Positions 1-64,000 of a stretch of 64,000 nt of DNA are shown in pieces. Made by a program: the position numbers and the translations under genes. Within the stretch, counting starts at the first letter, position 1; each line of letters opens with the position of its first letter. Source of the DNA: Nesterenkonia muleiensis (lineage in GTDB: Bacteria; Actinomycetota; Actinomycetes; Actinomycetales; Micrococcaceae); contig NZ_QWLD01000056.1 in the NCBI RefSeq assembly GCF_003600155.1, positions 62,001-126,000 of the forward strand. Reading direction: 5' to 3'. The notes beneath the pieces are model-generated. The model was not told the DNA's origin and did no database searches. It saw nothing but the letters and a program-made list of their open reading frames with translations.

Positions 1-81
1 CTCCAATAAGGCGTCGATCAGCGCTTGTCGTGATCGCCTGACTCTGGGGTCTATCTTGCGCTGGCGGTTGTGGTTGCTCAT
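1..81 (-). CDS. TetR/AcrR-family transcriptional regulator, N-terminus only (cut by window edge)
   Basis: Reading leftward from an ATG at 81, the 27 codons present begin MSNHNRQRKIDPRV and continue with RRSRQALIDALLE. This is the usual opening of a TetR DNA-binding domain (basic stretch, then the first helix 'R..LIDAL..'). The rest of the gene lies outside the window. It is transcribed divergently from the GMC oxidoreductase at 176. A 20-bp palindrome lies between the two starts, the normal arrangement for a TetR repressor that controls itself and its neighbour. The family call rests on a short N-terminus, so it is good but not certain. Confidence 0.7.
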   Translation of the reverse strand, partial: MSNHNRQRKIDPRVRRSRQALIDALLE

Positions 82-128
82 AGGCGCAGAATACAGCCGC
101 CGGGACTAGTCAGTGTGAAGCCGTGCGC

Positions 129-148
129 TACACTTCTTAACAAGTGTA
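129..148. promoter_or_regulatory. Palindromic operator between TetR gene and GMC oxidoreductase gene
   Basis: Perfect inverted repeat TACACTT - CTTAAC - AAGTGTA (7-bp arms, 6-bp spacer). It lies in the 94-bp divergent intergenic region, 27 bp upstream of the GMC start codon. Size and place fit a TetR dimer site. Binding by the neighbouring TetR protein is inferred. The GMC gene has a ribosome-binding site (GCAGGAG) just before its ATG. Confidence 0.6.
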
Positions 149-175
149 AAGTAAAGCCAAGTTCGCAGGAGTGTT

Positions 176-1771
176 ATGAGCAGCCAATGGGACATCATCA
201 TCGTCGGAGCAGGATCTGCGGGAGCCGTGTTGGCCCACCGGCTCAGCGCGGATCCCGACCGTCAGGTGCTCTTGCTGGAATCTGGACCGGATTACCCCGG
301 TGAACAGATCTCACCCTTCTTGCGCAGTCGGACATTGCGCACCGGACTGAGTATGAAGCCTTCCCACGAGATGGAACCCGATTACTACTTCACCGACATC
401 TCCGCTCGGCGCAGGCCCGACAGATCGCCGATGCTCTATGCCCGTGGACGCGGTGCCGGCGGTTCTTCCTCAGTCAACGGTCTGGTTGCCGTGCGGCCGG
501 AGCAGGATGACTGGCTGCGCTGGGAAGAGCTCGGTGCCAGGGGATGGGGACCAGAGCCGATGCAGCGGGCGTTGATCCGCTTGGAGACTGATCTTGACTA
601 TCCAGACAGTCTCCATCACGGCTCCGGTGGCCCCATTCCAATCCATCGGGAAGCGCCGGACGGGTGGGGTGACGTTGACCAGGCTCTCAACATCGCCGCG
701 GAACGGATGGGACACCCATGGTACGACGACTACAACGCCCCTGGAAGCACCGGGCGCAGCCGTTACCCAGCTAATCACACGCGTGAGTTGCGGCGGATCT
801 CCACCAATCATGGCTATCTGGATCCCGTCCGTAGTAGGCCCAATCTCACTATCCGCGGAGACAGCCATGTCCACGCGGTAGAGTTCGACGGCCAGCGGGC
901 GCGCCGAGTACGCCTGAGCGACGGCAGCACCGTATCGGTGGCACTGGACGGGGAGATCATCCTGAGTGCTGGTGCCGCGCTGAGCCCTGCGATCCTGCTA
1001 CGTAGCGGGATCGGGCCCGCTCATGAGCTGGCTCGGCTGCAGATTCCGGTGGTTTCCGACCTTCCGGTGGGTCAGGGGGCCCAAGATCATGCGATCGCGT
1101 TCGTTCAGTTCACTCCTCATCCCGAACGTCATCTGCCCCAAGGTATGCGGCCCACTCACCTCTCCGTACGCTACTCCTCCGGGCTGGTCGGCACCGGACC
1201 CAACGACATGGTGATTCTGTCCACCAACCACAATTACTGGTTCGGCAATGACACCGCCGGGCTGGCTGTGCAGTTGAACCAGGCTACCTCACGGGGAACA
1301 CTATGGCTTCCTGACGCCGGCTCGGGCACCCAGCCGGTTATCGAGCAGCGGTTGCTGACGACATCAGAAGATGTTGTCCGAATGATTGATGGTGTGGCAA
1401 GGGCCGTGGATCTGATGCGTCAGCCCGAGTTCTCCGCACTGCGCACCGGCGAGATCCAAGCCCCGGCCTCTCGATTGGACCTGCTCGGCCAGGTCAAGGA
1501 CGTCATGCACCTATGCTCCACTGCGCGGATGGGCAGCGAGGGTGATCCGTCCGCCGTCGTCGACTCTCACTGCCGGATTCTCGGAGCCGAAGGGCTGCGT
1601 GTGGTGGATGCCTCGATCTTCCCGGAGATTGTCAGTGCCAATATCAACCTAGCCGTCATCGCCGTCGCCGAGCGCGCCGCTGAACTCATGGTTGGTATCC
1701 CTACTCAGACGATGGACAGCCCAGACTCTGGTGGAGTCTTGGCGAAGACTCCACCGGTATCGATCTCATAG
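176..1771 (+). CDS. GMC-family FAD-dependent oxidoreductase (choline dehydrogenase-like)
   Basis: A 531-aa flavoenzyme expected to oxidise an alcohol to an aldehyde or ketone. The FAD-binding Rossmann motif GAGSAG is at residues 11-16, with the ribose-binding acidic residue in LLLESGPD. The segment GRGAGGSSSVNG is the GMC FAD-attachment region, and LSAGAALSPAILLRSGIGP is the second GMC signature. The C-terminal domain has the catalytic pair His445 (HLCSTARM) and Asn489 (SANIN). The start has a GCAGGAG site 5 nt upstream. Its last 67 nt overlap the convergent carboxylesterase gene, and a hairpin lies inside the overlap. The substrate is unknown; context suggests it supplies the ketone for the nearby Baeyer-Villiger enzyme. 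Confidence 0.9.
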   Translation: MSSQWDIIIVGAGSAGAVLAHRLSADPDRQVLLLESGPDYPGEQISPFLRSRTLRTGLSMKPSHEMEPDYYFTDISARRRPDRSPMLYARGRGAGGSSSVNGLVAVRPEQDDWLRWEELGARGWGPEPMQRALIRLETDLDYPDSLHHGSGGPIPIHREAPDGWGDVDQALNIAAERMGHPWYDDYNAPGSTGRSRYPANHTRELRRISTNHGYLDPVRSRPNLTIRGDSHVHAVEFDGQRARRVRLSDGSTVSVALDGEIILSAGAALSPAILLRSGIGPAHELARLQIPVVSDLPVGQGAQDHAIAFVQFTPHPERHLPQGMRPTHLSVRYSSGLVGTGPNDMVILSTNHNYWFGNDTAGLAVQLNQATSRGTLWLPDAGSGTQPVIEQRLLTTSEDVVRMIDGVARAVDLMRQPEFSALRTGEIQAPASRLDLLGQVKDVMHLCSTARMGSEGDPSAVVDSHCRILGAEGLRVVDASIFPEIVSANINLAVIAVAERAAELMVGIPTQTMDSPDSGGVLAKTPPVSIS

Positions 1772-3090
1772 CGCAGCGGGGCAGCGGCGTCGAAGGGCTT
1801 GACGGGGGGAGAGGCCGCGGAGACGCTAGGCTCACCGGAGACCGCGAAGCCTACGAACATCTGCTCCATCTGCGCAGCCAGCTGCTGAAACTCAGTTGCG
1901 GGCAGATGCCGCAGCATGGGGGCGTCGTGCCAGGTCTCCGCAGTGCCGAAGAGGAAGGGGAGCGGATAGCAGTGCGGGCTGAACGCTCCGGGCAACGGTG
2001 ACTGCGCAGACAGGCCGAGCACATAGACCGGCATCTGCGAGCTGGCTGCTGCGGCGAGTTCCAGCTGAGCGGTGTGGAACTGGTGCAGTGTCATCGCCTC
2101 GATCACCTGCTGCTTAGGCGTGGCCCCTGGCCGCTTGTCCAGGATCAGCCGGCCGGCCCGCGCCGCCTCGGTGAATCGGTTCGTCAGGAACCCCGCCACA
2201 CTCTCGGAGCTGAAGGCCTCCTCCGGCGCTGAGTAGAGGAAGGCCGCTGCCTCTTCGGAGGTGGTCAGCAGCAGCAGACTCTCAGCCCGCAGCCCGGCGG
2301 CTGTCTCGGAGAAGCGGTGCAGATTGGGCGGTACACAACCCCCGGAGGCCGGCATCAGCGGCATCCCACGGCCGGCCCAGCGGCGCACCATACGCCCCTG
2401 GACCTCCAGCAGCTCCTCTGCTGAGGCGGTGGCTAAGCGTGACTCGCCGCCGAGCTCTGCACAGAACCAGCTGCGCCGCTCGGCATAGGCCTCAGGGCTG
2501 AGCGGGTTCTCCCGCGGCAGACTCACCAGCGCCAGGCGTCGGTAAAGCCCTGAGGTCTCGGGAAGGATTGCCGCCGCATAGGCGTACCAGGCGCCGGCAG
2601 AGTCCCCTGCCAGGGTAATGTTCTCCGGGTCGCCGCCGAAGGATCCAATATGCTGACGCACCCAGCGCAGCGCGCACAGCACATCCCGCAGCCCACGTTG
2701 TGACTCCTGTGGCTGACCGGTAGGCCCCAGGTGTCCCCAGACCCCTACCCGGTAGGTCACTGTGACCAGCACTGCTTCCGATCTCTGGAGCCAGGCCGGT
2801 GCGCTGAACCAGCGGGTGTTGCCGCCGCCGGAGAGAAATCCTCCGCCGGGCAGGAAAACGATCACCGGTGCGTCTGCGGCACCATCAGGCGTTTGCACCC
2901 GAACTTGGAAGGCGTCCTCAGTTTGGGAAAGCTCTGAGTTGGCGGAGCCGAGCAGCGCGTTGAGCGCCCCAGGACGCTGCGGGAAGGCCGCGGGCTGGTC
3001 CGGGACCAGCTGTTCCAGAGGGCCTTCGGCCTCGGCAAAACGGTCGGCGGGATCCGCCAGCCGGGCATACCGGAAGCATCGATCACTCAC
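1705..3090 (-). CDS. Type-B carboxylesterase (alpha/beta hydrolase)
   Basis: A 461-aa serine esterase. The oxyanion-hole motif GGGF is at residues 82-85 and the nucleophile Ser164 lies in AGDSAGAW. The C-terminal segment SPHCYPLPFLFG matches the family's HG.DLPF.FG region and supplies the histidine. The start is a GTG whose GTGA overlaps the stop codon of the upstream monooxygenase gene, so translation is probably coupled. The order monooxygenase-esterase fits a step in which the ester made by the Baeyer-Villiger enzyme is hydrolysed. It is somewhat shorter than typical type-B esterases (about 500 aa). The 3' end overlaps the GMC gene. Confidence 0.88.
   Translation of the reverse strand: MSDRCFRYARLADPADRFAEAEGPLEQLVPDQPAAFPQRPGALNALLGSANSELSQTEDAFQVRVQTPDGAADAPVIVFLPGGGFLSGGGNTRWFSAPAWLQRSEAVLVTVTYRVGVWGHLGPTGQPQESQRGLRDVLCALRWVRQHIGSFGGDPENITLAGDSAGAWYAYAAAILPETSGLYRRLALVSLPRENPLSPEAYAERRSWFCAELGGESRLATASAEELLEVQGRMVRRWAGRGMPLMPASGGCVPPNLHRFSETAAGLRAESLLLLTTSEEAAAFLYSAPEEAFSSESVAGFLTNRFTEAARAGRLILDKRPGATPKQQVIEAMTLHQFHTAQLELAAAASSQMPVYVLGLSAQSPLPGAFSPHCYPLPFLFGTAETWHDAPMLRHLPATEFQQLAAQMEQMFVGFAVSGEPSVSAASPPVKPFDAAAPLRYEIDTGGVFAKTPPESGLSIV
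1730..1755. terminator. Bidirectional hairpin inside the overlapping 3' ends of two convergent genes
   Basis: GGTGGAGTCTT (1730-1740), loop GGCG, AAGACTCCACC (1745-1755): an 11-bp perfect stem with a 4-nt loop. It is inside both reading frames: the GMC oxidoreductase stops at 1771 on the plus strand and the carboxylesterase stops at 1705 on the minus strand. Neither side has a long T run, so it may act as a weak terminator or as a 3'-end stabiliser for both transcripts. Confidence 0.6.
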
Positions 3091-5081
3091 GTGAGAAACT
3101 CATAGTCGTCCTCGATGATGCCCTCGGTGATTCGCCAGTACTCCGTGGTACGGAATGGCCAGACTTGGGAGACCCGGCCAAAACGGTTCTGATACCAGGT
3201 GTTCACATACGGCTGGCCCCAGGTCATCTGACGGTTCTCCGCATCCACCCATTCGCAGAACCGATCCAGCGCCTGCTGAGTGAGGTCCAGTGCTTTGGCA
3301 TCGCGCTTCAGCAGCTGATGGATGGCCTCTACTGCGTATTCGGCGGCGCGCTCGATCATAAAGTGTAGGCCTCCCGCCACCACGCCGCCGGTGTTCGGGC
3401 CCAGCAGCATGAACAGATTGGGAAAGTTGGGCACAGTGATCCCGGCGAAGGCCTTGGCATCTCCGCCCCAATAATCGTGGATCTCTAGCCCACCGCGGCC
3501 GACCACCTTAATGGGGTCCAGGTAGTCGGAGGGCCGGAAGCCTGTGGCGTAGATGACCACATCGACGTCGAGAGTCTCCCCGCCACCGGTGACCAATCCG
3601 TGCGGGACGAAACTGCTCAGGCCCTCGGTGACCACCCGGGTGCGCGGACTGCGAAGCGCCTTGGCCCATACACCGTTATCGCGCAGCAAGCGCTTGGCTG
3701 AGGGTGGATAGGTCGGCACGGCCACCTTCAGCAGATCCTCCCGTCCTTCGTACTGCTCCTGATAGCGGGCGATGATCTCCTGGCGGAACTCCTCATTGGC
3801 TGCGGAGACACTGTGTGGGGCGCCCTCCCAACCCTCTTCGGCTCGAGCAATGTGGATGCGGCCGTCGATTCCTCCGGTGGTGACCCACAGCCGAAACCAG
3901 TGCCCGTAGTGCGGCACTTTGCGGTGCAGCCAGTCGGCGGCTGGACTCATCGGCTCGTGATAGGTCGGTGCCGGCAGCATCCACGGAGCGCTGCGCTGGA
4001 AGACGTAGAGCTTGTCCACTTTCTCCGCGATCGCCGGAACGATCTGGTAGGCGCTGGCCCCGGTGCCGATAACCGCCACCTTCTTGCCCTCCAGGGGAAC
4101 GGAGTGATCCCACTCCTGGGAGTGCATCTGGGCGCCCTGAAAGCTCTCCTGCCCCTCCCAGCTGGGGATATGGGGATTGTCCAACTGACCCACACCCATG
4201 ATCACCGCATTGAACCGGCGGGTCTGTTCTCCCTCGGCGGTGGCGGTGGTGGCAGTCCAGGTACCAGTCTCCTCGTCGAAGACGGCGCGCACCAGCCGGG
4301 TGTTCAGCTCAATGGACTCATCGGTGAAGCCGGCGTGCTCAGCCACGGTCTCCAGATAGTCCAGGACCTCCTCACCCTTGGCGAACTGATGCGGCCAGTC
4401 GGTGCGCTGGGCGAAGGAGAAGCTGTAGCCGTAGGTCGGGGTGTCTAACCGCACCCCTGGATAATGGTTCTTCCACCAGGTGCCACCGAGGCGGTGTGAC
4501 GCCTCGATCCAGGTAAACGGCAGCCCGGCCTCCTTCAGCCGCCAGGCTGCGGCCAGCCCGGAGATTCCGGCTCCGACCACCAGTGTCTCGAAGGGTTTCT
4601 CCCCGGCGTAGTCCTCATAACTCCAGCGTGGAGAGCCGTTCTTGTCCGGTGCCAAATCCAGTTCATGTTTGAGCTGCCCCGCCCAGGAAGGGTCGCGCGT
4701 GCGCCCGTCAGTGAACCAGTCGAGAATCTCATCCACCAGATCTTGGGGGAGGACATCGACACGGTCGATCCGCTCATCACGAAGGCGTTTCAGCGCCTGC
4801 AGGGCCACCTCTGCGGCCTTCTCCTGCTGAGTGTCATCCATTCCGCCGTGGGGTTTGAGGTAGGCGCCCATCGGCGGCAGCGGGGGCCGGAGTTCGTCGC
4901 TGAGAATCGATGAGTCCTGCAGCGCCGCAGCCAGCGAGGCCAGCAGGACCGGCAGCTCAGAAGAGGTGATGATCTCGTGCAGCTCAGTGTCGGTCTCGGT
5001 GATCGGTTCGTACTGGTCGATCCAATAGAGGTCCCCATTCACTGACTCGGTGGTGGGATGGGTTTGCTGGGTCACACTCAT
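3087..5081 (-). CDS. Long-form Baeyer-Villiger monooxygenase (4-hydroxyacetophenone monooxygenase-like)
   Basis: A 664-aa NADPH- and FAD-dependent enzyme that inserts oxygen next to a ketone carbonyl to give an ester or lactone. It shows two Rossmann motifs (GAGISG at 170-175, GTGASA at 339-344) with the Baeyer-Villiger fingerprint FxGxxxHxxxWD at 314-325 between them. An N-terminal extension of about 165 residues before the first FAD motif is typical of the 4-hydroxyacetophenone monooxygenase (HAPMO) type. The ATG at 5081 overlaps the upstream stop as ATGA. The same frame stays open upstream, but that part is only a shadow of the preceding gene. It overlaps the downstream carboxylesterase as GTGA. 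The real substrate is unknown. Confidence 0.9.
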   Translation of the reverse strand: MSVTQQTHPTTESVNGDLYWIDQYEPITETDTELHEIITSSELPVLLASLAAALQDSSILSDELRPPLPPMGAYLKPHGGMDDTQQEKAAEVALQALKRLRDERIDRVDVLPQDLVDEILDWFTDGRTRDPSWAGQLKHELDLAPDKNGSPRWSYEDYAGEKPFETLVVGAGISGLAAAWRLKEAGLPFTWIEASHRLGGTWWKNHYPGVRLDTPTYGYSFSFAQRTDWPHQFAKGEEVLDYLETVAEHAGFTDESIELNTRLVRAVFDEETGTWTATTATAEGEQTRRFNAVIMGVGQLDNPHIPSWEGQESFQGAQMHSQEWDHSVPLEGKKVAVIGTGASAYQIVPAIAEKVDKLYVFQRSAPWMLPAPTYHEPMSPAADWLHRKVPHYGHWFRLWVTTGGIDGRIHIARAEEGWEGAPHSVSAANEEFRQEIIARYQEQYEGREDLLKVAVPTYPPSAKRLLRDNGVWAKALRSPRTRVVTEGLSSFVPHGLVTGGGETLDVDVVIYATGFRPSDYLDPIKVVGRGGLEIHDYWGGDAKAFAGITVPNFPNLFMLLGPNTGGVVAGGLHFMIERAAEYAVEAIHQLLKRDAKALDLTQQALDRFCEWVDAENRQMTWGQPYVNTWYQNRFGRVSQVWPFRTTEYWRITEGIIEDDYEFLT

Positions 5082-6769
5082 GGGTGCCCTCCTGGCGTGG
5101 TCGGTTCCGCCGAACCGCTGCGGCGGTTGTCTGTGCGTCGGGCGTGCGGGTCGATGAACTCGGTGAGCTGTTCTGCGACGGTGAGTTCGTGCTGGGAGTC
5201 GAAAACGGCGGCCACATACCTGTCGGGCCGTATGAGGATGTGCAGGCCGCCGTCGGCTCCGGCGGGTACTAGCAGCGGCTCTTGCTCGGTGAGGACCAAC
5301 TGAGAGCCGGGGCATGCGGCAGCGGTGCTGCCGGCTGGGAGCAGCTGAAGGCGCACCGCACCCAGGGCATCCCAGTACTCCTCGGCGGTGCCGTTGGCCG
5401 GATGGTCGGTGCTCGCTGGAGAGCCCAATGTGACCAGCGCCCACCGAGGACCCACGAAACTGTCCAATCCGCCGGTGCGTCCGGCGGCATCGCTGACCTG
5501 CGGCTGACCCACCGGTTGGCCGACTACGGCTGCCTTGAGGTCATAAGAGGGGAGTCCCGGCTTCCCCACCCCAGGAGTCAGGGCCAGCCCGGTGGAAACA
5601 TCAGGGGGAGCGATGAAACGCATATTGGCCAGGTAGTCGTGGACTGGAGGCAGCAAGCTGATACCGCGGATAGCCGCGTCTCGTAGTCGGGTGGTGACTC
5701 TGCCGGTGGACATGACAACTCTGCCGATTCGCTGGGAGACCGCAATCATCTTCTCTGCATGGCCCCGGCGCTCGGCCTGGTAGCTGTCCAGCAGTTGCTC
5801 CGAGGCGGCCCCGCGCAGCGCCTCCAAAAGCTTCCAGCTCAAATTGGTGGCATCGCGGATCCCTGCGTTGAGGCCCTGACCGGCGAATGGCGGCATGAGG
5901 TGGGCAGCATCGCCGATCAGAAAGATGCGGCCGCGTCGGTAGGACTCGGCTATCCGCTGGTGAGCCACATAGACCGAGGCGCGCCGAACGTCCTGCGGGT
6001 CCAGGCGCTGGCGGAAGGGCCGCACGAGCTCGGCGATGGCCCCTGGGGTGGTCATGGCATCGGGATCCTCACCGTCGAAGAGCATGAATTCGATGCGCAG
6101 CCGGCCCTTGACCCCGGGAACCAGCACATAGGGACGAATCCCGTCGCAGTGGAACTCTGCGAAAGGGCCGCGACCGTGCTTTTCGCCCAGCAGATCGATC
6201 ACGATCCAGCGCTGCGGCTGGGTGGTGCCCACCAGCTCGATCCCTGCTGCTCGGCGGATGAAGCTGCGGCCGCCGTCTGCGCCGATCAGCCACTGGGCCG
6301 CAATGCGGACGTCGCCATCTGCTCCGCTCACCTGGGCGCTCACCCCGTGGTCGTCCTGTTCCACAGCGGTCACCTCAGTGCTGGTGAGGAACCGCAGAGT
6401 GGAATGCTCCACTGCCCGGCGGAAGAGCAGGTTCTCTAGGATGGGTTGGTCGAACTGGCTTTTGGCAGGATGTCCGCTGCGGGAGGGAACCGGCTTGGCT
6501 TCGGCCAGCAGCCGTTCGTTGCGCCCAAAGTACCTGCTGCCGGTGTCCAGCAGTGATTCGGCCTTCAGCGCATCGGCCACCCCTAAAGTGTCGAAGGTGC
6601 GCAGCGACTCGTCCTGCAGGCTGATCGCCCGAGGCTCGTCACCGGGTTCGTTGCGCCGCTCCACCAGTACGACGTCGGCCCCGGCGTCTGCCATCAGCAG
6701 AGCGGCTGTCATGCCCACGGGGCCAGCGCCGACCACCAGCACCTCACAGTTGAGCTGTGACTCAATCAT
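5078..6769 (-). CDS. FAD-dependent aromatic hydroxylase (PheA/TfdB/MhpA-like, FAD_binding_3)
   Basis: A 563-aa single-component flavoprotein hydroxylase. GAGPVG (14-19) binds the FAD ADP part, ADGGRS (164-169) is the family's DG motif, and GDAAHLMPP (286-294) contacts the flavin ribityl chain. The C-terminal region after about residue 390 is the thioredoxin-like domain of phenol-hydroxylase-type enzymes. Sequence style is closest to MhpA/phenol hydroxylases, so ring hydroxylation of a phenol is likely. I chose ATG 6769, preceded by GAGGAG at good spacing, over the TTG at 6775. It lies 39 bp after the FAH-type gene and overlaps the Baeyer-Villiger gene as ATGA. Confidence 0.88.
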   Translation of the reverse strand: MIESQLNCEVLVVGAGPVGMTAALLMADAGADVVLVERRNEPGDEPRAISLQDESLRTFDTLGVADALKAESLLDTGSRYFGRNERLLAEAKPVPSRSGHPAKSQFDQPILENLLFRRAVEHSTLRFLTSTEVTAVEQDDHGVSAQVSGADGDVRIAAQWLIGADGGRSFIRRAAGIELVGTTQPQRWIVIDLLGEKHGRGPFAEFHCDGIRPYVLVPGVKGRLRIEFMLFDGEDPDAMTTPGAIAELVRPFRQRLDPQDVRRASVYVAHQRIAESYRRGRIFLIGDAAHLMPPFAGQGLNAGIRDATNLSWKLLEALRGAASEQLLDSYQAERRGHAEKMIAVSQRIGRVVMSTGRVTTRLRDAAIRGISLLPPVHDYLANMRFIAPPDVSTGLALTPGVGKPGLPSYDLKAAVVGQPVGQPQVSDAAGRTGGLDSFVGPRWALVTLGSPASTDHPANGTAEEYWDALGAVRLQLLPAGSTAAACPGSQLVLTEQEPLLVPAGADGGLHILIRPDRYVAAVFDSQHELTVAEQLTEFIDPHARRTDNRRSGSAEPTTPGGHP

Positions 6770-6808
6770 CGCCAACTCTCCTCTCAGGACTGTTTTGAGT
6801 CCCGCCGC

Positions 6809-7651
6809 TCAGTCACTTATGCGATTGGTGAGTGTGCCGAGTCCGGTGATCTCTACCTCCACCAGATCGCCCGGGGCGAGAAAGGTGGGGGGATCCATGA
6901 ACAGGCCCACACCGCCGGGAGTGCCGGTGACGATCACATCGCCGGGTTCTAGCGGGGTGAAGGTGGAGACGTACTCAATGAGAGCGGGGATGTCGAACAG
7001 CAGGTCAGAGATGTCGGCGTGTTGGCGAACTTCGCCGTTGACCCGGGTCTCCAGGGTCAACGAGGTGACATCCTCAATATCCTCGGCCGGTGTGTAATAG
7101 GGGCCGAAAGGACCGGAGGACGGGAAGTTCTTGCCGGGGATCCACTGGCCGGTGTGGCGCTGCCAGTCGCGGGCCGAAAGGTCGTTGAAGGGTGCGTATC
7201 CAGCCACATGGTCGAAAGCGCTCTGCGCGGAGACCTTCCAGGCCCGGGTGCCGATCACCAGGGCGAGTTCGCCCTCATAGTCGTACTTTTCCGACTCTGC
7301 GGGGAGCGGTGCCTCGGCGCCGTGCGGCCACAGGGTGTCGGAGAAGCGGGAGAAGACAGTTGGGTAGGCGACATCGGGCCGGCCGGTCTCTTCCTTATGG
7401 GCCCGGTAGTTCACACCGATGCAGATGATCTTTCCCGGGTTCTCCAGCACCGTCAGGAACTCGGTGCCGTCCACTGGCTGGCTGGGAGCTTGCGAGACAG
7501 GGCCGATCCCGCTGAGCAGACCACCGACGATGGCGTCTTTCAGCGAGGCTGCGATGTTCAGGCCCGAAGGTCCGAGGTCGTAGAGCGTACCGCGGTCCTC
7601 TGCTCCCCATGTGGACTGACCAGCGCTGTTCCTGTAACTCGCGTAACGCAT
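6809..7651 (-). CDS. Fumarylacetoacetate hydrolase (FAH) family protein
   Basis: A 280-aa protein of the FAH/2-hydroxyhepta-2,4-diene-1,7-dioate isomerase family, which cleaves C-C bonds or isomerises or decarboxylates ring-fission products. Family features are YRAHKEETG, the metal-binding acidic cluster in YDYEGELALVIG, the NDLSARDWQ segment and the C-terminal TGTPGGVG loop. It is first in a four-gene minus-strand operon with hydroxylase, Baeyer-Villiger enzyme and esterase. A GGAGGAG site precedes the ATG. The role as hydrolase of a meta-cleavage or related product is inferred from the extradiol-type dioxygenase across the divergent promoter region. Confidence 0.88.
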   Translation of the reverse strand: MRYASYRNSAGQSTWGAEDRGTLYDLGPSGLNIAASLKDAIVGGLLSGIGPVSQAPSQPVDGTEFLTVLENPGKIICIGVNYRAHKEETGRPDVAYPTVFSRFSDTLWPHGAEAPLPAESEKYDYEGELALVIGTRAWKVSAQSAFDHVAGYAPFNDLSARDWQRHTGQWIPGKNFPSSGPFGPYYTPAEDIEDVTSLTLETRVNGEVRQHADISDLLFDIPALIEYVSTFTPLEPGDVIVTGTPGGVGLFMDPPTFLAPGDLVEVEITGLGTLTNRISD

Positions 7652-7678
7652 TGAAGCTCCTCCCCGATGTGAGACAAG

Positions 7679-7692
7679 GTGACTGGTGTCAC
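7679..7692. promoter_or_regulatory. Candidate operator GTGAC-N4-GTCAC upstream of the FAH operon
   Basis: Inverted repeat GTGAC TGGT GTCAC lies 28 bp upstream of the FAH gene start, in the 163-bp region shared with the divergent GntR/FCD gene. The same arms with the same spacing occur at 13141-13154 upstream of the ABC transporter SBP gene. The rest of this region is AT-rich (7730-7780) and includes ATGCATTATTTATG, a likely promoter zone. Regulation by the FCD protein is inferred. Confidence 0.45.
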
Positions 7693-7814
7693 TTCTGAAA
7701 GTTCAACATATCTCAGGATTCTGCACAGGTCAACAAGAAATGCATTATTTATGATTTTTCACTTCAGCGCCAGTGTGAGCAACTATCGATTGTTCCGTCT
7801 GTATACTCTGAGCC

Positions 7815-8501
7815 ATGGCGAGACGCGGAAAGTCGCAGACTCTCAGCACAGATGTGCGGGATAAGTTGCGGCAGGACATATTGGACGGATGTTGGTCGCC
7901 CGGCGAGAAGCTGCAATTGGTGGGGCTTTCCGACCGATATGGCACCAGCAGCACCGTGATCCGTGAAGCCTTGACGAGGCTCTCGGGAGAGCGGCTGGTA
8001 GAGCTGAAGCCTAACCGCGGGTTCTTCGTCCCGGGACTCTCGTTGGAACAGCTTAAGGATTTCAACGAACTGCGCTGCCTTTCCGAGGAGTTTGGAATCA
8101 GGCTGGCGATTGAGCGCGGCGACCTCCAGTGGGAGTCAGAAGTGATCGCTGCCCATCACACGTTAGAGCGCACTCCGCAGTATGCGGAGGAGGGTAGTCA
8201 TAACCTTAATGCGGCCTGGCGCACGGCCCATAAGAACTTCCACGAAAAACTGCTCTCAGCCTGCCAGCTTCCAGTGCTTATGGGTTTGACGTCGAATCTG
8301 GCTGACGAGACGTCCCTCTACCGGCGTTGGGCGGCACCAGGGGTGAAGACTCGGGAGCGGGATATTGCTGCAGAGCATCGGGAGATTCTCGAGGCGGTGC
8401 TCAATCGCGATGCCGAGGCAGCGGGACCGCTCCTGCGAAAGCACTACACCACGTCGATGGAGATGATCCTCACAGTCGGACTGATTGCACCTGATGAGTG
8501 A
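7815..8501 (+). CDS. GntR-family transcriptional regulator with FCD ligand domain
   Basis: A 228-aa regulator. The N-terminal winged helix (residues about 8-75) contains LRQDILDGCWSPGEKL and the recognition segment YGTSSTVIREALTRLSGERLVEL. The C-terminal FCD domain is alpha-helical, with ELRCLSEEFGIRLAI and the later histidine-containing helices (NFHEKL, AEHREILEAV) that usually bind metal and ligand. It is divergent from the FAH operon and precedes the VOC dioxygenase, so it probably controls the catabolic genes. FCD proteins usually respond to carboxylic acids. The ligand here is unknown. Confidence 0.88.
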   Translation: MARRGKSQTLSTDVRDKLRQDILDGCWSPGEKLQLVGLSDRYGTSSTVIREALTRLSGERLVELKPNRGFFVPGLSLEQLKDFNELRCLSEEFGIRLAIERGDLQWESEVIAAHHTLERTPQYAEEGSHNLNAAWRTAHKNFHEKLLSACQLPVLMGLTSNLADETSLYRRWAAPGVKTRERDIAAEHREILEAVLNRDAEAAGPLLRKHYTTSMEMILTVGLIAPDE

Positions 8502-8592
8502 AGCATCGTTCGGCAAAATAGTGCATTATTGGTAACATTTGTACTATCGGGCCCGAGCCCGTGTTTCTCTATCACCGGCGATAGGAGTTTCC

Positions 8593-9483
8593 ATGGCATT
8601 CGGCGTCATCAGCGAGATCGGCTATATCTGCATCCATTCCAGCAATATTGAACAGTCGCTGGGTCACGCCCGCGATATCCTCGGTCTTGTCGAGACGGAT
8701 CGCACAGGCAATGCGGTCTTCCTCTCCTCCCGGGCCAAGCGCCACCACGAGCTGGTCTACATCGACGCGCAGCGCGACGCTGTGGGCCAAGTCGGGCTCA
8801 TCGCAGCCGGCCCCACCGGGCTCAGGGAGGCTCGTCGACGGGTCCAGGACGCCGGTTATCCGATCCTCACCGATCTCCCCTTGCACCCAGGGGTTGAAGA
8901 TGGTTTCTCCTTTGCTGGTCCGGAGGGATTCATCTTCGAAATCTACATAGGTCCGCAGAAGTCTGATGTAGTTCCCGCGGGACACGCTCCGGACCGATTC
9001 GGCCACGTGAACCTGCATCCGAAGAACGTTGAGGCGATGCGGCACTTTTTCGTCGACGTCCTGGACTTTCGAGTCAGCGACATCATTGGTGACGATTTCG
9101 CCTATTTCCTGCGGTGCAATACCGAGCACCACGGTATTGCCCTGATTCGCGGCGCCGGGTGGCTGCACCATCATGCGTGGCAAGTGCAATCAATCGCTGA
9201 GCTTGGCAAAGTGGCCGACCGTCTCTGCGATCACGGAATGCGGCTGCTGATGGGACCGGTTCGGCATGGGGCCGGGCATAACATGGCTGCATACTATGTG
9301 GAGCCCAGTGGTGCGGTAGTCGAGCTCTACACCGACCTTGAGCACATTTACGACGACGAGCGCCCGCCAGTGATCTGGCCCGCTGAGGACCAGAAGTGGG
9401 CGACGCGTTGGGCTCTGTACGACTTCACTGAATTCCGCTCCCATGGGCTGTTCCCGGCCGGAGAAGCTGTCTCTGCCGAGTAG
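8593..9483 (+). CDS. VOC-family extradiol-type ring-cleavage dioxygenase
   Basis: A 296-aa two-domain vicinal-oxygen-chelate protein. The C-terminal domain holds the likely 2-His-1-carboxylate iron site: His138 (FGHVNLHP), His193/His194 (WLHHHAWQV) and Glu244 (VVELYTD). This matches 2,3-dihydroxybiphenyl/catechol 2,3-dioxygenases, which cleave a catechol next to the hydroxyls. The true start is ATG 8593 behind ATAGGAG; an upstream in-frame ATG at 8539 has no site. It sits after the FCD regulator and opposite the hydroxylase/FAH operon. Other VOC reactions are possible, but the metal ligands favour dioxygenase. Confidence 0.82.
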   Translation: MAFGVISEIGYICIHSSNIEQSLGHARDILGLVETDRTGNAVFLSSRAKRHHELVYIDAQRDAVGQVGLIAAGPTGLREARRRVQDAGYPILTDLPLHPGVEDGFSFAGPEGFIFEIYIGPQKSDVVPAGHAPDRFGHVNLHPKNVEAMRHFFVDVLDFRVSDIIGDDFAYFLRCNTEHHGIALIRGAGWLHHHAWQVQSIAELGKVADRLCDHGMRLLMGPVRHGAGHNMAAYYVEPSGAVVELYTDLEHIYDDERPPVIWPAEDQKWATRWALYDFTEFRSHGLFPAGEAVSAE

Positions 9484-9513
9484 GCAGTCCTCAGACCACT
9501 CTTCTATGGGCAA

Positions 9514-9550
9514 TTCGCCCCGGGCACCTTCAGAACGGGCCCGGGGCGAA
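9514..9550. terminator. Strong bidirectional terminator hairpin between convergent genes
   Basis: TTCGCCCCGGGC (9514-9525) pairs perfectly with GCCCGGGGCGAA (9539-9550), leaving a 13-nt loop. It sits between the VOC dioxygenase stop (9483, plus) and the ABC ATPase stop (9575, minus). The 12-bp GC-rich stem and symmetric place support termination of both transcripts. Confidence 0.75.
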
Positions 9551-9574
9551 ACTCTCAGCTGATTGACAGAGGCG

Positions 9575-10390
9575 TTAGGCCTTACGCAGGCGGGTGAGGA
9601 TGCGTCCGCGGGCGTCCTGGAACCGTGGATCCGCCTTGGTGTCCACCTGGTCTCGGACCGTCCCGAAACCTGTTTCGATGACGTCTACTACTGTCGCCGG
9701 CTTCTCGGCGATCACGATGACCCGGTCTGCCAGGTAGATCGCCTCGTCAACGTCGTGGGTGACAAGAACAATAGTCACCCCCAAGGCCTCGCGGAGGTTG
9801 ACCACGAGATCCTCCAGGTCGAAGCGGGTTTGGGCATCCACTGAGGCGAAGGGTTCGTCCATCAGCAGTACTTTGGCGTGGTAGGCCAGCGCGCGCGCAA
9901 TAGCCACTCGCTGCTGCATACCACCGGACATCTCCCACGGGTATTTGTCTCCTTGGCCTGACAGGCCCACTTCCTCCAAGGACTCCTCTGCGCGACGGTT
10001 GCGCTCCCTCCTGCCCACACCTTGGCCCTGAAGAGGAAATGCGACGTTTTCGCGGGTGGTCATCCAGGGCATGAGCGACCGTGAGTAGTCTTGGAAGACT
10101 GCAGCAATGTCTGGATGCGGACCAGTGATTGTCTGGCCGGCGACGCTGACAGTGCCCCTTTTGGGAGGAAGCAGTCCGGACAGTCCACGAAGCAGTGTCG
10201 TCTTCCCGACGCCAGAGGGCCCCACGATGGAGACGAATTCACTGTGACCCACCTTAAGGTTGAGGTCCTCCAAGATGCGCTTCTCGTGTTCGCCGTCGCC
10301 ATAACCCATCGACACATGGGAGACGTCCAATAGCACCTCCCCGCCAAGGACGTCCAGGGAACCGGTGTGAATTGACTGGGGAGCCGTCAT
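9575..10390 (-). CDS. ABC transporter ATP-binding protein (SsuB/TauB/NrtD type)
   Basis: A 271-aa ATPase powering an importer. Walker A is GPSGVGKTT, the signature is MSGGMQQRV, Walker B is KVLLMDEPFASVD, and the H-loop is in LVTHDVDEAIYL, whose wording is typical of nitrate/sulfonate/taurine-type ATPases. I placed the start at ATG 10390 because AAGGAGGAG lies just upstream. An ATG at 10465 overlaps the permease stop as TGATG but has no ribosome site. It is last in the minus-strand order SBP, permease, permease, ATPase. Confidence 0.9.
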   Translation of the reverse strand: MTAPQSIHTGSLDVLGGEVLLDVSHVSMGYGDGEHEKRILEDLNLKVGHSEFVSIVGPSGVGKTTLLRGLSGLLPPKRGTVSVAGQTITGPHPDIAAVFQDYSRSLMPWMTTRENVAFPLQGQGVGRRERNRRAEESLEEVGLSGQGDKYPWEMSGGMQQRVAIARALAYHAKVLLMDEPFASVDAQTRFDLEDLVVNLREALGVTIVLVTHDVDEAIYLADRVIVIAEKPATVVDVIETGFGTVRDQVDTKADPRFQDARGRILTRLRKA

Positions 10391-10464
10391 GGGGATCCCT
10401 CCTCCTTGTGTAGTGCTGCGGTTGTCTGATGTCTGGCTTTGACGAAAGTGATTGTCGAGGCTCA

Positions 10465-11226
10465 TCACAGGGCACCGGAGCGGAAGTACCACGAGAGTAC
10501 CCTTCGTTCGAACAGGCTGAACATGATCACGATGATGTATCCGATCACTCCCACCATGAGTGCTCCGCCCCAGGTTTCGGGTATTTGGAACGTGGCTGAA
10601 GAGTTGAGAATGTAGAAACCCAAGCCTTGGTTGGAAGCGAACAGCTCACTGACCACCATCACGACGATGCCGATGGGGAGGGCTACTCGCAGTCCTGCGA
10701 CGACCTGGGGCATTGCTCCTGGCAGAACCACGCGGCGGAAATAGAGCAGCTTCGGCACCCCGAACACTCTGGAGACGCTGCGAATCGTCGGCTCTACGCC
10801 GCGTACACCGTCAATGGTATTCAGCAGGATCGGCCACACGCAGGCGAAGGCCACCGTGTAGATCTTCGGTGCGGCACCGATTCCCATGGCTCCGATGATC
10901 AGAGGGACCAACGCAGACTGTGGCACAGAGCGGAAGAAGTGAATATAGGGATCGAGGATCAGGCGCAATCTGCGCGTTTCTCCGATCAGTAGGCCCAGTA
11001 GAATCCCTACGGCAGCGGCAATGAGCAAGCCGACCGCCAGGTTGGTGAGGCTCACACGTGCCGCGTCGATGAGCAGCCCGCTGCTGATATCTCGCCAGAG
11101 CACTTCTACGATGCGGCTCAGGGACGGCACATAGATGTTGGTGCTGTTGGCAGAGGCGAACCACCAGATGGTCACCAATAGAACGGGCAGCCAAAGAGTC
11201 CACCCGGCTCGGATCAAGGTCTTCAT
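10465..11226 (-). CDS. ABC transporter permease (SsuC/TauC type)
   Basis: A 253-aa inner-membrane permease with about six membrane helices. It carries the binding-protein-dependent transport domain and the EAA-type loop in the stretch FGVPKLLYFRRVVLPGAMPQ, which docks on the ATPase. ATG 11226 is preceded by GAAGGGA; the TTG one codon earlier is a weaker choice. It follows a second permease, 42 bp upstream on the same strand, so the channel is probably a heterodimer. Confidence 0.88.
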   Translation of the reverse strand: MKTLIRAGWTLWLPVLLVTIWWFASANSTNIYVPSLSRIVEVLWRDISSGLLIDAARVSLTNLAVGLLIAAAVGILLGLLIGETRRLRLILDPYIHFFRSVPQSALVPLIIGAMGIGAAPKIYTVAFACVWPILLNTIDGVRGVEPTIRSVSRVFGVPKLLYFRRVVLPGAMPQVVAGLRVALPIGIVVMVVSELFASNQGLGFYILNSSATFQIPETWGGALMVGVIGYIIVIMFSLFERRVLSWYFRSGAL

Positions 11227-11268
11227 CAACGTGTCCCTTCATCTGTGCTCATCGCTGGAATGTCTCCG

Positions 11269-12096
11269 TCAGCCACTGGCTTGCCTGTTCCACGCCAGCA
11301 GGGAACTCTCGGCGCGGGCTAGCAATGCTGTGACTGTCCAGCCGAAGAGGCCTGCGAAGAAGAGATAGGCGAAAGCCAGGTCCCAGCGTTGGGCCTCTTG
11401 GGCCAGAGTGATCATGCGACCGATGCCGGGCACCTGCGTGAGCACCTCGATGCCCACTGCCGCCAAGATGGAGATTGAAGCTGCGATCCTCACCCCAGTG
11501 GTGACGAACGGCAGGGCCGAGGGCAGAAGGACACGTCTGAACCAGAGCAGGCGAGGTATGCGATAGATGCGGACTGTGTCGGCGATCCCGGGATCAAGAC
11601 GACGGGCTCCCAATATGGATTGGACGAGGACTGGCCACAGGGCGGACAGGACCACCATAGTGATTTGCATGGATGTGGTGGCGCCCAGAAGGAGCAGGAT
11701 CACCGGCATCAGGGCAATGGTGGGAAAGGCGCGACCGAACTCGACAGTCACCGATGTGGATCGGTCCAACCAGCGGAGAGGGCCGATCAACAGCCCCAGG
11801 AAGACCCCCAGGACACAGGAAATGATCCATCCGGCTGTTGCCGCGGACAGTGTCTGGCCGAGAGCAGTCCAGAAGCTGGTGGAGGTCACTGCAGTCCACA
11901 GCCCGAGAGTGACCTCGGGCACTGTGGGGGTGATCGATGGCAGCAGGCCAGTCAGTACGGCAGCCTGCCAGAGAGCCAGAATGATGCCAAGGGCTCCCAG
12001 CCGCTGAGCCAGAAGAGACCAATCCCGCTGCAGCAAAGCACTGCGCCGGGGGGCTTTCGTCTCTGCTGACGGTGCCCGGGTGTGGGTCGTGGTCAT
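11269..12096 (-). CDS. ABC transporter permease (SsuC/TauC type), second subunit
   Basis: A 275-aa permease homologous to its downstream neighbour. The N-terminal 30 residues are hydrophilic, followed by membrane helices and the loop YRIPRLLWFRRVLLPSALPF, the same EAA-type motif as in the partner. The gene starts 15 bp after the SBP stop, so the two are in one operon. Two different permeases encoded side by side is common in NMT1/Thi5-like and sulfonate-type systems. Confidence 0.88.
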   Translation of the reverse strand: MTTTHTRAPSAETKAPRRSALLQRDWSLLAQRLGALGIILALWQAAVLTGLLPSITPTVPEVTLGLWTAVTSTSFWTALGQTLSAATAGWIISCVLGVFLGLLIGPLRWLDRSTSVTVEFGRAFPTIALMPVILLLLGATTSMQITMVVLSALWPVLVQSILGARRLDPGIADTVRIYRIPRLLWFRRVLLPSALPFVTTGVRIAASISILAAVGIEVLTQVPGIGRMITLAQEAQRWDLAFAYLFFAGLFGWTVTALLARAESSLLAWNRQASG

Positions 12097-12111
12097 AAGC
12101 GTTCGCCGGGC

Positions 12112-13092
12112 CTAGTGCCGCGGCGCCCCTTCCCACAGAATATCGTCAACGCTCTTAGGGTCATCCACGATGCCGAACTCGTCAAGCGCCTCAGTGGTTC
12201 TCTGGGCGACTTCTGTGTCGACAGAAATGTTGAAGGGAATGAATTCCCAGTCGACCTCATCAATCTCCTGTTCGCTGACTTCGGAGCGAATCTCAAGGAT
12301 TGCCTCACGATTATCCGCATCTTCGTAGAATTCGATGGCCCGCGTCATCGCCTCGTTGAACTGCTCGGCAGTGTCCGGGTTCTCCTCCAGCCATTCTTCG
12401 GTCCCGGCCCACAGTGTGATCGGCAGGCCGCCACGGAACTCACGGGAGGGGTGGGAGATCGATCGATAGTCGTCGTTGGCAGAGATCTGGTGGAAGTAGC
12501 TGTCCGAGGGAAACACTGCCTCGACTTGGTCGTTCTCTAGGGCCGCTTCCATAGAGGCGAACGGAAGCGACACTTGAGTGACGGAGTCAGCATCGACGCC
12601 GTCGGCTTCCAGCGCTTGCAGGACAGGCACATTGCCGCCGGAGCCTACCGAGTTGAACGCGATGGTGCGTCCCTCCAGGTCGCCCATGGACTCGATGTCG
12701 CTGTCCTCGCGCACGAACACGCCTGAGGTGTCGAACTCTTCACTGATGACGGCGTTGGAGGAGATCACTTTGATCGGTACCCCCTCCTGTGTAGCGCTGA
12801 CTGCTGCGTCCCAGGAGATGATGCTCAGGTCTACCGAGCCTCCGGCGAGCTGCCCCAGGTTGTCTTGCGCAGTTCCTCCTGGACGGATGTCCACCTCGAG
12901 CCCGACCTCTTCAAAGTAGCCTTCTCGCTCTGCGACATAAACCGCCTCATAGTTGATGGGGGCGTGCAGTACCGTGAGTTCCTGGACTTCCCCGTCACCA
13001 TTGTCGGTGGAGTCGTTGCCGCATGCGGCGAGAGCGAGCAGCGCCCCGGAGGCCGCTGTTGCGCGGAGTCCGGTGTGGATGCTGTGTCTCAT
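12112..13092 (-). CDS. ABC transporter substrate-binding lipoprotein (NMT1/THI5/SsuA-like)
   Basis: A 326-aa exported lipoprotein. A short signal peptide ends in LALAAC with the lipidated Cys24. The mature part begins with acidic residues, then ELTVLHAPINYEAVYVAEREGYFEEVGLEVDI, typical of the NMT1/SsuA fold, where 'vAeekGyFeeeGLdVe' opens the domain. The family binds sulfonates, nitrate, pyrimidines or aromatic compounds. It is the first gene of the importer operon, and the 178-bp region before it carries two palindromes. The ligand is not deducible; clustering with oxygenases suggests an aromatic or heterocyclic compound. Confidence 0.88.
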   Translation of the reverse strand: MRHSIHTGLRATAASGALLALAACGNDSTDNGDGEVQELTVLHAPINYEAVYVAEREGYFEEVGLEVDIRPGGTAQDNLGQLAGGSVDLSIISWDAAVSATQEGVPIKVISSNAVISEEFDTSGVFVREDSDIESMGDLEGRTIAFNSVGSGGNVPVLQALEADGVDADSVTQVSLPFASMEAALENDQVEAVFPSDSYFHQISANDDYRSISHPSREFRGGLPITLWAGTEEWLEENPDTAEQFNEAMTRAIEFYEDADNREAILEIRSEVSEQEIDEVDWEFIPFNISVDTEVAQRTTEALDEFGIVDDPKSVDDILWEGAPRH

Positions 13093-13140
13093 GAGGTCTC
13101 TCTTTCGTGTGAGTGATTGGTTGTGCCCAGAGCCGATGCC

Positions 13141-13170
13141 GTGACCCCGGTCACACTTAATTATGCATAA
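13141..13170. promoter_or_regulatory. Two adjoining palindromes upstream of the ABC importer operon
   Basis: GTGAC-CCCG-GTCAC (13141-13154) repeats the arm sequence and spacing found at 7679-7692. TTATGCATAA (13161-13170) is a perfect 10-bp palindrome. Both lie 49-78 bp upstream of the SBP start in the gap between the monooxygenase stop and the importer operon. They suggest a separately regulated promoter shared with the FAH operon. Confidence 0.45.
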
Positions 13171-13270
13171 ATGAACGATAACGCGTAATTGTAGGATTAA
13201 ACAAGACCTGGATCTGGTGTCTTATCGGGTATCACTGACGGTCGGGTGTAGCCTTTTGCGGAAGCATGGC

Positions 13271-14584
13271 TTAAGCCGAAGGTCGTGGCAGGCCAAAGTG
13301 GTCACGCAGGGTGGCACCTTCATACTCCGCGCGCGCGTAACCACGGTTCTGCAGCTCCGGGACCAGTTTCTCGCACATCTGCTGCATGCCGCCTGGATTG
13401 TAGGGGGAGTTCAGATTGAACCCGTCGCAAGCGTAGGACTCGAACCAGTCGACCATGACATCAGCGATGGATTGGGGGGTTCCGATGATCCACTGGTGGC
13501 CGGCCGAGCGGGCCAGGTCCACAATGAGATCGCGCAGGGTCATCTTCTGCTCCACCGACTTGCGGCGGAAGACGTGGTACCGACTGCCCATGTTGGGGTC
13601 CAGGCTGAACCATTCCTCGGGAATCTGCTCGTCTTCGCTCAGCTCGGACAGGTCCATCTTCAGGCCTGCCTCCACCTGTTTGCGGCCGAATTCGATATTC
13701 ACGTAGGAAGCCAGCTCCGCGGCGAGCTCTTCGGCCTCGGACGCCGTCTCGCCGATGATGGGCAGGATGCCCGGCAGAACGTGGGTGTGATCCGGATTGC
13801 GGCCCTTCGCGGACAGCATCTTCTTGAAGTCAGCATAGAACTCCACGGCGCGCTCTTTGACCGGTTGTGCGGTGTAGATGGCGTCGGCCACTGAACTGCC
13901 CAGCTCCAGCCCGGGGCCGGAGGAGCCGGCTTGGACAATGATGGGGTGACCCTGAGGGGCCCGGGGTCCGGGCGCGGGGCCCTCGACCTGGAAATGTTCA
14001 CCGCTGTGATTGATCCGGCGGACTTTGCCCAGATCTGCGTAGTGGCCCCCGGTGCGGTCAGCGATGACGGCGTCGTCTGCCCAGGAGTCCCAGAGGCGGG
14101 TGACCACCTCAGCGAACTCGGTGGCCCGGCGGTAGCGGTCCTCCGGTGCCGGAATGCCCTCCTTGCTGTAGTTGGCAAAGCCGTCGAAGGAGGTCACCAG
14201 GTTCCAGCCGGCACGCCCATTGGACATATGGTCTACCCCGGCGATCTGCCGGGCTACGGTGTAAGGGCTCTCGAAAGAGGTAGACATCGTGCCGATCAGG
14301 CCAATGTGAGTAGTCCGGGCTGCCAAGGCTGACAGAGTGGAGATCGGTTCGTAGTACCCGTTGGTCTTGATATCGCCGCGCAGTGTCGGGTTCGCATGGG
14401 CCACATCGCCGAAGAAGACGGCGTCGATCTTGGCTCGCTCGGCCATCTGGGTCAGCTCTGTGACGTAGTCCAGCCCTGGGACTTCCTCGATCCGGCTGCC
14501 CGCTCTGCGCCAGGCGTCCTTGTGGTGGCCGGCGGGGATGACGAAGGTGGTGAGTGCCATGCGCTGTGATCGTGTGCGGGGCAT
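13271..14584 (-). CDS. NtaA/SnaA/DszA-type FMNH2-dependent monooxygenase
   Basis: A 437-aa luciferase-like (TIM-barrel) monooxygenase of the two-component class that uses reduced flavin from a separate reductase. Family wording includes FVIPAGHHKDAWR near the N-terminus, the segment GRAGWNLVTSFD and HPIIVQAGSSGPGLELGSSVADAIYT. Relatives act on nitrilotriacetate, dibenzothiophene sulfone, pristinamycin and riboflavin. The ATG at 14584 has AAAGG upstream; a second in-frame ATG at 14560 has none. It is divergent from the flavin reductase fusion, which is the natural partner. Confidence 0.88.
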   Translation of the reverse strand: MPRTRSQRMALTTFVIPAGHHKDAWRRAGSRIEEVPGLDYVTELTQMAERAKIDAVFFGDVAHANPTLRGDIKTNGYYEPISTLSALAARTTHIGLIGTMSTSFESPYTVARQIAGVDHMSNGRAGWNLVTSFDGFANYSKEGIPAPEDRYRRATEFAEVVTRLWDSWADDAVIADRTGGHYADLGKVRRINHSGEHFQVEGPAPGPRAPQGHPIIVQAGSSGPGLELGSSVADAIYTAQPVKERAVEFYADFKKMLSAKGRNPDHTHVLPGILPIIGETASEAEELAAELASYVNIEFGRKQVEAGLKMDLSELSEDEQIPEEWFSLDPNMGSRYHVFRRKSVEQKMTLRDLIVDLARSAGHQWIIGTPQSIADVMVDWFESYACDGFNLNSPYNPGGMQQMCEKLVPELQNRGYARAEYEGATLRDHFGLPRPSA

Positions 14585-14792
14585 GTGCTGAGCCTTTCTG
14601 CCTGGAGGGGGTCCTCTGACATTGTGAGCCAGAACACTTCATTCATGCCAGTAGAAACTTCTGTCCTTATCTTTCAAGGGAGCTGATGATAGACAGGTCA
14701 CTGTAAAAAATATATTCTTACTGTGATAGTGCACACATTGGCCTTCTGTGGACCGTCTGCAGAGCGACATCGGCCAGCCAGGTGAGGAGACG

Positions 14793-16046
14793 ATGATGAC
14801 CATCAGCACTGAACCCGCACACACCATTGACCCCCGAACATTCCGTGACGTGATGGGGCACTACCCCACTGGTGTGGTTCTTGTGACAGGGATGCTCGAT
14901 CAGCAGCCGATCGGGATGGTCGTGGGGACTTTCAGCTCGGTTTCCCTCGAACCGCCGCTGGTGTCCTTTATGCCCATGACGACCTCAGAGACCTACGCGA
15001 AGCTGCGCCAGGCGGAGAACCTCTGCATCAATGTGCTCGCCCACGACCAGTCAAGCGTCTGCCGCACTCTGGCTTCCAAGGACCCGGAGAAGTTCCACAA
15101 GGTCGACTGGGAGCTCTCGGACTACGGCGCACCGCAGATCAAGGGCGCCGTGGCTCATATTCACTGCCGTCTCGATCAAGAGGTTGAGGCCGGTGACCAC
15201 TACATCTCACTGTGTGCGGTTGATGACCTACAAGTAGTGCGATCGGTGACCCCGCTGCTGTTCTTCCAGGGCGGGTACGGCGGATTCTCTACCACTGGGA
15301 TGGCCGCATACCTGGACGAGGAGCTCATCTCTGCAGTCCGTGTGGCCGAGGCTGCTCGGCCTCAGCTGGACCGGTTGGCCGATACCCACCGCTGCTCAGC
15401 CGCGGCCCTGATCCAGATCGACGAGACCGCTCAGACAATCGGTGCCAGCTCTTACGGTGGCTCGACCGAAATGGACGAACGCATCGGGGTGCGTATCCCG
15501 CTGATTCCGCCGCTGGGCGAGGCAGCGGTGGCCTGGAGCCCGCAGCAGTCGCAGCGCTGGCTCGATCAGATCTTCCCCCAGGATGAAGAGGTCATTTTCG
15601 GATATCGCCAGACCCTGGAGAAGGTGCGTGATCAGGGTTATGCGGTGGCTCGCATCGGTGACAGTGACCAGGAGGGGTACGTCCAGCTCAGTGAGGCGCT
15701 GAGGGAGTATGGTCTGGGCGAACTCACTCCTGTGCGTGAACGCGAGGTTCGTCGTGTCTTCGCCGAAAGCCACCGTTACTTCGGCGGGAGCATAGGGACT
15801 GAGGAGACGGGACTGAACATCGCCTCCGTCGTCGTCCCGGTCTTCGACCCCGCTGAGCAGAGTCTTCGGAACTCGGGGCTGGTGCTGCGCCTGGGCAATC
15901 TGCCGCAGGGTGTGGACGCGGAAACCGTGGCGCACTGGGTGAATGACCTGCAGCAGGCAGCCGACGAGGTCCGTGACACGCTTGGCTCAGTCGCCCAGCG
16001 GGACTTCACCCGTTACCGTGCGACGGAACTGCGCGGCGGTGCTTAA
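14793..16046 (+). CDS. Flavin reductase fused to an IclR-like effector-binding domain
   Basis: A 417-aa two-domain protein. Residues about 10-165 form a flavin reductase-like FMN-binding domain (FRDVMGHYPTGVVLVTG, VGTFSSVSLEPPLVSFMP, NVLAHDQSSVCRTLASKD). Residues about 190-410 resemble the effector domain of IclR regulators (GVRIPLIPPLGEAAVAWSP, LEKVRDQGYAV, a late IASVVVPVFD and a final helix). There is no helix-turn-helix, so it is not a DNA-binding IclR protein. It would supply FMNH2 to the divergent NtaA-type monooxygenase. The extra domain suggests that reductase activity is tuned by the substrate. Start ATG 14793 follows GGTGAGGAG. It overlaps the next convergent gene by 4 nt. Confidence 0.85.
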   Translation: MMTISTEPAHTIDPRTFRDVMGHYPTGVVLVTGMLDQQPIGMVVGTFSSVSLEPPLVSFMPMTTSETYAKLRQAENLCINVLAHDQSSVCRTLASKDPEKFHKVDWELSDYGAPQIKGAVAHIHCRLDQEVEAGDHYISLCAVDDLQVVRSVTPLLFFQGGYGGFSTTGMAAYLDEELISAVRVAEAARPQLDRLADTHRCSAAALIQIDETAQTIGASSYGGSTEMDERIGVRIPLIPPLGEAAVAWSPQQSQRWLDQIFPQDEEVIFGYRQTLEKVRDQGYAVARIGDSDQEGYVQLSEALREYGLGELTPVREREVRRVFAESHRYFGGSIGTEETGLNIASVVVPVFDPAEQSLRNSGLVLRLGNLPQGVDAETVAHWVNDLQQAADEVRDTLGSVAQRDFTRYRATELRGGA

Positions 16047-19000
16047 GCCGGAGTTCTCTGTTTCTCGTTGGCGCGGGCGGAGTGCTCCAGTTTGGCTGTC
16101 CACACTTCGCCGGGCTCCATGAGCTTGTGCTTGCCCTCGACATTGACATCGATCGGCTCGGCTGAGCCCTCGGAGAGGTTGAGGGTCACGTGGTTGTGGT
16201 TGATCCGGACGATGATCGGCTGGTTGCGGTAGCGCATCCGGAAGGTGACCTCGGGGATCTCATCGGGCAGCAGTGGGTGCAGCCAGAGCGCATCTGAGCG
16301 GGTCTCAATGCCCCCGTAGCAGCGGATGACCATATCCACAGTGCCCGCCATAGCGCCCAGGTGGATGCCTTCACGAGTGGTGCCGCCCTGGGTGTCAGAG
16401 AGATCCGCCTCCAAGGCCTCCTTGAACAGGTTCCAGGACCCGGCGCGGTCGAAGCGAGCAGCCACCCAGCCGTGCACCACCCGTGACAGTGTGGAGCCGT
16501 GGGAAGACCGGGCCAGGTAGTACTCCACGGTCCGGCCGAAATCCTCCATGGTCAGTTCGTAGCCCATATGCTTCAGGGTGCCGACCAGCTCCTCGGAGCT
16601 GAACAGATAGCACAGCATCAGCACATCGGCCTGCTTGGAGAGCTTGTACCGGTTGGTGGCATCGCCCTCGGCCTGGAGGATCAGATCCAGCCGGCCGATA
16701 TTGCCGTACTTGGCCTTATAGGCCTCCCAGTCGAACTCCAGCAGATCCTCATAGCCCTCGAACTGGCTGATGATGCCATCCTCATGGAACGGCACCCGCA
16801 GCCGCCTGGAGATATGCTCCCAGCGGTCCAGCTCATCGCCGAAGATGTCCAGCCACTCGCTGAGCGGATCGTCGCGGGAGTCCAGTTCGCGGACCAACTG
16901 CGCCGAATGCCGCAGCATCCAGGAGGCCAGCACGTTCGTATAGGCGTTGTTCTTCAGCCCGGAGCCCGGGGAGTCCGGATAGCCGTCGTGGTACTCGTCC
17001 GGGCCCATCACTCCGTCAATGTCATACCGGTCCGCCGCGGCGTCGTACTCTGCCATGGACACGAAGAAGCGGCTGATCTCCACCAGGATCTCGCCGCCGT
17101 AGTCGGAGAGGAAGGTGTAGTCCTGGGTGGCCTCGAAGTACTGCAGCACCGAATAGGCGATCGACAGCGAGACATGCCGCTGCCGGTGCGAGTTGTCGTC
17201 CATCCACATCTGAGACCGCGGGTTCCACAGCTCGGCCGGAGTCTCCTCGCGCCCGTCAGAGCCGGCCTGCCAGGGGAACATCGCGCCCTCATACCCTTCA
17301 GCGCGGGCCATGGCGCGGGCCTCGGAAAGCCGGCGGAACCGGTACATCAGGATCCCGCGGGTCAGCTCCGGGCGCCGCAGCGTCAGCATCGGGTACATGA
17401 ACATCTCATCCCAGAACAGATGCCCCCGGTAGCCCTCACCGGAGAGCCCGCGGGCCGGCAGGGAGGCGTCCAGGTCCCGCCGGGCGCCGAAGGCCGTCTG
17501 CAGCACATGGAAGGTGTGCAGGTTCAGCGCCAGCTGCTGCCGGGAGTGCCCAGCGCCGATGGACACCGCGAACCGGTGCCACAGGGTGCCCCACATCTCC
17601 TCGTGGTAGGTCAGCAGGCGTCGGAAGTTCGAGGCGCGCTGGACCCGCTTCACCGCATTGTGCCAGACCGTGGACAGCGCATGGTCATGGGAGTTGGAGA
17701 CCGCGGCGATCTTCTCGATCCGCATCGGCTTCCCCTCCTCCAGATGCAGGGAGATATCGTGCCCGGCCACCAGATCCGACTCCATCACCGGCCGGCGCAT
17801 CGGGTTCTCCGCGATCTGCACCGAAGTCCGGGTGGCCACCGCGATCTGCACCTTCGACTGGTTGGTCTGGGTCTCCAGAAGCACCGTCTCCCCGTCGATC
17901 TCCCGTGAGTCCACCGGCTCCAGGTGATTGCCGGCCAGCTCACGGTCAGCCGCGACGTTGCGGTTGGCGACCCTGCCCTCGATCATGGAACGCACATTGA
18001 CGTTTCCGGACCAATTCTCCGCCTCGACCTTGACCTCCATCGCGGCCAGGTTCACCCCCGCCAAGGATTGGAACTGCCTGGTGGTGACCTTGGTGCGGCG
18101 GCCGTGAAGATCCTGGAACCGCGCCACCCGGGTCACCATGCCGCGCCGCATATCCAGTTCCTGCCGGTAATCCAGCAGCTCCGGAGACCCCGGCAGCAGC
18201 GGGGTGCCGGCCTCAGGGGTGATCTGCACGAAGGTCCAGTCAGGGATGTTGACCATATGCTCGGTCTCGACCGTCTTGCCCATCAGGTCGGTATGCAGAC
18301 GGTTGAACACCCCGGCCATATAGCTGCCCGGATAGTGCGTGGCGTCAGCACTGGCCCCCGGATAGGAGCCCCGGGTGCCCCAGTAGCCGTTGGCCATATG
18401 GCACAGCACCTCCCGGGTCGGCTCCTCCGCGGGGTCGAAGAAGTCATAGGAGAGCACCCAGTTGGGGTCGTAGGGACGCGTGGTGCGGGTCTCCAGTTTG
18501 GCCACTGCGAGGTCCTCGACCACGATGTCCGCCCCGCCCTCCTTGAGCCGGCGCGGGTCATCGCCTCGGTTGAGCCCGACCACCATACCGAAGTTCCCGG
18601 CACGCCCGGCCTGGACCCCGGAGACCGCATCCTCCACCACGATCGCATCCTCAGGCTCCACCCTCAGCTGGGTCGAGGCGTGGAGAAACATATCCGGGTT
18701 CGGCTTACCGGGCAGACCAAGCAGCTGGGCATCGGTGCCGTCGACGATGATGTCGAAGATCTCCATCAGCCCGCCCAAACGCAGCACCTCCCGGCCGTTG
18801 CGTGAGGAGGTCACCAGGGCAGTGGGAATGCCATCGGCCCGCAGCTGCTCCACCAGCTTCACCGTGGTGTCGAAGACATCGACCCCGTCACGGTTGAGCA
18901 CAGCCTCGAAGAATGTCTGCTTGCGGGAGGCCAAACCATGGACGGTCAGCGCCTGGGGCCCATCGTCCGGAGAGCCCTCCGGCACCTCCAGGTCCCTGGC

Positions 19001-19258
19001 GCTCAGCATTGAACGCACACCCTCCTCGCGAGGGCGGCCGTCCACATAGTTCAGATAGTCCTCTTCGGTGAACTCCGGCTGAGGAGCCCCGGCAATCTCG
19101 GCCAGGGCGGCGTCGAACAGCTCCTTCCACGCCTTGGAGTGCACCCCGGCGGTATCGGTGACCACGCCATCCATGTCGAAGAGCACCGCGCGGAAATGCC
19201 GCAGGGCATGGCGCTTAGCCTCAGCACTGTGGCGGAAAGGATTCTCGAACGGGTGCAT
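16043..19258 (-). CDS. Beta-phosphoglucomutase / GH65 disaccharide phosphorylase fusion
   Basis: A 1071-aa bifunctional enzyme. Residues about 20-250 are a HAD-type beta-phosphoglucomutase with the nucleophile motif DMD at 28-30, TSSRNGREVL and VVEDAVSGVQAG. The remainder is a glycoside hydrolase family 65 phosphorylase (trehalose, maltose, kojibiose or nigerose type) with the catalytic acid in GPDEYHDGYPDS and the KQADVLML phosphate/sugar segment. Together the halves turn a disaccharide plus phosphate into glucose and beta-glucose 1-phosphate, then glucose 6-phosphate. ATG 19258 has GAGG 6 nt upstream; GTG 19264 is the alternative. Disaccharide specificity cannot be read from sequence. Confidence 0.9.
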   Translation of the reverse strand: MHPFENPFRHSAEAKRHALRHFRAVLFDMDGVVTDTAGVHSKAWKELFDAALAEIAGAPQPEFTEEDYLNYVDGRPREEGVRSMLSARDLEVPEGSPDDGPQALTVHGLASRKQTFFEAVLNRDGVDVFDTTVKLVEQLRADGIPTALVTSSRNGREVLRLGGLMEIFDIIVDGTDAQLLGLPGKPNPDMFLHASTQLRVEPEDAIVVEDAVSGVQAGRAGNFGMVVGLNRGDDPRRLKEGGADIVVEDLAVAKLETRTTRPYDPNWVLSYDFFDPAEEPTREVLCHMANGYWGTRGSYPGASADATHYPGSYMAGVFNRLHTDLMGKTVETEHMVNIPDWTFVQITPEAGTPLLPGSPELLDYRQELDMRRGMVTRVARFQDLHGRRTKVTTRQFQSLAGVNLAAMEVKVEAENWSGNVNVRSMIEGRVANRNVAADRELAGNHLEPVDSREIDGETVLLETQTNQSKVQIAVATRTSVQIAENPMRRPVMESDLVAGHDISLHLEEGKPMRIEKIAAVSNSHDHALSTVWHNAVKRVQRASNFRRLLTYHEEMWGTLWHRFAVSIGAGHSRQQLALNLHTFHVLQTAFGARRDLDASLPARGLSGEGYRGHLFWDEMFMYPMLTLRRPELTRGILMYRFRRLSEARAMARAEGYEGAMFPWQAGSDGREETPAELWNPRSQMWMDDNSHRQRHVSLSIAYSVLQYFEATQDYTFLSDYGGEILVEISRFFVSMAEYDAAADRYDIDGVMGPDEYHDGYPDSPGSGLKNNAYTNVLASWMLRHSAQLVRELDSRDDPLSEWLDIFGDELDRWEHISRRLRVPFHEDGIISQFEGYEDLLEFDWEAYKAKYGNIGRLDLILQAEGDATNRYKLSKQADVLMLCYLFSSEELVGTLKHMGYELTMEDFGRTVEYYLARSSHGSTLSRVVHGWVAARFDRAGSWNLFKEALEADLSDTQGGTTREGIHLGAMAGTVDMVIRCYGGIETRSDALWLHPLLPDEIPEVTFRMRYRNQPIIVRINHNHVTLNLSEGSAEPIDVNVEGKHKLMEPGEVWTAKLEHSARANEKQRTPA

Positions 19259-19426
19259 TGCCACCTCACGGTCATTGCTGGGTCGAGGATTTTCACATGG
19301 TCGAAGATCGTCACATCACTGTGCGCGCAACCATCCTAGGTCGCGTACCCATCATCACCCTAAAGAATTCTTGATTTCGGCAGTGTGTCATGCAGCACTG
19401 TGCCGAGCCGGTGCTACCGTCACACT

Positions 19427-20440
19427 ATGCCTCGTAGGTCCAGCATCGAACTCACCTTCCGGGAAGTCACCGGCTCATCGCGGGACTCCACGGTGCCGGC
19501 CGGCGTCGTCGTCGACTGGATTGACAAGACCGCCTACGCCTGTGCCGCCAGCTGGTCGCGTGCCCAGTGTGTGACCGCCTATGTGGGAAACATGCACTTC
19601 ACCGTTCCGGTGCCGCGCGAGACACCGGTGACAGTTCAGGCCCGGGTGGTGCACACCGGCCGCACCAGCGTGCACGTGCAGACCCGGGTGCTGATCCAGA
19701 CCGAGTCCGACGGCCTGCAGACCTGCACCGAGTGCTTCATGATCTATGTGGCAGTCGGCTCAGACGGCGAGCCGCTGCCGGTGCCGACCTTCGCACCGGT
19801 CACTGAGCTGCAGAGCCGCCGCGACGTCGACGCCGCTCGCCGCATGGACTACCGCAAGCAGGTCGAGGAGACCATCCAGTCGCTGCCGGAGTCCTTCGGC
19901 TCGTCGGAGGCGCTCACCCTCCGGTTCCTGGTCAGCACCGAGGAACGCTACCCCGACGGCAAGGTCCGCGGTGGGGCGGTGATGAAGTGGATCGACCAGG
20001 CCGCCGAGCTCTGCGCCGAGCGGTACTGCGGCTACGACGTGGTCACCGTCCTCTCCGGCGGTGTGCGGTTCTACCGCCCCATCACCATCGGCGACCTGGT
20101 GGAGGTCGACGCCCGGCTGGTGCTCACCGGCTCCAAGTCCATGCACGTGCTGGTCAGAGTCCGCGCCGGAGACCGCTGGGACCGCAGTCCGGAGGTGGTC
20201 GCCTATGGCCTGCCGGTGATGGTCGCCCCCGACGGCACCGGTTCGGCACGCCGGATCGTCCGCTGGGAGCCGATCAGCGAGGAGGACCACGAGGTCGCCG
20301 AGAAAGCCCGGCGCATCCGGGACCTGCGCAACGCCACTCTGCTGACCCCCTCGCCATACTCCGGCCCCAATGAGGGTGTGGTGGACCTCGAGGCCGTTGA
20401 CCAGCAGGCCCAGCCCGCAGCGGGTCATCCTTCAGAGTGA
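19427..20440 (+). CDS. Acyl-CoA thioesterase with two hotdog domains
   Basis: A 337-aa double-hotdog protein. Two similar halves carry parallel motifs: VPAGVVVDWIDKTAYACA with GNMHFTVPV in the first (residues about 22-75), and VRGGAVMKWIDQAAELCAERY with SGGVRFYRPI in the second (about 180-225). The Asp of each helix (DWID, KWID) is the usual catalytic acid of this family. Members hydrolyse acyl-CoA to acid and CoA. It stands alone between the GH65 fusion (divergent) and the CPBP gene. ATG 19427 was chosen over a GTG at 19385. Confidence 0.85.
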   Translation: MPRRSSIELTFREVTGSSRDSTVPAGVVVDWIDKTAYACAASWSRAQCVTAYVGNMHFTVPVPRETPVTVQARVVHTGRTSVHVQTRVLIQTESDGLQTCTECFMIYVAVGSDGEPLPVPTFAPVTELQSRRDVDAARRMDYRKQVEETIQSLPESFGSSEALTLRFLVSTEERYPDGKVRGGAVMKWIDQAAELCAERYCGYDVVTVLSGGVRFYRPITIGDLVEVDARLVLTGSKSMHVLVRVRAGDRWDRSPEVVAYGLPVMVAPDGTGSARRIVRWEPISEEDHEVAEKARRIRDLRNATLLTPSPYSGPNEGVVDLEAVDQQAQPAAGHPSE

Positions 20441-20477
20441 TGCTTCCCCGCTGCCCGATTCACTACGCTGAGCAGTA

Positions 20478-21509
20478 ATGAGTCAACAGCCACCCCCAGT
20501 CCCCAACCCCTATGGTCCGCAGCCGGCCGGACCCGCCCCCGGCTGGCAGCGGCCCGGTGATCCCCACCAGCCGGCGGCGTCCGGGTCCCCTGACGGCCCA
20601 CCCCCGGGGTGGCATCCCGGGCAGCAGCCTCCGCATCTGCAGCAGCAGGTTCCGCCGCACGGGCCGCCCCCGGGCTGGCGGCCCGCCCCGAGAAAGCGCC
20701 AGAGGGACTCCGAACCAGGAAAGTTCACCTGGTGGGACCTCGGAGCCACACTGTTCTACGTGCTCGGCTTCCTCAGCGGACTGGTGGGGCTGGTGGTTCT
20801 GTTCCCACCCATCAACGAGCTGGTCACCGGCGACGAGACCCAGATGCAGCAGGGCATGTTCCTGGTCAACGCCCTCAGCTACGGTGTGCTGGCGGTGATC
20901 GCGATCGCCCTCTCCGGCGCTGCCCTGTGGCGGTCGATCAGAGCCTTCAGCTATCTCTGGTGGCTGAAGCTGCTGCTGGTCCCGGTGGCCTGGATCGCCA
21001 GCATCGTGCTGAACATGGTCCTGGTGCTCTTCTTACTCGGCGCCGAGCCGGAGACCTCTGAGAATCAGGAAGCCATCGAGGCGATGCTGCAGGCGGTTCC
21101 CTTCATCGCGGCTCTGGTGGTCATCGCAGCCCTGGGGCCCTATGTGGAGGAGTACTTCTTCCGGCACCTGCTGATCGGCAAGCTCTCCCGTTACATCAAC
21201 GTGTGGGTCTGCGGCGCGATCTCCGTGCTGGCCTTCCCGCTGCTGCACTTCATCCCCGCCCTGATTGGCATGGCCGATGACCTGTCCCTGGTCTCTGTGG
21301 TGCCCTATCTGACCATGGGCATCGTGATCACCCTGGGCTATATCCTCAGCGGGCGGAACCTGTTCTACGCGTGGCTGCTGCACTTCTTCAACAACGCGAT
21401 GTCCCTGCTGCTGGCCTATTTCGTCATGCCTTGGGCCGAAGACTTCGCCGGACCGCTGGAGGGCTTCGCGGTGCTCAAGACACTGATCGGACTGACGCTG
21501 ATCGGGTGA
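20478..21509 (+). CDS. CPBP-family intramembrane metalloprotease with proline-rich N-terminus
   Basis: A 343-aa protein. The first 75 residues are rich in Pro, Gly and Gln and likely disordered in the cytoplasm. The rest has several membrane helices with the CPBP (Abi/Rce1) motifs: the double-glutamate motif in VEEYFFRHLL near residue 218, a histidine in FPLLHFIPAL, and the C-terminal LLHFFNNAMSLL. The family cleaves within membranes; substrates of bacterial members are mostly unknown. Its stop overlaps the GTG start of the MATE gene (GTGA), so both are in one operon. Confidence 0.88.
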   Translation: MSQQPPPVPNPYGPQPAGPAPGWQRPGDPHQPAASGSPDGPPPGWHPGQQPPHLQQQVPPHGPPPGWRPAPRKRQRDSEPGKFTWWDLGATLFYVLGFLSGLVGLVVLFPPINELVTGDETQMQQGMFLVNALSYGVLAVIAIALSGAALWRSIRAFSYLWWLKLLLVPVAWIASIVLNMVLVLFLLGAEPETSENQEAIEAMLQAVPFIAALVVIAALGPYVEEYFFRHLLIGKLSRYINVWVCGAISVLAFPLLHFIPALIGMADDLSLVSVVPYLTMGIVITLGYILSGRNLFYAWLLHFFNNAMSLLLAYFVMPWAEDFAGPLEGFAVLKTLIGLTLIG

Positions 21510-22969
21510 GCAGAACAGAGTACGACGCCGCCAGCTCAGCTCCGAACAGCGACCCGCGTCCGGTGGGCCGGCGCGGACGATTGAGCCGAGCGAAGACCCG
21601 AGCGTACTCGGAGTCTTCCGAGGCGAGTGAGGGAGGCCGACCTTTAGCCCGGCAGATCCTTGCCCTGGCGGTGCCTGCATTGGGTGCGCTGCTGGCCGAG
21701 CCGCTGTTCCTGATGGCCGACACCGCCATCATCGGCTGGCTGGGCACCGCCGAGCTGGCCGGTGCGGCCCTGGGCGTGACCGTGATGCACACCGTGGTGG
21801 GATTGATGGTCTTCCTGGCCTACTCCACCACACCGGCGGTGGCCCGGTTCGTCGGTGCCGGAAAGACCGCCAAGGCGCTGGCCGCCGGCCGCGACGGCAT
21901 CTGGCTGGCCCTCGGTCTGGGTGCGGTGCTCGCGCTGGCCGGGGCGGCCGCCGGGAACGGGCTGCTGCGCGCCATGGGCAGCGCCGGTGAGATCCACCCC
22001 CATGCCCTGAGCTACCTGCTGTGGTCGCTGCCGGGGCTACCGGCCATGCTGCTGGTCTTCGCCGGAGTCGGTGCGCTGCGCGGATTCCAGGACACCAGGA
22101 CCCCGCTGGTGGTCGCCGGGATCGGCTTCGGCGCCAACGTGCTGCTGAACCTGATCCTGGTCCACCCCCTGGGGTTCGGCGTGGCCGGGGCCGCGGCCGG
22201 AACCTCCATCGCCCAGTGGGGCATGGCGATCGCCTACCTGGTGATCCTGGTGCCCAGGATGCGTGCCGCAGGTGTGCCGCTGGGCCCGGAGCCGGCGGCA
22301 CTGCGCTCTGCGGCACAGGTCGGTGGTTGGATGTTCCTGCGCACCGCGACCATGCGGGTGGCGATCGTGGCTACGGTCATCGTGGCCACCGGTCTGGGGC
22401 CGGAGACCCTGGCCGCTCATCAGGTGGCCTTCACCTTCTTCTCCACCTTGGCCTTCGTGCTCGACGCCCTGGCCATTGCCGCCCAGGCGCTGATCGGCCG
22501 CGAACTGGGCGCCAGCCGCGCGGCAGCCGCCCGCCGGATGACCCGCACCATGATCTGGTGGGGCCTCGGCTTCGGCGCAGCCGTGGGGGCACTGACCGCA
22601 GTGATCTCCCCCTGGGCGCCATTGCTGTTCACCCGGGACGAACAGGTCGCCCAGATGATCACCGCGGCGCTGCTGGTGCTGGCAGTGGCCCAACCACTGG
22701 CCGGATACGTCTTTGTCCTCGACGGCGTGCTCATGGGAGCAGGCGATGTCCGCTACCTGGCCCTTGCCGGGGTGGTGAACATGGCGGTCTATCTTCCTGG
22801 CCTGTGGTGGGTGGCCCGGTACGTGGAGGTCGGCGATCCCGGGCCGGCCGGAGAGCCCACACTCTGGCTGTGGCTCGCCTTCACGGTGCTGTTCATGGGC
22901 GCACGCGGTGTGACGCTCGGCCTGCGCGCAGCCGGAAACCGGTGGATGGTCCTGGGGGAGTCCCGGTGA
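21506..22969 (+). CDS. MATE-family multidrug/Na+ antiporter (DinF-like)
   Basis: A 487-aa exporter with about 12 membrane helices arranged as two MatE repeats. The first repeat starts at QILALAVPALGALLAEPLFLMADTAIIGWLGTAELAG, the DinF-type wording, and the second at QVGGWMFLRTATMRVAIVATVIVATGLG. The first 50 residues are polar. The GTG start at 21506 sits in the GTGA overlap with the CPBP gene. The frame is open upstream, but those codons belong to the CPBP gene in another frame. Substrate is unknown. Confidence 0.88.
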   Translation: MSRTEYDAASSAPNSDPRPVGRRGRLSRAKTRAYSESSEASEGGRPLARQILALAVPALGALLAEPLFLMADTAIIGWLGTAELAGAALGVTVMHTVVGLMVFLAYSTTPAVARFVGAGKTAKALAAGRDGIWLALGLGAVLALAGAAAGNGLLRAMGSAGEIHPHALSYLLWSLPGLPAMLLVFAGVGALRGFQDTRTPLVVAGIGFGANVLLNLILVHPLGFGVAGAAAGTSIAQWGMAIAYLVILVPRMRAAGVPLGPEPAALRSAAQVGGWMFLRTATMRVAIVATVIVATGLGPETLAAHQVAFTFFSTLAFVLDALAIAAQALIGRELGASRAAAARRMTRTMIWWGLGFGAAVGALTAVISPWAPLLFTRDEQVAQMITAALLVLAVAQPLAGYVFVLDGVLMGAGDVRYLALAGVVNMAVYLPGLWWVARYVEVGDPGPAGEPTLWLWLAFTVLFMGARGVTLGLRAAGNRWMVLGESR

Positions 22970-22975
22970 CGTAAA

Positions 22976-23542
22976 ATGGCGGCTGTGCCACTGACCCGAA
23001 TCGAGCCTGAGACCGCCGCTGCGCTGATCCGCCCGGCATGGACCCGCGCGGTGATCACCGCTGTGTTCGCGGCCTTCACCATCTTCTGGACCGACGACAC
23101 CATGACGGTGGCCCGGATCGCCCTGGCCGCCTTCTTCATCCTGGGCGCCACCGCCGTCTGGGACTACGCCAAAACCGAGCAGGTTCCTCCCGCGCTGACC
23201 GGCGCGATGGCCCTGGGCGCTGCCGCCTGGGTGTTCTCCGGGATCGCGGCCATCTTCGCTGCTTCCACCACTGTCCTGGCCGTCATCGCCGGTGCGGGGT
23301 TCCTGGTGATGGGTACCTGCGAACTCTCCGGTGCGCTGAAGGTGCGTGCCGAATTCGTGCCCTCCAGAGACCATGTGCTTCTGGGCGTGGTCGGAATCCT
23401 CACCGGGGTGGGGCTGTTCCTGGGCGCAGGGCTGGACCCGCACGGAATCCTGGGTATCTCCGGGACCGGAGTGATCATCATGGCGGTGCTGCTGCTGATC
23501 TCCGCTGCCGGCTTCACCCACGAATCCCGCTCCGCCGGCTGA
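22976..23542 (+). CDS. Multi-pass membrane protein, HdeD/DUF308-like
   Basis: A 188-aa protein with about six hydrophobic helices, small loops and no obvious catalytic residues. It starts 6 bp after the MATE stop. The alternating helix pattern with repeated GAxxWV/GIxxI stretches resembles HdeD/DUF308 membrane proteins, but I do not recognise a specific family member. ATG 22976 and GTG 22985 are both possible starts. The function is unknown. Confidence 0.75.
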   Translation: MAAVPLTRIEPETAAALIRPAWTRAVITAVFAAFTIFWTDDTMTVARIALAAFFILGATAVWDYAKTEQVPPALTGAMALGAAAWVFSGIAAIFAASTTVLAVIAGAGFLVMGTCELSGALKVRAEFVPSRDHVLLGVVGILTGVGLFLGAGLDPHGILGISGTGVIIMAVLLLISAAGFTHESRSAG

Positions 23543-23556
23543 ACTCGCGCAGCAAG

Positions 23557-23573
23557 TTCTACGGCGCGTAGAA
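23557..23573. promoter_or_regulatory. Short palindrome before the 23.6-kb membrane protein gene
   Basis: TTCTACG-GCG-CGTAGAA is a perfect 7-bp inverted repeat with a 3-nt centre, located 15 bp after one gene's stop and 62 bp before the next start. The right arm runs into TAGAAT, a possible -10 box. It may be an operator or a short terminator. Confidence 0.35.
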
Positions 23574-23634
23574 TGGCCTGGTCCCTGCCCAGAGGACTAG
23601 TCACCCCGTCACCGTGCAAAGGAAACCCGCCCAC

Positions 23635-24057
23635 GTGCCCGAGAAACCCAAGGAGCGCCGCTCCCTGCTGGAGACCGTCAAGGCTCCGCTGATCTTCTCT
23701 TTCGCACTGGCTTTTGTGGCTGGATTCGTCACCCTCATCTTCTCCTCGGGCGGATCCGACAACCCACGGGTGGAGCACGATTCGGCCGGTGTGGACAACC
23801 CGATCAACCTCGCGCTGCTGGCCTTCGGCATCGCTTTCATCGCCAGCCTGCTGATCGTCTCCATGCTCCAGCTGGCCTCCCGGGAGAACCCCGAGGAGCT
23901 CTCCCAGGGCGCGGGAGTCAACCGGAACTCTGAGGAGCTCTACCGGCAACAGGTGGCCCGGCGCCGGGAGAAGAGGCGCAGCCAGGAAGCTGAGGAGGCC
24001 CGTCGCGCCGGTGAGGCACCAGAAGATCCGCCTTACGGTCAGCGCTCGGAGGGCTGA
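23635..24057 (+). CDS. Small conserved-type membrane protein, function unknown
   Basis: A 140-aa protein with a basic N-terminus (EKPKERRS), one membrane helix (LIFSFALAFVAGFVTLIF), a short acidic extracellular loop (residues about 40-55), a second helix (INLALLAFGIAFIASLLIVSML) and a charged cytoplasmic C-terminus rich in Arg and Glu (about 60 residues). GTG 23635 is preceded by AAAGGAAA; a GTG at 23614 lacks a site. I do not recognise the family. Confidence 0.7.
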   Translation: MPEKPKERRSLLETVKAPLIFSFALAFVAGFVTLIFSSGGSDNPRVEHDSAGVDNPINLALLAFGIAFIASLLIVSMLQLASRENPEELSQGAGVNRNSEELYRQQVARRREKRRSQEAEEARRAGEAPEDPPYGQRSEG

Positions 24058-24085
24058 GCCGAACCCACTTCCCTCCGCTGCTTCG

Positions 24086-24124
24086 CCGCAGGCTCTCTAC
24101 ATCGCCGTGAGGTATTGCCTGCGG
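24086..24124. terminator. Possible terminator between convergent genes
   Basis: CCGCAGGC (24086-24093) and GCCTGCGG (24117-24124) form an 8-bp perfect inverted repeat with a 23-nt loop in the 99-bp space between the membrane protein stop and the CGNR gene stop. There is no T run, so the call is tentative. Confidence 0.35.
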
Positions 24125-24156
24125 TCACGCAGAAGGCTGACGGCGAAACGCCAGGG

Positions 24157-24909
24157 CTAGGACTTCTTCTCCCGCTTCTGCATCAGCTCTTCGCGCATCC
24201 GGTCGCGGAACTCCTTGGCGGCCACTGCAGTGGCCGACTTCGGCCGGTTGATGGCCTCGGCCTTCTCCGCCGAGGAGGGCTTGGTCAGCCGGCGCGGCTT
24301 CTGGGCCGGGGCTGCTGCGCCGTCGTTGTTCTTCTGGGCCGCCTGCCTGGCACGGTAGGCCCGAACATGGGCCCGGTTGGCGCAGTTGCCGAAGTCGCAG
24401 AACAGCTTGGAACGGTTCCTGGTCAGGTCCACAATCGCGGCCTCGCAGTCATCGCCGCGGCAGATGCGCAGCCGGCCGGTCTCCTCACTGGTGACCAGAT
24501 GGGCCAAAGCTGCGGCCACAGTGGCGGTGATGACATCGCTGATCTGGCGCGACACCGGGATCGGGCGCTCGCGGAACTGGGCCTCCCCCTCATCCTCGGT
24601 GATCACCAGCTCGGTTCCCACCCCCTCCAGCAGCTTGTTGATGATCTCCAGTCCGGAAGGCGCGGTGACCGGGGCGGAGGACCATACGGTGTGCAGCTGA
24701 CCACGCAGGCTGCGCACTTTCTCCAGCTGTTTCTTGTTCGCTGTGGTGGTCGGCCACTCAAGCTCGGGCTCACGCTCGGTGAGATAAGCCTTCAGGCCCT
24801 CCACCGAGGAAAGGGTGTCCGGTGTGTCTTGTGCGCTCTTGAGGCCCTCCGCTGTGTTGATCAGGTCAGCGGCGGCGGTCAGGGTGCGGTTGATCTCTGC
24901 GTTGAACAT
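24157..24909 (-). CDS. CGNR zinc-finger protein (putative transcriptional regulator)
   Basis: A 250-aa protein. The N-terminal region starts MFNAEINRTLTAAADLINT, the stress-induced-protein-like domain common in this group. Near residues 150-200 is the zinc finger with LRICRGDDCEAAIVDLTR and then FCDFGNCANRAHVRAYR. The usual CGNR signature reads CANR here. A highly charged tail of about 50 residues follows, rich in Ala and Lys. ATG 24909 has AGGAGAG upstream. CGNR proteins are believed to bind DNA. The target is unknown. Confidence 0.85.
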   Translation of the reverse strand: MFNAEINRTLTAAADLINTAEGLKSAQDTPDTLSSVEGLKAYLTEREPELEWPTTTANKKQLEKVRSLRGQLHTVWSSAPVTAPSGLEIINKLLEGVGTELVITEDEGEAQFRERPIPVSRQISDVITATVAAALAHLVTSEETGRLRICRGDDCEAAIVDLTRNRSKLFCDFGNCANRAHVRAYRARQAAQKNNDGAAAPAQKPRRLTKPSSAEKAEAINRPKSATAVAAKEFRDRMREELMQKREKKS

Positions 24910-25075
24910 GCAGTCTCTCCTGCCAGATATGGGACGCCCATCAGCTGGAACGGCAGCGTGGGCGCATGGGTGCAACTTCGAGGGCACTGTACATTGCCGT
25001 CATGGAAGACGACAGTGTCGGTGGCTCAATGGCATAGTCTAGCGTCAAGTCCGCTGACCTGGAGATATAGCCTTA

Positions 25076-25561
25076 TCAAGACCCTGTATCCTCGAAATGT
25101 GACTTCACCCGGCGTAGTGATTCCTTGATGCTGACGGCGTTCTGCTGGGGAGTCTTGAGTCGCTTGAGCGCTGCACGGACTGGGGGAAGCTGCCCGGAGG
25201 CGTCGTAGCTCTCGGTGACCCGGGAGCCGCCGCCGTCCTGCTCGAACTCCCACCGCCACCGGTGACCGGTGGGCTGGCGCCATTCGATCACTCCCGGGCC
25301 GCCGGGGGCAGGGCGACGGGCCTGAGTGACCTTCAGCGGAAGGCGGTACGGCAGCCCGAACTTACGCATATGAACGCTGAACCTGGCACCTTTGGTCAGC
25401 TCATGCGGTCCGATCGCCGAGGACTGCACAGTCTGGGAGCCGTCGACCTCATGATGCCGGTGCGGGTCGGCGATCAATGCGTAGACGGCCTCCGCTGGTG
25501 CGTCAACGGTGATCGAGTAGCAGACACGGTGCGGGCCGGAGTCCTGGCGCTCTGGTTCCAT
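25076..25561 (-). CDS. SRPBCC-family (polyketide cyclase/START-like) protein
   Basis: A 161-aa protein with the helix-grip fold of the SRPBCC group: SITVDAPAEAVYALIADPHRHHEVDGS at residues 16-42 is the standard first strand and helix, followed by a beta-rich core (VIEWRQPTGHRWRWEFEQ) and a last amphipathic helix. Such proteins bind hydrophobic ligands or act as aromatase/cyclases. Nothing in the neighbourhood tells the ligand. It is divergent from a large membrane protein gene, and a 10-bp inverted repeat lies between the two. Confidence 0.82.
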   Translation of the reverse strand: MEPERQDSGPHRVCYSITVDAPAEAVYALIADPHRHHEVDGSQTVQSSAIGPHELTKGARFSVHMRKFGLPYRLPLKVTQARRPAPGGPGVIEWRQPTGHRWRWEFEQDGGGSRVTESYDASGQLPPVRAALKRLKTPQQNAVSIKESLRRVKSHFEDTGS

Positions 25562-25602
25562 GGCCCGACACTATCCCGGGGTGCACAACGGCCCCAAGGT
25601 TG

Positions 25603-25634
25603 GACTTACCAGGGCTGGCTTGATCTGGTAAGTC
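25603..25634. promoter_or_regulatory. Ten-bp inverted repeat in a divergent promoter region
   Basis: GACTTACCAG (25603-25612) and CTGGTAAGTC (25625-25634) are perfect reverse complements separated by 12 bp. The right arm ends 6 bp before the GTG start of the membrane protein at 25641 and just overlaps its GGAG site region. Either an operator for both divergent genes or an RNA hairpin that hides the ribosome site. Confidence 0.5.
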
Positions 25635-25640
25635 TGGAGT

Positions 25641-26900
25641 GTGACCGCAAAGCGCAGAACCGGCCGAGCTCGCAGACTCGCCGCCAGCGTGGCTCAGGAG
25701 GAGGCTGCGCACCCGACCACGACGACGCCGCAGCAGGCAGAGACCCAAGCCCGCCTCCAGGTGCTGATCGAGTCCAGAGCCATCTGGTCCGCCCTGGGCG
25801 GGGGCCTGTTGGGGCTGCTGGTCGGTCTGGTGGTCTTCTACGAGCAGCGGCCCTCACTGGCCGGTGACGACTCCATCCAGTTCTACGGGGCCATCGCAGG
25901 TGGGATCGCCGCCGGCATCGCCTTCTTGCTGGGGTACTCGCTCAATGCGCGGATGGCGAATATCTGGATCGGCCAGCGGCCCAGACTGCAGCAGTTGATC
26001 GACACCGTTGCCCTGCTGGTGGTGCACTCTTCTATCGCGGTGATGGGATCATTGGGTATTTTCCGGGTGTTCCAGGAGGCGTTCATCGGCCTGACCGTGG
26101 ACCATCTGGCGGGAGCCCTGCTGGTGGCCATCATCGGTGGTGTGGCCGCGTACTTCAGCTTCAACTCCGGGGCGCGCATCAACGCGTTCACACTGTCCAC
26201 ACTGCTGGCGATCTTCATGGCCTCCGGCGTGCTGGTCTCGATGATCTTCGCGGAGAACCCGTTCTGGTGGCATGTGATGTTCTCCGAGCTAGGCACAGGG
26301 CAGGCTGGGCTGACCAGCTTCTGGACCTTCAACACCACCCTGGTGGTCTCCGGGATCATCATCACCACCCTGACAGCGTTCATCGCCCGGGATCTGGAGA
26401 TCTGGGCCGGGCATGAGCGTGCCAAGGTCGCTCAGCGCCTGGAGGCGCGGGCTGATCAACGACGCCGCCCCACCGGCAGGGTGCCGCTGGCCACCCGGGT
26501 TTCCAACTCCTTCTCCGGGCACTTCCGGACTCCGCGAGTCATGATGGTCCGGGTCTTGATGGTCACCATGGGGCTGTCCCTGGCGGGTGTGGGGCTGATT
26601 CCCATCAGTCTGCACCTGCAGGCCCATACGATCGTCACCGCGGTGTTCGGGGTCTCCTTCCTGTTCATCCTGCTGGCAGTGCCGTATCTGCTGCCTGGCT
26701 TTTCGCGGTCCTTCTACGTGCTCAGCTTCCTCGCCGCGGCAGGGCTGGTCTTCTCCTTCCTGCTGTGGAGGCCGATCGGCTACTGGAACCTCACCTCCCT
26801 GGAGCTGGTGGGTGCGGCCATCCTGTTCGCCTGGCTGATCGTGTTCATCCGCAATATCGCGGCCCTGGTGGAGCGCGTCCGCCAGATCGAGACAGCCTAG
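25641..26900 (+). CDS. Large multi-pass membrane protein, function unknown
   Basis: A 419-aa protein with a basic, Ala-rich N-terminus of about 50 residues and then roughly ten hydrophobic segments in two blocks. The blocks are separated by a charged cytoplasmic stretch near residues 255-300 (DLEIWAGHERAKVAQRLEARADQRRRP). I see no known transporter motif. The GTG start at 25641 follows GGAG. The gene stands alone, divergent from the SRPBCC gene. Confidence 0.75.
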   Translation: MTAKRRTGRARRLAASVAQEEAAHPTTTTPQQAETQARLQVLIESRAIWSALGGGLLGLLVGLVVFYEQRPSLAGDDSIQFYGAIAGGIAAGIAFLLGYSLNARMANIWIGQRPRLQQLIDTVALLVVHSSIAVMGSLGIFRVFQEAFIGLTVDHLAGALLVAIIGGVAAYFSFNSGARINAFTLSTLLAIFMASGVLVSMIFAENPFWWHVMFSELGTGQAGLTSFWTFNTTLVVSGIIITTLTAFIARDLEIWAGHERAKVAQRLEARADQRRRPTGRVPLATRVSNSFSGHFRTPRVMMVRVLMVTMGLSLAGVGLIPISLHLQAHTIVTAVFGVSFLFILLAVPYLLPGFSRSFYVLSFLAAAGLVFSFLLWRPIGYWNLTSLELVGAAILFAWLIVFIRNIAALVERVRQIETA

Positions 26901-27195
26901 TCCCGGCGGCGGGGAAACCCCGCTCGCCTCTGCGCACCCGTGGTGCGCAATCCTCAATCTCCTCAGGTGCCACGAGCAAGCTCGGGCCCCCCTCGGCTCA
27001 ATCGGATCTCGGCCGCGTTGCCGTGGCCTTCGCGCCTGAAGTGAGTGTCGGACTGCCATACGCAACTATTCCCGAACACCGCAGGCTATGAACTTGTGCG
27101 GGGGTTATGTCGCGCGCACTCGGCCAAAACTTGCGCAGTTTCCAGCAGGGCGCGGTGTTGTCCATCGAATGTGATGCTCAGGAGGTTCTCAGCGC
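26901..27195. other. 295-bp intergenic gap with a small hairpin and a degenerate repeat element
   Basis: No gene is supported here. Just after the upstream stop, GCGGGG-AAA-CCCCGC (26910-26924) forms a 6-bp hairpin that could end transcription. At 27085-27120 is a 36-nt segment matching the repeat after clpB (see that entry). The rest shows no recognised signal. Confidence 0.5.
27085..27120. repeat. Degenerate copy of the intergenic palindromic element
   Basis: This 36-nt stretch begins GCTATGAACTT and ends TCGCGCGCACT. It matches 62588-62623 at 31 of 36 positions. The outer arms that make a perfect stem in the clpB copy are decayed here, although the right flank still has TTGCGCAGTTT. It suggests a dispersed non-coding repeat family. 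Confidence 0.6.
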
Positions 27196-28086
27196 TCAGA
27201 GCAAGTGTGTGGCGGCACGTTTGACCGATTCGGTGAGCCGGTCCAGCGCCGGCGTCGTCGTGGTCCAGTGCTGCCAGTGCAGTGGCACGTCCTCGGCGCC
27301 GATCTCCTCGATGACTCCCAGGTCCGGATGCCTCTGCTCCAGCACGCCGGCCGGGAGCATGGACTCCGGGATCATCCCCCAGCCCAGCCCGAAGCCCACG
27401 GCGGCGTTATAGGCCTGGACTGAGGGCAGCAGGTGGGTGACCGCCGGTGTGACGGCGAGCCTGGCCAGAGCGTTGCGCTGGGTGGAATCCCGGGTGCTGA
27501 AGTCGATCTGCGGCACCTGAGCCCAGTCGACCGAGCCGGTGTCATCCCGGTGCCGGTCCAGCAGTTCGGTGCTGGCCACTGGCCAGTAGCGGATGGTGCC
27601 CAGCGGCTCCGCGCGGCACCCTGACACCGGTGCGGGGTTCTCCGTGACAGCGGCTGCCACGGTGCCGTTGCGCAGCAGCTCGTCGGTGTGCTGCTGGTCC
27701 TCGGTGTGAACGTGAATCTCCACATGGTCCCAGGTGGCGGCCTCCTGCAGAACACGGATGAACCAGCTGGCCAGCGAGTCGGCGTTGACTGCCACGGCCA
27801 GGGTGATGGTGGGGCGGTAGTTCGGCGAGGACCCGCGGAATCCCAGGCTTCTCCGGGCTTCGTCCTCCAGGAGAATGGTCTGCCGGGCGATCCGCAGCAG
27901 CTGCTCGCCGGAAGACGTTGTCCGCACCGGGATGGTCCGGGTGAGCAGAACCTGGCCGACCTCCTTCTCCAGGGCCTTGATCCGCTGGGAGAACGCTGAG
28001 CCGGAAATGCGCAAAAGATCCGCGGCAGCGTCGAAGGTCCCTTCGTCCACGGCCAGCACAAAGGCCCGGAGCTGATCAGTGTTCAT
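27196..28086 (-). CDS. lysG: LysR-type regulator of lysine/arginine export (ArgP/LysG)
   Basis: A 296-aa LysR-family activator of the ArgP/LysG group. The N-terminal helix-turn-helix is in LRAFVLAVDEGTFDAAADLLRISGSAFSQRIKALEKEVGQ, followed by the LysR substrate-binding domain. The start is ATG 28086 (MNTDQL). It is divergent from a LysE-family exporter, exactly the lysG-lysE layout known from corynebacteria, where basic amino acids act as co-inducer. The symbol is given by this context. Confidence 0.85.
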   Translation of the reverse strand: MNTDQLRAFVLAVDEGTFDAAADLLRISGSAFSQRIKALEKEVGQVLLTRTIPVRTTSSGEQLLRIARQTILLEDEARRSLGFRGSSPNYRPTITLAVAVNADSLASWFIRVLQEAATWDHVEIHVHTEDQQHTDELLRNGTVAAAVTENPAPVSGCRAEPLGTIRYWPVASTELLDRHRDDTGSVDWAQVPQIDFSTRDSTQRNALARLAVTPAVTHLLPSVQAYNAAVGFGLGWGMIPESMLPAGVLEQRHPDLGVIEEIGAEDVPLHWQHWTTTTPALDRLTESVKRAATHLL

Positions 28087-28154
28087 AACCCTTGGCTCGC
28101 TTCCCGTCTCCTGGCTCCGCACCGAACGGCGTCCGCTCACTATCTGAAGCATAC

Positions 28155-28169
28155 CTTCATTCAGTGAAG
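28155..28169. promoter_or_regulatory. LysR-type box between lysG and lysE
   Basis: CTTCA-TTCAG-TGAAG is a 5-bp inverted repeat with a 5-bp centre, in the 120-bp divergent region 38 bp upstream of the lysE start. Its size and T-N-A layout fit a LysR-family site. Binding by LysG is inferred. Confidence 0.45.
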
Positions 28170-28206
28170 AATTTTGCGCTGGTGCGGATTCATCCCCGGC
28201 GCAACA

Positions 28207-28935
28207 ATGGAGTCCATGCTGACTGTTCTGCTCACCGGACTGCTGACCACTATGGCGCTGATCGTGGCCATCGGCCCGCAGAGTGCCTGGCTGCTGCGCC
28301 AGGGGCTGCGCCGGGACCGCGTGCTGCTGGCGGCGCTCTGCTGCCTGATCGGCGATATCCTGCTGATCGCAGCCGGAACCGCCGGTGTCGGCGTGGTCAT
28401 CGACTACGCACCCTGGCTGCTTGATGTCATCCGGTGGGCCGGTGTGGCGTACCTGACCTGGTTCGCCTACCGATCTTTCCGCTCGGCGTTCAAGGCCACC
28501 GCCGGGCCAAAGGTATCCGGGCAGAAATCCACAGAGACACTACACGTGGCCATGACCTCCGAGCTTCCGGTGGTGACTCCTGGCGGCCAGCAGGACGGAC
28601 CTCCCACCCAGACCCGGCAGAAGGTCAAGGTCACTACTGTCTCCAAGGTGACCACAGTGGCCGCGGCCGGGCTGATGCTGAGCATCGTCAACCCTCACGC
28701 CTGGGTGGACTCACTGGTGGTGCTGGGGACCATGGCCAATGCCTTCGGCGCGGACAGGTGGTGGTTCGCGCTCGGGGCAGTGTTGGCCTCGGTGATCTGG
28801 CTGAGCCTCCTGGCCTGCGGGTCAGCTCTGCTGGCCAAGGTGCTCAACCGGCCCCGCACCTGGCAGATCATCGATGTGCTGGTGGGGGTGACGATGCTGG
28901 TGGTGGCCGGTGTGCTGGCCCTGACCGGGTTCTGA
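28207..28935 (+). CDS. lysE: LysE/ArgO-family basic amino-acid exporter
   Basis: A 242-aa membrane exporter of about six helices. The opening LLTTMALIVAIGPQSAWLLRQGLRRDR contains the family's IGPQ motif, and LSIVNPHAWVDSLVVLG is the second conserved region. A polar cytoplasmic loop of about 60 residues lies in the middle. It removes excess lysine or arginine from the cell. ATG 28207 is used; ATG 28216 is possible. It is controlled by the divergent LysG regulator. Confidence 0.87.
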   Translation: MESMLTVLLTGLLTTMALIVAIGPQSAWLLRQGLRRDRVLLAALCCLIGDILLIAAGTAGVGVVIDYAPWLLDVIRWAGVAYLTWFAYRSFRSAFKATAGPKVSGQKSTETLHVAMTSELPVVTPGGQQDGPPTQTRQKVKVTTVSKVTTVAAAGLMLSIVNPHAWVDSLVVLGTMANAFGADRWWFALGAVLASVIWLSLLACGSALLAKVLNRPRTWQIIDVLVGVTMLVVAGVLALTGF

Positions 28936-29006
28936 GCCAGTGTCGCCTCGGTCAGCTGACGCTGACCCTCACACCTGAAGTCTGCCCGGTTGCCGCGCTC
29001 CGAATC

Positions 29007-30737
29007 TCACTGACCACTCAGCATTTCTGTGTCGCGGAGGATCGACGCTGCGGCGTTGTAACCGGCCATACCGTGGGCGCCGCCGCCGGGCGGGGTGGAT
29101 GCCGAGCACATATACACGCCTTCCACTCCTGTGGCGTAGGGACTGCGCACCAGACTGGCCGGTCCGGCGAAGGTCTGGCCCAGGGTCGCCAGGCCGGCAC
29201 TGACGCTTCCGCCGACCATATTCGGATTCCACTGCTCCAGCTCGGCCGGACTCCAGACCTTCCGGTCCAGCACAGCGTCCCTGAACCCCGGGGCGTACCG
29301 GCTGATCTCAGTCTCGATCAGTTGCGCGGCCCGTGCTGAGCCCGCGGCGTCGAGCCCATTGGGCACATGGGCATAGGCCCAGCACACGGTGCGGTGATCG
29401 GGTGTGCGCGAATCATCGGCAGCGCTGGGCTGGGTCAGCAGCACGAAGGGCCGGCCGGGCAGGATCCCTTTGTTCGCCGCCGATTCGCTGGCGGTGATCT
29501 GTGTTGCGCTCCCGCCTAGATGCACAGTCCCGGCCTGCGCGAGCTCGGCCTGCGACCAGGGAATCGGCCCGTCCACCAGATAGTCGATCTTCACCAGCCC
29601 GGGCCCATACCGCCAAGTGTTCATCCGCCGTCTTGCGCTGTCGGGGAGCCGCAGCCCCTCCAGCTGAAGCACCTGCTTCGGGGTGAGATCCAGTACGACG
29701 ACGTCGGTCACCTCCTCACCGGCACGCCGCCTGCGGCCGAGGTCGCCTTCGCGCACCCCCTCGATCCGGTAGCCGCGTGGCCTGAGGTCCTTCCGGATGC
29801 CGGGACGCAGCCCAGGCAGGGGCGCTTCCCTGATCTCCTCCACGCGGAAGTCCGTGACGATCTGCCCCCCCAGGGCGTCCAGCTCAGCGGTGAGCGCATC
29901 GACCAGCCTCTGCGATCCGCCACGGATCACCGGCCAGCCCTCGGTATGCCCCGCTGCGCCGAAGACCACTCCGAAGGCAGAGGTCAGCGGGTGAGTCAGA
30001 GGTCCGGTGGAATGGGCTGCCATCCCGGCGAACAGCGCCCGGGCGCGCTGGGTGCTGAAGCTGCGCATCATATTCCGTGCCGGCATCAGCCCCAGCGCGC
30101 CGATCTGAGCTAATGCCGCTGTCTGCTGCACTCCTGACCGCAGAGTCCGGGTCAGTCTCCGCAGAGCGTCTGGAGAGGTGGTGGCCGCTGTGGTCCTTTC
30201 GGGCGTCGTCTGCAGTCCGGACAGCGGGCGGCTCGGCGGGCTCAGGAAGGCCCGCCTGACTGCCTCCCAGTTGTTGACCACCGGGCCGATGATCCAGCGC
30301 CACAGATCGCCGTCGGGACCCAGCTCGTCGGCGGTCTGTTCCAGGCTGCGGTGCAGCAGCACTGCGTCTGCGGCGTCGTTCCCTGTCTTCACCGGGTGGG
30401 CAGCGGGAATCGGCGGATATGCGTAGTCGATGCCGCCGGAAGTGGCTTCAGGCGTGAAGGCCGGTGCCTCTGTAGCCGGCCCAGAGGCGCGCGGGGTCCC
30501 CCCGCCGCCGGAACCAGCAGCGCCGAGCATCGACTCATAGGCCGGGGAGGCGAAGGGAAACACGCTGGCCCCCAGGTCGCTGATCAGGCCCGGGCCGAAG
30601 AGCTCCGCTGACCGTGCCGCCCCACCCGGGGTCCGGCCGGCCTCGTAGACGGTCACCTTCCATCCGGCCCGCGCCAGCCGGCAGGCGGAGGTCAGCCCGT
30701 TGGGGCCGGAGCCGATGACAGCGGCATGCTGAGTCAT
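29007..30737 (-). CDS. Phytoene desaturase-like NAD(P)/FAD-dependent oxidoreductase (PYROXD2 type)
   Basis: A 576-aa flavoprotein. It starts AAVIGSGPNGLTSACRLARAGWKVTVYEAGRTPGGAARS, the FAD-binding motif of CrtI-like enzymes, and ends with VEGVYMCSASTPPGGGAHGMAGYNAA, the C-terminal FAD contact typical of the PYROXD2 branch. No carotenoid genes lie nearby, so a carotenoid role is not supported. It is convergent with lysE, and its start region faces a luciferase-like oxidoreductase gene. Confidence 0.82.
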   Translation of the reverse strand: MTQHAAVIGSGPNGLTSACRLARAGWKVTVYEAGRTPGGAARSAELFGPGLISDLGASVFPFASPAYESMLGAAGSGGGGTPRASGPATEAPAFTPEATSGGIDYAYPPIPAAHPVKTGNDAADAVLLHRSLEQTADELGPDGDLWRWIIGPVVNNWEAVRRAFLSPPSRPLSGLQTTPERTTAATTSPDALRRLTRTLRSGVQQTAALAQIGALGLMPARNMMRSFSTQRARALFAGMAAHSTGPLTHPLTSAFGVVFGAAGHTEGWPVIRGGSQRLVDALTAELDALGGQIVTDFRVEEIREAPLPGLRPGIRKDLRPRGYRIEGVREGDLGRRRRAGEEVTDVVVLDLTPKQVLQLEGLRLPDSARRRMNTWRYGPGLVKIDYLVDGPIPWSQAELAQAGTVHLGGSATQITASESAANKGILPGRPFVLLTQPSAADDSRTPDHRTVCWAYAHVPNGLDAAGSARAAQLIETEISRYAPGFRDAVLDRKVWSPAELEQWNPNMVGGSVSAGLATLGQTFAGPASLVRSPYATGVEGVYMCSASTPPGGGAHGMAGYNAAASILRDTEMLSGQ

Positions 30738-30884
30738 ATATCCAGCTTACGCGCCCGGTTGTGCCCTGCCGTACGGGTCTCAGGTGCACCTGCTCGGTAA
30801 CCAGTGGAGTGGTGGGGATATCACCATCCCTTGGGCAGCGGGTATGCCCAGCACCCGCCTGGCCGCGCCGAGCCACCAGGGTGT

Positions 30885-30896
30885 TTCAAATTTGAA
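30885..30896. promoter_or_regulatory. Twelve-bp perfect palindrome upstream of a luciferase-like gene
   Basis: TTCAAATTTGAA lies 37 bp before the ATG at 30933 and is AT-rich in a GC-rich setting. Together with GGTGT just before and GGAATACG after, it lies where a promoter is expected. A dimeric repressor site (for example MarR or HxlR type) is possible; no regulator gene is adjacent. Confidence 0.45.
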
Positions 30897-30932
30897 GGAA
30901 TACGAGGTGTGGTCTGTACAGTTGTGGAGATC

Positions 30933-32027
30933 ATGAGCATCAGCACAGAGCGCCACAGCGACACCTTCGAATTCGGCATCCACACCTTCGGCGACGTCAC
31001 CTCCACGCCCGACGGATCCCGCCGGCTGACTCAGCCGGAGGTGCTGCGGAATCTGCTGGCCGAGGCCACGCTGGCGGACCGGGTAGGAATCGACGTCGTC
31101 GGGATCGGCGAGCACCACCGCCCGGACTACGCGGTCTCAGCACCGGATGTGGTGCTTTCGGCCATCGGCGCGGCCACCGAGCGGATCAAGCTGATCTCGG
31201 CAGTGACGGTGCTGTCCTCCGATGACCCGGTGCGGGTCTACCAGCGCTTCGCCACCATCGACGGGCTCACCGGGGGCCGGGCCGAGGTCTCGCTGGGCCG
31301 GGGAAGCTTCATCGAGTCCTATCCCCTGTTCGGCTACGACCTCTCCGACTACGAGAAGCTCTTCGAGGAGAAGGTCGACCTCTTCGTCACGCTGCGCTCG
31401 GAGGGGCCGGTGACCTGGACAGGGGAAACCCGTGCGGGGCTGCAGGATCAGGAGATCTTTCCCAAGACCGAGCATCCCCACGGACTTCCCACCTGGATTG
31501 CGGTGGGCGGCACACCCAATTCGGTGGTGCGTGCTGCCCGTCACGGTGTGGGGCTGGAACTGGCGATCATCGGCGGGGCGCCCCACCGCTTCGCCCCGCT
31601 GGTGGACCTCTATCACCGGGCGCTGGAGCAGTTCGGCCACGGCAAGGACTTCCGGGTGGCCTCCCACTCCCACGGGTTCGTCGCAGAGACCGACCAGCAG
31701 GCCCAGGAGATCTTCTACCCCTCCTGGGCGGAGTCGATGCACAGGATCGGCCAGGAGCGGGGCTGGGGCGGCGGCTATCCATCCCGTGAGCAGTATGAGC
31801 AGGAGATCACCCACGGTGCGCTGTTCGTCGGCTCACCGGAGACGGTGGCCGAGAAGATCGTGCGCACCCAGAAGCAGCTGGGCATCTCCCGGTTCGGCCT
31901 GAAGTACGGCAACGGCTCGCTGGCCCATGAGCACATGATGAAGGCCATCGAACTCTACGGCACCCAGGTCAAGCCGCTGGTGCTGGAGCAGCTGGGCCGG
32001 GGCGCTCACTCGGTGGATAGTCCCTGA
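30933..32027 (+). CDS. Luciferase-like (LLM class) flavin-dependent oxidoreductase
   Basis: A 364-aa TIM-barrel flavoprotein of the bacterial luciferase family. Typical segments are FEFGIHTFGDVT, VGIDVVGIGEHHRPDYAVSAPDVVLSAIGAAT, the FMN-region wording GGRAEVSLGRGSFIESYPLFGYD and WIAVGGTPNSVVRAARHG. The ATG at 30933 follows GTGGAGATC; an upstream in-frame ATG at 30804 has no support. It is probably an NADH/FMN-dependent oxidoreductase of unknown substrate. Confidence 0.85.
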   Translation: MSISTERHSDTFEFGIHTFGDVTSTPDGSRRLTQPEVLRNLLAEATLADRVGIDVVGIGEHHRPDYAVSAPDVVLSAIGAATERIKLISAVTVLSSDDPVRVYQRFATIDGLTGGRAEVSLGRGSFIESYPLFGYDLSDYEKLFEEKVDLFVTLRSEGPVTWTGETRAGLQDQEIFPKTEHPHGLPTWIAVGGTPNSVVRAARHGVGLELAIIGGAPHRFAPLVDLYHRALEQFGHGKDFRVASHSHGFVAETDQQAQEIFYPSWAESMHRIGQERGWGGGYPSREQYEQEITHGALFVGSPETVAEKIVRTQKQLGISRFGLKYGNGSLAHEHMMKAIELYGTQVKPLVLEQLGRGAHSVDSP

Positions 32028-32029
32028 CT

Positions 32030-32605
32030 TCAGGCGGCGAGCAGGTTGAGGAAGCCGACGCCGAGCAGGGTAAAGCCCGCTCCCCAGATGACGACCGAGA
32101 CGAACATCCAGAGCATCACCAGGTGCCGGTTGGCGCCGAAGGAGACCAACAGCGGAGCGGTGATCTGGCTGGGCAGCGCAAGCGGACCCAGAAGTGAGAC
32201 GCCGGGTACCCCGAACCTGTCCAGCAGCCGCTGGGTCTTGGCCCGCCGCTTCTGCTGGGACTCTGAAAGCTCCTTGGGCCTCTGCCGCTTCAGCGCCCCG
32301 CTGCGGATCCAATGGGCGCCATAGACCACCAGCGCCAGGGAGAGCATATTGCCGACCACTGCGGCGGCGAGCGCGGCGAAGAACGGCATGCCGACCACCA
32401 CGCCGATGAACCCGCCGAAGAACGACTCCACGAACGGGATCGCGGAGATGGCGATGATGCCCAGCCACTGCAGAGTCTCGGGCAGGGAGTCGGTCCAGCT
32501 GCGTAGCTGGCCCCAGAAGGAATCCTCCGGGAAGACCAGCTCGGTGGGGTCGGCCTCAGCGGTGATGGACAGGATCTCGGTGAATGCGGGCAGCGTGTCA
32601 ATCAT
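32030..32605 (-). CDS. Small multidrug-export-type membrane protein (Sm_multidrug_ex-like)
   Basis: A 191-aa protein with about four hydrophobic helices. AISAIPFVESFFGGFIGVVVGMPFF and the later DRFGVPGVSLLGPLALPSQITAPLLVSFGAN match the putative small multidrug efflux family. Its stop is only 2 bp from the stop of the convergent luciferase-like gene. ATG 32605 has GAGG upstream; ATG 32614 and 32629 are alternatives. Transport function is inferred from the family name only. Confidence 0.72.
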   Translation of the reverse strand: MIDTLPAFTEILSITAEADPTELVFPEDSFWGQLRSWTDSLPETLQWLGIIAISAIPFVESFFGGFIGVVVGMPFFAALAAAVVGNMLSLALVVYGAHWIRSGALKRQRPKELSESQQKRRAKTQRLLDRFGVPGVSLLGPLALPSQITAPLLVSFGANRHLVMLWMFVSVVIWGAGFTLLGVGFLNLLAA

Positions 32606-32665
32606 GTGCCTCATTCTTCCGGACGACACCTGATGCGTCGTCAGCCCTGCGAGCGATCTTTCACC

Positions 32666-33613
32666 TCAGGGGCGCAGACCAGAGCTGTAGACCTGCCCCG
32701 GCTCTCCGGAGTGGCCCAGGATCTCCGAGACGGTCACCACATGGTAACCCTTGGCCAGCAGGTCCCGGAGAATCAGCGGAGTGGCCTCGGCGGTGGAGGC
32801 TTCCAGATCGTGCAGCAGCACAATCGCGCCGGGTTCCACCGTGTCGATCACCTGCTGATGAGTGTGGGCGGCAGAGCGGTGCTGCCAGTCGCGGGAATCG
32901 GTGCTCCACATAATCATCGGCCCCTCTGCGGCCTGACTGACCTGTGAAGTCAGCGACCCGTAGGGCGGGCGCGCCATCGACGGCTGCCAGCCGGTGGCCG
33001 ATTCGATGGCCACGGCGGTGCGGGAAAGCTCAGAGCGCAGCTCACCTTCGCTCAGCTCCGTGAAATCAGTGTGCGACCAGCCGTGGTTGCCCAGCTCATG
33101 CCCCGCAGCGGCGACCTCTGCGGCGATCTCCGGGTGAGCGGTGGCCATCTGCCCGGTCATGAAGAAGCTGGCCCGGGCGCCCACCTCGGAGAGTGCCGCC
33201 AATACTTTGCGGGTATTCGGTACTGGCCCGTCATCGAAGGTCAGTGCGACGCATCGGACCTCAGCGCAGTTCACTGGTCCCGCAGGATTCGTGACGAAGA
33301 TCGGCTCAGTGTCTGGTGTGGAGATGCGCTCCGGGGGCACTTCAACCTCCTGTTCGGTTCCGTCGGCGGCTTCGTGATCGGCATCCTCGCTGTGGCGGCG
33401 CAGCTGCTCGCTCTGCTCGGCCCAAGGGTACGATGCCACCGCCTGACGCATGTATCCGGTGCGCTCATTGACCGCCTGGGACCAGATAGCAGCGCTCGAT
33501 GAGGGGGCGGGCTTCGCTGCGATCGGAGCGGTATGGCCAGGCGCGGCGAGCAGCGCCAGCAGGGTCACAGCCGCAGCAGCGACTGTGCGGGTGATCAGGG
33601 GAAGGATCCGCAC
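32666..33613 (-). CDS. Secreted polysaccharide deacetylase (NodB domain)
   Basis: A 315-aa exported enzyme. The GTG at 33613 gives a clean signal peptide (RILPLITRTVAAAAVTLLALLAAPGHTA); the open frame above it is not needed. After a polar linker of about 100 residues, the NodB domain has TFDDGP, the zinc-binding GNHGWSHTD, RPPYGS and the C-terminal LLHDLEAS. It removes acetyl groups from a cell-wall glycan such as peptidoglycan or chitin-like polymer. The catalytic set is complete. Confidence 0.85.
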   Translation of the reverse strand: MRILPLITRTVAAAAVTLLALLAAPGHTAPIAAKPAPSSSAAIWSQAVNERTGYMRQAVASYPWAEQSEQLRRHSEDADHEAADGTEQEVEVPPERISTPDTEPIFVTNPAGPVNCAEVRCVALTFDDGPVPNTRKVLAALSEVGARASFFMTGQMATAHPEIAAEVAAAGHELGNHGWSHTDFTELSEGELRSELSRTAVAIESATGWQPSMARPPYGSLTSQVSQAAEGPMIMWSTDSRDWQHRSAAHTHQQVIDTVEPGAIVLLHDLEASTAEATPLILRDLLAKGYHVVTVSEILGHSGEPGQVYSSGLRP

Positions 33614-33681
33614 ACCACAGAAGCCTATGGCCGGGGCCCCAGATGTCGGAGACGCACACACCGGCGGCAGCCAGGTTCGTT

Positions 33682-33852
33682 GCAGCCGACTGGCTCCGAG
33701 CAAGGATGTGGGAGTTGCGGCACAACCTCAGCGGCCACGATGCCACATACGTGGCATTGACCGAGATGACCCACGCCTCTGCGCTGCTGACCACCGACGC
33801 GCGGCTCGCCAGCGCACCCGGCTCCGAATGCCGAATCCAGTTGCTGGACTGA
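33682..33852 (+). pseudogene. C-terminal remnant of a VapC-type PIN-domain toxin
   Basis: About 56 codons ending at the TGA at 33850-33852 read AADWLRARMWELRHNLSG, HDATYVALTEM, LLTTDARLASAP and RIQLLD. They align well with the last third of the VapC protein at 42453-42842 (LRRRAFQLRNNLSAYDAAYVALAEA). The N-terminal two thirds, including the first two catalytic acidic residues, are absent, and no antitoxin gene is present. An open frame upstream from 33643 is unrelated. This is a relic of a lost toxin-antitoxin locus. Confidence 0.75.
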
Positions 33853-33891
33853 ATTCGAGATTCACCGATGTGACGCTCAACCTCGGATCGG

Positions 33892-34905
33892 CTACTCGTA
33901 CTTCAGCGTGAGGTGAGTTGCGCTGAGAGCTTCCAGGAAGTCGCGGGCGTCGAAGGCCTCTCCCAGAGTGGTGGCTCCCCTCACATCGTTGGCGCGGCGA
34001 TTCAGCAGCCGATCGGCAGCTTCGGCGACCAGGGGAGCGCTGACAGCGTAGATGTCCTGCCCGGCAGCGGAGATGCGCCGTTGTGCTGTGCCGCGCCGTG
34101 CGAGTACTTCGACCACGAACTGCTGGGCGGATCGACCAGTCGTGTCGACTGCCGTGGGGGCTGCGGTGTGTGCGTTGCGGACGTCGTCGAGCGCGGAGGT
34201 GGTGAGATAGGTGCGAACCGTTGAGACATTAAGGTGCCTGGCGATGGCAACGATCTCGGAGAAGGGACTAGCGATCATGCGTTGACGTCCAAGCGATCCC
34301 TGGAAGACCCACTCCCGCACCGGTGCCGGAGCGGGGGCGGAGGTCAAAACGCCGTGATCGACCACGAGCCGGGTAGCTGTGTTGCGTCGGCCGGTCTCTC
34401 GTGTCCCGGGTGTGGGCCACCAGCGGTCGATTCCGATGGCGATATCGATCGTGTCCGTGGCCTCCCATCCACTGGTCGCAGTCGTGGCCAGTAGATCGGC
34501 GAGGCCACCGTAGAATGCTGTCGCAGGAATCAGCGTGCCCTCGATATCGTCATGCGTTTTGTCGTATGCGCGATAGATCTGTTGGACAGCGGCTTGTTCG
34601 GCGCTGATGTCGAGATAGTGCGCACCAGCTCTGATGCTGGCTGCTGCCATAGGCAGCCCGGTATCCAGGAAAGGGCCGGCGCAGTTGACTACGACGCCCA
34701 CCCCGCCCATTGCCGAGTCCAGCGCGTCTAGGTCATTGACAGCTGCAGCCCGGATATCCAGGGTGGGGTGTTGCAGTCCCATCTTTGCCAGGGCGGCCGG
34801 GTTCCGCCCGGCGAGGACCGGGGTCAGGCCACGACTGAGTATTTCCGTTACCACGAATTGTCCGGTGTGCCCGTAGGCTCCGTAGACGAGAACATCTGGA
34901 TTCAC
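33892..34905 (-). CDS. Saccharopine dehydrogenase-like NAD(P)-binding protein
   Basis: A 337-aa protein. The N-terminus, VLVYGAYGHTGQFVVTEILSRGLTPVLAGRNP, is a Rossmann motif of the saccharopine dehydrogenase/trans-acting enoyl reductase group, followed by VVNCAGPFLDTGLPMAAASIRAGAHYLDIS, the family's second signature. It is a putative oxidoreductase with unknown substrate. The gene is divergent from a GlxA-type regulator, which probably controls it. Confidence 0.82.
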   Translation of the reverse strand: MNPDVLVYGAYGHTGQFVVTEILSRGLTPVLAGRNPAALAKMGLQHPTLDIRAAAVNDLDALDSAMGGVGVVVNCAGPFLDTGLPMAAASIRAGAHYLDISAEQAAVQQIYRAYDKTHDDIEGTLIPATAFYGGLADLLATTATSGWEATDTIDIAIGIDRWWPTPGTRETGRRNTATRLVVDHGVLTSAPAPAPVREWVFQGSLGRQRMIASPFSEIVAIARHLNVSTVRTYLTTSALDDVRNAHTAAPTAVDTTGRSAQQFVVEVLARRGTAQRRISAAGQDIYAVSAPLVAEAADRLLNRRANDVRGATTLGEAFDARDFLEALSATHLTLKYE

Positions 34906-34942
34906 CCTGCCATCTCATCAGCCCAGACGTTCCCGAAACTAG

Positions 34943-34977
34943 TGTCTGATACGACGTTATCCGTACAGTTTCAGACA
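34943..34977. promoter_or_regulatory. Inverted repeat in the regulator/oxidoreductase divergent region
   Basis: TGTCTGA (34943-34949) and TCAGACA (34971-34977) are perfect reverse complements 21 bp apart. The right arm touches the ATG of the GlxA-type regulator. No ribosome site precedes that ATG, so the transcript may be leaderless and the arm may cover the transcription start. Autoregulation is a reasonable guess. Confidence 0.45.
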
Positions 34978-35966
34978 TGCATCGAATTGGACTAGTCCTG
35001 CACGAAGGTTCGATGCTGTACGAGACCGCGATCGCAGCAGAGATCTTCGGCGTTGACAGGTCCGATCTGTCACTGCGCGGCCACTGGTACGACCTCGTCG
35101 CATACACCGTAGACGGCTCACCCTCTGCTTGGTTGCCCGAGATCGCCACTCGGCCATATGCCGCGTTGGCCGAGACTGACACTGTGGTCGTGTCCTCGAC
35201 CAGTGATCTCGGCGGGAAGCCGAATCCGGAGCTGCTGGCTGCCCTGCTCCGGGCACACGAAGCCGGTGCGCGTATCGCAGCCCTGTGCACCGGGGCTTTT
35301 ATCCTTGCGGCAGCGGGGCTGCTGGACCAACGCACTGCCACCACGCATTGGATGCATGCCGACTCATTGAGAGATCGTTACCCACGGATCAATGTCCGTC
35401 CTGACGTCCTCTATGCCGAAGATGGTCAGGTGCTCACCTCGGCAGGAAAAAGCGCAGCGCTTGATCTGTGCCTGCACCTGGTGCATCGCGATTTCGGGGC
35501 AACCGCCGCGAATGGTCTCGCCCGTCGGCTGGTGGTCCCTGCACACCGCCCGGGCGGTCAAGCACAGTTCATCGCCGCGCCGCGTGCTCCAGTGAGTCAA
35601 GATCGACTAGGAGCTGCCCTGGAGTGGGCGCGAACCCATCTGCACCAGCAGATCACCGTCCAGCAGCTGGCTGACCGGGCGGCCCTCAGCTCGCGGCAGC
35701 TTGGCCGACGGATGAACGCCGAGATGGCGATCACGCCGCGTGCCTGGCTGCAGCAGCAACGCGCAACCCTGGCCAGGGAGCTGCTGGAGAGCACTGACAG
35801 CTCCATCGAACAGGTGGCAGCTTTGTGCGGCATGAGCACAGCCGCCACCCTTCGGCGCCATTTCAGACATGTTCTCGGGGTGAGTCCCACTACCTATCGC
35901 GCAACGTTTCGCAGCGGGTCAGGCGCGTTGGACATGGAGTCCGCTCTCGATAAGGTGGCCGGATAG
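34977..35966 (+). CDS. GlxA-type transcriptional regulator (DJ-1/PfpI domain + AraC helix-turn-helix)
   Basis: A 329-aa regulator. Residues about 1-190 form a DJ-1/PfpI-like domain (RIGLVLHEGSMLYETAIAAEIFG, the nucleophile-elbow-like IAALCTGAFILAAAGLLDQR, TAGKSAALDLCLHLVHRD). Residues about 210-310 are an AraC-type double helix-turn-helix (ITVQQLADRAALSSRQLGRRMNAEM; IEQVAALCGMSTAATLRRHF; VSPTTYRATF). It is divergent from the saccharopine dehydrogenase-like gene. Confidence 0.88.
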   Translation: MHRIGLVLHEGSMLYETAIAAEIFGVDRSDLSLRGHWYDLVAYTVDGSPSAWLPEIATRPYAALAETDTVVVSSTSDLGGKPNPELLAALLRAHEAGARIAALCTGAFILAAAGLLDQRTATTHWMHADSLRDRYPRINVRPDVLYAEDGQVLTSAGKSAALDLCLHLVHRDFGATAANGLARRLVVPAHRPGGQAQFIAAPRAPVSQDRLGAALEWARTHLHQQITVQQLADRAALSSRQLGRRMNAEMAITPRAWLQQQRATLARELLESTDSSIEQVAALCGMSTAATLRRHFRHVLGVSPTTYRATFRSGSGALDMESALDKVAG

Positions 35967-36089
35967 CGCGGTGAGTCGAAAGCCCAGTTCAGGCTCGCTC
36001 GTTGGGTAAGCCAGAACAGCATCAGAGAGGGACGACGACGCCGGCTGCGGTGCGCGCAAGCAGGCGCGACTCGATGAGAGACTGAGCGC

Positions 36090-36941
36090 ATGACCGGGGC
36101 GAGGGCAGTGCGGGGACTGTGGGCGTCGTCGCACCCTGGCCCGACCCTGGTGGTCACCGTTCTCGCCGCGGCACTCGGGGTGGCCGCCGGGCTGGATGCT
36201 TGGCGGCTGACGCTGCTGACCGGGGCCGTTTTCGCCGGACAGCTTTCGGTGGGCATCTCCAACGATGCGATCGATGCCCGGCGCGACCGGTCTGTGGGCC
36301 GCAGCGATAAGCCCCTCGCCCGGGGCGAGGTCAGCGTCCGGACCGCGTGGGTCGCCGCAGTGGGGTGCCTGCTTCTCGCGCTGGCGCTGTCAGCGCCGCT
36401 GGGTGCAGGTCTGCTGGGGATGCATGCGCTGGCACTGGCCTCCGCGTGGTCCTACAACGCCGGGCTGAAAGCCAGTGCGTTCTCGGTTGCTCCATTCGTC
36501 CTCAGCTTCGGGCTCTTCCCCTCCTTTGCCACCCTGGCAGCTGCAGAGCCGCAGTTCGCCCTCCCCTGGGCCTGGGCGGCCGGTGGCGCTCTGGGTGCCG
36601 CCGTTCATCTGACCAATGTGCTGCCCGATCTCGACGACGACGCCCGCACCGGCATCACCGGACTCCCCCACCGGATCGGTGCCCGGCCCGCGGCCGCCGT
36701 TGCCGCAGCGGCGGTCCTGGCCGGCGCAGTGGCGGTCACCGCGGGTCCCGTCGGTGGCGATGTCCACCAGGTTCCGGTGATCTCCTGGGTTTTCTTCGTA
36801 CTGGTCGTCGTGCTGGTGCTGGTGATTCTGACGTTGGTGGGGGCAGGCCGCTCCGGCCGTGAGCTGTTCCGGCTGGTCATGCTGGTCACTGTGGTGCTGG
36901 CTGTTCAGCTGGTGGCCTCTGGAGGCTCGCTTGTCCCCTGA
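36090..36941 (+). CDS. UbiA-family aromatic prenyltransferase
   Basis: A 283-aa integral membrane enzyme. The first aspartate motif is N58-D59-x-x-D62-x-x-x-D66 (NDAIDARRDRSVGRSDKPL), and the second lies in DLDDDARTGITGLPHRIG near residue 180. These bind the Mg-diphosphate of a prenyl donor. It joins an isoprenoid chain to an aromatic acceptor. It is convergent with the flavin hydroxylase/methyltransferase/type III PKS operon (5 bp between stops), so the likely acceptor is the PKS-derived resorcinol or quinol. This equals the gene set of the agq cluster of Actinoplanes. No menA context is present. Confidence 0.86.
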   Translation: MTGARAVRGLWASSHPGPTLVVTVLAAALGVAAGLDAWRLTLLTGAVFAGQLSVGISNDAIDARRDRSVGRSDKPLARGEVSVRTAWVAAVGCLLLALALSAPLGAGLLGMHALALASAWSYNAGLKASAFSVAPFVLSFGLFPSFATLAAAEPQFALPWAWAAGGALGAAVHLTNVLPDLDDDARTGITGLPHRIGARPAAAVAAAAVLAGAVAVTAGPVGGDVHQVPVISWVFFVLVVVLVLVILTLVGAGRSGRELFRLVMLVTVVLAVQLVASGGSLVP

Positions 36942-36946
36942 GATCC

Positions 36947-38059
36947 TCAGGCGTCGAGGTCGAACCCCATGGCGTAGGCCCGGGCGAACACGGTGCCGGT
37001 TCCCGGGCCCAGCATCAGGCGCAGCCCGGTGCGCCGGGCCGCGTTCAACGGTGCAGGTGCTGGGCGGCCCAGGCGGGTGTTCAGCCCGCCAAGCGCGGAC
37101 GCCCGGCGCGCCGAACGCAGCCGCGAGCTCTCCCAGTACTGGAGCTTGGCCTCCGGCGCGGTGCCGCAGCTGAGCCAGTCTGCCAGCAGCGGTGCCAGTG
37201 TTGCCGCGTCCAGCAGCCCCAGGTTCATGCCCTGCCCGCCGATCGGACTGACCTCATGGGCGGCATCTCCGATGACGAACAGTCCCGCACGGCGCATACG
37301 GGGCGCCAGGAACCGGCGGACCCCGAAACCGGTGGCGCGGACCGGGACAGTCTCGCCCCGGGTGACCAGTGCGTGTTCCATGCGGGCCTGCTGCTGTTCC
37401 GGGTCGGCACTGGCCCCCGGCGGATCCCAGGCCACGAAGCGCCTGCGCTGCTCAGGCAGCGGGAAGGATTCGAGGACCCCGGAGGAATCGAGGTGCACCA
37501 CCGCGGTGTCGGAGTCCTCGCGCTCGCCGACCACCGCGTCGGTCATCAGGTAGCGGTCCGGATAGGTATGCGCCTCCGAGTCCCGGTAGACCAGCCTCCG
37601 TGAGCGGGCCCCGCCGGCCAGGACCACCAGGGGGGCGCGCCTGACCCCGGCACTGGTGTGGAGGAGAACCTGGTCCTCTGAGGGCTGGACTGCGGTGACC
37701 TCAACCCCGCGTCGCGGCGGCGGCGCCGCCTGGGCGAACACCTGCTCGGTGGCCGCCTGCGGCAGGGTGGTCACGAAGGGGAAGCGAGCCGGGAGACGGT
37801 CGAAGCGCACCGTGCCCAGGGTCTGCCCCTGGGAGCGGGCCTCACCGCGGCGAACCGCCAGCCCGCGCTCCAGAAGCTGTGCGGTCAGCCCTGAGGATTC
37901 TAGGGCGGCGAGCACCGGGGCGTGGATGCCGATGGCCCGGCTGCCCGGCGAGGCCTGCTCGCGCTGTTCGAGGATCTCGACGCCGATGCCGTGGCGGCAC
38001 AGCTCTGCGGCCATCAGCAGACCCACCGGGCCTGCCCCGATGACGATCACCTCAGGCAC
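36947..38059 (-). CDS. FAD-dependent monooxygenase of the type III PKS cluster (SrsC/AgqC-like)
   Basis: A 370-aa flavoprotein hydroxylase. EVIVIGAGPVGLLMAAELCRHG is the FAD Rossmann motif near the N-terminus. GLFVIGDAAHEVSPIGGQGMNLGLLDA is the second FAD motif. It is shorter than phenolic hydroxylases of the MhpA group (no thioredoxin-like tail). Start GTG 38059 overlaps the methyltransferase stop by 8 nt; TTG 38077 is an alternative. In this gene order the enzyme is expected to hydroxylate an alkylresorcinol to a hydroquinone. The role is inferred from the srs/agq clusters. Confidence 0.85.
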   Translation of the reverse strand: MPEVIVIGAGPVGLLMAAELCRHGIGVEILEQREQASPGSRAIGIHAPVLAALESSGLTAQLLERGLAVRRGEARSQGQTLGTVRFDRLPARFPFVTTLPQAATEQVFAQAAPPPRRGVEVTAVQPSEDQVLLHTSAGVRRAPLVVLAGGARSRRLVYRDSEAHTYPDRYLMTDAVVGEREDSDTAVVHLDSSGVLESFPLPEQRRRFVAWDPPGASADPEQQQARMEHALVTRGETVPVRATGFGVRRFLAPRMRRAGLFVIGDAAHEVSPIGGQGMNLGLLDAATLAPLLADWLSCGTAPEAKLQYWESSRLRSARRASALGGLNTRLGRPAPAPLNAARRTGLRLMLGPGTGTVFARAYAMGFDLDA

Positions 38060-38747
38060 GGCCGGGGCCTTCGGCAACCAACCGGAACGGCACCGGCGCG
38101 GTGATCGTCCACTCCGGCCCCAGTGCGGCGGAGAGCTCCCGGGCCTGATAGCTGCGGCGGATGGAGCGCAGCCCGTCAGTGCGCAGGAAGGTGCCCGGTG
38201 CCAACGGGAGGATTCCGAGCGAGAAGAGTCCGTAGGCCATCCGGCTGCGGGCGATGTCTCCGTGCAGAACTGCCGATGAGCAGAGCTGCTGCGAGTCTTC
38301 GGTGAACTCCATCAGCTCTGTGGTGCTCAGGTGGTGCAGAACGTGATTGGAGATCACGACGTCGAACCTCTCCCCGCGCTCCAGCAGCGTCTGAGCATCA
38401 GCGCAGAGGAACCGTATTCCATGCCCTTGCTGGGTCTGCGCCACCTGGTGGGCCCTGGGGTCGGGATCGGCCCCGGTCCACTGTACGGTCAGGTCGTCGC
38501 GGGCGGCCAGGCGGGCCAGATGCGCGACGACGTCGCCAGCGCCGGAGCCCAGGTCCAGGACGTGCGCCGGCCGGTCCAGGCTGAGCAGGATATCCCGGAG
38601 CCTGGAGCGGTAGACCGTGGCCCAGCCCGCCACTAACCGGTTGACGATCCCGAACCGGCGCAGCGTCGCGTCCAGCCGCTGCGGATCGCAGTCGGGATCG
38701 TCCATCAGCTCGCGTAATCGTTCATCGCGTTCTGAGAGATTCACCAT
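38052..38747 (-). CDS. SAM-dependent methyltransferase of the type III PKS cluster (SrsB/AgqB-like)
   Basis: A 231-aa class I methyltransferase. The SAM motif I is VLDLGSGAGDVVAHLA (around residues 75-90), motif II contains VQWTGADPDPRAH, and FDVVISNHVLHHL is motif III/IV. It likely methylates an oxygen of the resorcinol product. It starts 8 bp after the PKS stop and overlaps the hydroxylase, so the three are a tight operon. Confidence 0.85.
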   Translation of the reverse strand: MVNLSERDERLRELMDDPDCDPQRLDATLRRFGIVNRLVAGWATVYRSRLRDILLSLDRPAHVLDLGSGAGDVVAHLARLAARDDLTVQWTGADPDPRAHQVAQTQQGHGIRFLCADAQTLLERGERFDVVISNHVLHHLSTTELMEFTEDSQQLCSSAVLHGDIARSRMAYGLFSLGILPLAPGTFLRTDGLRSIRRSYQARELSAALGPEWTITAPVPFRLVAEGPGRA

Positions 38748-38755
38748 CGCCGCGT

Positions 38756-39838
38756 TCAGCCTTCCTTGCGCAGCAGAGCCGATTCCACGGTCAGGCCGGG
38801 GCCGAACGCCAGAGCCGCCAGGCGGCCGGTGACGGCCTTGTCCTCCAGGAGGTGCCGGAGAATGAACAGGATGGTCGCACTGGACATATTGCCGTAGTCG
38901 TTGAGCACTGAGCGGGAGGCGGCGAGTGCGGCGGCTGGAAGACCGAGCCCCTTCTCCACTCGGTCCAGCACACTGCGTCCGCCCGGGTGCACCGCCCAGA
39001 TGTCCGGGGACGGCAGTTCGCCGAGGAACCGCTCGACGGTGTGTCGGATTTCCCGCCCGATGATGCGTGGCACCTCTGCTGAGAGCGTCATGTGGAATCC
39101 GTGGTCGCCGATGGTCCAGGCCATGTCGGACTCACCTTCGTCGGTCAGTGCGGTGGCGAACCGGTCCAGGAAAAGTCCGCCGGGGGTTCCCGCGGCCTCA
39201 TCTGCGGTGACCAGTGCGGCGGCTGCCCCGTCGGCGAAGACTGAGGCGGCGACGATCTGCTCTGGATCCGAACTGGTCCGAACGTGCAGGGAGCACAGCT
39301 CTACGCAGACGACCAGCACCACTGCTGCCGGCTGCGCCGCGGTGATCTGCCAGGCCAGCCGCAGGGCCGGCAGTGCGGCGGCACAGCCGATGAACCCCAG
39401 GTGGCTGCGCTCTACGGTCCGGGGGAGCCCGAGGTCTCTGACCAGCCGGTAGTCGATCCCGGGGGCGAAGAACCCTGTGCAGGAGACGGTGATCAGATGC
39501 GTGATCTGGTAAGCGGCGATCTGCCCGCTGGTCAGCGCATCCCGGGCGGCCTCGGCCGCCAATGCAGGGGCCTGCTGCCGGTAGAGGTCATTGCGGACTC
39601 CGGTGGTGGGGGACTGCAGTGACCGGTCATCGGCGACGAACACACCATCTGAGGAGTTGCCTAAGCCGGTGAGGACGGTGTGCCGCTTCTGGATGCCCGC
39701 GGCGCTGAAGGCTGCGCTGATGTGACGCTGGGTGAGTCTGCCGGCGCCTGGTTGCGCGGTGAAGAACGACCCCAGCTCTTCCTGCTGCACGGCGGTCGTG
39801 GGTACTGCTGTGCCGATTGCTGCGATGCGCGCGGACAT
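38756..39838 (-). CDS. Type III polyketide synthase (alkylresorcinol synthase-like)
   Basis: A 360-aa chalcone-synthase-fold enzyme. The catalytic triad is complete: Cys120 (TVSCTGFFAPG), His284 (VHPGGRSVLD) and Asn317 (NDYGNMSSATILF). It condenses a starter acyl-CoA with malonyl-CoA units. The tail wording GPGLTVESALLR is typical. Next to a methyltransferase, flavin hydroxylase and UbiA enzyme it should make an alkylresorcinol that is hydroxylated, methylated and prenylated. Starter chain length and cyclisation mode are not readable from sequence. Confidence 0.9.
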   Translation of the reverse strand: MSARIAAIGTAVPTTAVQQEELGSFFTAQPGAGRLTQRHISAAFSAAGIQKRHTVLTGLGNSSDGVFVADDRSLQSPTTGVRNDLYRQQAPALAAEAARDALTSGQIAAYQITHLITVSCTGFFAPGIDYRLVRDLGLPRTVERSHLGFIGCAAALPALRLAWQITAAQPAAVVLVVCVELCSLHVRTSSDPEQIVAASVFADGAAAALVTADEAAGTPGGLFLDRFATALTDEGESDMAWTIGDHGFHMTLSAEVPRIIGREIRHTVERFLGELPSPDIWAVHPGGRSVLDRVEKGLGLPAAALAASRSVLNDYGNMSSATILFILRHLLEDKAVTGRLAALAFGPGLTVESALLRKEG

Positions 39839-39886
39839 GCCTCAACCTAACCCTGACCGGGGAGTTTCACAACATAGAGGCTGTTC

Positions 39887-40792
39887 TCATGGATCTGCAG
39901 AGCTGTGGTGCTTGAGGGCAGTGACTGCGGCGGTGATGCGTGGATTGTGGTCTGAGCCGCGGCGTTGGGCAAGCAGGATTCTGCGCCGAGGGATCTGGGT
40001 GCCGGTCAGCGGGATCTGGACCACTTGCGGGTGGGGAATGCTCATCGCGATCCGGGGGACTGCGGCGATGCCTGCACCGGCGGCGACCAGAGCGGTGGTG
40101 GCGGTCAGCTCCTGGGCGTAATGAGCTATCCGTGGTGCGTAGCCGACGGCGCGGGTAGCGGCCAGCAACTCCATGTAGGCGTCCTGGTGGGGATGGCCGG
40201 TGATCCAGTCTTCCTGCGCGGCCTCTTCGAGCTGGACCCGGCCGTAGGCGGAGAACCGGTGCTCCTTGGGAACAAGCAGGTCGATCGGGTCGTCAAGGAG
40301 GCTGGTCACCTCGACATGACTGTCGGCGAGGTGGCTGGTGGACTCATCAGCCACGAAGAGTCCCAGATCGATGTCTCCCGACTCCAACGCCGCCAGCAGC
40401 TGGCTGGAGTAGATCTCCTTGACAATGGGCCGCAGCTGGCGATGCCGTGTCCGCATGCTGCCTAAAGCGGGGGTGATGATCGAGGAGATCGCCGTGGGGA
40501 ATCCGCCGATGGTGATGGGCCCGCAGAGATCTCGGGCTGCCGCGGCAGTGTCGCTCAGTGCGGTTTCCCATTGCGCGTTGAGAGTCCGGGCGTGGGCCAC
40601 CAGGCGCTGACCGGCTGGGGTGAGTCTGACGCGTCTGCCGTGACGTTCGAGGATATCGACGTCGAGTTCATTTGCCAGTTCCTTGAGCTGTTTCGAAACG
40701 CCGGAAGGTGTTCGATGCAGTGCCTCGGCAGCGGCTGTGACCGTGCCGTATTCGCAGACCGCGATGAGCAGTTGCAGACGGGAATCAATCAT
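39887..40792 (-). CDS. LysR-family transcriptional regulator
   Basis: A 301-aa regulator. ATG 40792 gives MIDSRLQLLIAVCEYGTVTAAAEALHRTPSGVSKQLKELANELDVDIL, the standard LysR helix-turn-helix; upstream frame extension is not needed. The C-terminal effector domain follows. It is divergent from an MFS exporter with a textbook LysR box overlapping its own start, so the exporter is the likely target. It is on the same strand as, and 48 bp upstream of, the type III PKS gene. Confidence 0.86.
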   Translation of the reverse strand: MIDSRLQLLIAVCEYGTVTAAAEALHRTPSGVSKQLKELANELDVDILERHGRRVRLTPAGQRLVAHARTLNAQWETALSDTAAAARDLCGPITIGGFPTAISSIITPALGSMRTRHRQLRPIVKEIYSSQLLAALESGDIDLGLFVADESTSHLADSHVEVTSLLDDPIDLLVPKEHRFSAYGRVQLEEAAQEDWITGHPHQDAYMELLAATRAVGYAPRIAHYAQELTATTALVAAGAGIAAVPRIAMSIPHPQVVQIPLTGTQIPRRRILLAQRRGSDHNPRITAAVTALKHHSSADP

Positions 40793-40811
40793 GTACTTAT
40801 GGTGCATGATT
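40787..40811. promoter_or_regulatory. LysR box (T-N11-A type) between LysR and MFS genes
   Basis: AATCATG (40787-40793) - N11 - CATGATT (40805-40811): a 7-bp perfect inverted repeat with the family's typical 11-bp centre. It covers the LysR start codon and is 91 bp upstream of the MFS start. Autorepression plus activation of the exporter is the usual scheme. Confidence 0.6.
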
Positions 40812-40901
40812 TTGCGGAATAAATGAACCTGGACGCCAGTATTCGGTCCGCGTAGAACAGGAGGTGTGAACAACACCTTCAACCAGCCGACGGAGGAACC
40901 G

Positions 40902-42323
40902 ATGACTCAGAGGCACATCCTCAACCGGAATATGTGGGGCATCCTGACGCTGCTCGGCACCGTGATGCTGGTCGGTGGAACCGACATGACCAAAGTTGTC
41001 GTGGCCCTTCCGGTACTGGCCGAGGAGCTGTCCCTGGACGCAGCTGAGTCCTTGTGGGTCGCCGATGTCTATCCACTGGCGGCCGGGGTGGTGCTGGTCT
41101 GCAGCGCAGCAGCAGCAGACCGGTTCGGTCGTAAGCGCATCTACCTGCTGGGTCTGGTCATCGCCGTCCTCAGCGCTGCGGCGGCAGGGCTGGCTCCGAC
41201 CGGTGAACTGGTCATCGCCGCGCGTGCCGGCCAGGGCGTCGGTGCAGCACTGCTGATTGCAGGAACAGTAGCTATGATCCGGGTGACCTTTCCCGGGACA
41301 CGACTGCGTGCCCTCGCTTACGGGGTCTGGGTCATCGGGTTCAGCGCCGGTTCGGCTCTGGGACCGCTCATCGGCGGCGTGCTCGTCGAACTGGCCCACT
41401 GGCGGTGGGTCTTCGGGGTCAATGTCCCGGTGCTGCTGCTCTGCTTCATCGCAGCAGCGGTCCTGCTGCAGGAGTCGAGGAATCCGGATCCTCCTCGTCT
41501 GGATGGACTCAGCGCAGCGCTCTCTGGCATTGCCGTCGGTGCGGCGATCGCGGGGCTGAAAGCAATGGTCCACCCCGGCCTGCCCCAGTGGATCAGCCCA
41601 GCAGCGCTCGCGGTCGGAGCCATTGCTGTGGTGCTGTTCGTTCTCCGGCAGAGACGACTGCCGCGGCCGTTCCTCGACGTGGGTCTGCTGACCAACACGC
41701 TGATCGCCAGCTCAGCGGCAGTGATTGCAGTCACCACTGGGGCGTTCACCGGCACCCTATACCTGCTCACCCAGCGGTACCAGGTCATCGATGGGCTCAC
41801 CGTCGTCCAAGCCGGTACGGCGCTGCTCCCTCTGGCAGCCTCCAGCGCCATCGGTGGACTCATCGGCCCGCTGCTCCACCGGCGACTCACCCAGCAGCAC
41901 CTCCTCACCGGCAGTCTGGCCCTGGCATCCTTCGGGTTTCTGCTTCTGGCCACTGCCGAACAGGCGGGAGAGCTCATCGGCATGATAGCCCTAGGTGTGG
42001 GTTCCGGGGTCATCATGGCTATCGGCGCCAACGCCATCATGAGCAGCGCCCCAGAACACCGCACTGCTGATGCCGGCGCCATTCAGGAAAGCGCCTTTGC
42101 TCTCGGCGCCGGTATCGGCATCGCCGGTCTGGGAGCCCTTGCCCTTCACTCCGGCGCCGAAGCGGCGACTGTGTCAACGGCAGCCACTGTCATCTCCGGG
42201 CCTGGAACGGACGCTGCCCTGATCATCGGGGCGTTGCTCTATGTGTTCTTCGCCTTGGCTGCAGGTTTGATCATCCTCAGCACCAGCGCGACACAGCGCG
42301 CCCAGCCCCACCGCAGCACATAA
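40902..42323 (+). CDS. MFS drug exporter, DHA2 family (14 TM, QacA/SmvA-like)
   Basis: A 473-aa major facilitator with about 14 helices. It shows the DHA2 motif near the first helix (GGTDMTKVVVALPVLAEELSL), motif A (DRFGRKRIYLLG) and motif C-like segment (VIGFSAGSALGPLIGGVLVE). ATG 40902 is preceded by GGAGGA at good spacing; the GTG at 40866 has its Shine-Dalgarno-like AGGAGGT too close. It exports unknown compounds and is probably induced through the divergent LysR protein. Confidence 0.88.
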   Translation: MTQRHILNRNMWGILTLLGTVMLVGGTDMTKVVVALPVLAEELSLDAAESLWVADVYPLAAGVVLVCSAAAADRFGRKRIYLLGLVIAVLSAAAAGLAPTGELVIAARAGQGVGAALLIAGTVAMIRVTFPGTRLRALAYGVWVIGFSAGSALGPLIGGVLVELAHWRWVFGVNVPVLLLCFIAAAVLLQESRNPDPPRLDGLSAALSGIAVGAAIAGLKAMVHPGLPQWISPAALAVGAIAVVLFVLRQRRLPRPFLDVGLLTNTLIASSAAVIAVTTGAFTGTLYLLTQRYQVIDGLTVVQAGTALLPLAASSAIGGLIGPLLHRRLTQQHLLTGSLALASFGFLLLATAEQAGELIGMIALGVGSGVIMAIGANAIMSSAPEHRTADAGAIQESAFALGAGIGIAGLGALALHSGAEAATVSTAATVISGPGTDAALIIGALLYVFFALAAGLIILSTSATQRAQPHRST

Positions 42324-42325
42324 CG

Positions 42326-42354
42326 ACGGCGGCCACCTGTGACTTCGCCGCCGT
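42326..42354. terminator. Possible terminator after the MFS gene
   Basis: ACGGCGG (42326-42332) pairs with CCGCCGT (42348-42354) right after the MFS stop codon, 15-nt loop. No T run follows. A second small stem is at 42375-42391 (CGCCTC/GAGGCG). The 129-bp gap to the VapC stop holds nothing else I recognise. Confidence 0.4.
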
Positions 42355-42452
42355 GGGGCCTCTCCGAGCTGGAACGCCTCTGTTGGAGGCGCCTTCAACA
42401 GCTCCCGCGGCAAAGCTTGGGCTGAGTAGTCCGCTCACTCGATGGACAACGG

Positions 42453-42842
42453 CTACCGGACCTCTATCTGTGCGTTGTGTCCGCTTGATCGGGCCAGTCG
42501 ACCATCGCGCGTGACCAGAGGGCAACCTATCGCCTCGGCTAGGGCGACGTAGGCCGCGTCGTAGGCTGAGAGGTTGTTTCGCAGCTGGAAAGCCCGCCGT
42601 CGCAGCGCATCTGCTGATGGCCAGCGTTGCAGGGGCAGATCGTTGAAGTCTGTGAGGAGATCCTCTGCCCGGCTTGCGCTGAGATAACCGCCCAGGGTGA
42701 GCCCTCGCAATGCGGAGACGACTTCGAAATCGATCAGGTGTGGGGCGTGCAGCTCCTCCCTTGCCAGATGGGCACGCAGCTCGTCGGTGCCGTTCACCGC
42801 AGTGAGCGCGTCGACCGCCGCGGCACTGGCCACAACAATCAC
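42453..42842 (-). CDS. vapC: VapC-like PIN-domain protein lacking the first catalytic Asp
   Basis: A 129-aa PIN-domain protein encoded downstream of a VapB-like gene. Three of the four expected acidic residues are visible: Glu40 (HLIDFEVVSAL), Asp95 (LSAYDAAYVALAEA) and Asp113 (LVTRDGRLA). The first strand, usually MIVVDAS, reads MIVVASAAAVDAL, so the Asp at position 5 is replaced by Ala. VapC toxins need this residue for Mg-dependent RNA cleavage, so this one may be inactive or weak. The GTG start overlaps the antitoxin stop as GTGA. Confidence 0.85.
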   Translation of the reverse strand: MIVVASAAAVDALTAVNGTDELRAHLAREELHAPHLIDFEVVSALRGLTLGGYLSASRAEDLLTDFNDLPLQRWPSADALRRRAFQLRNNLSAYDAAYVALAEAIGCPLVTRDGRLARSSGHNAQIEVR

Positions 42843-43096
42843 GTTGAGGGGGGCTGGCGTAGATGCTCGTCACGCTGTGACCGTGCCTCGTCAAGTACGT
42901 CGAGAGCAGACACTGTCGCTCGTTCGCTGCGACGAGCTGCGCGGTCGAGCACCTCAGCAACTGTTGGCCGGGCGATTTCGCGATTGAGCAGATTCAACAG
43001 GTAGGTGTTCAAGGACTCACCGCGAGCGGCGGCCCTCGCCTTGAGTGTCCGACGTGCCTCGTCCGGTACGTTTCTGACCTGCAACAGCGAATTCAT
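42839..43096 (-). CDS. vapB: VapB/FitA-like ribbon-helix-helix antitoxin
   Basis: An 85-aa protein. LLQVRNVPDEARRTLKARAAARGESLNTYLLNLLNREI (residues 4-41) is a ribbon-helix-helix (Arc/FitA type) DNA-binding region. The C-terminal half (TVAEVLDRAARRSERATVSALDVLDEARSQRDEHL) is the flexible toxin-binding tail. The start ATG 43096 sits after an AT-rich promoter region. It neutralises the toxin and represses its own operon. Confidence 0.85.
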   Translation of the reverse strand: MNSLLQVRNVPDEARRTLKARAAARGESLNTYLLNLLNREIARPTVAEVLDRAARRSERATVSALDVLDEARSQRDEHLRQPPST

Positions 43097-43120
43097 GGAC
43101 CTATAATACATTAAAATCAA

Positions 43121-43135
43121 TGCATAGTGTATGCA
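43121..43135. promoter_or_regulatory. Candidate VapB operator
   Basis: TGCATA-GTG-TATGCA is a 6-bp inverted repeat with a 3-bp centre, 25 bp upstream of the VapB start in an AT-rich stretch (43097-43135) that differs in composition from the surrounding DNA. It fits autoregulation by a ribbon-helix-helix antitoxin. Confidence 0.45.
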
Positions 43136-43229
43136 AAAGGGCCTCAGGGCTATACACGCGAATGATGCGGCAGTGACAGGCGGGCAGGTCCGCTCTCGCT
43201 TGAGCGTCCCCATTCTCCGGGTACAGGTG

Positions 43230-43470
43230 TTACGCCGAGCTGATGATTGTGAGAATGCTATCTCGCAGGACGGTGTCGTCGGGATCAGCCAGCGGCACAG
43301 AAGCCCGCCCCTTCTGGACGGGGACAGTAGGTCCAGAGTTTAAGAAGACGCTCGGTGTGGGGTCCGGGCGGCTAAGCGTGATGCGCCATTCCCATTGCCC
43401 CACCAGACGGGCACGCACCGCATCGATGTGTCTGCTGGGCAGAGCATCATTGACCTGGGCCTGCAGTGAC
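43230..43470 (-). pseudogene. Decayed C-terminal fragment of a PD-(D/E)XK-like protein gene
   Basis: Minus-strand codons read GQVNDALPSRHIDAVRARLVGQWEW, then ITLSRPDPTPSV, GPTVPVQKGRASVPLADPDDT and LRDSILTIISSA. These match the C-terminus of the intact protein at 55520-56698 (GQVNDALPSGHIDAVRARLMGQWEW ... LRESILTIINQE), but about 35 codons present there between VDPDYT and FRLRES are deleted here. There is no upstream part or start codon. It touches the 3' end of the UbiB-like gene. Confidence 0.8.
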
Positions 43471-45165
43471 CTCTAGGCACACCGTCTCAGACGTCCTGCC
43501 AGTATGGCGTGCAGTAGTGGCGGCAGCGAGAGCACCATCAGTACCGCGCCAAAGATCATCTGCTGCGGTCGAAGCAGTACCCCCAGCAATCAACAGACCC
43601 GCGAAAAGGGTAACCGAGACAAGCCGTCGGCCCATGCGTTCGAGGTGGACCACGCGTCGCTCCAGCCCTGGGGTCTGAACCGCCATCCGTCCGTCTTCGA
43701 TCCGCGCCGCTAGCTCATCGAGCCGTCCAGGAAGGCGCATCGCCACATTTGCCGCTGACGCAAGCTGTTGCGAGAGCTCCTGGATCACTGGGCCACGCTC
43801 TTGGCTGATGAGCCGTTCGGCATAGGGCTCCACTGCGTCCCAGATGTTGAACGTGGGATCCAATGCGCTGCACAATCCTGAGGTCAGCGACAGCGCCCGG
43901 ACCATCAGCAGGAAGTCCTCTGGCAGCTGGAACGGCAACGACCGTACCAGCTCACCGAGCTCCTTCGCGAACTCGCGGAACTCCCTGGGGCCGACCTCTT
44001 TGAGTTCGGCGAACCTCATCCCGCCGAAGCGCGCGAACAGTTCGGTCATAGCACGTTCCAGCTCGGCGGTGTCAGCAGATGGCAGCAGCACCCCGACGTC
44101 GCTGATGCCCTTCACTAGGTTCTTGCCATTACGAGTCGCCGCGGCGATGAACACGCGCCGCAACCCTTGACTGAGGCCGGCCGGCACCTCTCCCATCATC
44201 CCGAAGTCAATGAGAGTCAAGGTCCATGAACGGTCGTTCGCGGTCCCAGCGATGTTGCCATCACCGGCGTGAGCAGGAGTGACGAAGATATTGCCCGGAT
44301 GCGGGTCAGCGTGGAAAAAGCCTCCGACGAAGAACTGGTCGAACATGACCTCGGCAAAGTGCGTGGCGACCGCCCCGGGGTCGATGCCGGCTGCCCGCAA
44401 CGCGTCGACGTCGTTGATCTTGATGGCTGTGACATCTTCGAGGGTCAAGACCCGTGGCGTCGTCCGCTCCCACACCACGCCAGGCACAGACACGCCAATG
44501 TTCTCTGTGAGGTCTGCAGAGAATCGTCCGGCGCCCACGGCCTCGTGCACATAATCGATCTCCTGGAGGCTTGTCACGGCGAATTCCTCCACCAGCGCCG
44601 GCGCGTCCACGCGCTCCCGAACAAGCCGAACACGGGTCAGCCATCTGCCCACACGGCGCAGCGCCGCCAAATCTACTTCCACGATCTGGTCGATCCCCGG
44701 CCGCTGGATCTTTACGATGGCGCGGCTGAAACCCATCATGTCGGCGTCGATGTCTGCGAGTCTGGCCCGGTGGGCCTGCCCGAGGGAGGCTGCCGCCACC
44801 GGGCTCTGGTCCACGAACGCGAACGCATCCTCAAGCGGCACACCGAGTTCGCTCTCGGCGAGTGCCCGAATATCGGCGAAAGGCACCGGTTGAACCTCGT
44901 CCTGCAAGCTCTCGAGCTCTTTGGTGATCTCCGGCGGCAGCACATCCAGGCGCGAGGACAGGAACTGGCCGACTTTGATCATGAGACCACCCAGCTCGAT
45001 GGCCAGCGTGTGAAAGCGCTGCCCCATGCGCCGCATGCGGCGCGCACGACCGCGCGCGGCAAGCCGGGCCAACCCCATACGGGGCAGGAAGAGTTCGAAC
45101 CACCATGTCTGGATGAGATGGAAAGCTGCAAAACGTAAGATTTTGCGGTAACGGTCGCGCAGCAT
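43447..45165 (-). CDS. ABC1/UbiB/AarF-family atypical kinase with a frameshifted C-terminus
   Basis: A 572-aa protein of the UbiB family, linked to quinone or lipid metabolism at the membrane. Hallmarks are the KxGQ motif (LMIKVGQFLSSRLDVLPPEI), the Ala-rich loop with AAASLGQAHRA, the Lys of VKIQRPG, HADPHPGN, and IDFGMMGEVP (the DFG). After LFAGLLIAGG, the reading frame leaves the expected second membrane helix. If the five-G run (43570-43574) had four bases, the frame would read VLLRPQQMIFGAVLMV, then LSLPPLLHAILAGR, and stop at 43473. So the present tail (TASTAADDLW...) is probably a frameshift product that runs into neighbouring debris. Confidence 0.85.
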   Translation of the reverse strand: MLRDRYRKILRFAAFHLIQTWWFELFLPRMGLARLAARGRARRMRRMGQRFHTLAIELGGLMIKVGQFLSSRLDVLPPEITKELESLQDEVQPVPFADIRALAESELGVPLEDAFAFVDQSPVAAASLGQAHRARLADIDADMMGFSRAIVKIQRPGIDQIVEVDLAALRRVGRWLTRVRLVRERVDAPALVEEFAVTSLQEIDYVHEAVGAGRFSADLTENIGVSVPGVVWERTTPRVLTLEDVTAIKINDVDALRAAGIDPGAVATHFAEVMFDQFFVGGFFHADPHPGNIFVTPAHAGDGNIAGTANDRSWTLTLIDFGMMGEVPAGLSQGLRRVFIAAATRNGKNLVKGISDVGVLLPSADTAELERAMTELFARFGGMRFAELKEVGPREFREFAKELGELVRSLPFQLPEDFLLMVRALSLTSGLCSALDPTFNIWDAVEPYAERLISQERGPVIQELSQQLASAANVAMRLPGRLDELAARIEDGRMAVQTPGLERRVVHLERMGRRLVSVTLFAGLLIAGGTASTAADDLWRGTDGALAAATTARHTGRTSETVCLEVTAGPGQ

Positions 45166-45246
45166 GGGGCTGGCGTGGGTCAGCGAGTCTCCTGGAGTGG
45201 GGCAATCTCAGGTTGCGCTGCAGGTCCAGGCGATCCCGGCACCCGA

Positions 45247-45813
45247 TCAGTCCTGAGCCAGGATGGAGTAGAGCTTACGCCGTGCCTGATCAATGACGCC
45301 GACGGCTTCTTGGATCTGTTCGGGGCTGCCCGACTGTCCGACCTGTGCGATGGCCTGGGCGAGTTCAACGCCTGCTTTCGCCAACGCTCGTGTGCGGGCA
45401 TGGTTCTTGTCTGCAGGGCCCCACCGATAGGAACTCTCCGCAGAGGCGTCCGCCTCTTCCCGCCCTTCATCGGTCAACGAGTAGGTTTTGCGTCCGTTCT
45501 CCGCTTCGGCGCGGATGAGACCCTCATCGGCGAGCAGCTGCAGTGTGGGGTACACCGAGCCCGGGCTGGGTTTCCACGCACCGCCGCTGCGCTGTTCAAT
45601 CTCGTTGATGATCTGATAACCGTGCCGGGGCTTCTCCGCCAATAAGAACAGTATCGCGGCTCTCACGTCACCGCGCCCGGCACGGGTTCCCGTCTTGTGC
45701 TCGAACGCGCCACGTAGTTGATCGACGGCGTCCCAGAGTCCGCTCCCGGGCCATCTTTGGCCAGGACCGTCCCTGCTTTCACCGAATGGGTTTGCTGTAT
45801 GTGAACCGCTCAT
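45247..45813 (-). CDS. PadR-family transcriptional regulator
   Basis: A 188-aa repressor. GDVRAAILFLLAEKPRHGYQIINEIEQRSGGAWKPSPGSVYPTLQLLADEGLI (residues about 47-100) is the PadR winged helix, followed by the coiled C-terminal dimer region. A perfect 18-bp palindrome of the PadR type lies 42 bp upstream of its start, which supports autoregulation. The UbiB-like gene follows on the same strand after 81 bp and may be co-regulated. Confidence 0.88.
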   Translation of the reverse strand: MSGSHTANPFGESRDGPGQRWPGSGLWDAVDQLRGAFEHKTGTRAGRGDVRAAILFLLAEKPRHGYQIINEIEQRSGGAWKPSPGSVYPTLQLLADEGLIRAEAENGRKTYSLTDEGREEADASAESSYRWGPADKNHARTRALAKAGVELAQAIAQVGQSGSPEQIQEAVGVIDQARRKLYSILAQD

Positions 45814-45855
45814 GGCTACCTCCGTGAGACCGGCCCACCGTGAGCTCGGCGATAC

Positions 45856-45873
45856 TTAACGATATATCGTTAA
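45856..45873. promoter_or_regulatory. PadR operator palindrome
   Basis: TTAACGATATATCGTTAA is an 18-bp perfect palindrome containing ATATAT-type core sequence known from PadR sites. It sits between the divergent PadR and CPBP genes (starts at 45813 and 45961), so it could control both. Confidence 0.7.
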
Positions 45874-45960
45874 CCGAAAAAGAAGTGCAAGAGGAATGAG
45901 CGTCTCACGGTGACTTTTGGCACTGGTCGGTCCTGACCTCCGACGACTAGTCTCATCGGA

Positions 45961-46863
45961 ATGGAGAACCGCACTGAATTGGGCCGAGATGCATCCCCTG
46001 TCTGGGCTCTCTCACGTGCCCTGACCGCCGCTGCGATCATGGGCGTGAGCCTGATGCTGGCCGCTTCGCTTGGCCAGCTGGCAGGATCCGGGGCCGGGGC
46101 AGAGCAGCCGATGGGTGAGCGACTGCTGGTTGCCGCGCCGGTGGCGATCACGGTGACCGCAGCGATCGTGCTGCTGCGCCGTCGTTGGGACCGCGGGCCG
46201 CTGACCGGCATCGGACTGACCGGGCTGCGCTCCGACTTGCCCGGGTTTCTGCTCGGGCTGGGCGTGGTCCTTGGCGTCGGAGCAGGTGTCCTCGCCGTGC
46301 TCAGTCTTACCGGGTTTGCACGGTGGGACGGGGTCGACGCCGGTGGGCTGCTGACGTTTCTGCTCACCAACGCCGTGGTCGCACTGCTCTGGGAGGCGAT
46401 CCCCGAGGAGGTCTCGATCCGGGGTTATGCGCTCACCGCCCTGCGGGCGGCATTCGGGCGCACGCTGGCCACAGTGCTGACCCTGGTCATTTTCATGATG
46501 GTGCCTCTGATCGCCATGGCTACCGGGGCGCTGTTCGACCTGGTGGTGCATGCCGGTGAGGTCCAGCTCTGGCTCTCTCCGCCGGGCGGCGATTCTCCGC
46601 TGGTGTACTACTCAACGCTGGCCGTATTCGGTCTGCTGCTGATCTACGCGCGCGACGCCACCACTGCGGCGACTGTCTGGACCTGTATCGGTGCGCATCT
46701 GGCGTGGCTGACGGTCAACCGAATCGTGCTCGGCTCCACCGAGGCGGCGCAGGTGGACTTGGGGCAGGGCGGAACGTTCATCTTTCTCGGCGCCTACACC
46801 ACCCTCGCGATCGTGGGCTTCAGCCTGCTGGCACAGCGCGCCAAGCCCAACAGCAGCGGATAA
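45961..46863 (+). CDS. CPBP-family intramembrane metalloprotease
   Basis: A 300-aa protein with about eight helices. The double-glutamate motif is in WEAIPEEVSIRGYALTALRAAFGR (near residue 145), and a later His lies in CIGAHLAWLTVNRIV. These match the Abi/CPBP family. It is divergent from the PadR gene with the palindromic operator between them. No bacteriocin genes are nearby, so an immunity role is not supported. Substrate unknown. Confidence 0.82.
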   Translation: MENRTELGRDASPVWALSRALTAAAIMGVSLMLAASLGQLAGSGAGAEQPMGERLLVAAPVAITVTAAIVLLRRRWDRGPLTGIGLTGLRSDLPGFLLGLGVVLGVGAGVLAVLSLTGFARWDGVDAGGLLTFLLTNAVVALLWEAIPEEVSIRGYALTALRAAFGRTLATVLTLVIFMMVPLIAMATGALFDLVVHAGEVQLWLSPPGGDSPLVYYSTLAVFGLLLIYARDATTAATVWTCIGAHLAWLTVNRIVLGSTEAAQVDLGQGGTFIFLGAYTTLAIVGFSLLAQRAKPNSSG

Positions 46864-46976
46864 GCGACAGTGACATGTGGGTGAGATTCTGATGCGTTCG
46901 ACGGTATCCGGCCACCATGGTGGGTTGTCGTCGCATTTGTCAAAGGCGCATCGGCAGTGTGAGCCGCCGTGTCGCC

Positions 46977-47387
46977 TCAGTCCAGAATGGCTTCTGCTTC
47001 GACTTCGACCAGCACGTCGGGTTCGAAGAGGTAGTCCACGCCGATGACTGAGACTGGCGGCAGGGGCCGGGGGATTCCCAGCTCTTCGGTGACACTGTCG
47101 ATGCCTGCCATGAACTCGGCGTACTTCTCCGGGGCCCAGTCGGTGACGTAGAACCGCAGGCGCACCACATCGGAGAAGCTTGCCCCGGCCCCTGCCAGGC
47201 CTCGTCCGGTATTGCGCAGCGAGTGGGCGAGCTGGCCGGCGAGATCACCGGGGGAGAGGCGGTTGCCCTGCTCGTCGCGGGCGATCTGTCCCGCCACGTG
47301 TACATGCCGGGTGCCGGTGGAGACGGAGACGTGGTGGTAGGGAACCGGCTGGAACATACCTTCGGGGGTGGAAAGCTGGACGGTCAT
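46977..47387 (-). CDS. RidA (YjgF/Rid) family protein
   Basis: A 136-aa trimeric-type Rid protein. Segments HVAGQIARDEQGN, SLRNTGRGLAGAGASFSDVVRLRFYVTDWAPEKY and PPVSVIGVDYLFEPDVLVEVEAEAIL match the family, which hydrolyses reactive imines or enamines. The Arg that binds the carboxylate in RidA proper is not present in this motif (VGVxxL..), so a Rid subgroup with other activity is possible. It is divergent from an HxlR regulator. Confidence 0.83.
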   Translation of the reverse strand: MTVQLSTPEGMFQPVPYHHVSVSTGTRHVHVAGQIARDEQGNRLSPGDLAGQLAHSLRNTGRGLAGAGASFSDVVRLRFYVTDWAPEKYAEFMAGIDSVTEELGIPRPLPPVSVIGVDYLFEPDVLVEVEAEAILD

Positions 47388-47426
47388 TGATATTTCTTTC
47401 TCTGGGTGAGCAGGTATCTCATGTCT

Positions 47427-47462
47427 ACCTAGTCAACGAAGAGCACTTCAATGAGACTAGGT
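47427..47462. promoter_or_regulatory. Inverted repeat between RidA-like and HxlR genes
   Basis: ACCTAGTC (47427-47434) and GACTAGGT (47455-47462) are perfect 8-bp reverse complements 20 bp apart. The right arm lies just before ATG 47466, which argues that 47466, not ATG 47451 inside the repeat, is the start of the HxlR gene. Autoregulation by the HxlR protein is likely. Confidence 0.55.
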
Positions 47463-47465
47463 GTC

Positions 47466-47867
47466 ATGGACGAAACCACCCTGCCCGAGGTCAGCTACTC
47501 TCAGATCGCACCAGAGCACCGGGAACTGCTGGACCAGGTGCTCGACAAATGGTCCTTACTGGTGCTGGACAAGCTGTGTGAAAGCCCGCGGCGGTTCAAC
47601 GAGCTGCGGCGAGTCATCCCGGCCGTGTCGCAGAAGTCCCTGACCGCCACACTGCGCCGTCTGGAACGCAACGGCATGGTCGACCGACTGGTCATCAGTA
47701 CCCGTCCGGTGGCCGTCGAATACCGCATCAGCCAACTGGGCTCCACACTGCAAGAGCTCATCGACGCACTCTTCGGCTGGGCCACGGTTCATATGCCACA
47801 GGTCAACCGGGCCAGAGAGGCGTTCGACGACGTACACGACGCTTCTAGCGCTGTGGGGCGATCGTGA
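47466..47867 (+). CDS. HxlR-family transcriptional regulator
   Basis: A 133-aa winged-helix regulator. LLDQVLDKWSLLVLDKLCESPRRFNELRRVIPAVSQKSLTATLRRLERNGMVDR (residues about 18-71) is the HxlR core, followed by YRISQLGSTLQELIDALFGWA. No conserved redox Cys near the N-terminus is present; one Cys (LCESP) is in the first helix region. Its probable target is the divergent RidA-like gene through the 8-bp repeat. Confidence 0.87.
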   Translation: MDETTLPEVSYSQIAPEHRELLDQVLDKWSLLVLDKLCESPRRFNELRRVIPAVSQKSLTATLRRLERNGMVDRLVISTRPVAVEYRISQLGSTLQELIDALFGWATVHMPQVNRAREAFDDVHDASSAVGRS

Positions 47868-47938
47868 GGTCGCTGACCCCCACAACCCTCCCGCCGCTCC
47901 TTACTGCTTGTTCAGTCCTCAGCGGAGGGCTAGGCCTG

Positions 47939-48478
47939 TCAGGTTCGCCGAGCGTGGGCGCGTGCCTTCATCCTGTTCCCGCAGGTGGCCATGGAACACC
48001 ACTTCGCCGTTCCCGGCCGGCTGTGATCGATGAGGAAGAGGTTGCATTCAGTGTTGGCGCAGGCCCGTAGGCGTCCGGGGAACTGCTCTGCGACTCGCGA
48101 CCACGCCAGCACCGTCCGTGCAGAGAGTCTTTCGTCGGCCGGGGCGTCCAGCTGCCATTGGAGTCCGTTGCCTGTGACCTCAGGCACCAAAGCAGCCTTG
48201 TCGATTGCCGCGGTGAGCTGCTCAACCGCGTCGCTCTCCTCGCGGATCATACCCTGTAGGGCATCGCGGGTTCGCCTCAGGTGCAGGAGTTCGGCCTCCG
48301 TGCCTTCGCCTCCGAAGCGCTGGAGAATCTCGTTTCCTGTTGAACCGTCGAGCTGATCGGTGGGCTTGCCTCTGATCACGGGCGCGCTGTTCAGCACCGC
48401 CATGAGCAGATCCTCGTCTTCGATCATCATCACCCCCGGTGCCGCTGTCCTCTCCTGTTTCATCGCCTGTGCAACCAT
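47939..48478 (-). CDS. CGNR zinc-finger protein (putative transcriptional regulator)
   Basis: A 179-aa protein. The C-terminal zinc finger reads RACANTECNLFLIDHSRPGTAKWCSMATCGNRMKARAHAR, a full CGNR motif with four cysteines. The N-terminal part is the usual variable helical domain (DLLMAVLNSAPVI). ATG 48478 is used; a TTG at 48490 lies inside the putative operator. The gene is divergent from an alpha/beta hydrolase gene, which is probably its target. Confidence 0.82.
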   Translation of the reverse strand: MVAQAMKQERTAAPGVMMIEDEDLLMAVLNSAPVIRGKPTDQLDGSTGNEILQRFGGEGTEAELLHLRRTRDALQGMIREESDAVEQLTAAIDKAALVPEVTGNGLQWQLDAPADERLSARTVLAWSRVAEQFPGRLRACANTECNLFLIDHSRPGTAKWCSMATCGNRMKARAHARRT

Positions 48479-48488
48479 GCTATCGTTC

Positions 48489-48522
48489 AACTAACCATCA
48501 AATCAATGTTTAGAGGTTAGTT
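48489..48522. promoter_or_regulatory. Inverted repeat between CGNR and hydrolase genes
   Basis: AACTAACC (48489-48496) and GGTTAGTT (48515-48522) are perfect 8-bp reverse complements, 18 bp apart. The right arm ends directly before the hydrolase ATG, so there is no Shine-Dalgarno site and the mRNA may be leaderless. A repressor bound here would block both genes. Confidence 0.5.
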
Positions 48523-49383
48523 ATGCCAATCGTTTATCACCGCACTGTGCCCATCAACGGGCTTGACGTGTTCTACCGAGAAGCAGGACCCCAGGATGCA
48601 CCCGTGGTCCTGCTGCTTCACGGCTATCCCACCAGCTCCCATATGTTTCGGCACCTCATCCCGGCACTTGCTGACCATTACCGTGTGATTGCTCCTGACC
48701 ACATCGGCTTCGGCCGCTCGTCAGCACCCTCCGCTGATGACTTCGCCTACACTTTCGATGCTCTCGCCGAGGTCACAACCGCGTTCCTGGAGGCTGTTGG
48801 GGTCACCAGATACACCGTCTATGTGCAGGACTACGGAGCCCCGATCGCTTGGCGGCTGGCCCTGGCGAATCCGGAGTCCATCACAGGTGTGATCTCACAG
48901 AACGGCAACGCCTATGAAGAGGGGTTCGTCCCAGAGTTCTGGGAGCCGATCTGGGCCTATGGTGCCGAGCCATCACCTGCCAACGAGGAGGCCCTCCGCC
49001 CCGCGCTGGAGCGCGAAGCTATCCAGTGGCAGTACACCCACGGGGTTCCCGATGTATCCGCCGTCGCCCCTGATGCGTGGGAGCATGACATTTCCTTGAT
49101 GGCTCGTCCCGGAGTTGACCGTGCCCAGCTGGCGCTGTTCGCTGACTACGCCAGCAACCGTGCGTTGTATCCCGAAGTCCACGACTGGTTGCGAACCTCT
49201 GAAGTTCCTGTGCTGGCCGTATGGGGGAAGAACGATGAGATCTTCGACGCCGCCGGCGCCACAGCGTTCCGCCGCGACAGCCCGAACGCCCGCATCGAGC
49301 TGCTCGACGGTGGTCATTTCCTCCTGGAAACTCACCTGGACGACGTCGTGCAGATCATCCGGGACTGGCGCGCCGCTCTCTAG
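48523..49383 (+). CDS. Alpha/beta hydrolase (epoxide hydrolase/haloalkane dehalogenase-like)
   Basis: A 286-aa hydrolase. The oxyanion-hole motif is in LLLHGYPTSSHMFRHLIP (residues 29-46), with the nucleophile in YVQDYGAPIAWRLA (Asp, around 104), the acid in WGKNDEIFDAAGA and the His in DGGHFLLETH. An Asp nucleophile fits epoxide hydrolases or dehalogenases instead of serine esterases. It is under probable control of the divergent CGNR protein. Confidence 0.85.
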   Translation: MPIVYHRTVPINGLDVFYREAGPQDAPVVLLLHGYPTSSHMFRHLIPALADHYRVIAPDHIGFGRSSAPSADDFAYTFDALAEVTTAFLEAVGVTRYTVYVQDYGAPIAWRLALANPESITGVISQNGNAYEEGFVPEFWEPIWAYGAEPSPANEEALRPALEREAIQWQYTHGVPDVSAVAPDAWEHDISLMARPGVDRAQLALFADYASNRALYPEVHDWLRTSEVPVLAVWGKNDEIFDAAGATAFRRDSPNARIELLDGGHFLLETHLDDVVQIIRDWRAAL

Positions 49384-49487
49384 GCGCATCTGCCTGGCCG
49401 CGCACCGGTGATATGCCAGACCTGCGCGTGGTGATGGGCAGCTGAGGCGGGCCCAAGAAGCCCCTACCTCCGCCAGCTCCGCATCCG

Positions 49488-50273
49488 CTAGAGCCTCAGG
49501 AGAGATTCGGCGTAGTCGGTGAGTCTGGCGACAATCTCATCCAGGATTTCTTGGCCCTGTTCGGCAGTCACGCTGGTGGGGTCGCCGAGAACCCCGTTGG
49601 AGGCATACTGTTCAAACCGGACCGAGATGGAGGGCGGTTTCCTCCTGCTGAGGCGGGCTTTAGGATTCATGTCCTTCAGTGTGCGCACTCCAGAGGACAA
49701 TGAGTCGCGGTCCACTGCCGAGGGGTCGATCGCCAGCACCTGTGCGGTCTCGGACTCCCCTGAGTGACCTGAGATCTCAGCTCTGGGCAGCTGGCTGGTG
49801 GTGGTTGTGGCCAGAGCGCTCACCGGTGTCCAGGCGAAGTGCAGATCGGGGTGTGTGGCCAAAAGATCCTGTTCCACAACGCCCAGTGAGGCACCATTGC
49901 CTCCATGGCCGGACACCACGAGGATGCGGTCCCAGCCGGAGTCGGCGAGCGTTCGGACAATGGAGGAGACCACATCGATGAACAGCCTGGCAGGAAGGCT
50001 CACCGTTCCGGAAAAGCTGGCATGGTGCGGGGACACGCCGTACGGCAGGGAGGGGAGCACATGGGCCCGGCCTGCTAACCGTTGGGCCACAGCCTCTGCC
50101 ACGTAGTCAGCTCGAAGCGTATCGGTGGACAGCGGCAGCCCATCGCCGTGCTGCTCCAGCGCGCCCACCGGCAGAATCAGCAGTGTCTTCTTTCTCTGCT
50201 CTGTCTCCGGACTGGTCAGCCGGCCGAACTGGATGATCTGGGTGCGGTCAGATACTGGTGTGGGGGGTTTCAT
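49488..50273 (-). CDS. Creatininase-family amidohydrolase
   Basis: A 261-aa metal-dependent amidohydrolase. Metal ligands of the family are visible in GALEQHGDGLPLSTDTLRAD (Glu, His, Asp), VSGHGGNGASLGVV and SGHSGESETAQVL (His, Glu). Members open cyclic amides (creatinine) or hydrolyse formamides. It overlaps the FCD regulator gene by 26 nt on the same strand and sits opposite a tripartite tricarboxylate transporter, so it may process the imported compound. The substrate is unknown. Confidence 0.86.
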   Translation of the reverse strand: MKPPTPVSDRTQIIQFGRLTSPETEQRKKTLLILPVGALEQHGDGLPLSTDTLRADYVAEAVAQRLAGRAHVLPSLPYGVSPHHASFSGTVSLPARLFIDVVSSIVRTLADSGWDRILVVSGHGGNGASLGVVEQDLLATHPDLHFAWTPVSALATTTTSQLPRAEISGHSGESETAQVLAIDPSAVDRDSLSSGVRTLKDMNPKARLSRRKPPSISVRFEQYASNGVLGDPTSVTAEQGQEILDEIVARLTDYAESLLRL

Positions 50274-50964
50274 CGTCCTCCTCTGCGCTGAGGGCTGTGT
50301 TCTTGAGGTTGATCAAGTGCTTCTTGGTGCGGTGTTCCGCCTCGACCGGATCGCCTCTGCGCACGGCGTCGACGATCTCACAGTGCTCCCGGTGGTCCTG
50401 AACTCGGTCATAGCGGACACGGGAGGTCTGCTGGGCGCGCCGGTAGAGGGAGAGGAGTGCCTCCAGCAGCTCACGCAGCGCTCGGTTTCCGCTGGCAGTG
50501 GCCAATTCGATGTGGAAGTGGCCGACCTTGACCTCGGTGTGGTGCTCCAAGGCGTGGTCTGTGGCCAGTGTGAGGCGCCGCAGTGCCTCCTCATCGCGTG
50601 CTTGAGCGGCCAGTGCGGCGATTCCAGGTTCGATGGCGATGCGCGCATCGTAGAGTTCACGGATGGAGTCGCTGCCCACCGGGGCGTAGTACGGATTGTC
50701 CATGATGCGTCTGTTGATGGAGCCCCCCACGTAGGTGCCGGACCCATGGCGCAGTTCAACGAGATCGGTGGCCTCAAGCCGGCGCAGTGCCTCCCGCACA
50801 CTGGGCACGGTGACGCCGAAGCGGGTGGCGAGCTCACGTGCTGAGGGCAGCGCCTCGCCCGCGATGAGCCCGTTGGTGCGAATAGTGCTCAAAATTTCGT
50901 GGCTGAGGCTTTCGACGAGCCGCTCAGTCTTCAAGGCAACCTCCTTCAGCTGGTCCTTACTCAT
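50248..50964 (-). CDS. GntR-family transcriptional regulator with FCD domain
   Basis: A 238-aa regulator. The winged helix is in SHEILSTIRTNGLIAGEALPSARELATRFGVTVPSVREALRRLEATDLVELRHGSGTYVGG. The FCD domain carries ARIAIEPGIAALAAQ and DHALEHHTEVKVGHFHIELATASGN, then DHREHCEIVDAVRRGD with the metal-binding His. It is divergent from the transporter genes with a long inverted repeat between. It overlaps the creatininase gene by 26 nt. It likely represses the transporter until its ligand is present. Confidence 0.87.
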   Translation of the reverse strand: MSKDQLKEVALKTERLVESLSHEILSTIRTNGLIAGEALPSARELATRFGVTVPSVREALRRLEATDLVELRHGSGTYVGGSINRRIMDNPYYAPVGSDSIRELYDARIAIEPGIAALAAQARDEEALRRLTLATDHALEHHTEVKVGHFHIELATASGNRALRELLEALLSLYRRAQQTSRVRYDRVQDHREHCEIVDAVRRGDPVEAEHRTKKHLINLKNTALSAEEDDETPHTSI

Positions 50965-50967
50965 TAG

Positions 50968-51040
50968 ATCACTTATGGATGATTGAGCAAAATCACGAGG
51001 TTTTCTCGCAGGAGAACGGCAACTTTGCTTCCTAAGTGAT
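50968..51040. promoter_or_regulatory. Distant inverted repeat sites between FCD regulator and transporter genes
   Basis: ATCACTTA (50968-50975) and TAAGTGAT (51033-51040) are perfect 8-bp reverse complements 57 bp apart in the 242-bp divergent region. The spacing suggests two half-operators that could be joined by DNA looping, or two single sites of one regulator. The rest of the region holds AT-rich promoter DNA (51030-51060, TTGACT at 51057). Confidence 0.4.
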
Positions 51041-51206
51041 TATATCTGTAATAGACTTGACTTGCGATCTAGGTCACAGTCTCCTACATTAGCTTTCATC
51101 AGGTTATCGACAATTGAACCCTTATCCCCAGTATTTTCAGGGAATCTCAGGGAAAGTCAGCACGGGGTCCTGGAGGGGTCTCGCCGACAAGACAAGGATT
51201 GATCTA

Positions 51207-52184
51207 ATGACTAAAACACTCCGTTTCGGATGTTCTGCCCTGTCGCTGGCCGCACTCGGTCTGGTGGCTTGCGGCGGCGAAGACGGCGATTATCCCGATC
51301 AGGACATCACGTTCGTGGTGCCCTTCGGCACCGGCGGGGCAAACGATCAGATTGCCAGAGCTTTTGCCCAGGAGCTGGAGGCCGAGCTCGATGTCAATGT
51401 CAACGTGGAGAATCGCGAGGGCGGCGGGGCGACTATCGGCACCTCGCATGTGGTGAACTCCGAACCGGACGGCTACACCATCGGCTTGGCCGCGGCTGCG
51501 GCGCTGGCACAGCAGCCGCTGACCAACGACGACCTGCCGTACAGTTCTCCCGAGGACTATCACGTCGTGGGCAAGATCGCCGAGATGCCCGGGGTGGTGG
51601 CGGTGCCCAGCGACTCAGAGTTCGACGACCTCGACGCGTTCATCACCCACGCTCAGGATAACCCCGGCGAGCTTCAGGCGTCCCAAGCTGGTAACGGGAC
51701 CACCCAGGACCTGCTGATCCGCGAACTCGCGCGCTTGGCCGACACCGAGATTCAGTCGATCCCTCTGGCCGGCGGCGGGCAGGAAGCGACTCTGGCGGCA
51801 GTGTCTGGGCGAGTGGATGCGACCTTCGGCTTCGCACCGGCTATCACCAGTTTTGTGGAATCAGAGGACCTGCGGGTGATCGGTGTGGTGGCCGATGAGC
51901 AGTATGAGGCGTTCCCGGACGCCCAGCTCTCGGCGGACATCGGGTACGACACACCGCTGCGTGCTGTCTACTACATCATCCTGCCCAATGACGCGCCCGA
52001 GGAAGTGCGTGAGCAGCTGGAGAGCGCCACCGCGAGCATTGTGGACAGCGAGGCGATGGCGGAGTTCTCCAACGAGTCGGGCTTCGTCATGGAACACAAA
52101 GACCACGCCGCCGCCGTTGACGAGATCCTCGAATACACCGAACTCTACGAGGAGTTCAACGCCAACTTCGACATCGACGAATAA
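51207..52184 (+). CDS. tctC: Tripartite tricarboxylate transporter substrate-binding lipoprotein (TctC)
   Basis: A 325-aa extracytoplasmic receptor. ATG 51207 (AAGGA 8 nt upstream) gives a signal peptide ending in LGLVAC with lipidated Cys22. ITFVVPFGTGGANDQIARAFAQEL and the following NREGGGATIGTSHVV are TctC/Bug family signatures. Bug proteins bind carboxylates such as citrate, glutamate, nicotinate or phthalate. It is first in a tctC-tctB-tctA operon. Confidence 0.9.
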   Translation: MTKTLRFGCSALSLAALGLVACGGEDGDYPDQDITFVVPFGTGGANDQIARAFAQELEAELDVNVNVENREGGGATIGTSHVVNSEPDGYTIGLAAAAALAQQPLTNDDLPYSSPEDYHVVGKIAEMPGVVAVPSDSEFDDLDAFITHAQDNPGELQASQAGNGTTQDLLIRELARLADTEIQSIPLAGGGQEATLAAVSGRVDATFGFAPAITSFVESEDLRVIGVVADEQYEAFPDAQLSADIGYDTPLRAVYYIILPNDAPEEVREQLESATASIVDSEAMAEFSNESGFVMEHKDHAAAVDEILEYTELYEEFNANFDIDE

Positions 52185-52231
52185 TATCCACACCGGACTG
52201 GGGTCTGCATGAAACTCTCTGTGGGGCGCCT

Positions 52232-52726
52232 GTGACGACCGCCCATGAAACCAAAGAAGCCCGTGAGGTGTCTGAAGGACGAGTGCGGCTCGCCGTGGGG
52301 GCTGCGGGGCTCGGCGTCTTCGGATACTACACATGGGATGCCAGCACCATGCCCCTGGGGCAGATGGCCATGCCGGGTCCGGGACTGTTCCCCCTCATCG
52401 TCGGTGTAGCCGGTCTGATCTCCGCACTGATCGTGATTCTTGACGCGGTACCCCGGCTCCGCCAAGGCTCGACACTCTCCGTGCCAGGAGGACGAACGGC
52501 CAGGCAGGTCATCGGCATCATGGTGCTGCTGACTGCCTATGTGCTGATCATCGGATCTGTCGGGGCGTACTTGGCCTCCATCCTCTTCTGCACGCTGAGC
52601 ATCAAAATCCTGAGCGGCCATCCGTGGTGGAGATGTGCTGCCTATGGCACGGTCATGGCCCTCATCTGCGTGTTCATCTTCGACTCGCTGCTCAACGTGT
52701 CGCTGCCTCATGTCGATCTTTGGTGA
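52232..52726 (+). CDS. tctB: Tripartite tricarboxylate transporter small membrane subunit (TctB)
   Basis: A 164-aa membrane protein with four helices: first segment GAAGLGVFGYYTWDASTMPLGQMAMPGPGLFPLIVGVAGLI, the TctB opening. The GTG at 52232 has no strong ribosome site, but an 8-codon mini-frame (ATG 52209 to TGA 52233) ends over it as GTGA, so coupling could start translation. It lies between the receptor and the large subunit. Confidence 0.86.
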   Translation: MTTAHETKEAREVSEGRVRLAVGAAGLGVFGYYTWDASTMPLGQMAMPGPGLFPLIVGVAGLISALIVILDAVPRLRQGSTLSVPGGRTARQVIGIMVLLTAYVLIIGSVGAYLASILFCTLSIKILSGHPWWRCAAYGTVMALICVFIFDSLLNVSLPHVDLW

Positions 52727-52738
52727 GAGGGGAAGTCA

Positions 52739-54277
52739 ATGAACTCGCTTGAAGGGTTCCTCTACGGTCTGGAGATCGCCATCGCCCCCGAACTGCTGGT
52801 GGCGGCGTTCCTGGGGGCGTTCGCGGGGACGCTTGTCGGTGTCCTGCCAGGAATCGGGCCGGTGGCCGGTGCAGCGGTCGTCCTGCCGATCACCTTCATG
52901 TACGACCCATTGGTCGGCATGGTGCTGATCTCAGCGATCTACCTGGGCTCACAGTTCGGCGGTTCCATCACCTCAGTATTGGTGAACATTCCCGGTGATG
53001 CGCAGTCGATCGTGGCGACCTTCGACGGGTATCCATTGGCGCAGAAGGGTCGAGCCGGAGCCGCCATCGGCATCATGGTCTGCGGCTCCTTCATCGCTGG
53101 GGTGCTGGGGATTCTGGTGGTTCTTCTGACCATACCGATCGTCACTCCCATCGCCCTCAGCTTCGGGCCCGCTGAGTTCTTCGCTCTGACTGCCGGCGGG
53201 CTGATCGTGCTCTCGCGCGTCTCAGGGGGAAGCATCGCCTCCGGCCTGTTTCCCATGGCCATCGGCGTCGCGCTGGCGACTGTCGGCACTGATGCCATCC
53301 ACAGCTACAACCGTTACACCTTCGGCATGATTGATTTAGCCATCGGCATCTCCTTGGCCATGCTGGCGGTGGGCCTCTACGGCATCTCCGAGATTCTCTA
53401 CATGATTGAGGACAAAGAGGGTGCGACGAGAATCCGCAGCAGAATCAGGATCCGCGACCTGAGGCCCAACGGTGTTGAGGTGAAGTCAGCGGCAATGCCG
53501 TGGGTGCGAGGGTCACTGGTGGGCTACGGGTTCGGAATCCTGCCAGGCCCCTCGGCCACGCTTGCCACCTTCGGCTCCTACCGCATCGAACAGGCGGTGG
53601 CCAAGGACACCAGCGAGTTCGGCAAGGGAAAGGTCGCCGGACTGGCCGGACCGGAAGCGGCGAACAGCGGCGCGACTGTCGGGAGCATGGTCCCAGCCCT
53701 TCTGCTGGGGCTGCCCTTCTCCGCGACCTTGGCAATGATGCTGGCTGCCATGCAGGTCCATGGAATCGCCCCGGGCCCGCTGCTGATCGACAGGAACCCG
53801 GAGCTCTTCTGGTCAGTCATCGCGGCACTTTTCGTCTGCAACATCATGCTGGTGATCATCAACGTTCCACTGGTGGGAGTCTGGATTCGCGTTGTTCGCA
53901 CTCCGGTTTACCTGCTCGCACCAGCGATCCTGCTCCTGGGGGCCATCGGCGTCTACAGCGTCAACACCAATCTCATCGATCTGCGCCTGATGGTCCTGGT
54001 CGGCGTGATCGGCTACATCCTGCGCAAGGCCAACTTCAGCATCGCCTCCATGCTCATCGGCCTGGTCCTGGGGTCCTTGGTGGAGCAGTACTTCCTCGAA
54101 GGTATGGCCATGGGCGCCGGGGATCCCAGGTACTTCCTGTCCACGCCCCTTGCAGCTGTGCTGTGGAGCGTGGTGATTCTCACGATTTCGGCTCCCCTGC
54201 TGTCCCAAGCGGTGGCCCGTCTTCGCCGGGGACGCAGTGAGCAGTCATCAGCGCACCATCCTGAGCACAGGGCGTAG
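52739..54277 (+). CDS. tctA: Tripartite tricarboxylate transporter large permease (TctA)
   Basis: A 512-aa permease with about 12 helices. AAFLGAFAGTLVGVLPGIGPVAGAAVVLPITF is the first TctA signature, and LLGLPFSATLAMMLAAMQVHGIAPGP is the second. The start ATG is preceded by GAGGGGAA. Together with TctB and TctC it forms a Na+- or H+-driven importer. Confidence 0.9.
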   Translation: MNSLEGFLYGLEIAIAPELLVAAFLGAFAGTLVGVLPGIGPVAGAAVVLPITFMYDPLVGMVLISAIYLGSQFGGSITSVLVNIPGDAQSIVATFDGYPLAQKGRAGAAIGIMVCGSFIAGVLGILVVLLTIPIVTPIALSFGPAEFFALTAGGLIVLSRVSGGSIASGLFPMAIGVALATVGTDAIHSYNRYTFGMIDLAIGISLAMLAVGLYGISEILYMIEDKEGATRIRSRIRIRDLRPNGVEVKSAAMPWVRGSLVGYGFGILPGPSATLATFGSYRIEQAVAKDTSEFGKGKVAGLAGPEAANSGATVGSMVPALLLGLPFSATLAMMLAAMQVHGIAPGPLLIDRNPELFWSVIAALFVCNIMLVIINVPLVGVWIRVVRTPVYLLAPAILLLGAIGVYSVNTNLIDLRLMVLVGVIGYILRKANFSIASMLIGLVLGSLVEQYFLEGMAMGAGDPRYFLSTPLAAVLWSVVILTISAPLLSQAVARLRRGRSEQSSAHHPEHRA

Positions 54278-54369
54278 GGCGCTGGTGCTCGCTTCCAGTG
54301 TTGGAGGGGGAACGCAGCTACTGCATGAAACAGGAAACAGGACCCAAAGAATAGAACGGGAGAACCAGC

Positions 54370-55359
54370 ATGTTCACGACATTCACCAACACCGCGGTCC
54401 AGGGCGTCCTGGCGCTCGCCGCCTCGGCAGGACTCGTTGCTCCAGCGTTGACCTTTCCGGCCGAAGGCTCGGATTCAGGCGTAGTGCAGGCACCTGCTGG
54501 CGGTGCGGCCCTCAAGCACGGGAGCGAGTCATGTCCGGAGCCGATTCCCCAGACACCAGGCAGCAGCGCGAAGCACACGATGATCAGCGGTGGGCTGGAG
54601 CGCGAATACATCCTCACCATCCCGGCGGAGTACCAGACGCAGTCTGACTGGCCGTTGATCATCGCATTCCACGGGCGGGGCAGCACCGGTGTGGAGGTCG
54701 AGGGATACTCCCGTCTCTCAGACCTGCCGGCTGTGGTCGCCTATCCCTTCGGAGAGATTCCCGACGACGACGATCCACGCAGAGCGTGGCAGGGGGCTCC
54801 GTACTCAGACCCGGAAGTCGACGATGTCGCATTCGCCGTCGACCTCATCGAGACGTTGAATGATCAGCTCTGCATCGATGATGAGCAGGTCTACGCCACC
54901 GGGAAATCCAATGGTGGCGGCTTGGCGCTGGCCCTGGCCTGCCGGATCCCGGACCGGATTGCTGCGGCGGCCGCAGCAGCACCCGCCCTCTACCCCGAGA
55001 CCCGGGAAGGCTGTCTGCGAAAGCCGACTGCGCCGACCATGATCATCCATGGCACTGACGATGCCACCATCCCCTATGCCGGAGACCCCGCGCGTGATCT
55101 TCCCGCCATTGAGGAGTGGGGTGAGGAGCTGGCGGCGGCAAGCAGATGCAGGACGAAGCCGAGTACCACCCGCATCGGCGAGGACGTCGAGTACATGACC
55201 TGGTCCCAATGCCGGCACGGCGGCGAGGTCACGGTGGTCTCGGTGGAGGGCGGCGGGCATGTCTGGCCGGGGGCCGCCGCCTACTCCGGAGGCGGGCACA
55301 CTACGCATACCATCAGCGGAAACGACGTCGTATGGGAGTTTTTCACCGCACAGAGATAG
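54370..55359 (+). CDS. Secreted alpha/beta hydrolase, LpqC/polyhydroxybutyrate depolymerase-like esterase
   Basis: A 329-aa exported esterase. A signal peptide covers about the first 35 residues. The catalytic Ser is in ATGKSNGGGLALALA, the acid in HGTDDATIPYAGD and the His in VEGGGHVWPG. LIIAFHGRG is the oxyanion region. Cys residues in the mature part (SCPEP, QLCIDD, LACRI, EGCLRK, SRCRTK, SQCRHG) could form disulfides. The family includes feruloyl esterases and PHB depolymerases. It lies 92 bp after tctA, so it may or may not belong to that operon. Confidence 0.85.
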   Translation: MFTTFTNTAVQGVLALAASAGLVAPALTFPAEGSDSGVVQAPAGGAALKHGSESCPEPIPQTPGSSAKHTMISGGLEREYILTIPAEYQTQSDWPLIIAFHGRGSTGVEVEGYSRLSDLPAVVAYPFGEIPDDDDPRRAWQGAPYSDPEVDDVAFAVDLIETLNDQLCIDDEQVYATGKSNGGGLALALACRIPDRIAAAAAAAPALYPETREGCLRKPTAPTMIIHGTDDATIPYAGDPARDLPAIEEWGEELAAASRCRTKPSTTRIGEDVEYMTWSQCRHGGEVTVVSVEGGGHVWPGAAAYSGGGHTTHTISGNDVVWEFFTAQR

Positions 55360-55519
55360 AGCATTGTCAGCTGCCATGGCACCACCGGTCCACAGCTGTG
55401 GGCTCGGATGCGCTGACTCTGCTGGCATCGATCCGGGAGTTCTGGATCCCTGTTGATCTGTTGGTTGGTGGTATTGCGTGCGCAGTCCAGTGCACCTGGT
55501 TCAGTGTCCCCGTCCGGCG

Positions 55520-56698
55520 TTACTCTTGATTGATGATCGTGAGAATGCTCTCGCGCAAGCGGAAATCGTCGGGATCCAAGCCGGTGAGGACTTCGTCGAG
55601 TCCGACCTCGGTCTGGATGATCCGGTCAATGCCTTGACCGTTGGTCACGTGTCTGGTGACGAAAATCTTGGTGTAGTCGGGGTCAACCAGCGGCACAGAT
55701 GCCCGCCCATTCTGTACAAGGACAGTAGGGCCGAAATCTAATGAGACGCTCGGTGCGGAGTCCGTGCGCCGCAGAGTGATGTGCCACTCCCATTGACCCA
55801 TCAGTCTCGCGCGCACCGCATCGATGTGTCCGCTGGGCAGCGCATCGTTGACCTGGCCGATGAGTGTCCCTTCGCTATAGCGCTTGAGCGCTCGCTTGAC
55901 TTCGCTGAGCGTCCTGCGCCCCTCCTCAAACTGCCGCTTCGCGTGCTGGGCCAGCAGGTCGGCAAACTCTAGTGCCGCCCGCTCCTGCGGGCGATGGCCG
56001 TAGCGTGCCGATTCACCGGTCTCGCACATGGTCTTGATGAACACGATCCGGTCCTCATTGCTCACAACTCTGTGCCCCTCTGTAAAGTGCTGGATACATT
56101 CCTGGATGAAGAAGTGCTGGGGCGGGTGCCCCTCCTGCCAGGCCGTGTCAGCGCCGACGTGCGCGCTCAGCCTCTCGAGCAACTCGGCATAGGTCAGGAC
56201 GACGGCGTGTTCCCAACCTTCGGTCTGCAGGTGGCTTTCGTGCCGGGCGCAGAGCAGCACCACCACACTCTGCTTTCCGCCCTCTGCGCCATAGGCAAGA
56301 TAGCGGTGATAGTCGTGACCATGTCCGTCCGATGCCTCGTAATTCTCCACCACAATGCTTGCAGAGGCGTTGGAAAGCACAATGTCAGCGATATCGCTGC
56401 TGAGGCCATCTCGTCCTGCCGTATCCACCTCCTGGGTGACCCGGTAGCCGGAGTCCGGCAGGTGGGTGGAATCGGGCAGGGCCTGATTCACCTGCTCGAC
56501 GAACAGTCTCTGGAACGCATCACCGAGTTCGTGAGTTTCGTCCACACTCAGCAGCCAGGCGAACACATTGGAAAGCTGCTTCTCATGGGTGCCGTGGTGC
56601 ATCACCCGGAAGACGTTGAAGGGTTCAGCCAAGCTCTTGGACAATGAGGGCACCAGGGCGGTGGTCATCTGATCGAGCGAGTGCGCAGGGGCGGTCAT
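55520..56698 (-). CDS. PD-(D/E)XK-like nuclease-superfamily protein with ENY in place of ExK
   Basis: A 392-aa protein resembling PDDEXK_4-type nucleases. EKQLSNVFAWLLS (around 39-51) gives the first helix with its Glu, followed by LGDAFQRLFVEQV. The core DIADIVLSNASASIVVENYEAS has Asp102/Asp105 and Glu118, but the expected catalytic Lys is Tyr120, followed by SDGHGHDYHRYLAYG. The C-terminal 230 residues are of unknown fold. A decayed copy of its end lies at 43230-43470. No helicase or methylase gene is near. Function is unknown; defence or DNA repair are guesses. Confidence 0.65.
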   Translation of the reverse strand: MTAPAHSLDQMTTALVPSLSKSLAEPFNVFRVMHHGTHEKQLSNVFAWLLSVDETHELGDAFQRLFVEQVNQALPDSTHLPDSGYRVTQEVDTAGRDGLSSDIADIVLSNASASIVVENYEASDGHGHDYHRYLAYGAEGGKQSVVVLLCARHESHLQTEGWEHAVVLTYAELLERLSAHVGADTAWQEGHPPQHFFIQECIQHFTEGHRVVSNEDRIVFIKTMCETGESARYGHRPQERAALEFADLLAQHAKRQFEEGRRTLSEVKRALKRYSEGTLIGQVNDALPSGHIDAVRARLMGQWEWHITLRRTDSAPSVSLDFGPTVLVQNGRASVPLVDPDYTKIFVTRHVTNGQGIDRIIQTEVGLDEVLTGLDPDDFRLRESILTIINQE

Positions 56699-56937
56699 GC
56701 CTCGAGCCTATCGGTGAGATTCCACGGACAAACCTCCGCATCCGGCCAGGGCCGACCGTCTTGTGACTTTCAGCGGTGGAACACTCGGTCTCGTTGCTCA
56801 CCACGGCCACCGGGCCGTGGGGGCTGACTATGAGGGTGACATCGTCGCCTGTTCACAGGGGTGGTGCAGGAATGAGCGACGTGGCGGGAGCGAGAGGAGC
56901 AGCTGAGATCGCCTGGGCCGCCAGAGGACGGTGGATC
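56699..56937. other. 239-bp gap without recognised gene
   Basis: Between the start of the nuclease-like gene and the stop of the alcohol dehydrogenase gene I see no supported coding region. A short hairpin CCACGGCC-ACCG-GGCCGTGG lies at 56801-56820, without a T run. Promoter elements for the nuclease-like gene are not obvious. Confidence 0.4.
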
Positions 56938-57882
56938 CTAGTAGACCGCGACAAGTCGGCCGGTGACCTCACCATTCTTCAGCTTCTCCAGGCCCTCAGG
57001 GATCTCATCGAAACTGATGGTCGTTGTACCGGGGGCAAGCTGGCCCGTCGCCATGTAGTCATATACCCCGGCCACATGCTCTTTAGTGCCCCCCACCGAG
57101 CCCTTGAGGTTGCACTGATTTAGGATCAGGGACTTGGTGTTGATCGTCGCCTCAAGCTTGCCCATGCCCGCAAGCACCACCGTCCCGTCGTAGCGAATCA
57201 GGTCAACGGCTTCAGCTGTTGTTGTTCCGAAACCTGCGAAGTCCACGATCACGTCGAACGATACGTCGCTGAAGTCTTTCAGGGAGGGGCTGACACCCTT
57301 GGCGCCCAACTCCCTGGCTGCGGGCCACGCCTTCTCATTGAGCTCGGCAACATAGACCTCGGCTCCGGCCAGGACGGCCACCCGGGCACCGATCTGGCCC
57401 AGACCGCCCAATCCGATAATCCCCACGGTGTCGCCCTCCTTGACGCCGCCCTGAGCGATCACAGCTGAATACGAGGTCATGCCGGCGTCAGTTGCTGCGG
57501 CTCCGAGCACAAAGTCCACTTCATCAGGAATGGGGACCAGTGCCTCTGCGCCCACCACCAACTCAGGCGCAAATCCGCCGTCGAAGGCGAACCCAGGAGC
57601 CCCGGCTGGCGTGGTTGGGCATACACCGACTCGGTCACCCACCTCGAACCCGGTCACACCCTCACCAAGCTCGGCGACCACCCCGGCGTTCTCATGGCCC
57701 ATGGTCATTGGTAGCCTCTGGACCAGCGGAAGCCAGCCCTCGTCCTCGAGCACGCCGACATCAGTGTGGCACAGCCCTGCCGCCTTGACGTCCAAGACGA
57801 CCTCGCCAGGACCAGGGCTCGGCCTGTCCACTTCGCTGAGCATCAAGGGTTGGTGAGTATTGACGAATTGCCATGCCTTCAT
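56938..57882 (-). CDS. Compact zinc-type alcohol dehydrogenase without the structural zinc lobe
   Basis: A 314-aa MDR-family oxidoreductase. Catalytic zinc ligands are present in AAGLCHTDVG (Cys) and TMGHENAGVV (His-Glu). The NAD-binding motif is GIIGLGGLGQIGARVAVLAG. The four-cysteine structural zinc loop that normally follows GDRVGV is missing: the region is shortened to CPTTPAGAPGFAFDGGFAPELVV. ATG 57882 was chosen. About 25 residues shorter than usual ADHs. Expected reaction is oxidation of an alcohol with NAD+. No operon partner is clear. Confidence 0.85.
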   Translation of the reverse strand: MKAWQFVNTHQPLMLSEVDRPSPGPGEVVLDVKAAGLCHTDVGVLEDEGWLPLVQRLPMTMGHENAGVVAELGEGVTGFEVGDRVGVCPTTPAGAPGFAFDGGFAPELVVGAEALVPIPDEVDFVLGAAATDAGMTSYSAVIAQGGVKEGDTVGIIGLGGLGQIGARVAVLAGAEVYVAELNEKAWPAARELGAKGVSPSLKDFSDVSFDVIVDFAGFGTTTAEAVDLIRYDGTVVLAGMGKLEATINTKSLILNQCNLKGSVGGTKEHVAGVYDYMATGQLAPGTTTISFDEIPEGLEKLKNGEVTGRLVAVY

Positions 57883-58133
57883 CGTGAGATTCCCATCTAC
57901 TACCAAGAACGGTTCGGGGTCACCTTCATGCGTGCCGGTGCGGCGGCGCGCGGGGCATGCTCATCATCGGCAGGCAGTTACAGTCTATAGTCGGAAGCCC
58001 TTCGCCTGCAGGGTTCACGGTGATGACCTACGCATGTGAACGCGTGAGGGCTTCGCGTATGGAGGATAAGATCATTCGGTGCTGCCCAACGAGCCGGCAC
58101 CTGTGGGTTCTCGGGCAACCGGTCAACGGCTCG

Positions 58134-59561
58134 CTAATTCCAGCCGGTCACCTGGGCGAAAACCAGGAACATGATGGCCACCATCACCCAGAGTCCGAAC
58201 AGCGGCAGGTAGAACCTCAGCCACTTCTCCCACCGGACGCCGCCGATGGCCAAGGCTGCCATGAAGTATCCGGAGGTCGGGTAGAGGATATTGGTGAGAC
58301 CATCCCCGAGTTGGAACGCCAGCACGGCGGTCTGCCGGCTGACCTCTACCAGGTCGGCCAGTGGGGCCATGATCGGCATCGTCACCACCGCTTGCCCGGA
58401 CCCGGAGGGCACCACGAAGTTAAAACCAGTCTGTACGGCGAACATACCAACTGCGGCGAGTTCACTGGGCATCCCGCTGACGGCATTTCCCAGTGAGTAG
58501 ACGATGGTGTCCAAGATCTGGCCGTCTTCAAGGACCACTGCGACAGAACGGGCCACCCCCACGATGATGGCCCCTTCCAGCACGCTGCGCATGCCCTCTG
58601 AGAAGGAAATGGAGATCGTCGAGGGGCTCAGTCCGCTGATCAATCCAATGATCAGCATCAGCAGAACGAACATTCCGGCCATCTCGATCATGAACCAGCC
58701 CTGGGTCGAGACGCCCCAAATGGTGACGCCGAGGACCGGCACCGAGAGCAGGAGAGAGACCCTCTGGCGCCCGGTCATCCGCTTCGCTTCTCCTTCGGCG
58801 CCGGAGGCGTAGAGTCGCTGCTTCTCCAGTTCCTCTTCTTCCCCGTACACCAGGCTCTTCGAGGGGTCTTTCTCCACCCGACGGGCGTACCGGATGACCC
58901 AGTACGAGCCAAGAGTGATCAACATCAGGAAGAGAATCCCGCGCAACCCCGCACCGGAGAAGGTTTCGATGCCGGCGATCTGCTGGGCCAAGCCGGTGTT
59001 GATGGGGTTGAGCACTCCAGCGGTGAAGCCCGCTGTGGTGCCGACGAGCGCGATGGCCACCGCCACCATGGAGTCGTATCCCAGGGCGATGATGACCGGG
59101 ATGAGCACCGGGATGTAGACCAGTGCCAGTTCCTGGGTGCCGATGAGGGAGGCCAGGGCGGCGAAGAGAGTGATCAACACTGGAATCAGCAGCAGTCGGC
59201 GATTGGCGAAGACTCGCAGCAGCCGGTCCAGCGCGTTCTCGATGATGCCGGTACGCCGGATGACCATGAAGACGCCACCGATGATGAAGGTGAAAAACAC
59301 CACTTCTCCGGCATCGACAAGACCGCGGGGGATGGCGGTGATGAATTCGAGAAACGACGTCGGCGTGGGATCCACCGGGCCGTAGGAATCCGGATCGATG
59401 ACCTCTCGGCCGTCTGGACCTTCCACCCGTTCGAACTCGTTGGCCGGGATGATGTAGGTCGCCAGGGCGGCCAGCGCGGAGAGGACGAAGAGAATGACGT
59501 AGATGTGCGGCATCCGGAAGCCGCGCTTGACAGAGGTTCCCTGCGTCTCAGATGCAGCCAT
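58134..59561 (-). CDS. YfcC-family carrier (DcuC-like C4-dicarboxylate/amino-acid transporter superfamily)
   Basis: A 475-aa membrane carrier with about 12 helices. MPHIYVILFVLSALAALATYIIPANEFERVE opens the YfcC family. LNPINTGLAQQIAGI and FNFVVPSGSGQAVVTMPIMAPLADLVEVSRQTAVLAFQLGDGLTNILYPTSGYF are its signatures. ATG 59561 is used; ATG 59591 and GTG 59600 are possible, none has a strong ribosome site. Substrate is likely a small carboxylate, peptide or amino acid. It is divergent from clpB over a 367-bp region. Confidence 0.85.
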   Translation of the reverse strand: MAASETQGTSVKRGFRMPHIYVILFVLSALAALATYIIPANEFERVEGPDGREVIDPDSYGPVDPTPTSFLEFITAIPRGLVDAGEVVFFTFIIGGVFMVIRRTGIIENALDRLLRVFANRRLLLIPVLITLFAALASLIGTQELALVYIPVLIPVIIALGYDSMVAVAIALVGTTAGFTAGVLNPINTGLAQQIAGIETFSGAGLRGILFLMLITLGSYWVIRYARRVEKDPSKSLVYGEEEELEKQRLYASGAEGEAKRMTGRQRVSLLLSVPVLGVTIWGVSTQGWFMIEMAGMFVLLMLIIGLISGLSPSTISISFSEGMRSVLEGAIIVGVARSVAVVLEDGQILDTIVYSLGNAVSGMPSELAAVGMFAVQTGFNFVVPSGSGQAVVTMPIMAPLADLVEVSRQTAVLAFQLGDGLTNILYPTSGYFMAALAIGGVRWEKWLRFYLPLFGLWVMVAIMFLVFAQVTGWN

Positions 59562-59600
59562 ACTGAAGACAGTAGTGAGAGGGTATTTCATTCGTGTCAC

Positions 59601-59928
59601 ACCGGGGTGAATTCACGTTTGACGGCCGTGCGGAAGTGCATGCGCCGTTTTGCCCGGTTTGGCTGCATAACACATCGGTCGGTTGCCCCACTGCCGAACC
59701 GATCGGTTCACATAGTGTGAGCGCTTATCACCTCGGTCTGCCCGGTGAACACGTGACTGAGACAAGATGGTCCCATGACAAGTTCGTGAGATGAGGACAT
59801 GTTCGATGAGATCAGACAATATGGCGCCCCTATCGGTCTGAGCATCGTCCGGAATAAGCACGACGCCGCTAAAGTTGAGTACAAGTGACTCAAGTTTTTA
59901 GAATCGATGGGAAGGGGGCCGCGAGGCC
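59601..59928. other. Regulatory gap between the YfcC-type carrier and clpB genes
   Basis: No gene is supported in these 328 bp. A 14-bp perfect palindrome, GAACCGATCGGTTC, is at 59696-59709, on the carrier-gene side. Nearby ATCGGTCGGTT (59674-59684) repeats its half-site. The clpB promoter and HAIR operator fill the right end (see next entry). AT content is higher than in flanking coding DNA. Confidence 0.5.
59874..59904 (+). promoter_or_regulatory. HspR-binding HAIR operator with clpB promoter
   Basis: GTTGAGT-ACAAGTG-ACTCAAG (59874-59894) matches the HAIR consensus CTTGAGT-N7-ACTCAAG at 13 of 14 arm bases. A -35-like TTGAGT (59875-59880) lies in the left arm and a -10 TAGAAT (59899-59904) follows 18 bp later. 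HspR bound here would shut the promoter, with release under protein-folding stress. ATG of clpB is 25 bp downstream of the -10. Confidence 0.85.
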
Positions 59929-62541
<2,613 letters not shown>

Positions 62542-62577
62542 GCCAGTCAGGCGGCCTCAGGCGGCTTCAGACGGCTG

Positions 62578-62643
62578 AACTGCGCGGCCTATGAACTTAT
62601 GCGCGGGTGATATCGCGCGCACTTGTTCATAGGCCGCGCAGTT
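62578..62643. repeat. Palindromic intergenic element after clpB
   Basis: AACTGCGCGGCCTATGAAC (62578-62596) and its exact reverse complement (62625-62643) make a 19-bp stem. The 28-nt centre contains a further stem TGCGCG/CGCGCA (62600-62605 and 62616-62621). A 36-nt stretch (62588-62623) recurs at 27085-27120 with 31 identities. It may end clpB transcription, but the second copy shows it is a mobile or dispersed non-coding repeat. Confidence 0.75.
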
Positions 62644-62731
62644 TGTGTGCGAGGTGCGGGTGGGGCAGGGCGCGGGAGCGTATACGGACACCGACGTGCG
62701 GTGCGGGGAAGGCCAGCTCAGATGTTTCTGC

Positions 62732-63496
62732 TCAGCCTTCGTCGGAGTCGGCGCCCTCTTCGGCGTCAGTCTCGTCCTCGTTCTCCGCAGTGTCCTGATT
62801 CCCGCCGTCGTCGTCCTCTTCTTCTCTGGGCTCACGGCCTTCCTCGGTGAGGTCGACGGTGGAATCCTCAGCTGATGTCTCGTCGTCATCCACGGTGGCC
62901 AGGAAGTCCCCTCGCAGGCTCCCTCCATCGGCGCGAGAGAGGAAGCAGGAGACCAGGCGGTCGTCCTGGCGGTTCCAGGTGGACTCGGTGGGATGCCACA
63001 GTTCGATCTGCAGCTCGGCCTCGGCAGCTTCGAGAGCGGCGGAGCTGAGCTCGACCTCCTCATGGCACCATTGCTCAGCGGTGGAAGTCACGATGTCATC
63101 GCCGGGGTAGTCGCCGTCGGTGACATTGTCATCCATCTCACGCTGGAGCAGGATCTGGACGTCATAGTTGCGCTCGCAGCGTACAGCGTCGGCTGGGGAG
63201 TCCTCATCGGTGAAGCCGGAGAGGCACCAGCCGGTCTCCCAGTCCTCCGGAGGCACGCCCCGGGCGTGGACGCCGTCGGCAGGCTCTTCAACCCACGTCC
63301 ATTCGGCGGCCTCCTCGGGCTCTTCGCGGAGGCCGAACCACCACAACAGGCCTGCTGTGACAAGTACCACCAGGACTCCGGCGATCAGGAACGGAATAGC
63401 GTTGAGTCGGAAGCCGGTATTGCCTGCTGCTGCCCTGCGAGCCCGCCGTGACAAGGGCTGTGGCGTGTCCTCGCCGGCCTGCGGTGACTCGCTCAT
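62732..63496 (-). CDS. Septum formation family protein (Septum_form domain)
   Basis: A 254-aa membrane-anchored protein. A basic cytoplasmic start (RRARRAAAGNTGFRLN) is followed by one helix (AIPFLIAGVLVVLVTAGLLWWFGL), then an outside domain with GWCLSGFTDEDSPADAVRCERNYDVQILLQREM, the septum-formation signature with paired Cys. A second Cys pair is in WCHEEVE and VSCFLSR. The last 45 residues are almost all acidic (EDETDAEEGADSDEG). It may bind the cell-division site or the cell wall. Confidence 0.82.
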   Translation of the reverse strand: MSESPQAGEDTPQPLSRRARRAAAGNTGFRLNAIPFLIAGVLVVLVTAGLLWWFGLREEPEEAAEWTWVEEPADGVHARGVPPEDWETGWCLSGFTDEDSPADAVRCERNYDVQILLQREMDDNVTDGDYPGDDIVTSTAEQWCHEEVELSSAALEAAEAELQIELWHPTESTWNRQDDRLVSCFLSRADGGSLRGDFLATVDDDETSAEDSTVDLTEEGREPREEEDDDGGNQDTAENEDETDAEEGADSDEG

Positions 63497-63642
63497 AGAA
63501 GTGCGGCCCTCTCCTATCGGTGCGACGCTGTGGTGGCACTCATGTTAACCTAGAAGGCACCAACCACTTCATCCAACAGTCAAGCCGACGGTGAATCTTC
63601 ACCGTGAGGCGGCATCGAGACGACGTTAAGGGGGTCCCGCTC

Positions 63643-63834
63643 ATGGGGCGTGGCCGTCAAAAGGCGAAAGCGACGAAACAGGCGCGGGAGATCAAGTACT
63701 ACACCCCGAGCACTGATCTGTCCGCATTGGAGCGCGAGCTGGCCCAGGCCCGGGGAGAGAACCCGGATCACGGCAGCGACGGCGCCGACGAGGACGAGTA
63801 CCCAGATGATGGGGCAGATGACCACCACCGCTGA
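63643..63834 (+). CDS. DUF3073-family small protein
   Basis: A 63-aa actinobacterial protein. MGRGRQKAKATKQAREIKYYTPSTDLSALERELA is the DUF3073 signature, and the C-terminal third is acidic (DEDEYPDDGADD). ATG 63643 follows TTAAGGGGGTC. The role is unknown; the basic head and acidic tail suggest an RNA or ribosome partner, which is a guess. It is a conserved marker of the phylum. Confidence 0.9.
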   Translation: MGRGRQKAKATKQAREIKYYTPSTDLSALERELAQARGENPDHGSDGADEDEYPDDGADDHHR

Positions 63835-63922
63835 GCGGTAAGTGTTCAACCACCAGGCTGAGCAGGCACACCGTGCTGCCCTGCGATCTATAGCGCGCAC
63901 AGTCCAGGAGACTGCTGGGCCA

Positions 63923-63957
63923 CAAGACCCGGGGGTGGCACGGGCCGGGGTCTTGTC
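63923..63957. terminator. Probable terminator downstream of the DUF3073 gene
   Basis: ACAAGACCC (63923-63931) pairs with GGGTCTTGT (63949-63957) over a GC-rich 17-nt loop. It lies about 90 bp after the stop at 63834. A few T residues follow (TCCTTACT). It may serve a convergent gene beyond the window as well. The last 43 nt show nothing more. Confidence 0.5.
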
Positions 63958-64000
63958 CTTACTGCGCTCTGGTTCTGTGCTGTGCGTGACCGGGGCGGGC

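Follow-up and report, generated by a model that had tools for sequence, protein, structure and literature searches.

The window analysed here is a stretch of 64,000 nucleotides from Nesterenkonia muleiensis (contig NZ_QWLD01000056.1, positions 62,001 to 126,000). All the gene types that an earlier note had named at positions 176 to 16046 are present according to Pfam and NCBIfam profiles, motifs and translations, including the fingerprint of the Baeyer-Villiger monooxygenase (BVMO). They are arranged as follows:

176..1771, + strand: GMC-family oxidoreductase, 531 aa (PF00732, PF05199), accessory
1705..3090, - strand: type-B carboxylesterase, 461 aa (PF00135; nucleophile motif GDSAG)
3087..5081, - strand: type I BVMO, 664 aa (motifs, start, relatives at 46-74%)
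5078..6775, - strand: MhpA-type FAD aromatic hydroxylase, at most 565 aa (PF01494, motifs)
6809..7651, - strand: fumarylacetoacetate-hydrolase (FAH)-family protein, 280 aa (PF01557)
7815..8501, + strand: GntR/FCD transcriptional regulator (PF07729, PF00392)
8593..9483, + strand: VOC-fold extradiol-type dioxygenase, 296 aa, two-domain (ATG at 8593, ORF opens at 8539)
9575..10492, - strand: ABC transporter ATPase (translation; relatives at 76-80% in loci L011, L012 and L016)
10465..11229, - strand: ABC transporter permease 1 (translation, relatives)
11269..12096, - strand: ABC transporter permease 2 (translation, relatives)
12112..13092, - strand: NMT1/SsuA-type substrate-binding protein (PF09084; TIGR01728 below cut-off)
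13271..14584, - strand: NtaA/DmoA-family FMN-dependent monooxygenase, 437 aa (TIGR03860 above cut-off)
14793..16046, + strand: flavin reductase (PF01613; ORF opens at 14748)

The window edge cuts the cluster, which continues for about 11.3 kb upstream of the window. This upstream part encodes an HpaB-type hydroxylase, an MmgE/PrpD protein, a second hydroxylase, a second extradiol-type gene, a LysR regulator, a 4-phenol oxidase of the vanillyl-alcohol-oxidase family, a second binding protein and an aldehyde dehydrogenase. The whole catabolic cluster is roughly 27 kb long, and the window holds one part of it. The gene at 16043-19264 has no counterpart in any other locus compared and was not counted into the cluster. 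Directly upstream of the cluster lies a Pca-like operon, with a regulator, a thiolase and two CoA-transferase subunits followed by an iron-type dehydrogenase related to maleylacetate reductases; these Pca-type names rest on matches below curated cut-offs. Concerning the GMC protein, relatives were found in Mycetocola L016 (70%) and near NtaA in G060 and G010 (49%), and at an identity of at least 45% only one other BVMO-bearing locus has it. A mycofactocin or choline function for this protein was discarded, as every such profile was below cut-off.

The BVMO probably starts at the ATG at 5081 and not at the start of the longer ORF. It carries the fingerprint FQGAQMHSQEWD and the second motif GGTWWKNHYPGVRLD, so that FxGxxxHxxxW(P/D), (G/A)GxWxxxx(F/Y)P and two Rossmann motifs are all present, and W-D closes the fingerprint in 16 of the 19 BVMO locus rows, the remaining three having WN, WS and WK. 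The first GxGxxG is found at residue 171 of the 665-residue query, and the approximately 165 residues that precede it resemble the N-terminal extension that the available part of PMC10028610 describes ahead of the FAD domain of HAPMO. From the fingerprint motifs and this extension, the enzyme is predicted to be of the HAPMO type. The gene overlaps both the esterase and the hydroxylase genes by 4 bp, and the GntR/FCD gene is divergent from the whole FAH-hydroxylase-BVMO-esterase run, with a gap of 163 bp. BVMO and esterase are at most 200 bp apart in 16 of the 17 loci having both (4.7 kb in L015), which supports the view of the earlier note that the genes belong together.

The distribution of the genes was analysed in 197 related genomes, the own genome included. 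BVMO, VOC extradiol enzyme, HpaB and PrpD occur in an identical set of 10 genomes from six genera. The 4-phenol oxidase is present in the same 10 at 59-100% identity, with relatives at only 37-40% in six further genomes, and NtaA is found in those 10 plus two more. The naive chance of one identical genome set is 5e-17, or 5e-9 when counted by genus, and neither figure allows for ancestry. In Mycetocola L016, the order and orientation of 17 genes, from NtaA to LysR, are conserved over about 21 kb, and parts of the gene set appear in 16 other BVMO-bearing loci. The gene set is thus far beyond a chance neighbourhood. The earlier note had named in advance, as grounds for giving up its reading, that the genes never co-occur elsewhere; they do, and its proposal of one pathway is well supported by the shared genomes and the synteny. 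Identities, absence from other genomes of the same genera and G+C may point to a horizontal spread of the cluster, although the identities of BVMO, hydroxylase and esterase fail to support this. No match to PrpD was found on plasmids in a search at 1e-50.

The 4-phenol oxidase (VAO/PCMH family) is flanked by the LysR and binding-protein genes, with gaps below 150 bp and no adjoining cytochrome gene. The GYGG and PYR motifs of the Tyr-Tyr-Arg phenolate triad, whose binding roles are described in PMC12507022, are present in 14 of 14 locus rows. The same is true of GGH, aligned with the GGH of 8s7n, whose histidine is predicted to bind FAD covalently. On the other hand, the flavin N5 loop has Ala in all 14 rows, in contrast with the Asp or Glu of most characterised oxidases, and the matching D152A change abolished the activity of BpfA (PMC12507022). 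PCMH also has Ala by nature, as does the oxidase encoded in a bpf-like cluster on a plasmid of Sphingobium SJTF8. A Novosphingobium plasmid bears HpaB and two 4-phenol oxidases; it is a distant parallel only, it has no gene annotation, and neither PrpD nor BVMO gave a match on it.

Regarding ring opening, the VOC enzyme scores highest against TIGR03211 and TIGR02295 (catechol_2_3 and HpaD), in both cases below cut-off, and its best PDB match is 3b59. Its His/His/Glu motifs, which we take to be the ligands of a type I extradiol dioxygenase, are conserved in 15 locus rows and predict an enzyme of this type. The hydroxylase was below the cut-offs of NF004831 and NF004829, and the PDB matches of the FAH-family protein include HpcE, FAHD1 and a diketo-deoxyrhamnonate hydrolase. 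As the own genome holds only one partial match to an intradiol dioxygenase, the extradiol enzymes of the island would be the natural ring openers. PF18191 (two-subunit hydroquinone dioxygenase, PnpCD type) gave no match in the 10 cluster genomes, the control genomes being silent too.

From the gene content, co-occurrence, synteny and motifs we infer a cluster that degrades a para-substituted phenol, together with its reactions, their order and the substrate class; we consider this reading evenly balanced between right and wrong. The 4-phenol oxidase would act on a 4-hydroxyphenyl substrate and oxidise its benzylic carbon to give an aryl ketone. The BVMO could convert this ketone to an aryl ester, from which the type-B esterase could release a carboxylate and a hydroquinone-type phenol. 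HpaB with the flavin reductase, the MhpA-type hydroxylase, or both, may then add a ring hydroxyl, after which the VOC enzyme would open the ring in extradiol fashion and the FAH-family enzyme would hydrolyse the diketo-acid-like product. Aldehyde dehydrogenase and the neighbouring beta-ketoadipate-type operon could complete the breakdown, with uptake possibly through the NMT1-type ABC importer and regulation by the FCD, LysR and TetR proteins. The ATPase and both permeases of this importer were identified from translations and orthologues, not Pfam. The earlier note gave the pathway an importer of its own; the ABC set is indeed present, but its type varies among relatives, where NMT1-type ABC, Fbp-type ABC and MFS symporter genes were found in the stretches seen.

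A precedent for the first half exists in bisphenol F degradation, in which 4-phenol oxidase, Baeyer-Villiger enzyme and hydrolase have been demonstrated by experiment to lead through ketone and ester to hydroquinone (PMC12724174), the first step also in PMC12507022. Several observations go against the phenol-ketone route: PrpD and NtaA could be given no role in it and GMC is likewise unexplained, HpaB could act first and give an alkylcatechol meta-pathway, and the Ala of the N5 loop may be unfavourable given the D152A result. The rarity of GMC in other BVMO-bearing loci, the separation of VOC from BVMO in five genomes and the sub-cut-off matches behind the Pca-type names also count against it.

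In the hap pathway for 4-hydroxyacetophenone (Pseudomonas fluorescens ACB), an esterase releases hydroquinone from 4-hydroxyphenyl acetate. According to the available parts of the sources, the BVMO there is N-terminally extended as in the island (PMC10028610), and hydroquinone is released via 4-hydroxyphenyl acetate (PMC3727088) and, going by the title of a work cited in PMC3727088, opened directly by a hydroquinone dioxygenase, whereas in the island the extradiol-type VOC enzyme is clustered with the FAH hydrolase. The acpAB genes for acetophenone in Rhodococcus rhodochrous GD02 share the BVMO and esterase step, proposed from transcriptomics; unlike the island, they are two genes with a PAMO-like BVMO, and the accessible part of PMC9618137 describes no 4-phenol oxidase.

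A more specific proposal, which we regard as tentative and clearly less probable than the general route, is a pathway not yet described that has spread horizontally in Micrococcales and acts on natural compounds, either 4-hydroxyphenyl ketones or 4-alkylphenols. In it, the Ala-variant 4-phenol oxidase would feed the BVMO, and the hydroquinone would be hydroxylated by HpaB and opened by the extradiol VOC and FAH enzymes instead of a hydroquinone or intradiol dioxygenase, while MmgE/PrpD and the NtaA-type oxygenase would take part in aromatic steps new to their families. The enzyme families are ordinary and the combination is new; the literature searched describes this front-end chemistry for bisphenol F and 4-hydroxyacetophenone, but not in combination with these ring-opening genes. 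If the phenol-ketone reading is correct, recently described chemistry shown for bisphenol F would be joined to a conserved ring-opening set and an importer in common soil actinobacteria. The cluster would then offer enzymes to be tested on alkylphenols from lignin and on phenolic ketones, and MmgE/PrpD and NtaA-type proteins would gain a first setting in the degradation of aromatic compounds. Several genera of related soil bacteria conserve this gene set, and the substrate class could be a plant- or plastic-type phenol.

The substrate could also be a plant phenol with two rings, such as a flavanone, an isoflavonoid or a stilbenoid, although this seems rather unlikely. Here, hydroxylase, VOC and FAH enzymes would open one ring as in fde/ifc, and 4-phenol oxidase, BVMO and esterase would attack the p-hydroxyphenyl side. 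The fde/ifc attack on the flavonoid A-ring uses an FAD hydroxylase and a glyoxalase-type dioxygenase, as does the island (PMC11069340, PMC8552027, as far as their available text goes). Furthermore, on a Rhizobium plasmid, relatives of hydroxylase (50%), FAH (45%) and VOC (57%) are direct neighbours of each other and of a cupin gene. Nevertheless, the cupins IfcD1/D2 belong to ifc, and no cupin enzyme was detected, beside the hydroxylase and dioxygenase or otherwise, among the 25 proteins scanned here, which came from the cluster and the flank upstream of it and did not include the ATPase and permeases of the importer. The comparison was made by description, and neither BVMO nor 4-phenol oxidase is described for fde/ifc in those parts of the sources, the opposite of the island. 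The G100 cluster has a cupin joined to a DNA-binding domain.

A diarylmethane of the bisphenol F type, passing through dihydroxybenzophenone and an aryl benzoate to hydroquinone and 4-hydroxybenzoate, is improbable as the substrate. Three enzyme functions match the published bpf pathway (Sphingobium yanoikuyae DN12; BpfA of Microbacterium sp. F2), which turns a 4-hydroxybenzyl compound into hydroquinone and an acid, and 4-phenol oxidase, Baeyer-Villiger enzyme and esterase-type hydrolase are likewise clustered in the island. In addition, the 4-phenol oxidase shares 42% identity, and the Ala, with its counterpart in the SJTF8 cluster. In DN12, however, the oxidase is linked to cytochrome c and the BVMO has 402 aa, while the island has no bpf-type cytochrome c subunit beside the oxidase and, in place of a BpfC-like BVMO, the 664-aa type I enzyme; unlike DN12 bpf, it clusters HpaB, PrpD, NtaA, hydroxylase, VOC, FAH and importer. 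The 4-hydroxybenzoate hydroxylase profile reached 34.5 bits in the own genome versus 291-419 in the other nine cluster genomes, all ten below the curated 538.7. With this weak match and the partial intradiol match, the usual routes would leave half of the bisphenol F molecule unused, and an importer of the acid type would be hard to justify.

To a similarly low degree, the cluster may encode an alkylphenol meta-pathway, in which HpaB and the flavin reductase give an alkylcatechol, VOC cleaves it, and the FAH-type enzyme and aldehyde dehydrogenase follow, leaving BVMO and esterase as a side branch. HpaB has the PF11794 (HpaB_N) and PF03241 (HpaB) domains, with the NCBIfam HpaB equivalogs below cut-off. 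The flavin reductase is at most 1.7 kb from it in 9 of 15 loci, at most 200 bp from NtaA in three, and near neither in three, so it likely partners HpaB and perhaps also serves NtaA; NtaA as its sole owner was rejected on these counts. HpaB/HpaC-type two-component phenol hydroxylases likewise have the oxygenase next to a flavin reductase, but the cluster HpaB is below the curated HpaB cut-offs and its reductase is longer: PF01613 covers residues 36-179, PDB sequence matches stop near residue 182, and about 250 extra C-terminal residues follow. The catechol_2_3 and HpaD top profiles of VOC, although below cut-off, would also suit a meta-pathway. The identical genome sets of BVMO and 4-phenol oxidase would be left unexplained by it.

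The earlier note assigned an early oxidation to the NtaA-type enzyme; that this enzyme, served by the flavin reductase, oxidises an imported ketone, sulfone or heterocycle now seems very unlikely. NtaA is clearly a member of its family (TIGR03860 460 bits, cut-off 279.7; best PDB matches NtaA, YtnJ, MoxC, DszA and EmoA) and is present in 10 of 10 cluster genomes. It is the divergent neighbour of the reductase in the window, and the two are adjacent in G060 and G010, with importer and GMC. These two, however, lack both HpaB and BVMO, and the reductase sits beside HpaB/PrpD in 9 of 15 loci. The first step is better assigned to the 4-phenol oxidase, whose gene lies just outside the window and so could not be seen by the earlier reader. 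A sulfone or heterocycle as substrate was rejected, as no gene pointing to sulfur or a heterocycle was seen. Two or more unrelated pathways side by side are hardly credible: there is a second FCD regulator, and the VOC-FAH-hydroxylase module is physically separate in several genomes (VOC 22-108 kb from BVMO in four, on a separate contig in a fifth), yet presence across the 197 genomes is identical even at 108 kb.

Relatives of the BVMO were also found on plasmids of Rhodococcus pyridinivorans and Sphingomonas MM-1, with other gene neighbours and no hint of substrate. On a plasmid of R. rhodochrous GD02, where the 4-phenol oxidase gave no match, a BVMO relative is located beside an MhpA-type hydroxylase (35% identical to that of the window) and a GntR regulator.

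Profile searches confirmed all the gene types that an earlier note had listed on this stretch (contig 13, bases 62001-126000; genome of 3.68 Mb in 57 contigs), and the coupling of these genes that it had proposed proved right in outline, considering co-occurrence and synteny. The cluster is real, conserved and legible, and it is made of ordinary families; no description of this gene set was found in the open-licence PMC literature searched. The genes encoding the fumarylacetoacetate-hydrolase family protein (FAH), the hydroxylase, the type I Baeyer-Villiger monooxygenase (BVMO) and the esterase are on the minus strand with gaps of 33, -4 and -4 bp, and the GntR/FCD regulator (FCD) is on the opposite strand. 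A second minus-strand run comprises the NtaA/DmoA-type FMN monooxygenase (NtaA), a binding protein, two permeases and an ATPase, with 178 bp after NtaA. The cluster is cut by the window edge and continues upstream in contig bases 50671-62001 (L018), with the following genes in order:

HpaB-type oxygenase (HpaB)
MmgE/PrpD protein (PrpD)
second MhpA-type hydroxylase
second VOC extradiol-type protein
LysR
VAO-type FAD oxidase (4-phenol oxidase)
second NMT1-type binding protein
aldehyde dehydrogenase
TetR
GMC (window 176)

Beyond these genes, the upstream run encodes a PcaR-like regulator, a PcaF-like thiolase, two CoA-transferase subunits and, as the last gene, an iron-type dehydrogenase. The three proteins tested from this Pca-like run were each under their curated Pca cut-off, and two of the four best PDB relatives of the dehydrogenase carry the name maleylacetate reductase. 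The second hydroxylase and second VOC genes (L018 9583-12148) share a run with HpaB and PrpD; in the remaining loci of the comparison, the sole assigned match to this pair is a 33% hydroxylase in L014. At window 16043-19264 there is a 1073-aa protein which, from its translation only, resembles a fusion of a beta-phosphoglucomutase-type HAD domain with a sugar phosphorylase.

Co-occurrence of BVMO, VOC, HpaB, PrpD, the 4-phenol oxidase, NtaA and the flavin reductase was searched in 197 relatives (source genome included; 75 genera) with thresholds chosen by the analyst. BVMO (1e-150), VOC (1e-40), HpaB (1e-120) and PrpD (1e-60) each matched in 10 of the 197 genomes, and these are the identical ten, from 6 of the 75 genera: the source genome (G000), G066, G087, G089, G091, G100, G101, G108, G111 and G113. 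The naive chance figures for one identical genome set (5e-17; 5e-9 by genus) ignore common descent. The 4-phenol oxidase was found in 16 genomes at 1e-100, namely the identical ten (59-100% identity) and six others (37-40%), and NtaA in 12 at 1e-150 (the ten cluster genomes, G010 and G060). The flavin reductase departs from this pattern: ten genomes matched at 1e-60, with at least 65% identity only in G000, G087 and G108, and with 39-42% in G066 and six genomes outside the cluster set. Seven of the ten cluster genomes have weaker reductase matches (30-34%) inside the cluster itself. In G108 (contig 61, 54.0-55.4 kb) the PrpD frame seems interrupted, with two tblastn pieces and one in-frame stop.

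Nine loci were retrieved by a search of the genome collection; they belong to Citricoccus, Kocuria, Arthrobacter, Mycetocola, Leucobacter and another Microbacteriaceae. In Mycetocola (L016), 17 genes over about 21 kb have the same order and orientation as in the source genome: NtaA, binding protein, permeases, ATPase, VOC, FCD, FAH, hydroxylase, BVMO, esterase, GMC, TetR, aldehyde dehydrogenase, second binding protein, 4-phenol oxidase and LysR. The 22-kb stretch of L016 showed neither HpaB nor PrpD. Identity to Mycetocola is 80% for the 4-phenol oxidase, 80% for NtaA and 75% for VOC, whereas it is lower against the nine family genomes (59-68, 63-67 and 51-55%, respectively). BVMO shows no such excess (G087 74%, G108 73%, Mycetocola 72%), and the hydroxylase and esterase are no closer to Mycetocola than to G087 and G108. 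The G+C content of the island is 62.3%, with 64.1 and 64.7% on its sides, and BVMO is absent at 1e-150 from all 20 same-genus genomes listed. Taken together, the identities of the 4-phenol oxidase, NtaA and VOC, the G+C content and the same-genus absence suggest that the island may have been transferred between families, perhaps as a mosaic.

Other arrangements were also observed. Arthrobacter sp. MAHUQ-56 (L014, L012) carries two convergent BVMO genes in one stretch, 69 and 58% identical to that of the window, and a third (71%) on a separate contig. Plasmid p5 of Rhizobium sp. NZLR1 (L057, 10826-14894), typed as conjugative, carries a hydroxylase-cupin-FAH-VOC run, with 50, 45 and 57% identity to the island hydroxylase, FAH and VOC.

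The early oxidation by NtaA with the flavin reductase, as first put forward, had to be revised. With at least 27% identity and 60 bits as match criteria, the flavin reductase was found in 15 loci. In nine of them (L012, L015, G066, G089, G091, G100, G101, G111, G113) HpaB is at most 1.7 kb away, in three (source genome, G010, G060) NtaA is at most 200 bp away, and in three (G087, G108, Kocuria L013) neither gene is close. Given these counts, its pairing with NtaA is possible, but most loci are arranged otherwise. In G060 and G010 (L054, L055), NtaA is accompanied by a flavin reductase, a GMC gene and the genes of an ABC importer, and the 197-genome searches found neither BVMO nor a close 4-phenol oxidase there; this setting is a second, different home for the NtaA enzyme. 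In G060, the run additionally includes genes for an S15-type hydrolase, a SnoaL-like protein and an Fbp-type binding protein, and relatives occur in G010. The flavin reductase (window 14793-16046) has about 250 extra C-terminal residues, kept in four aligned orthologues, with no Pfam match (1e-3) and no PDB sequence match (0.1); this region could possibly be a ligand-sensing domain.

The best PDB matches of the VAO-type protein were vanillyl-alcohol dehydrogenase variants (1e-123), followed by eugenol oxidase (2e-109). Of its 39 PDB matches, the best 33 are 4-phenol oxidising enzymes: this follows from their names or, for the 8s7 and 9ffk/9fge entries, from PMC7617285, and 7pbg is also an enzyme of this type. 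The motifs GYGG, GGH and PYR are conserved in 14/14 locus rows (own included), with Ala in place of the Asp of the flavin N5 loop in all 14. Table 1 of PMC7617285 gives Asp, Glu or Thr at this place for VAO, EUGO, EPO, VAD, EUGH and nsVAO; PCMH has Ala there. From motifs and loop together, the island enzyme reads as a combination of oxidase-type His and Leu with PCMH-type Ala. Ala is likewise present in the oxidase encoded by a bpf-like cluster of a Sphingobium plasmid; in BpfA of Microbacterium F2, activity is described as lost when this Asp is changed to Ala (PMC12507022). PMC12909556 states that one VAO, PvVAO, over-oxidises 4-alkylphenols to ketones and that VAOs usually end at the alcohol.

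The VOC motifs GH, HHHAW and ELY are conserved in 15/15 locus rows. The window BVMO has both type I motifs, and the fingerprint end differs from W-D in 3 of 19 locus rows.

By analogy, the nearest model for the island is the published bisphenol F route. According to PMC12724174 and PMC12507022, the bridge carbon is oxidised to give 4,4'-dihydroxybenzophenone, and Baeyer-Villiger oxidation to an ester and hydrolysis then yield 4-hydroxybenzoate and hydroquinone. All three functions are predicted in the island, which adds ring-opening enzymes. Plasmid pF1 of Sphingobium yanoikuyae SJTF8 (L059, NZ_CP033227.1; 15387-16595, 5386-6594) carries two divergent bpf-like copies, whose layout agrees with the published one, as do the lengths of two genes (1,209 and 906 bp). 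The 402-aa protein encoded at the position of BpfC, however, shows a GDAAH motif, matches the island PF01494-type hydroxylase at 30% and is devoid of the type I BVMO motifs described in the DN12 paper. This points either to a difference between strains or to a published class assignment that should be checked.

The intradiol profile gave a single match in the source genome (98% complete), over the curated cut-off and partial (profile 19-97 of 182, E 2.9e-9), and near-full-length matches in the other nine cluster genomes (1e-55 or better). The 4-hydroxybenzoate hydroxylase profile scored 34.5 bits versus 291-419 in the other nine, and none of the ten reached the cut-off. These results suggest that ring opening in the source genome would rely on the extradiol enzymes of the island, and they argue against a substrate yielding 4-hydroxybenzoate. 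For this reason, an alkyl or acyl-alkyl 4-hydroxyphenyl compound is favoured as the candidate substrate.

Concerning uptake, the NMT1-type ABC set is present in many loci. In the G087, G108 and L013 stretches it is replaced by an MFS protein, which resembles metabolite:H+ symporters under the cut-off, and by genes for another ABC set, whose binding protein is of the Fbp type and whose permease is large. G066, G089, G091, G100, G101 and G111 have MFS together with the NMT1-type set (whole or part). Transporters of both classes often handle organic anions, a hint that the aromatic substrate is charged.
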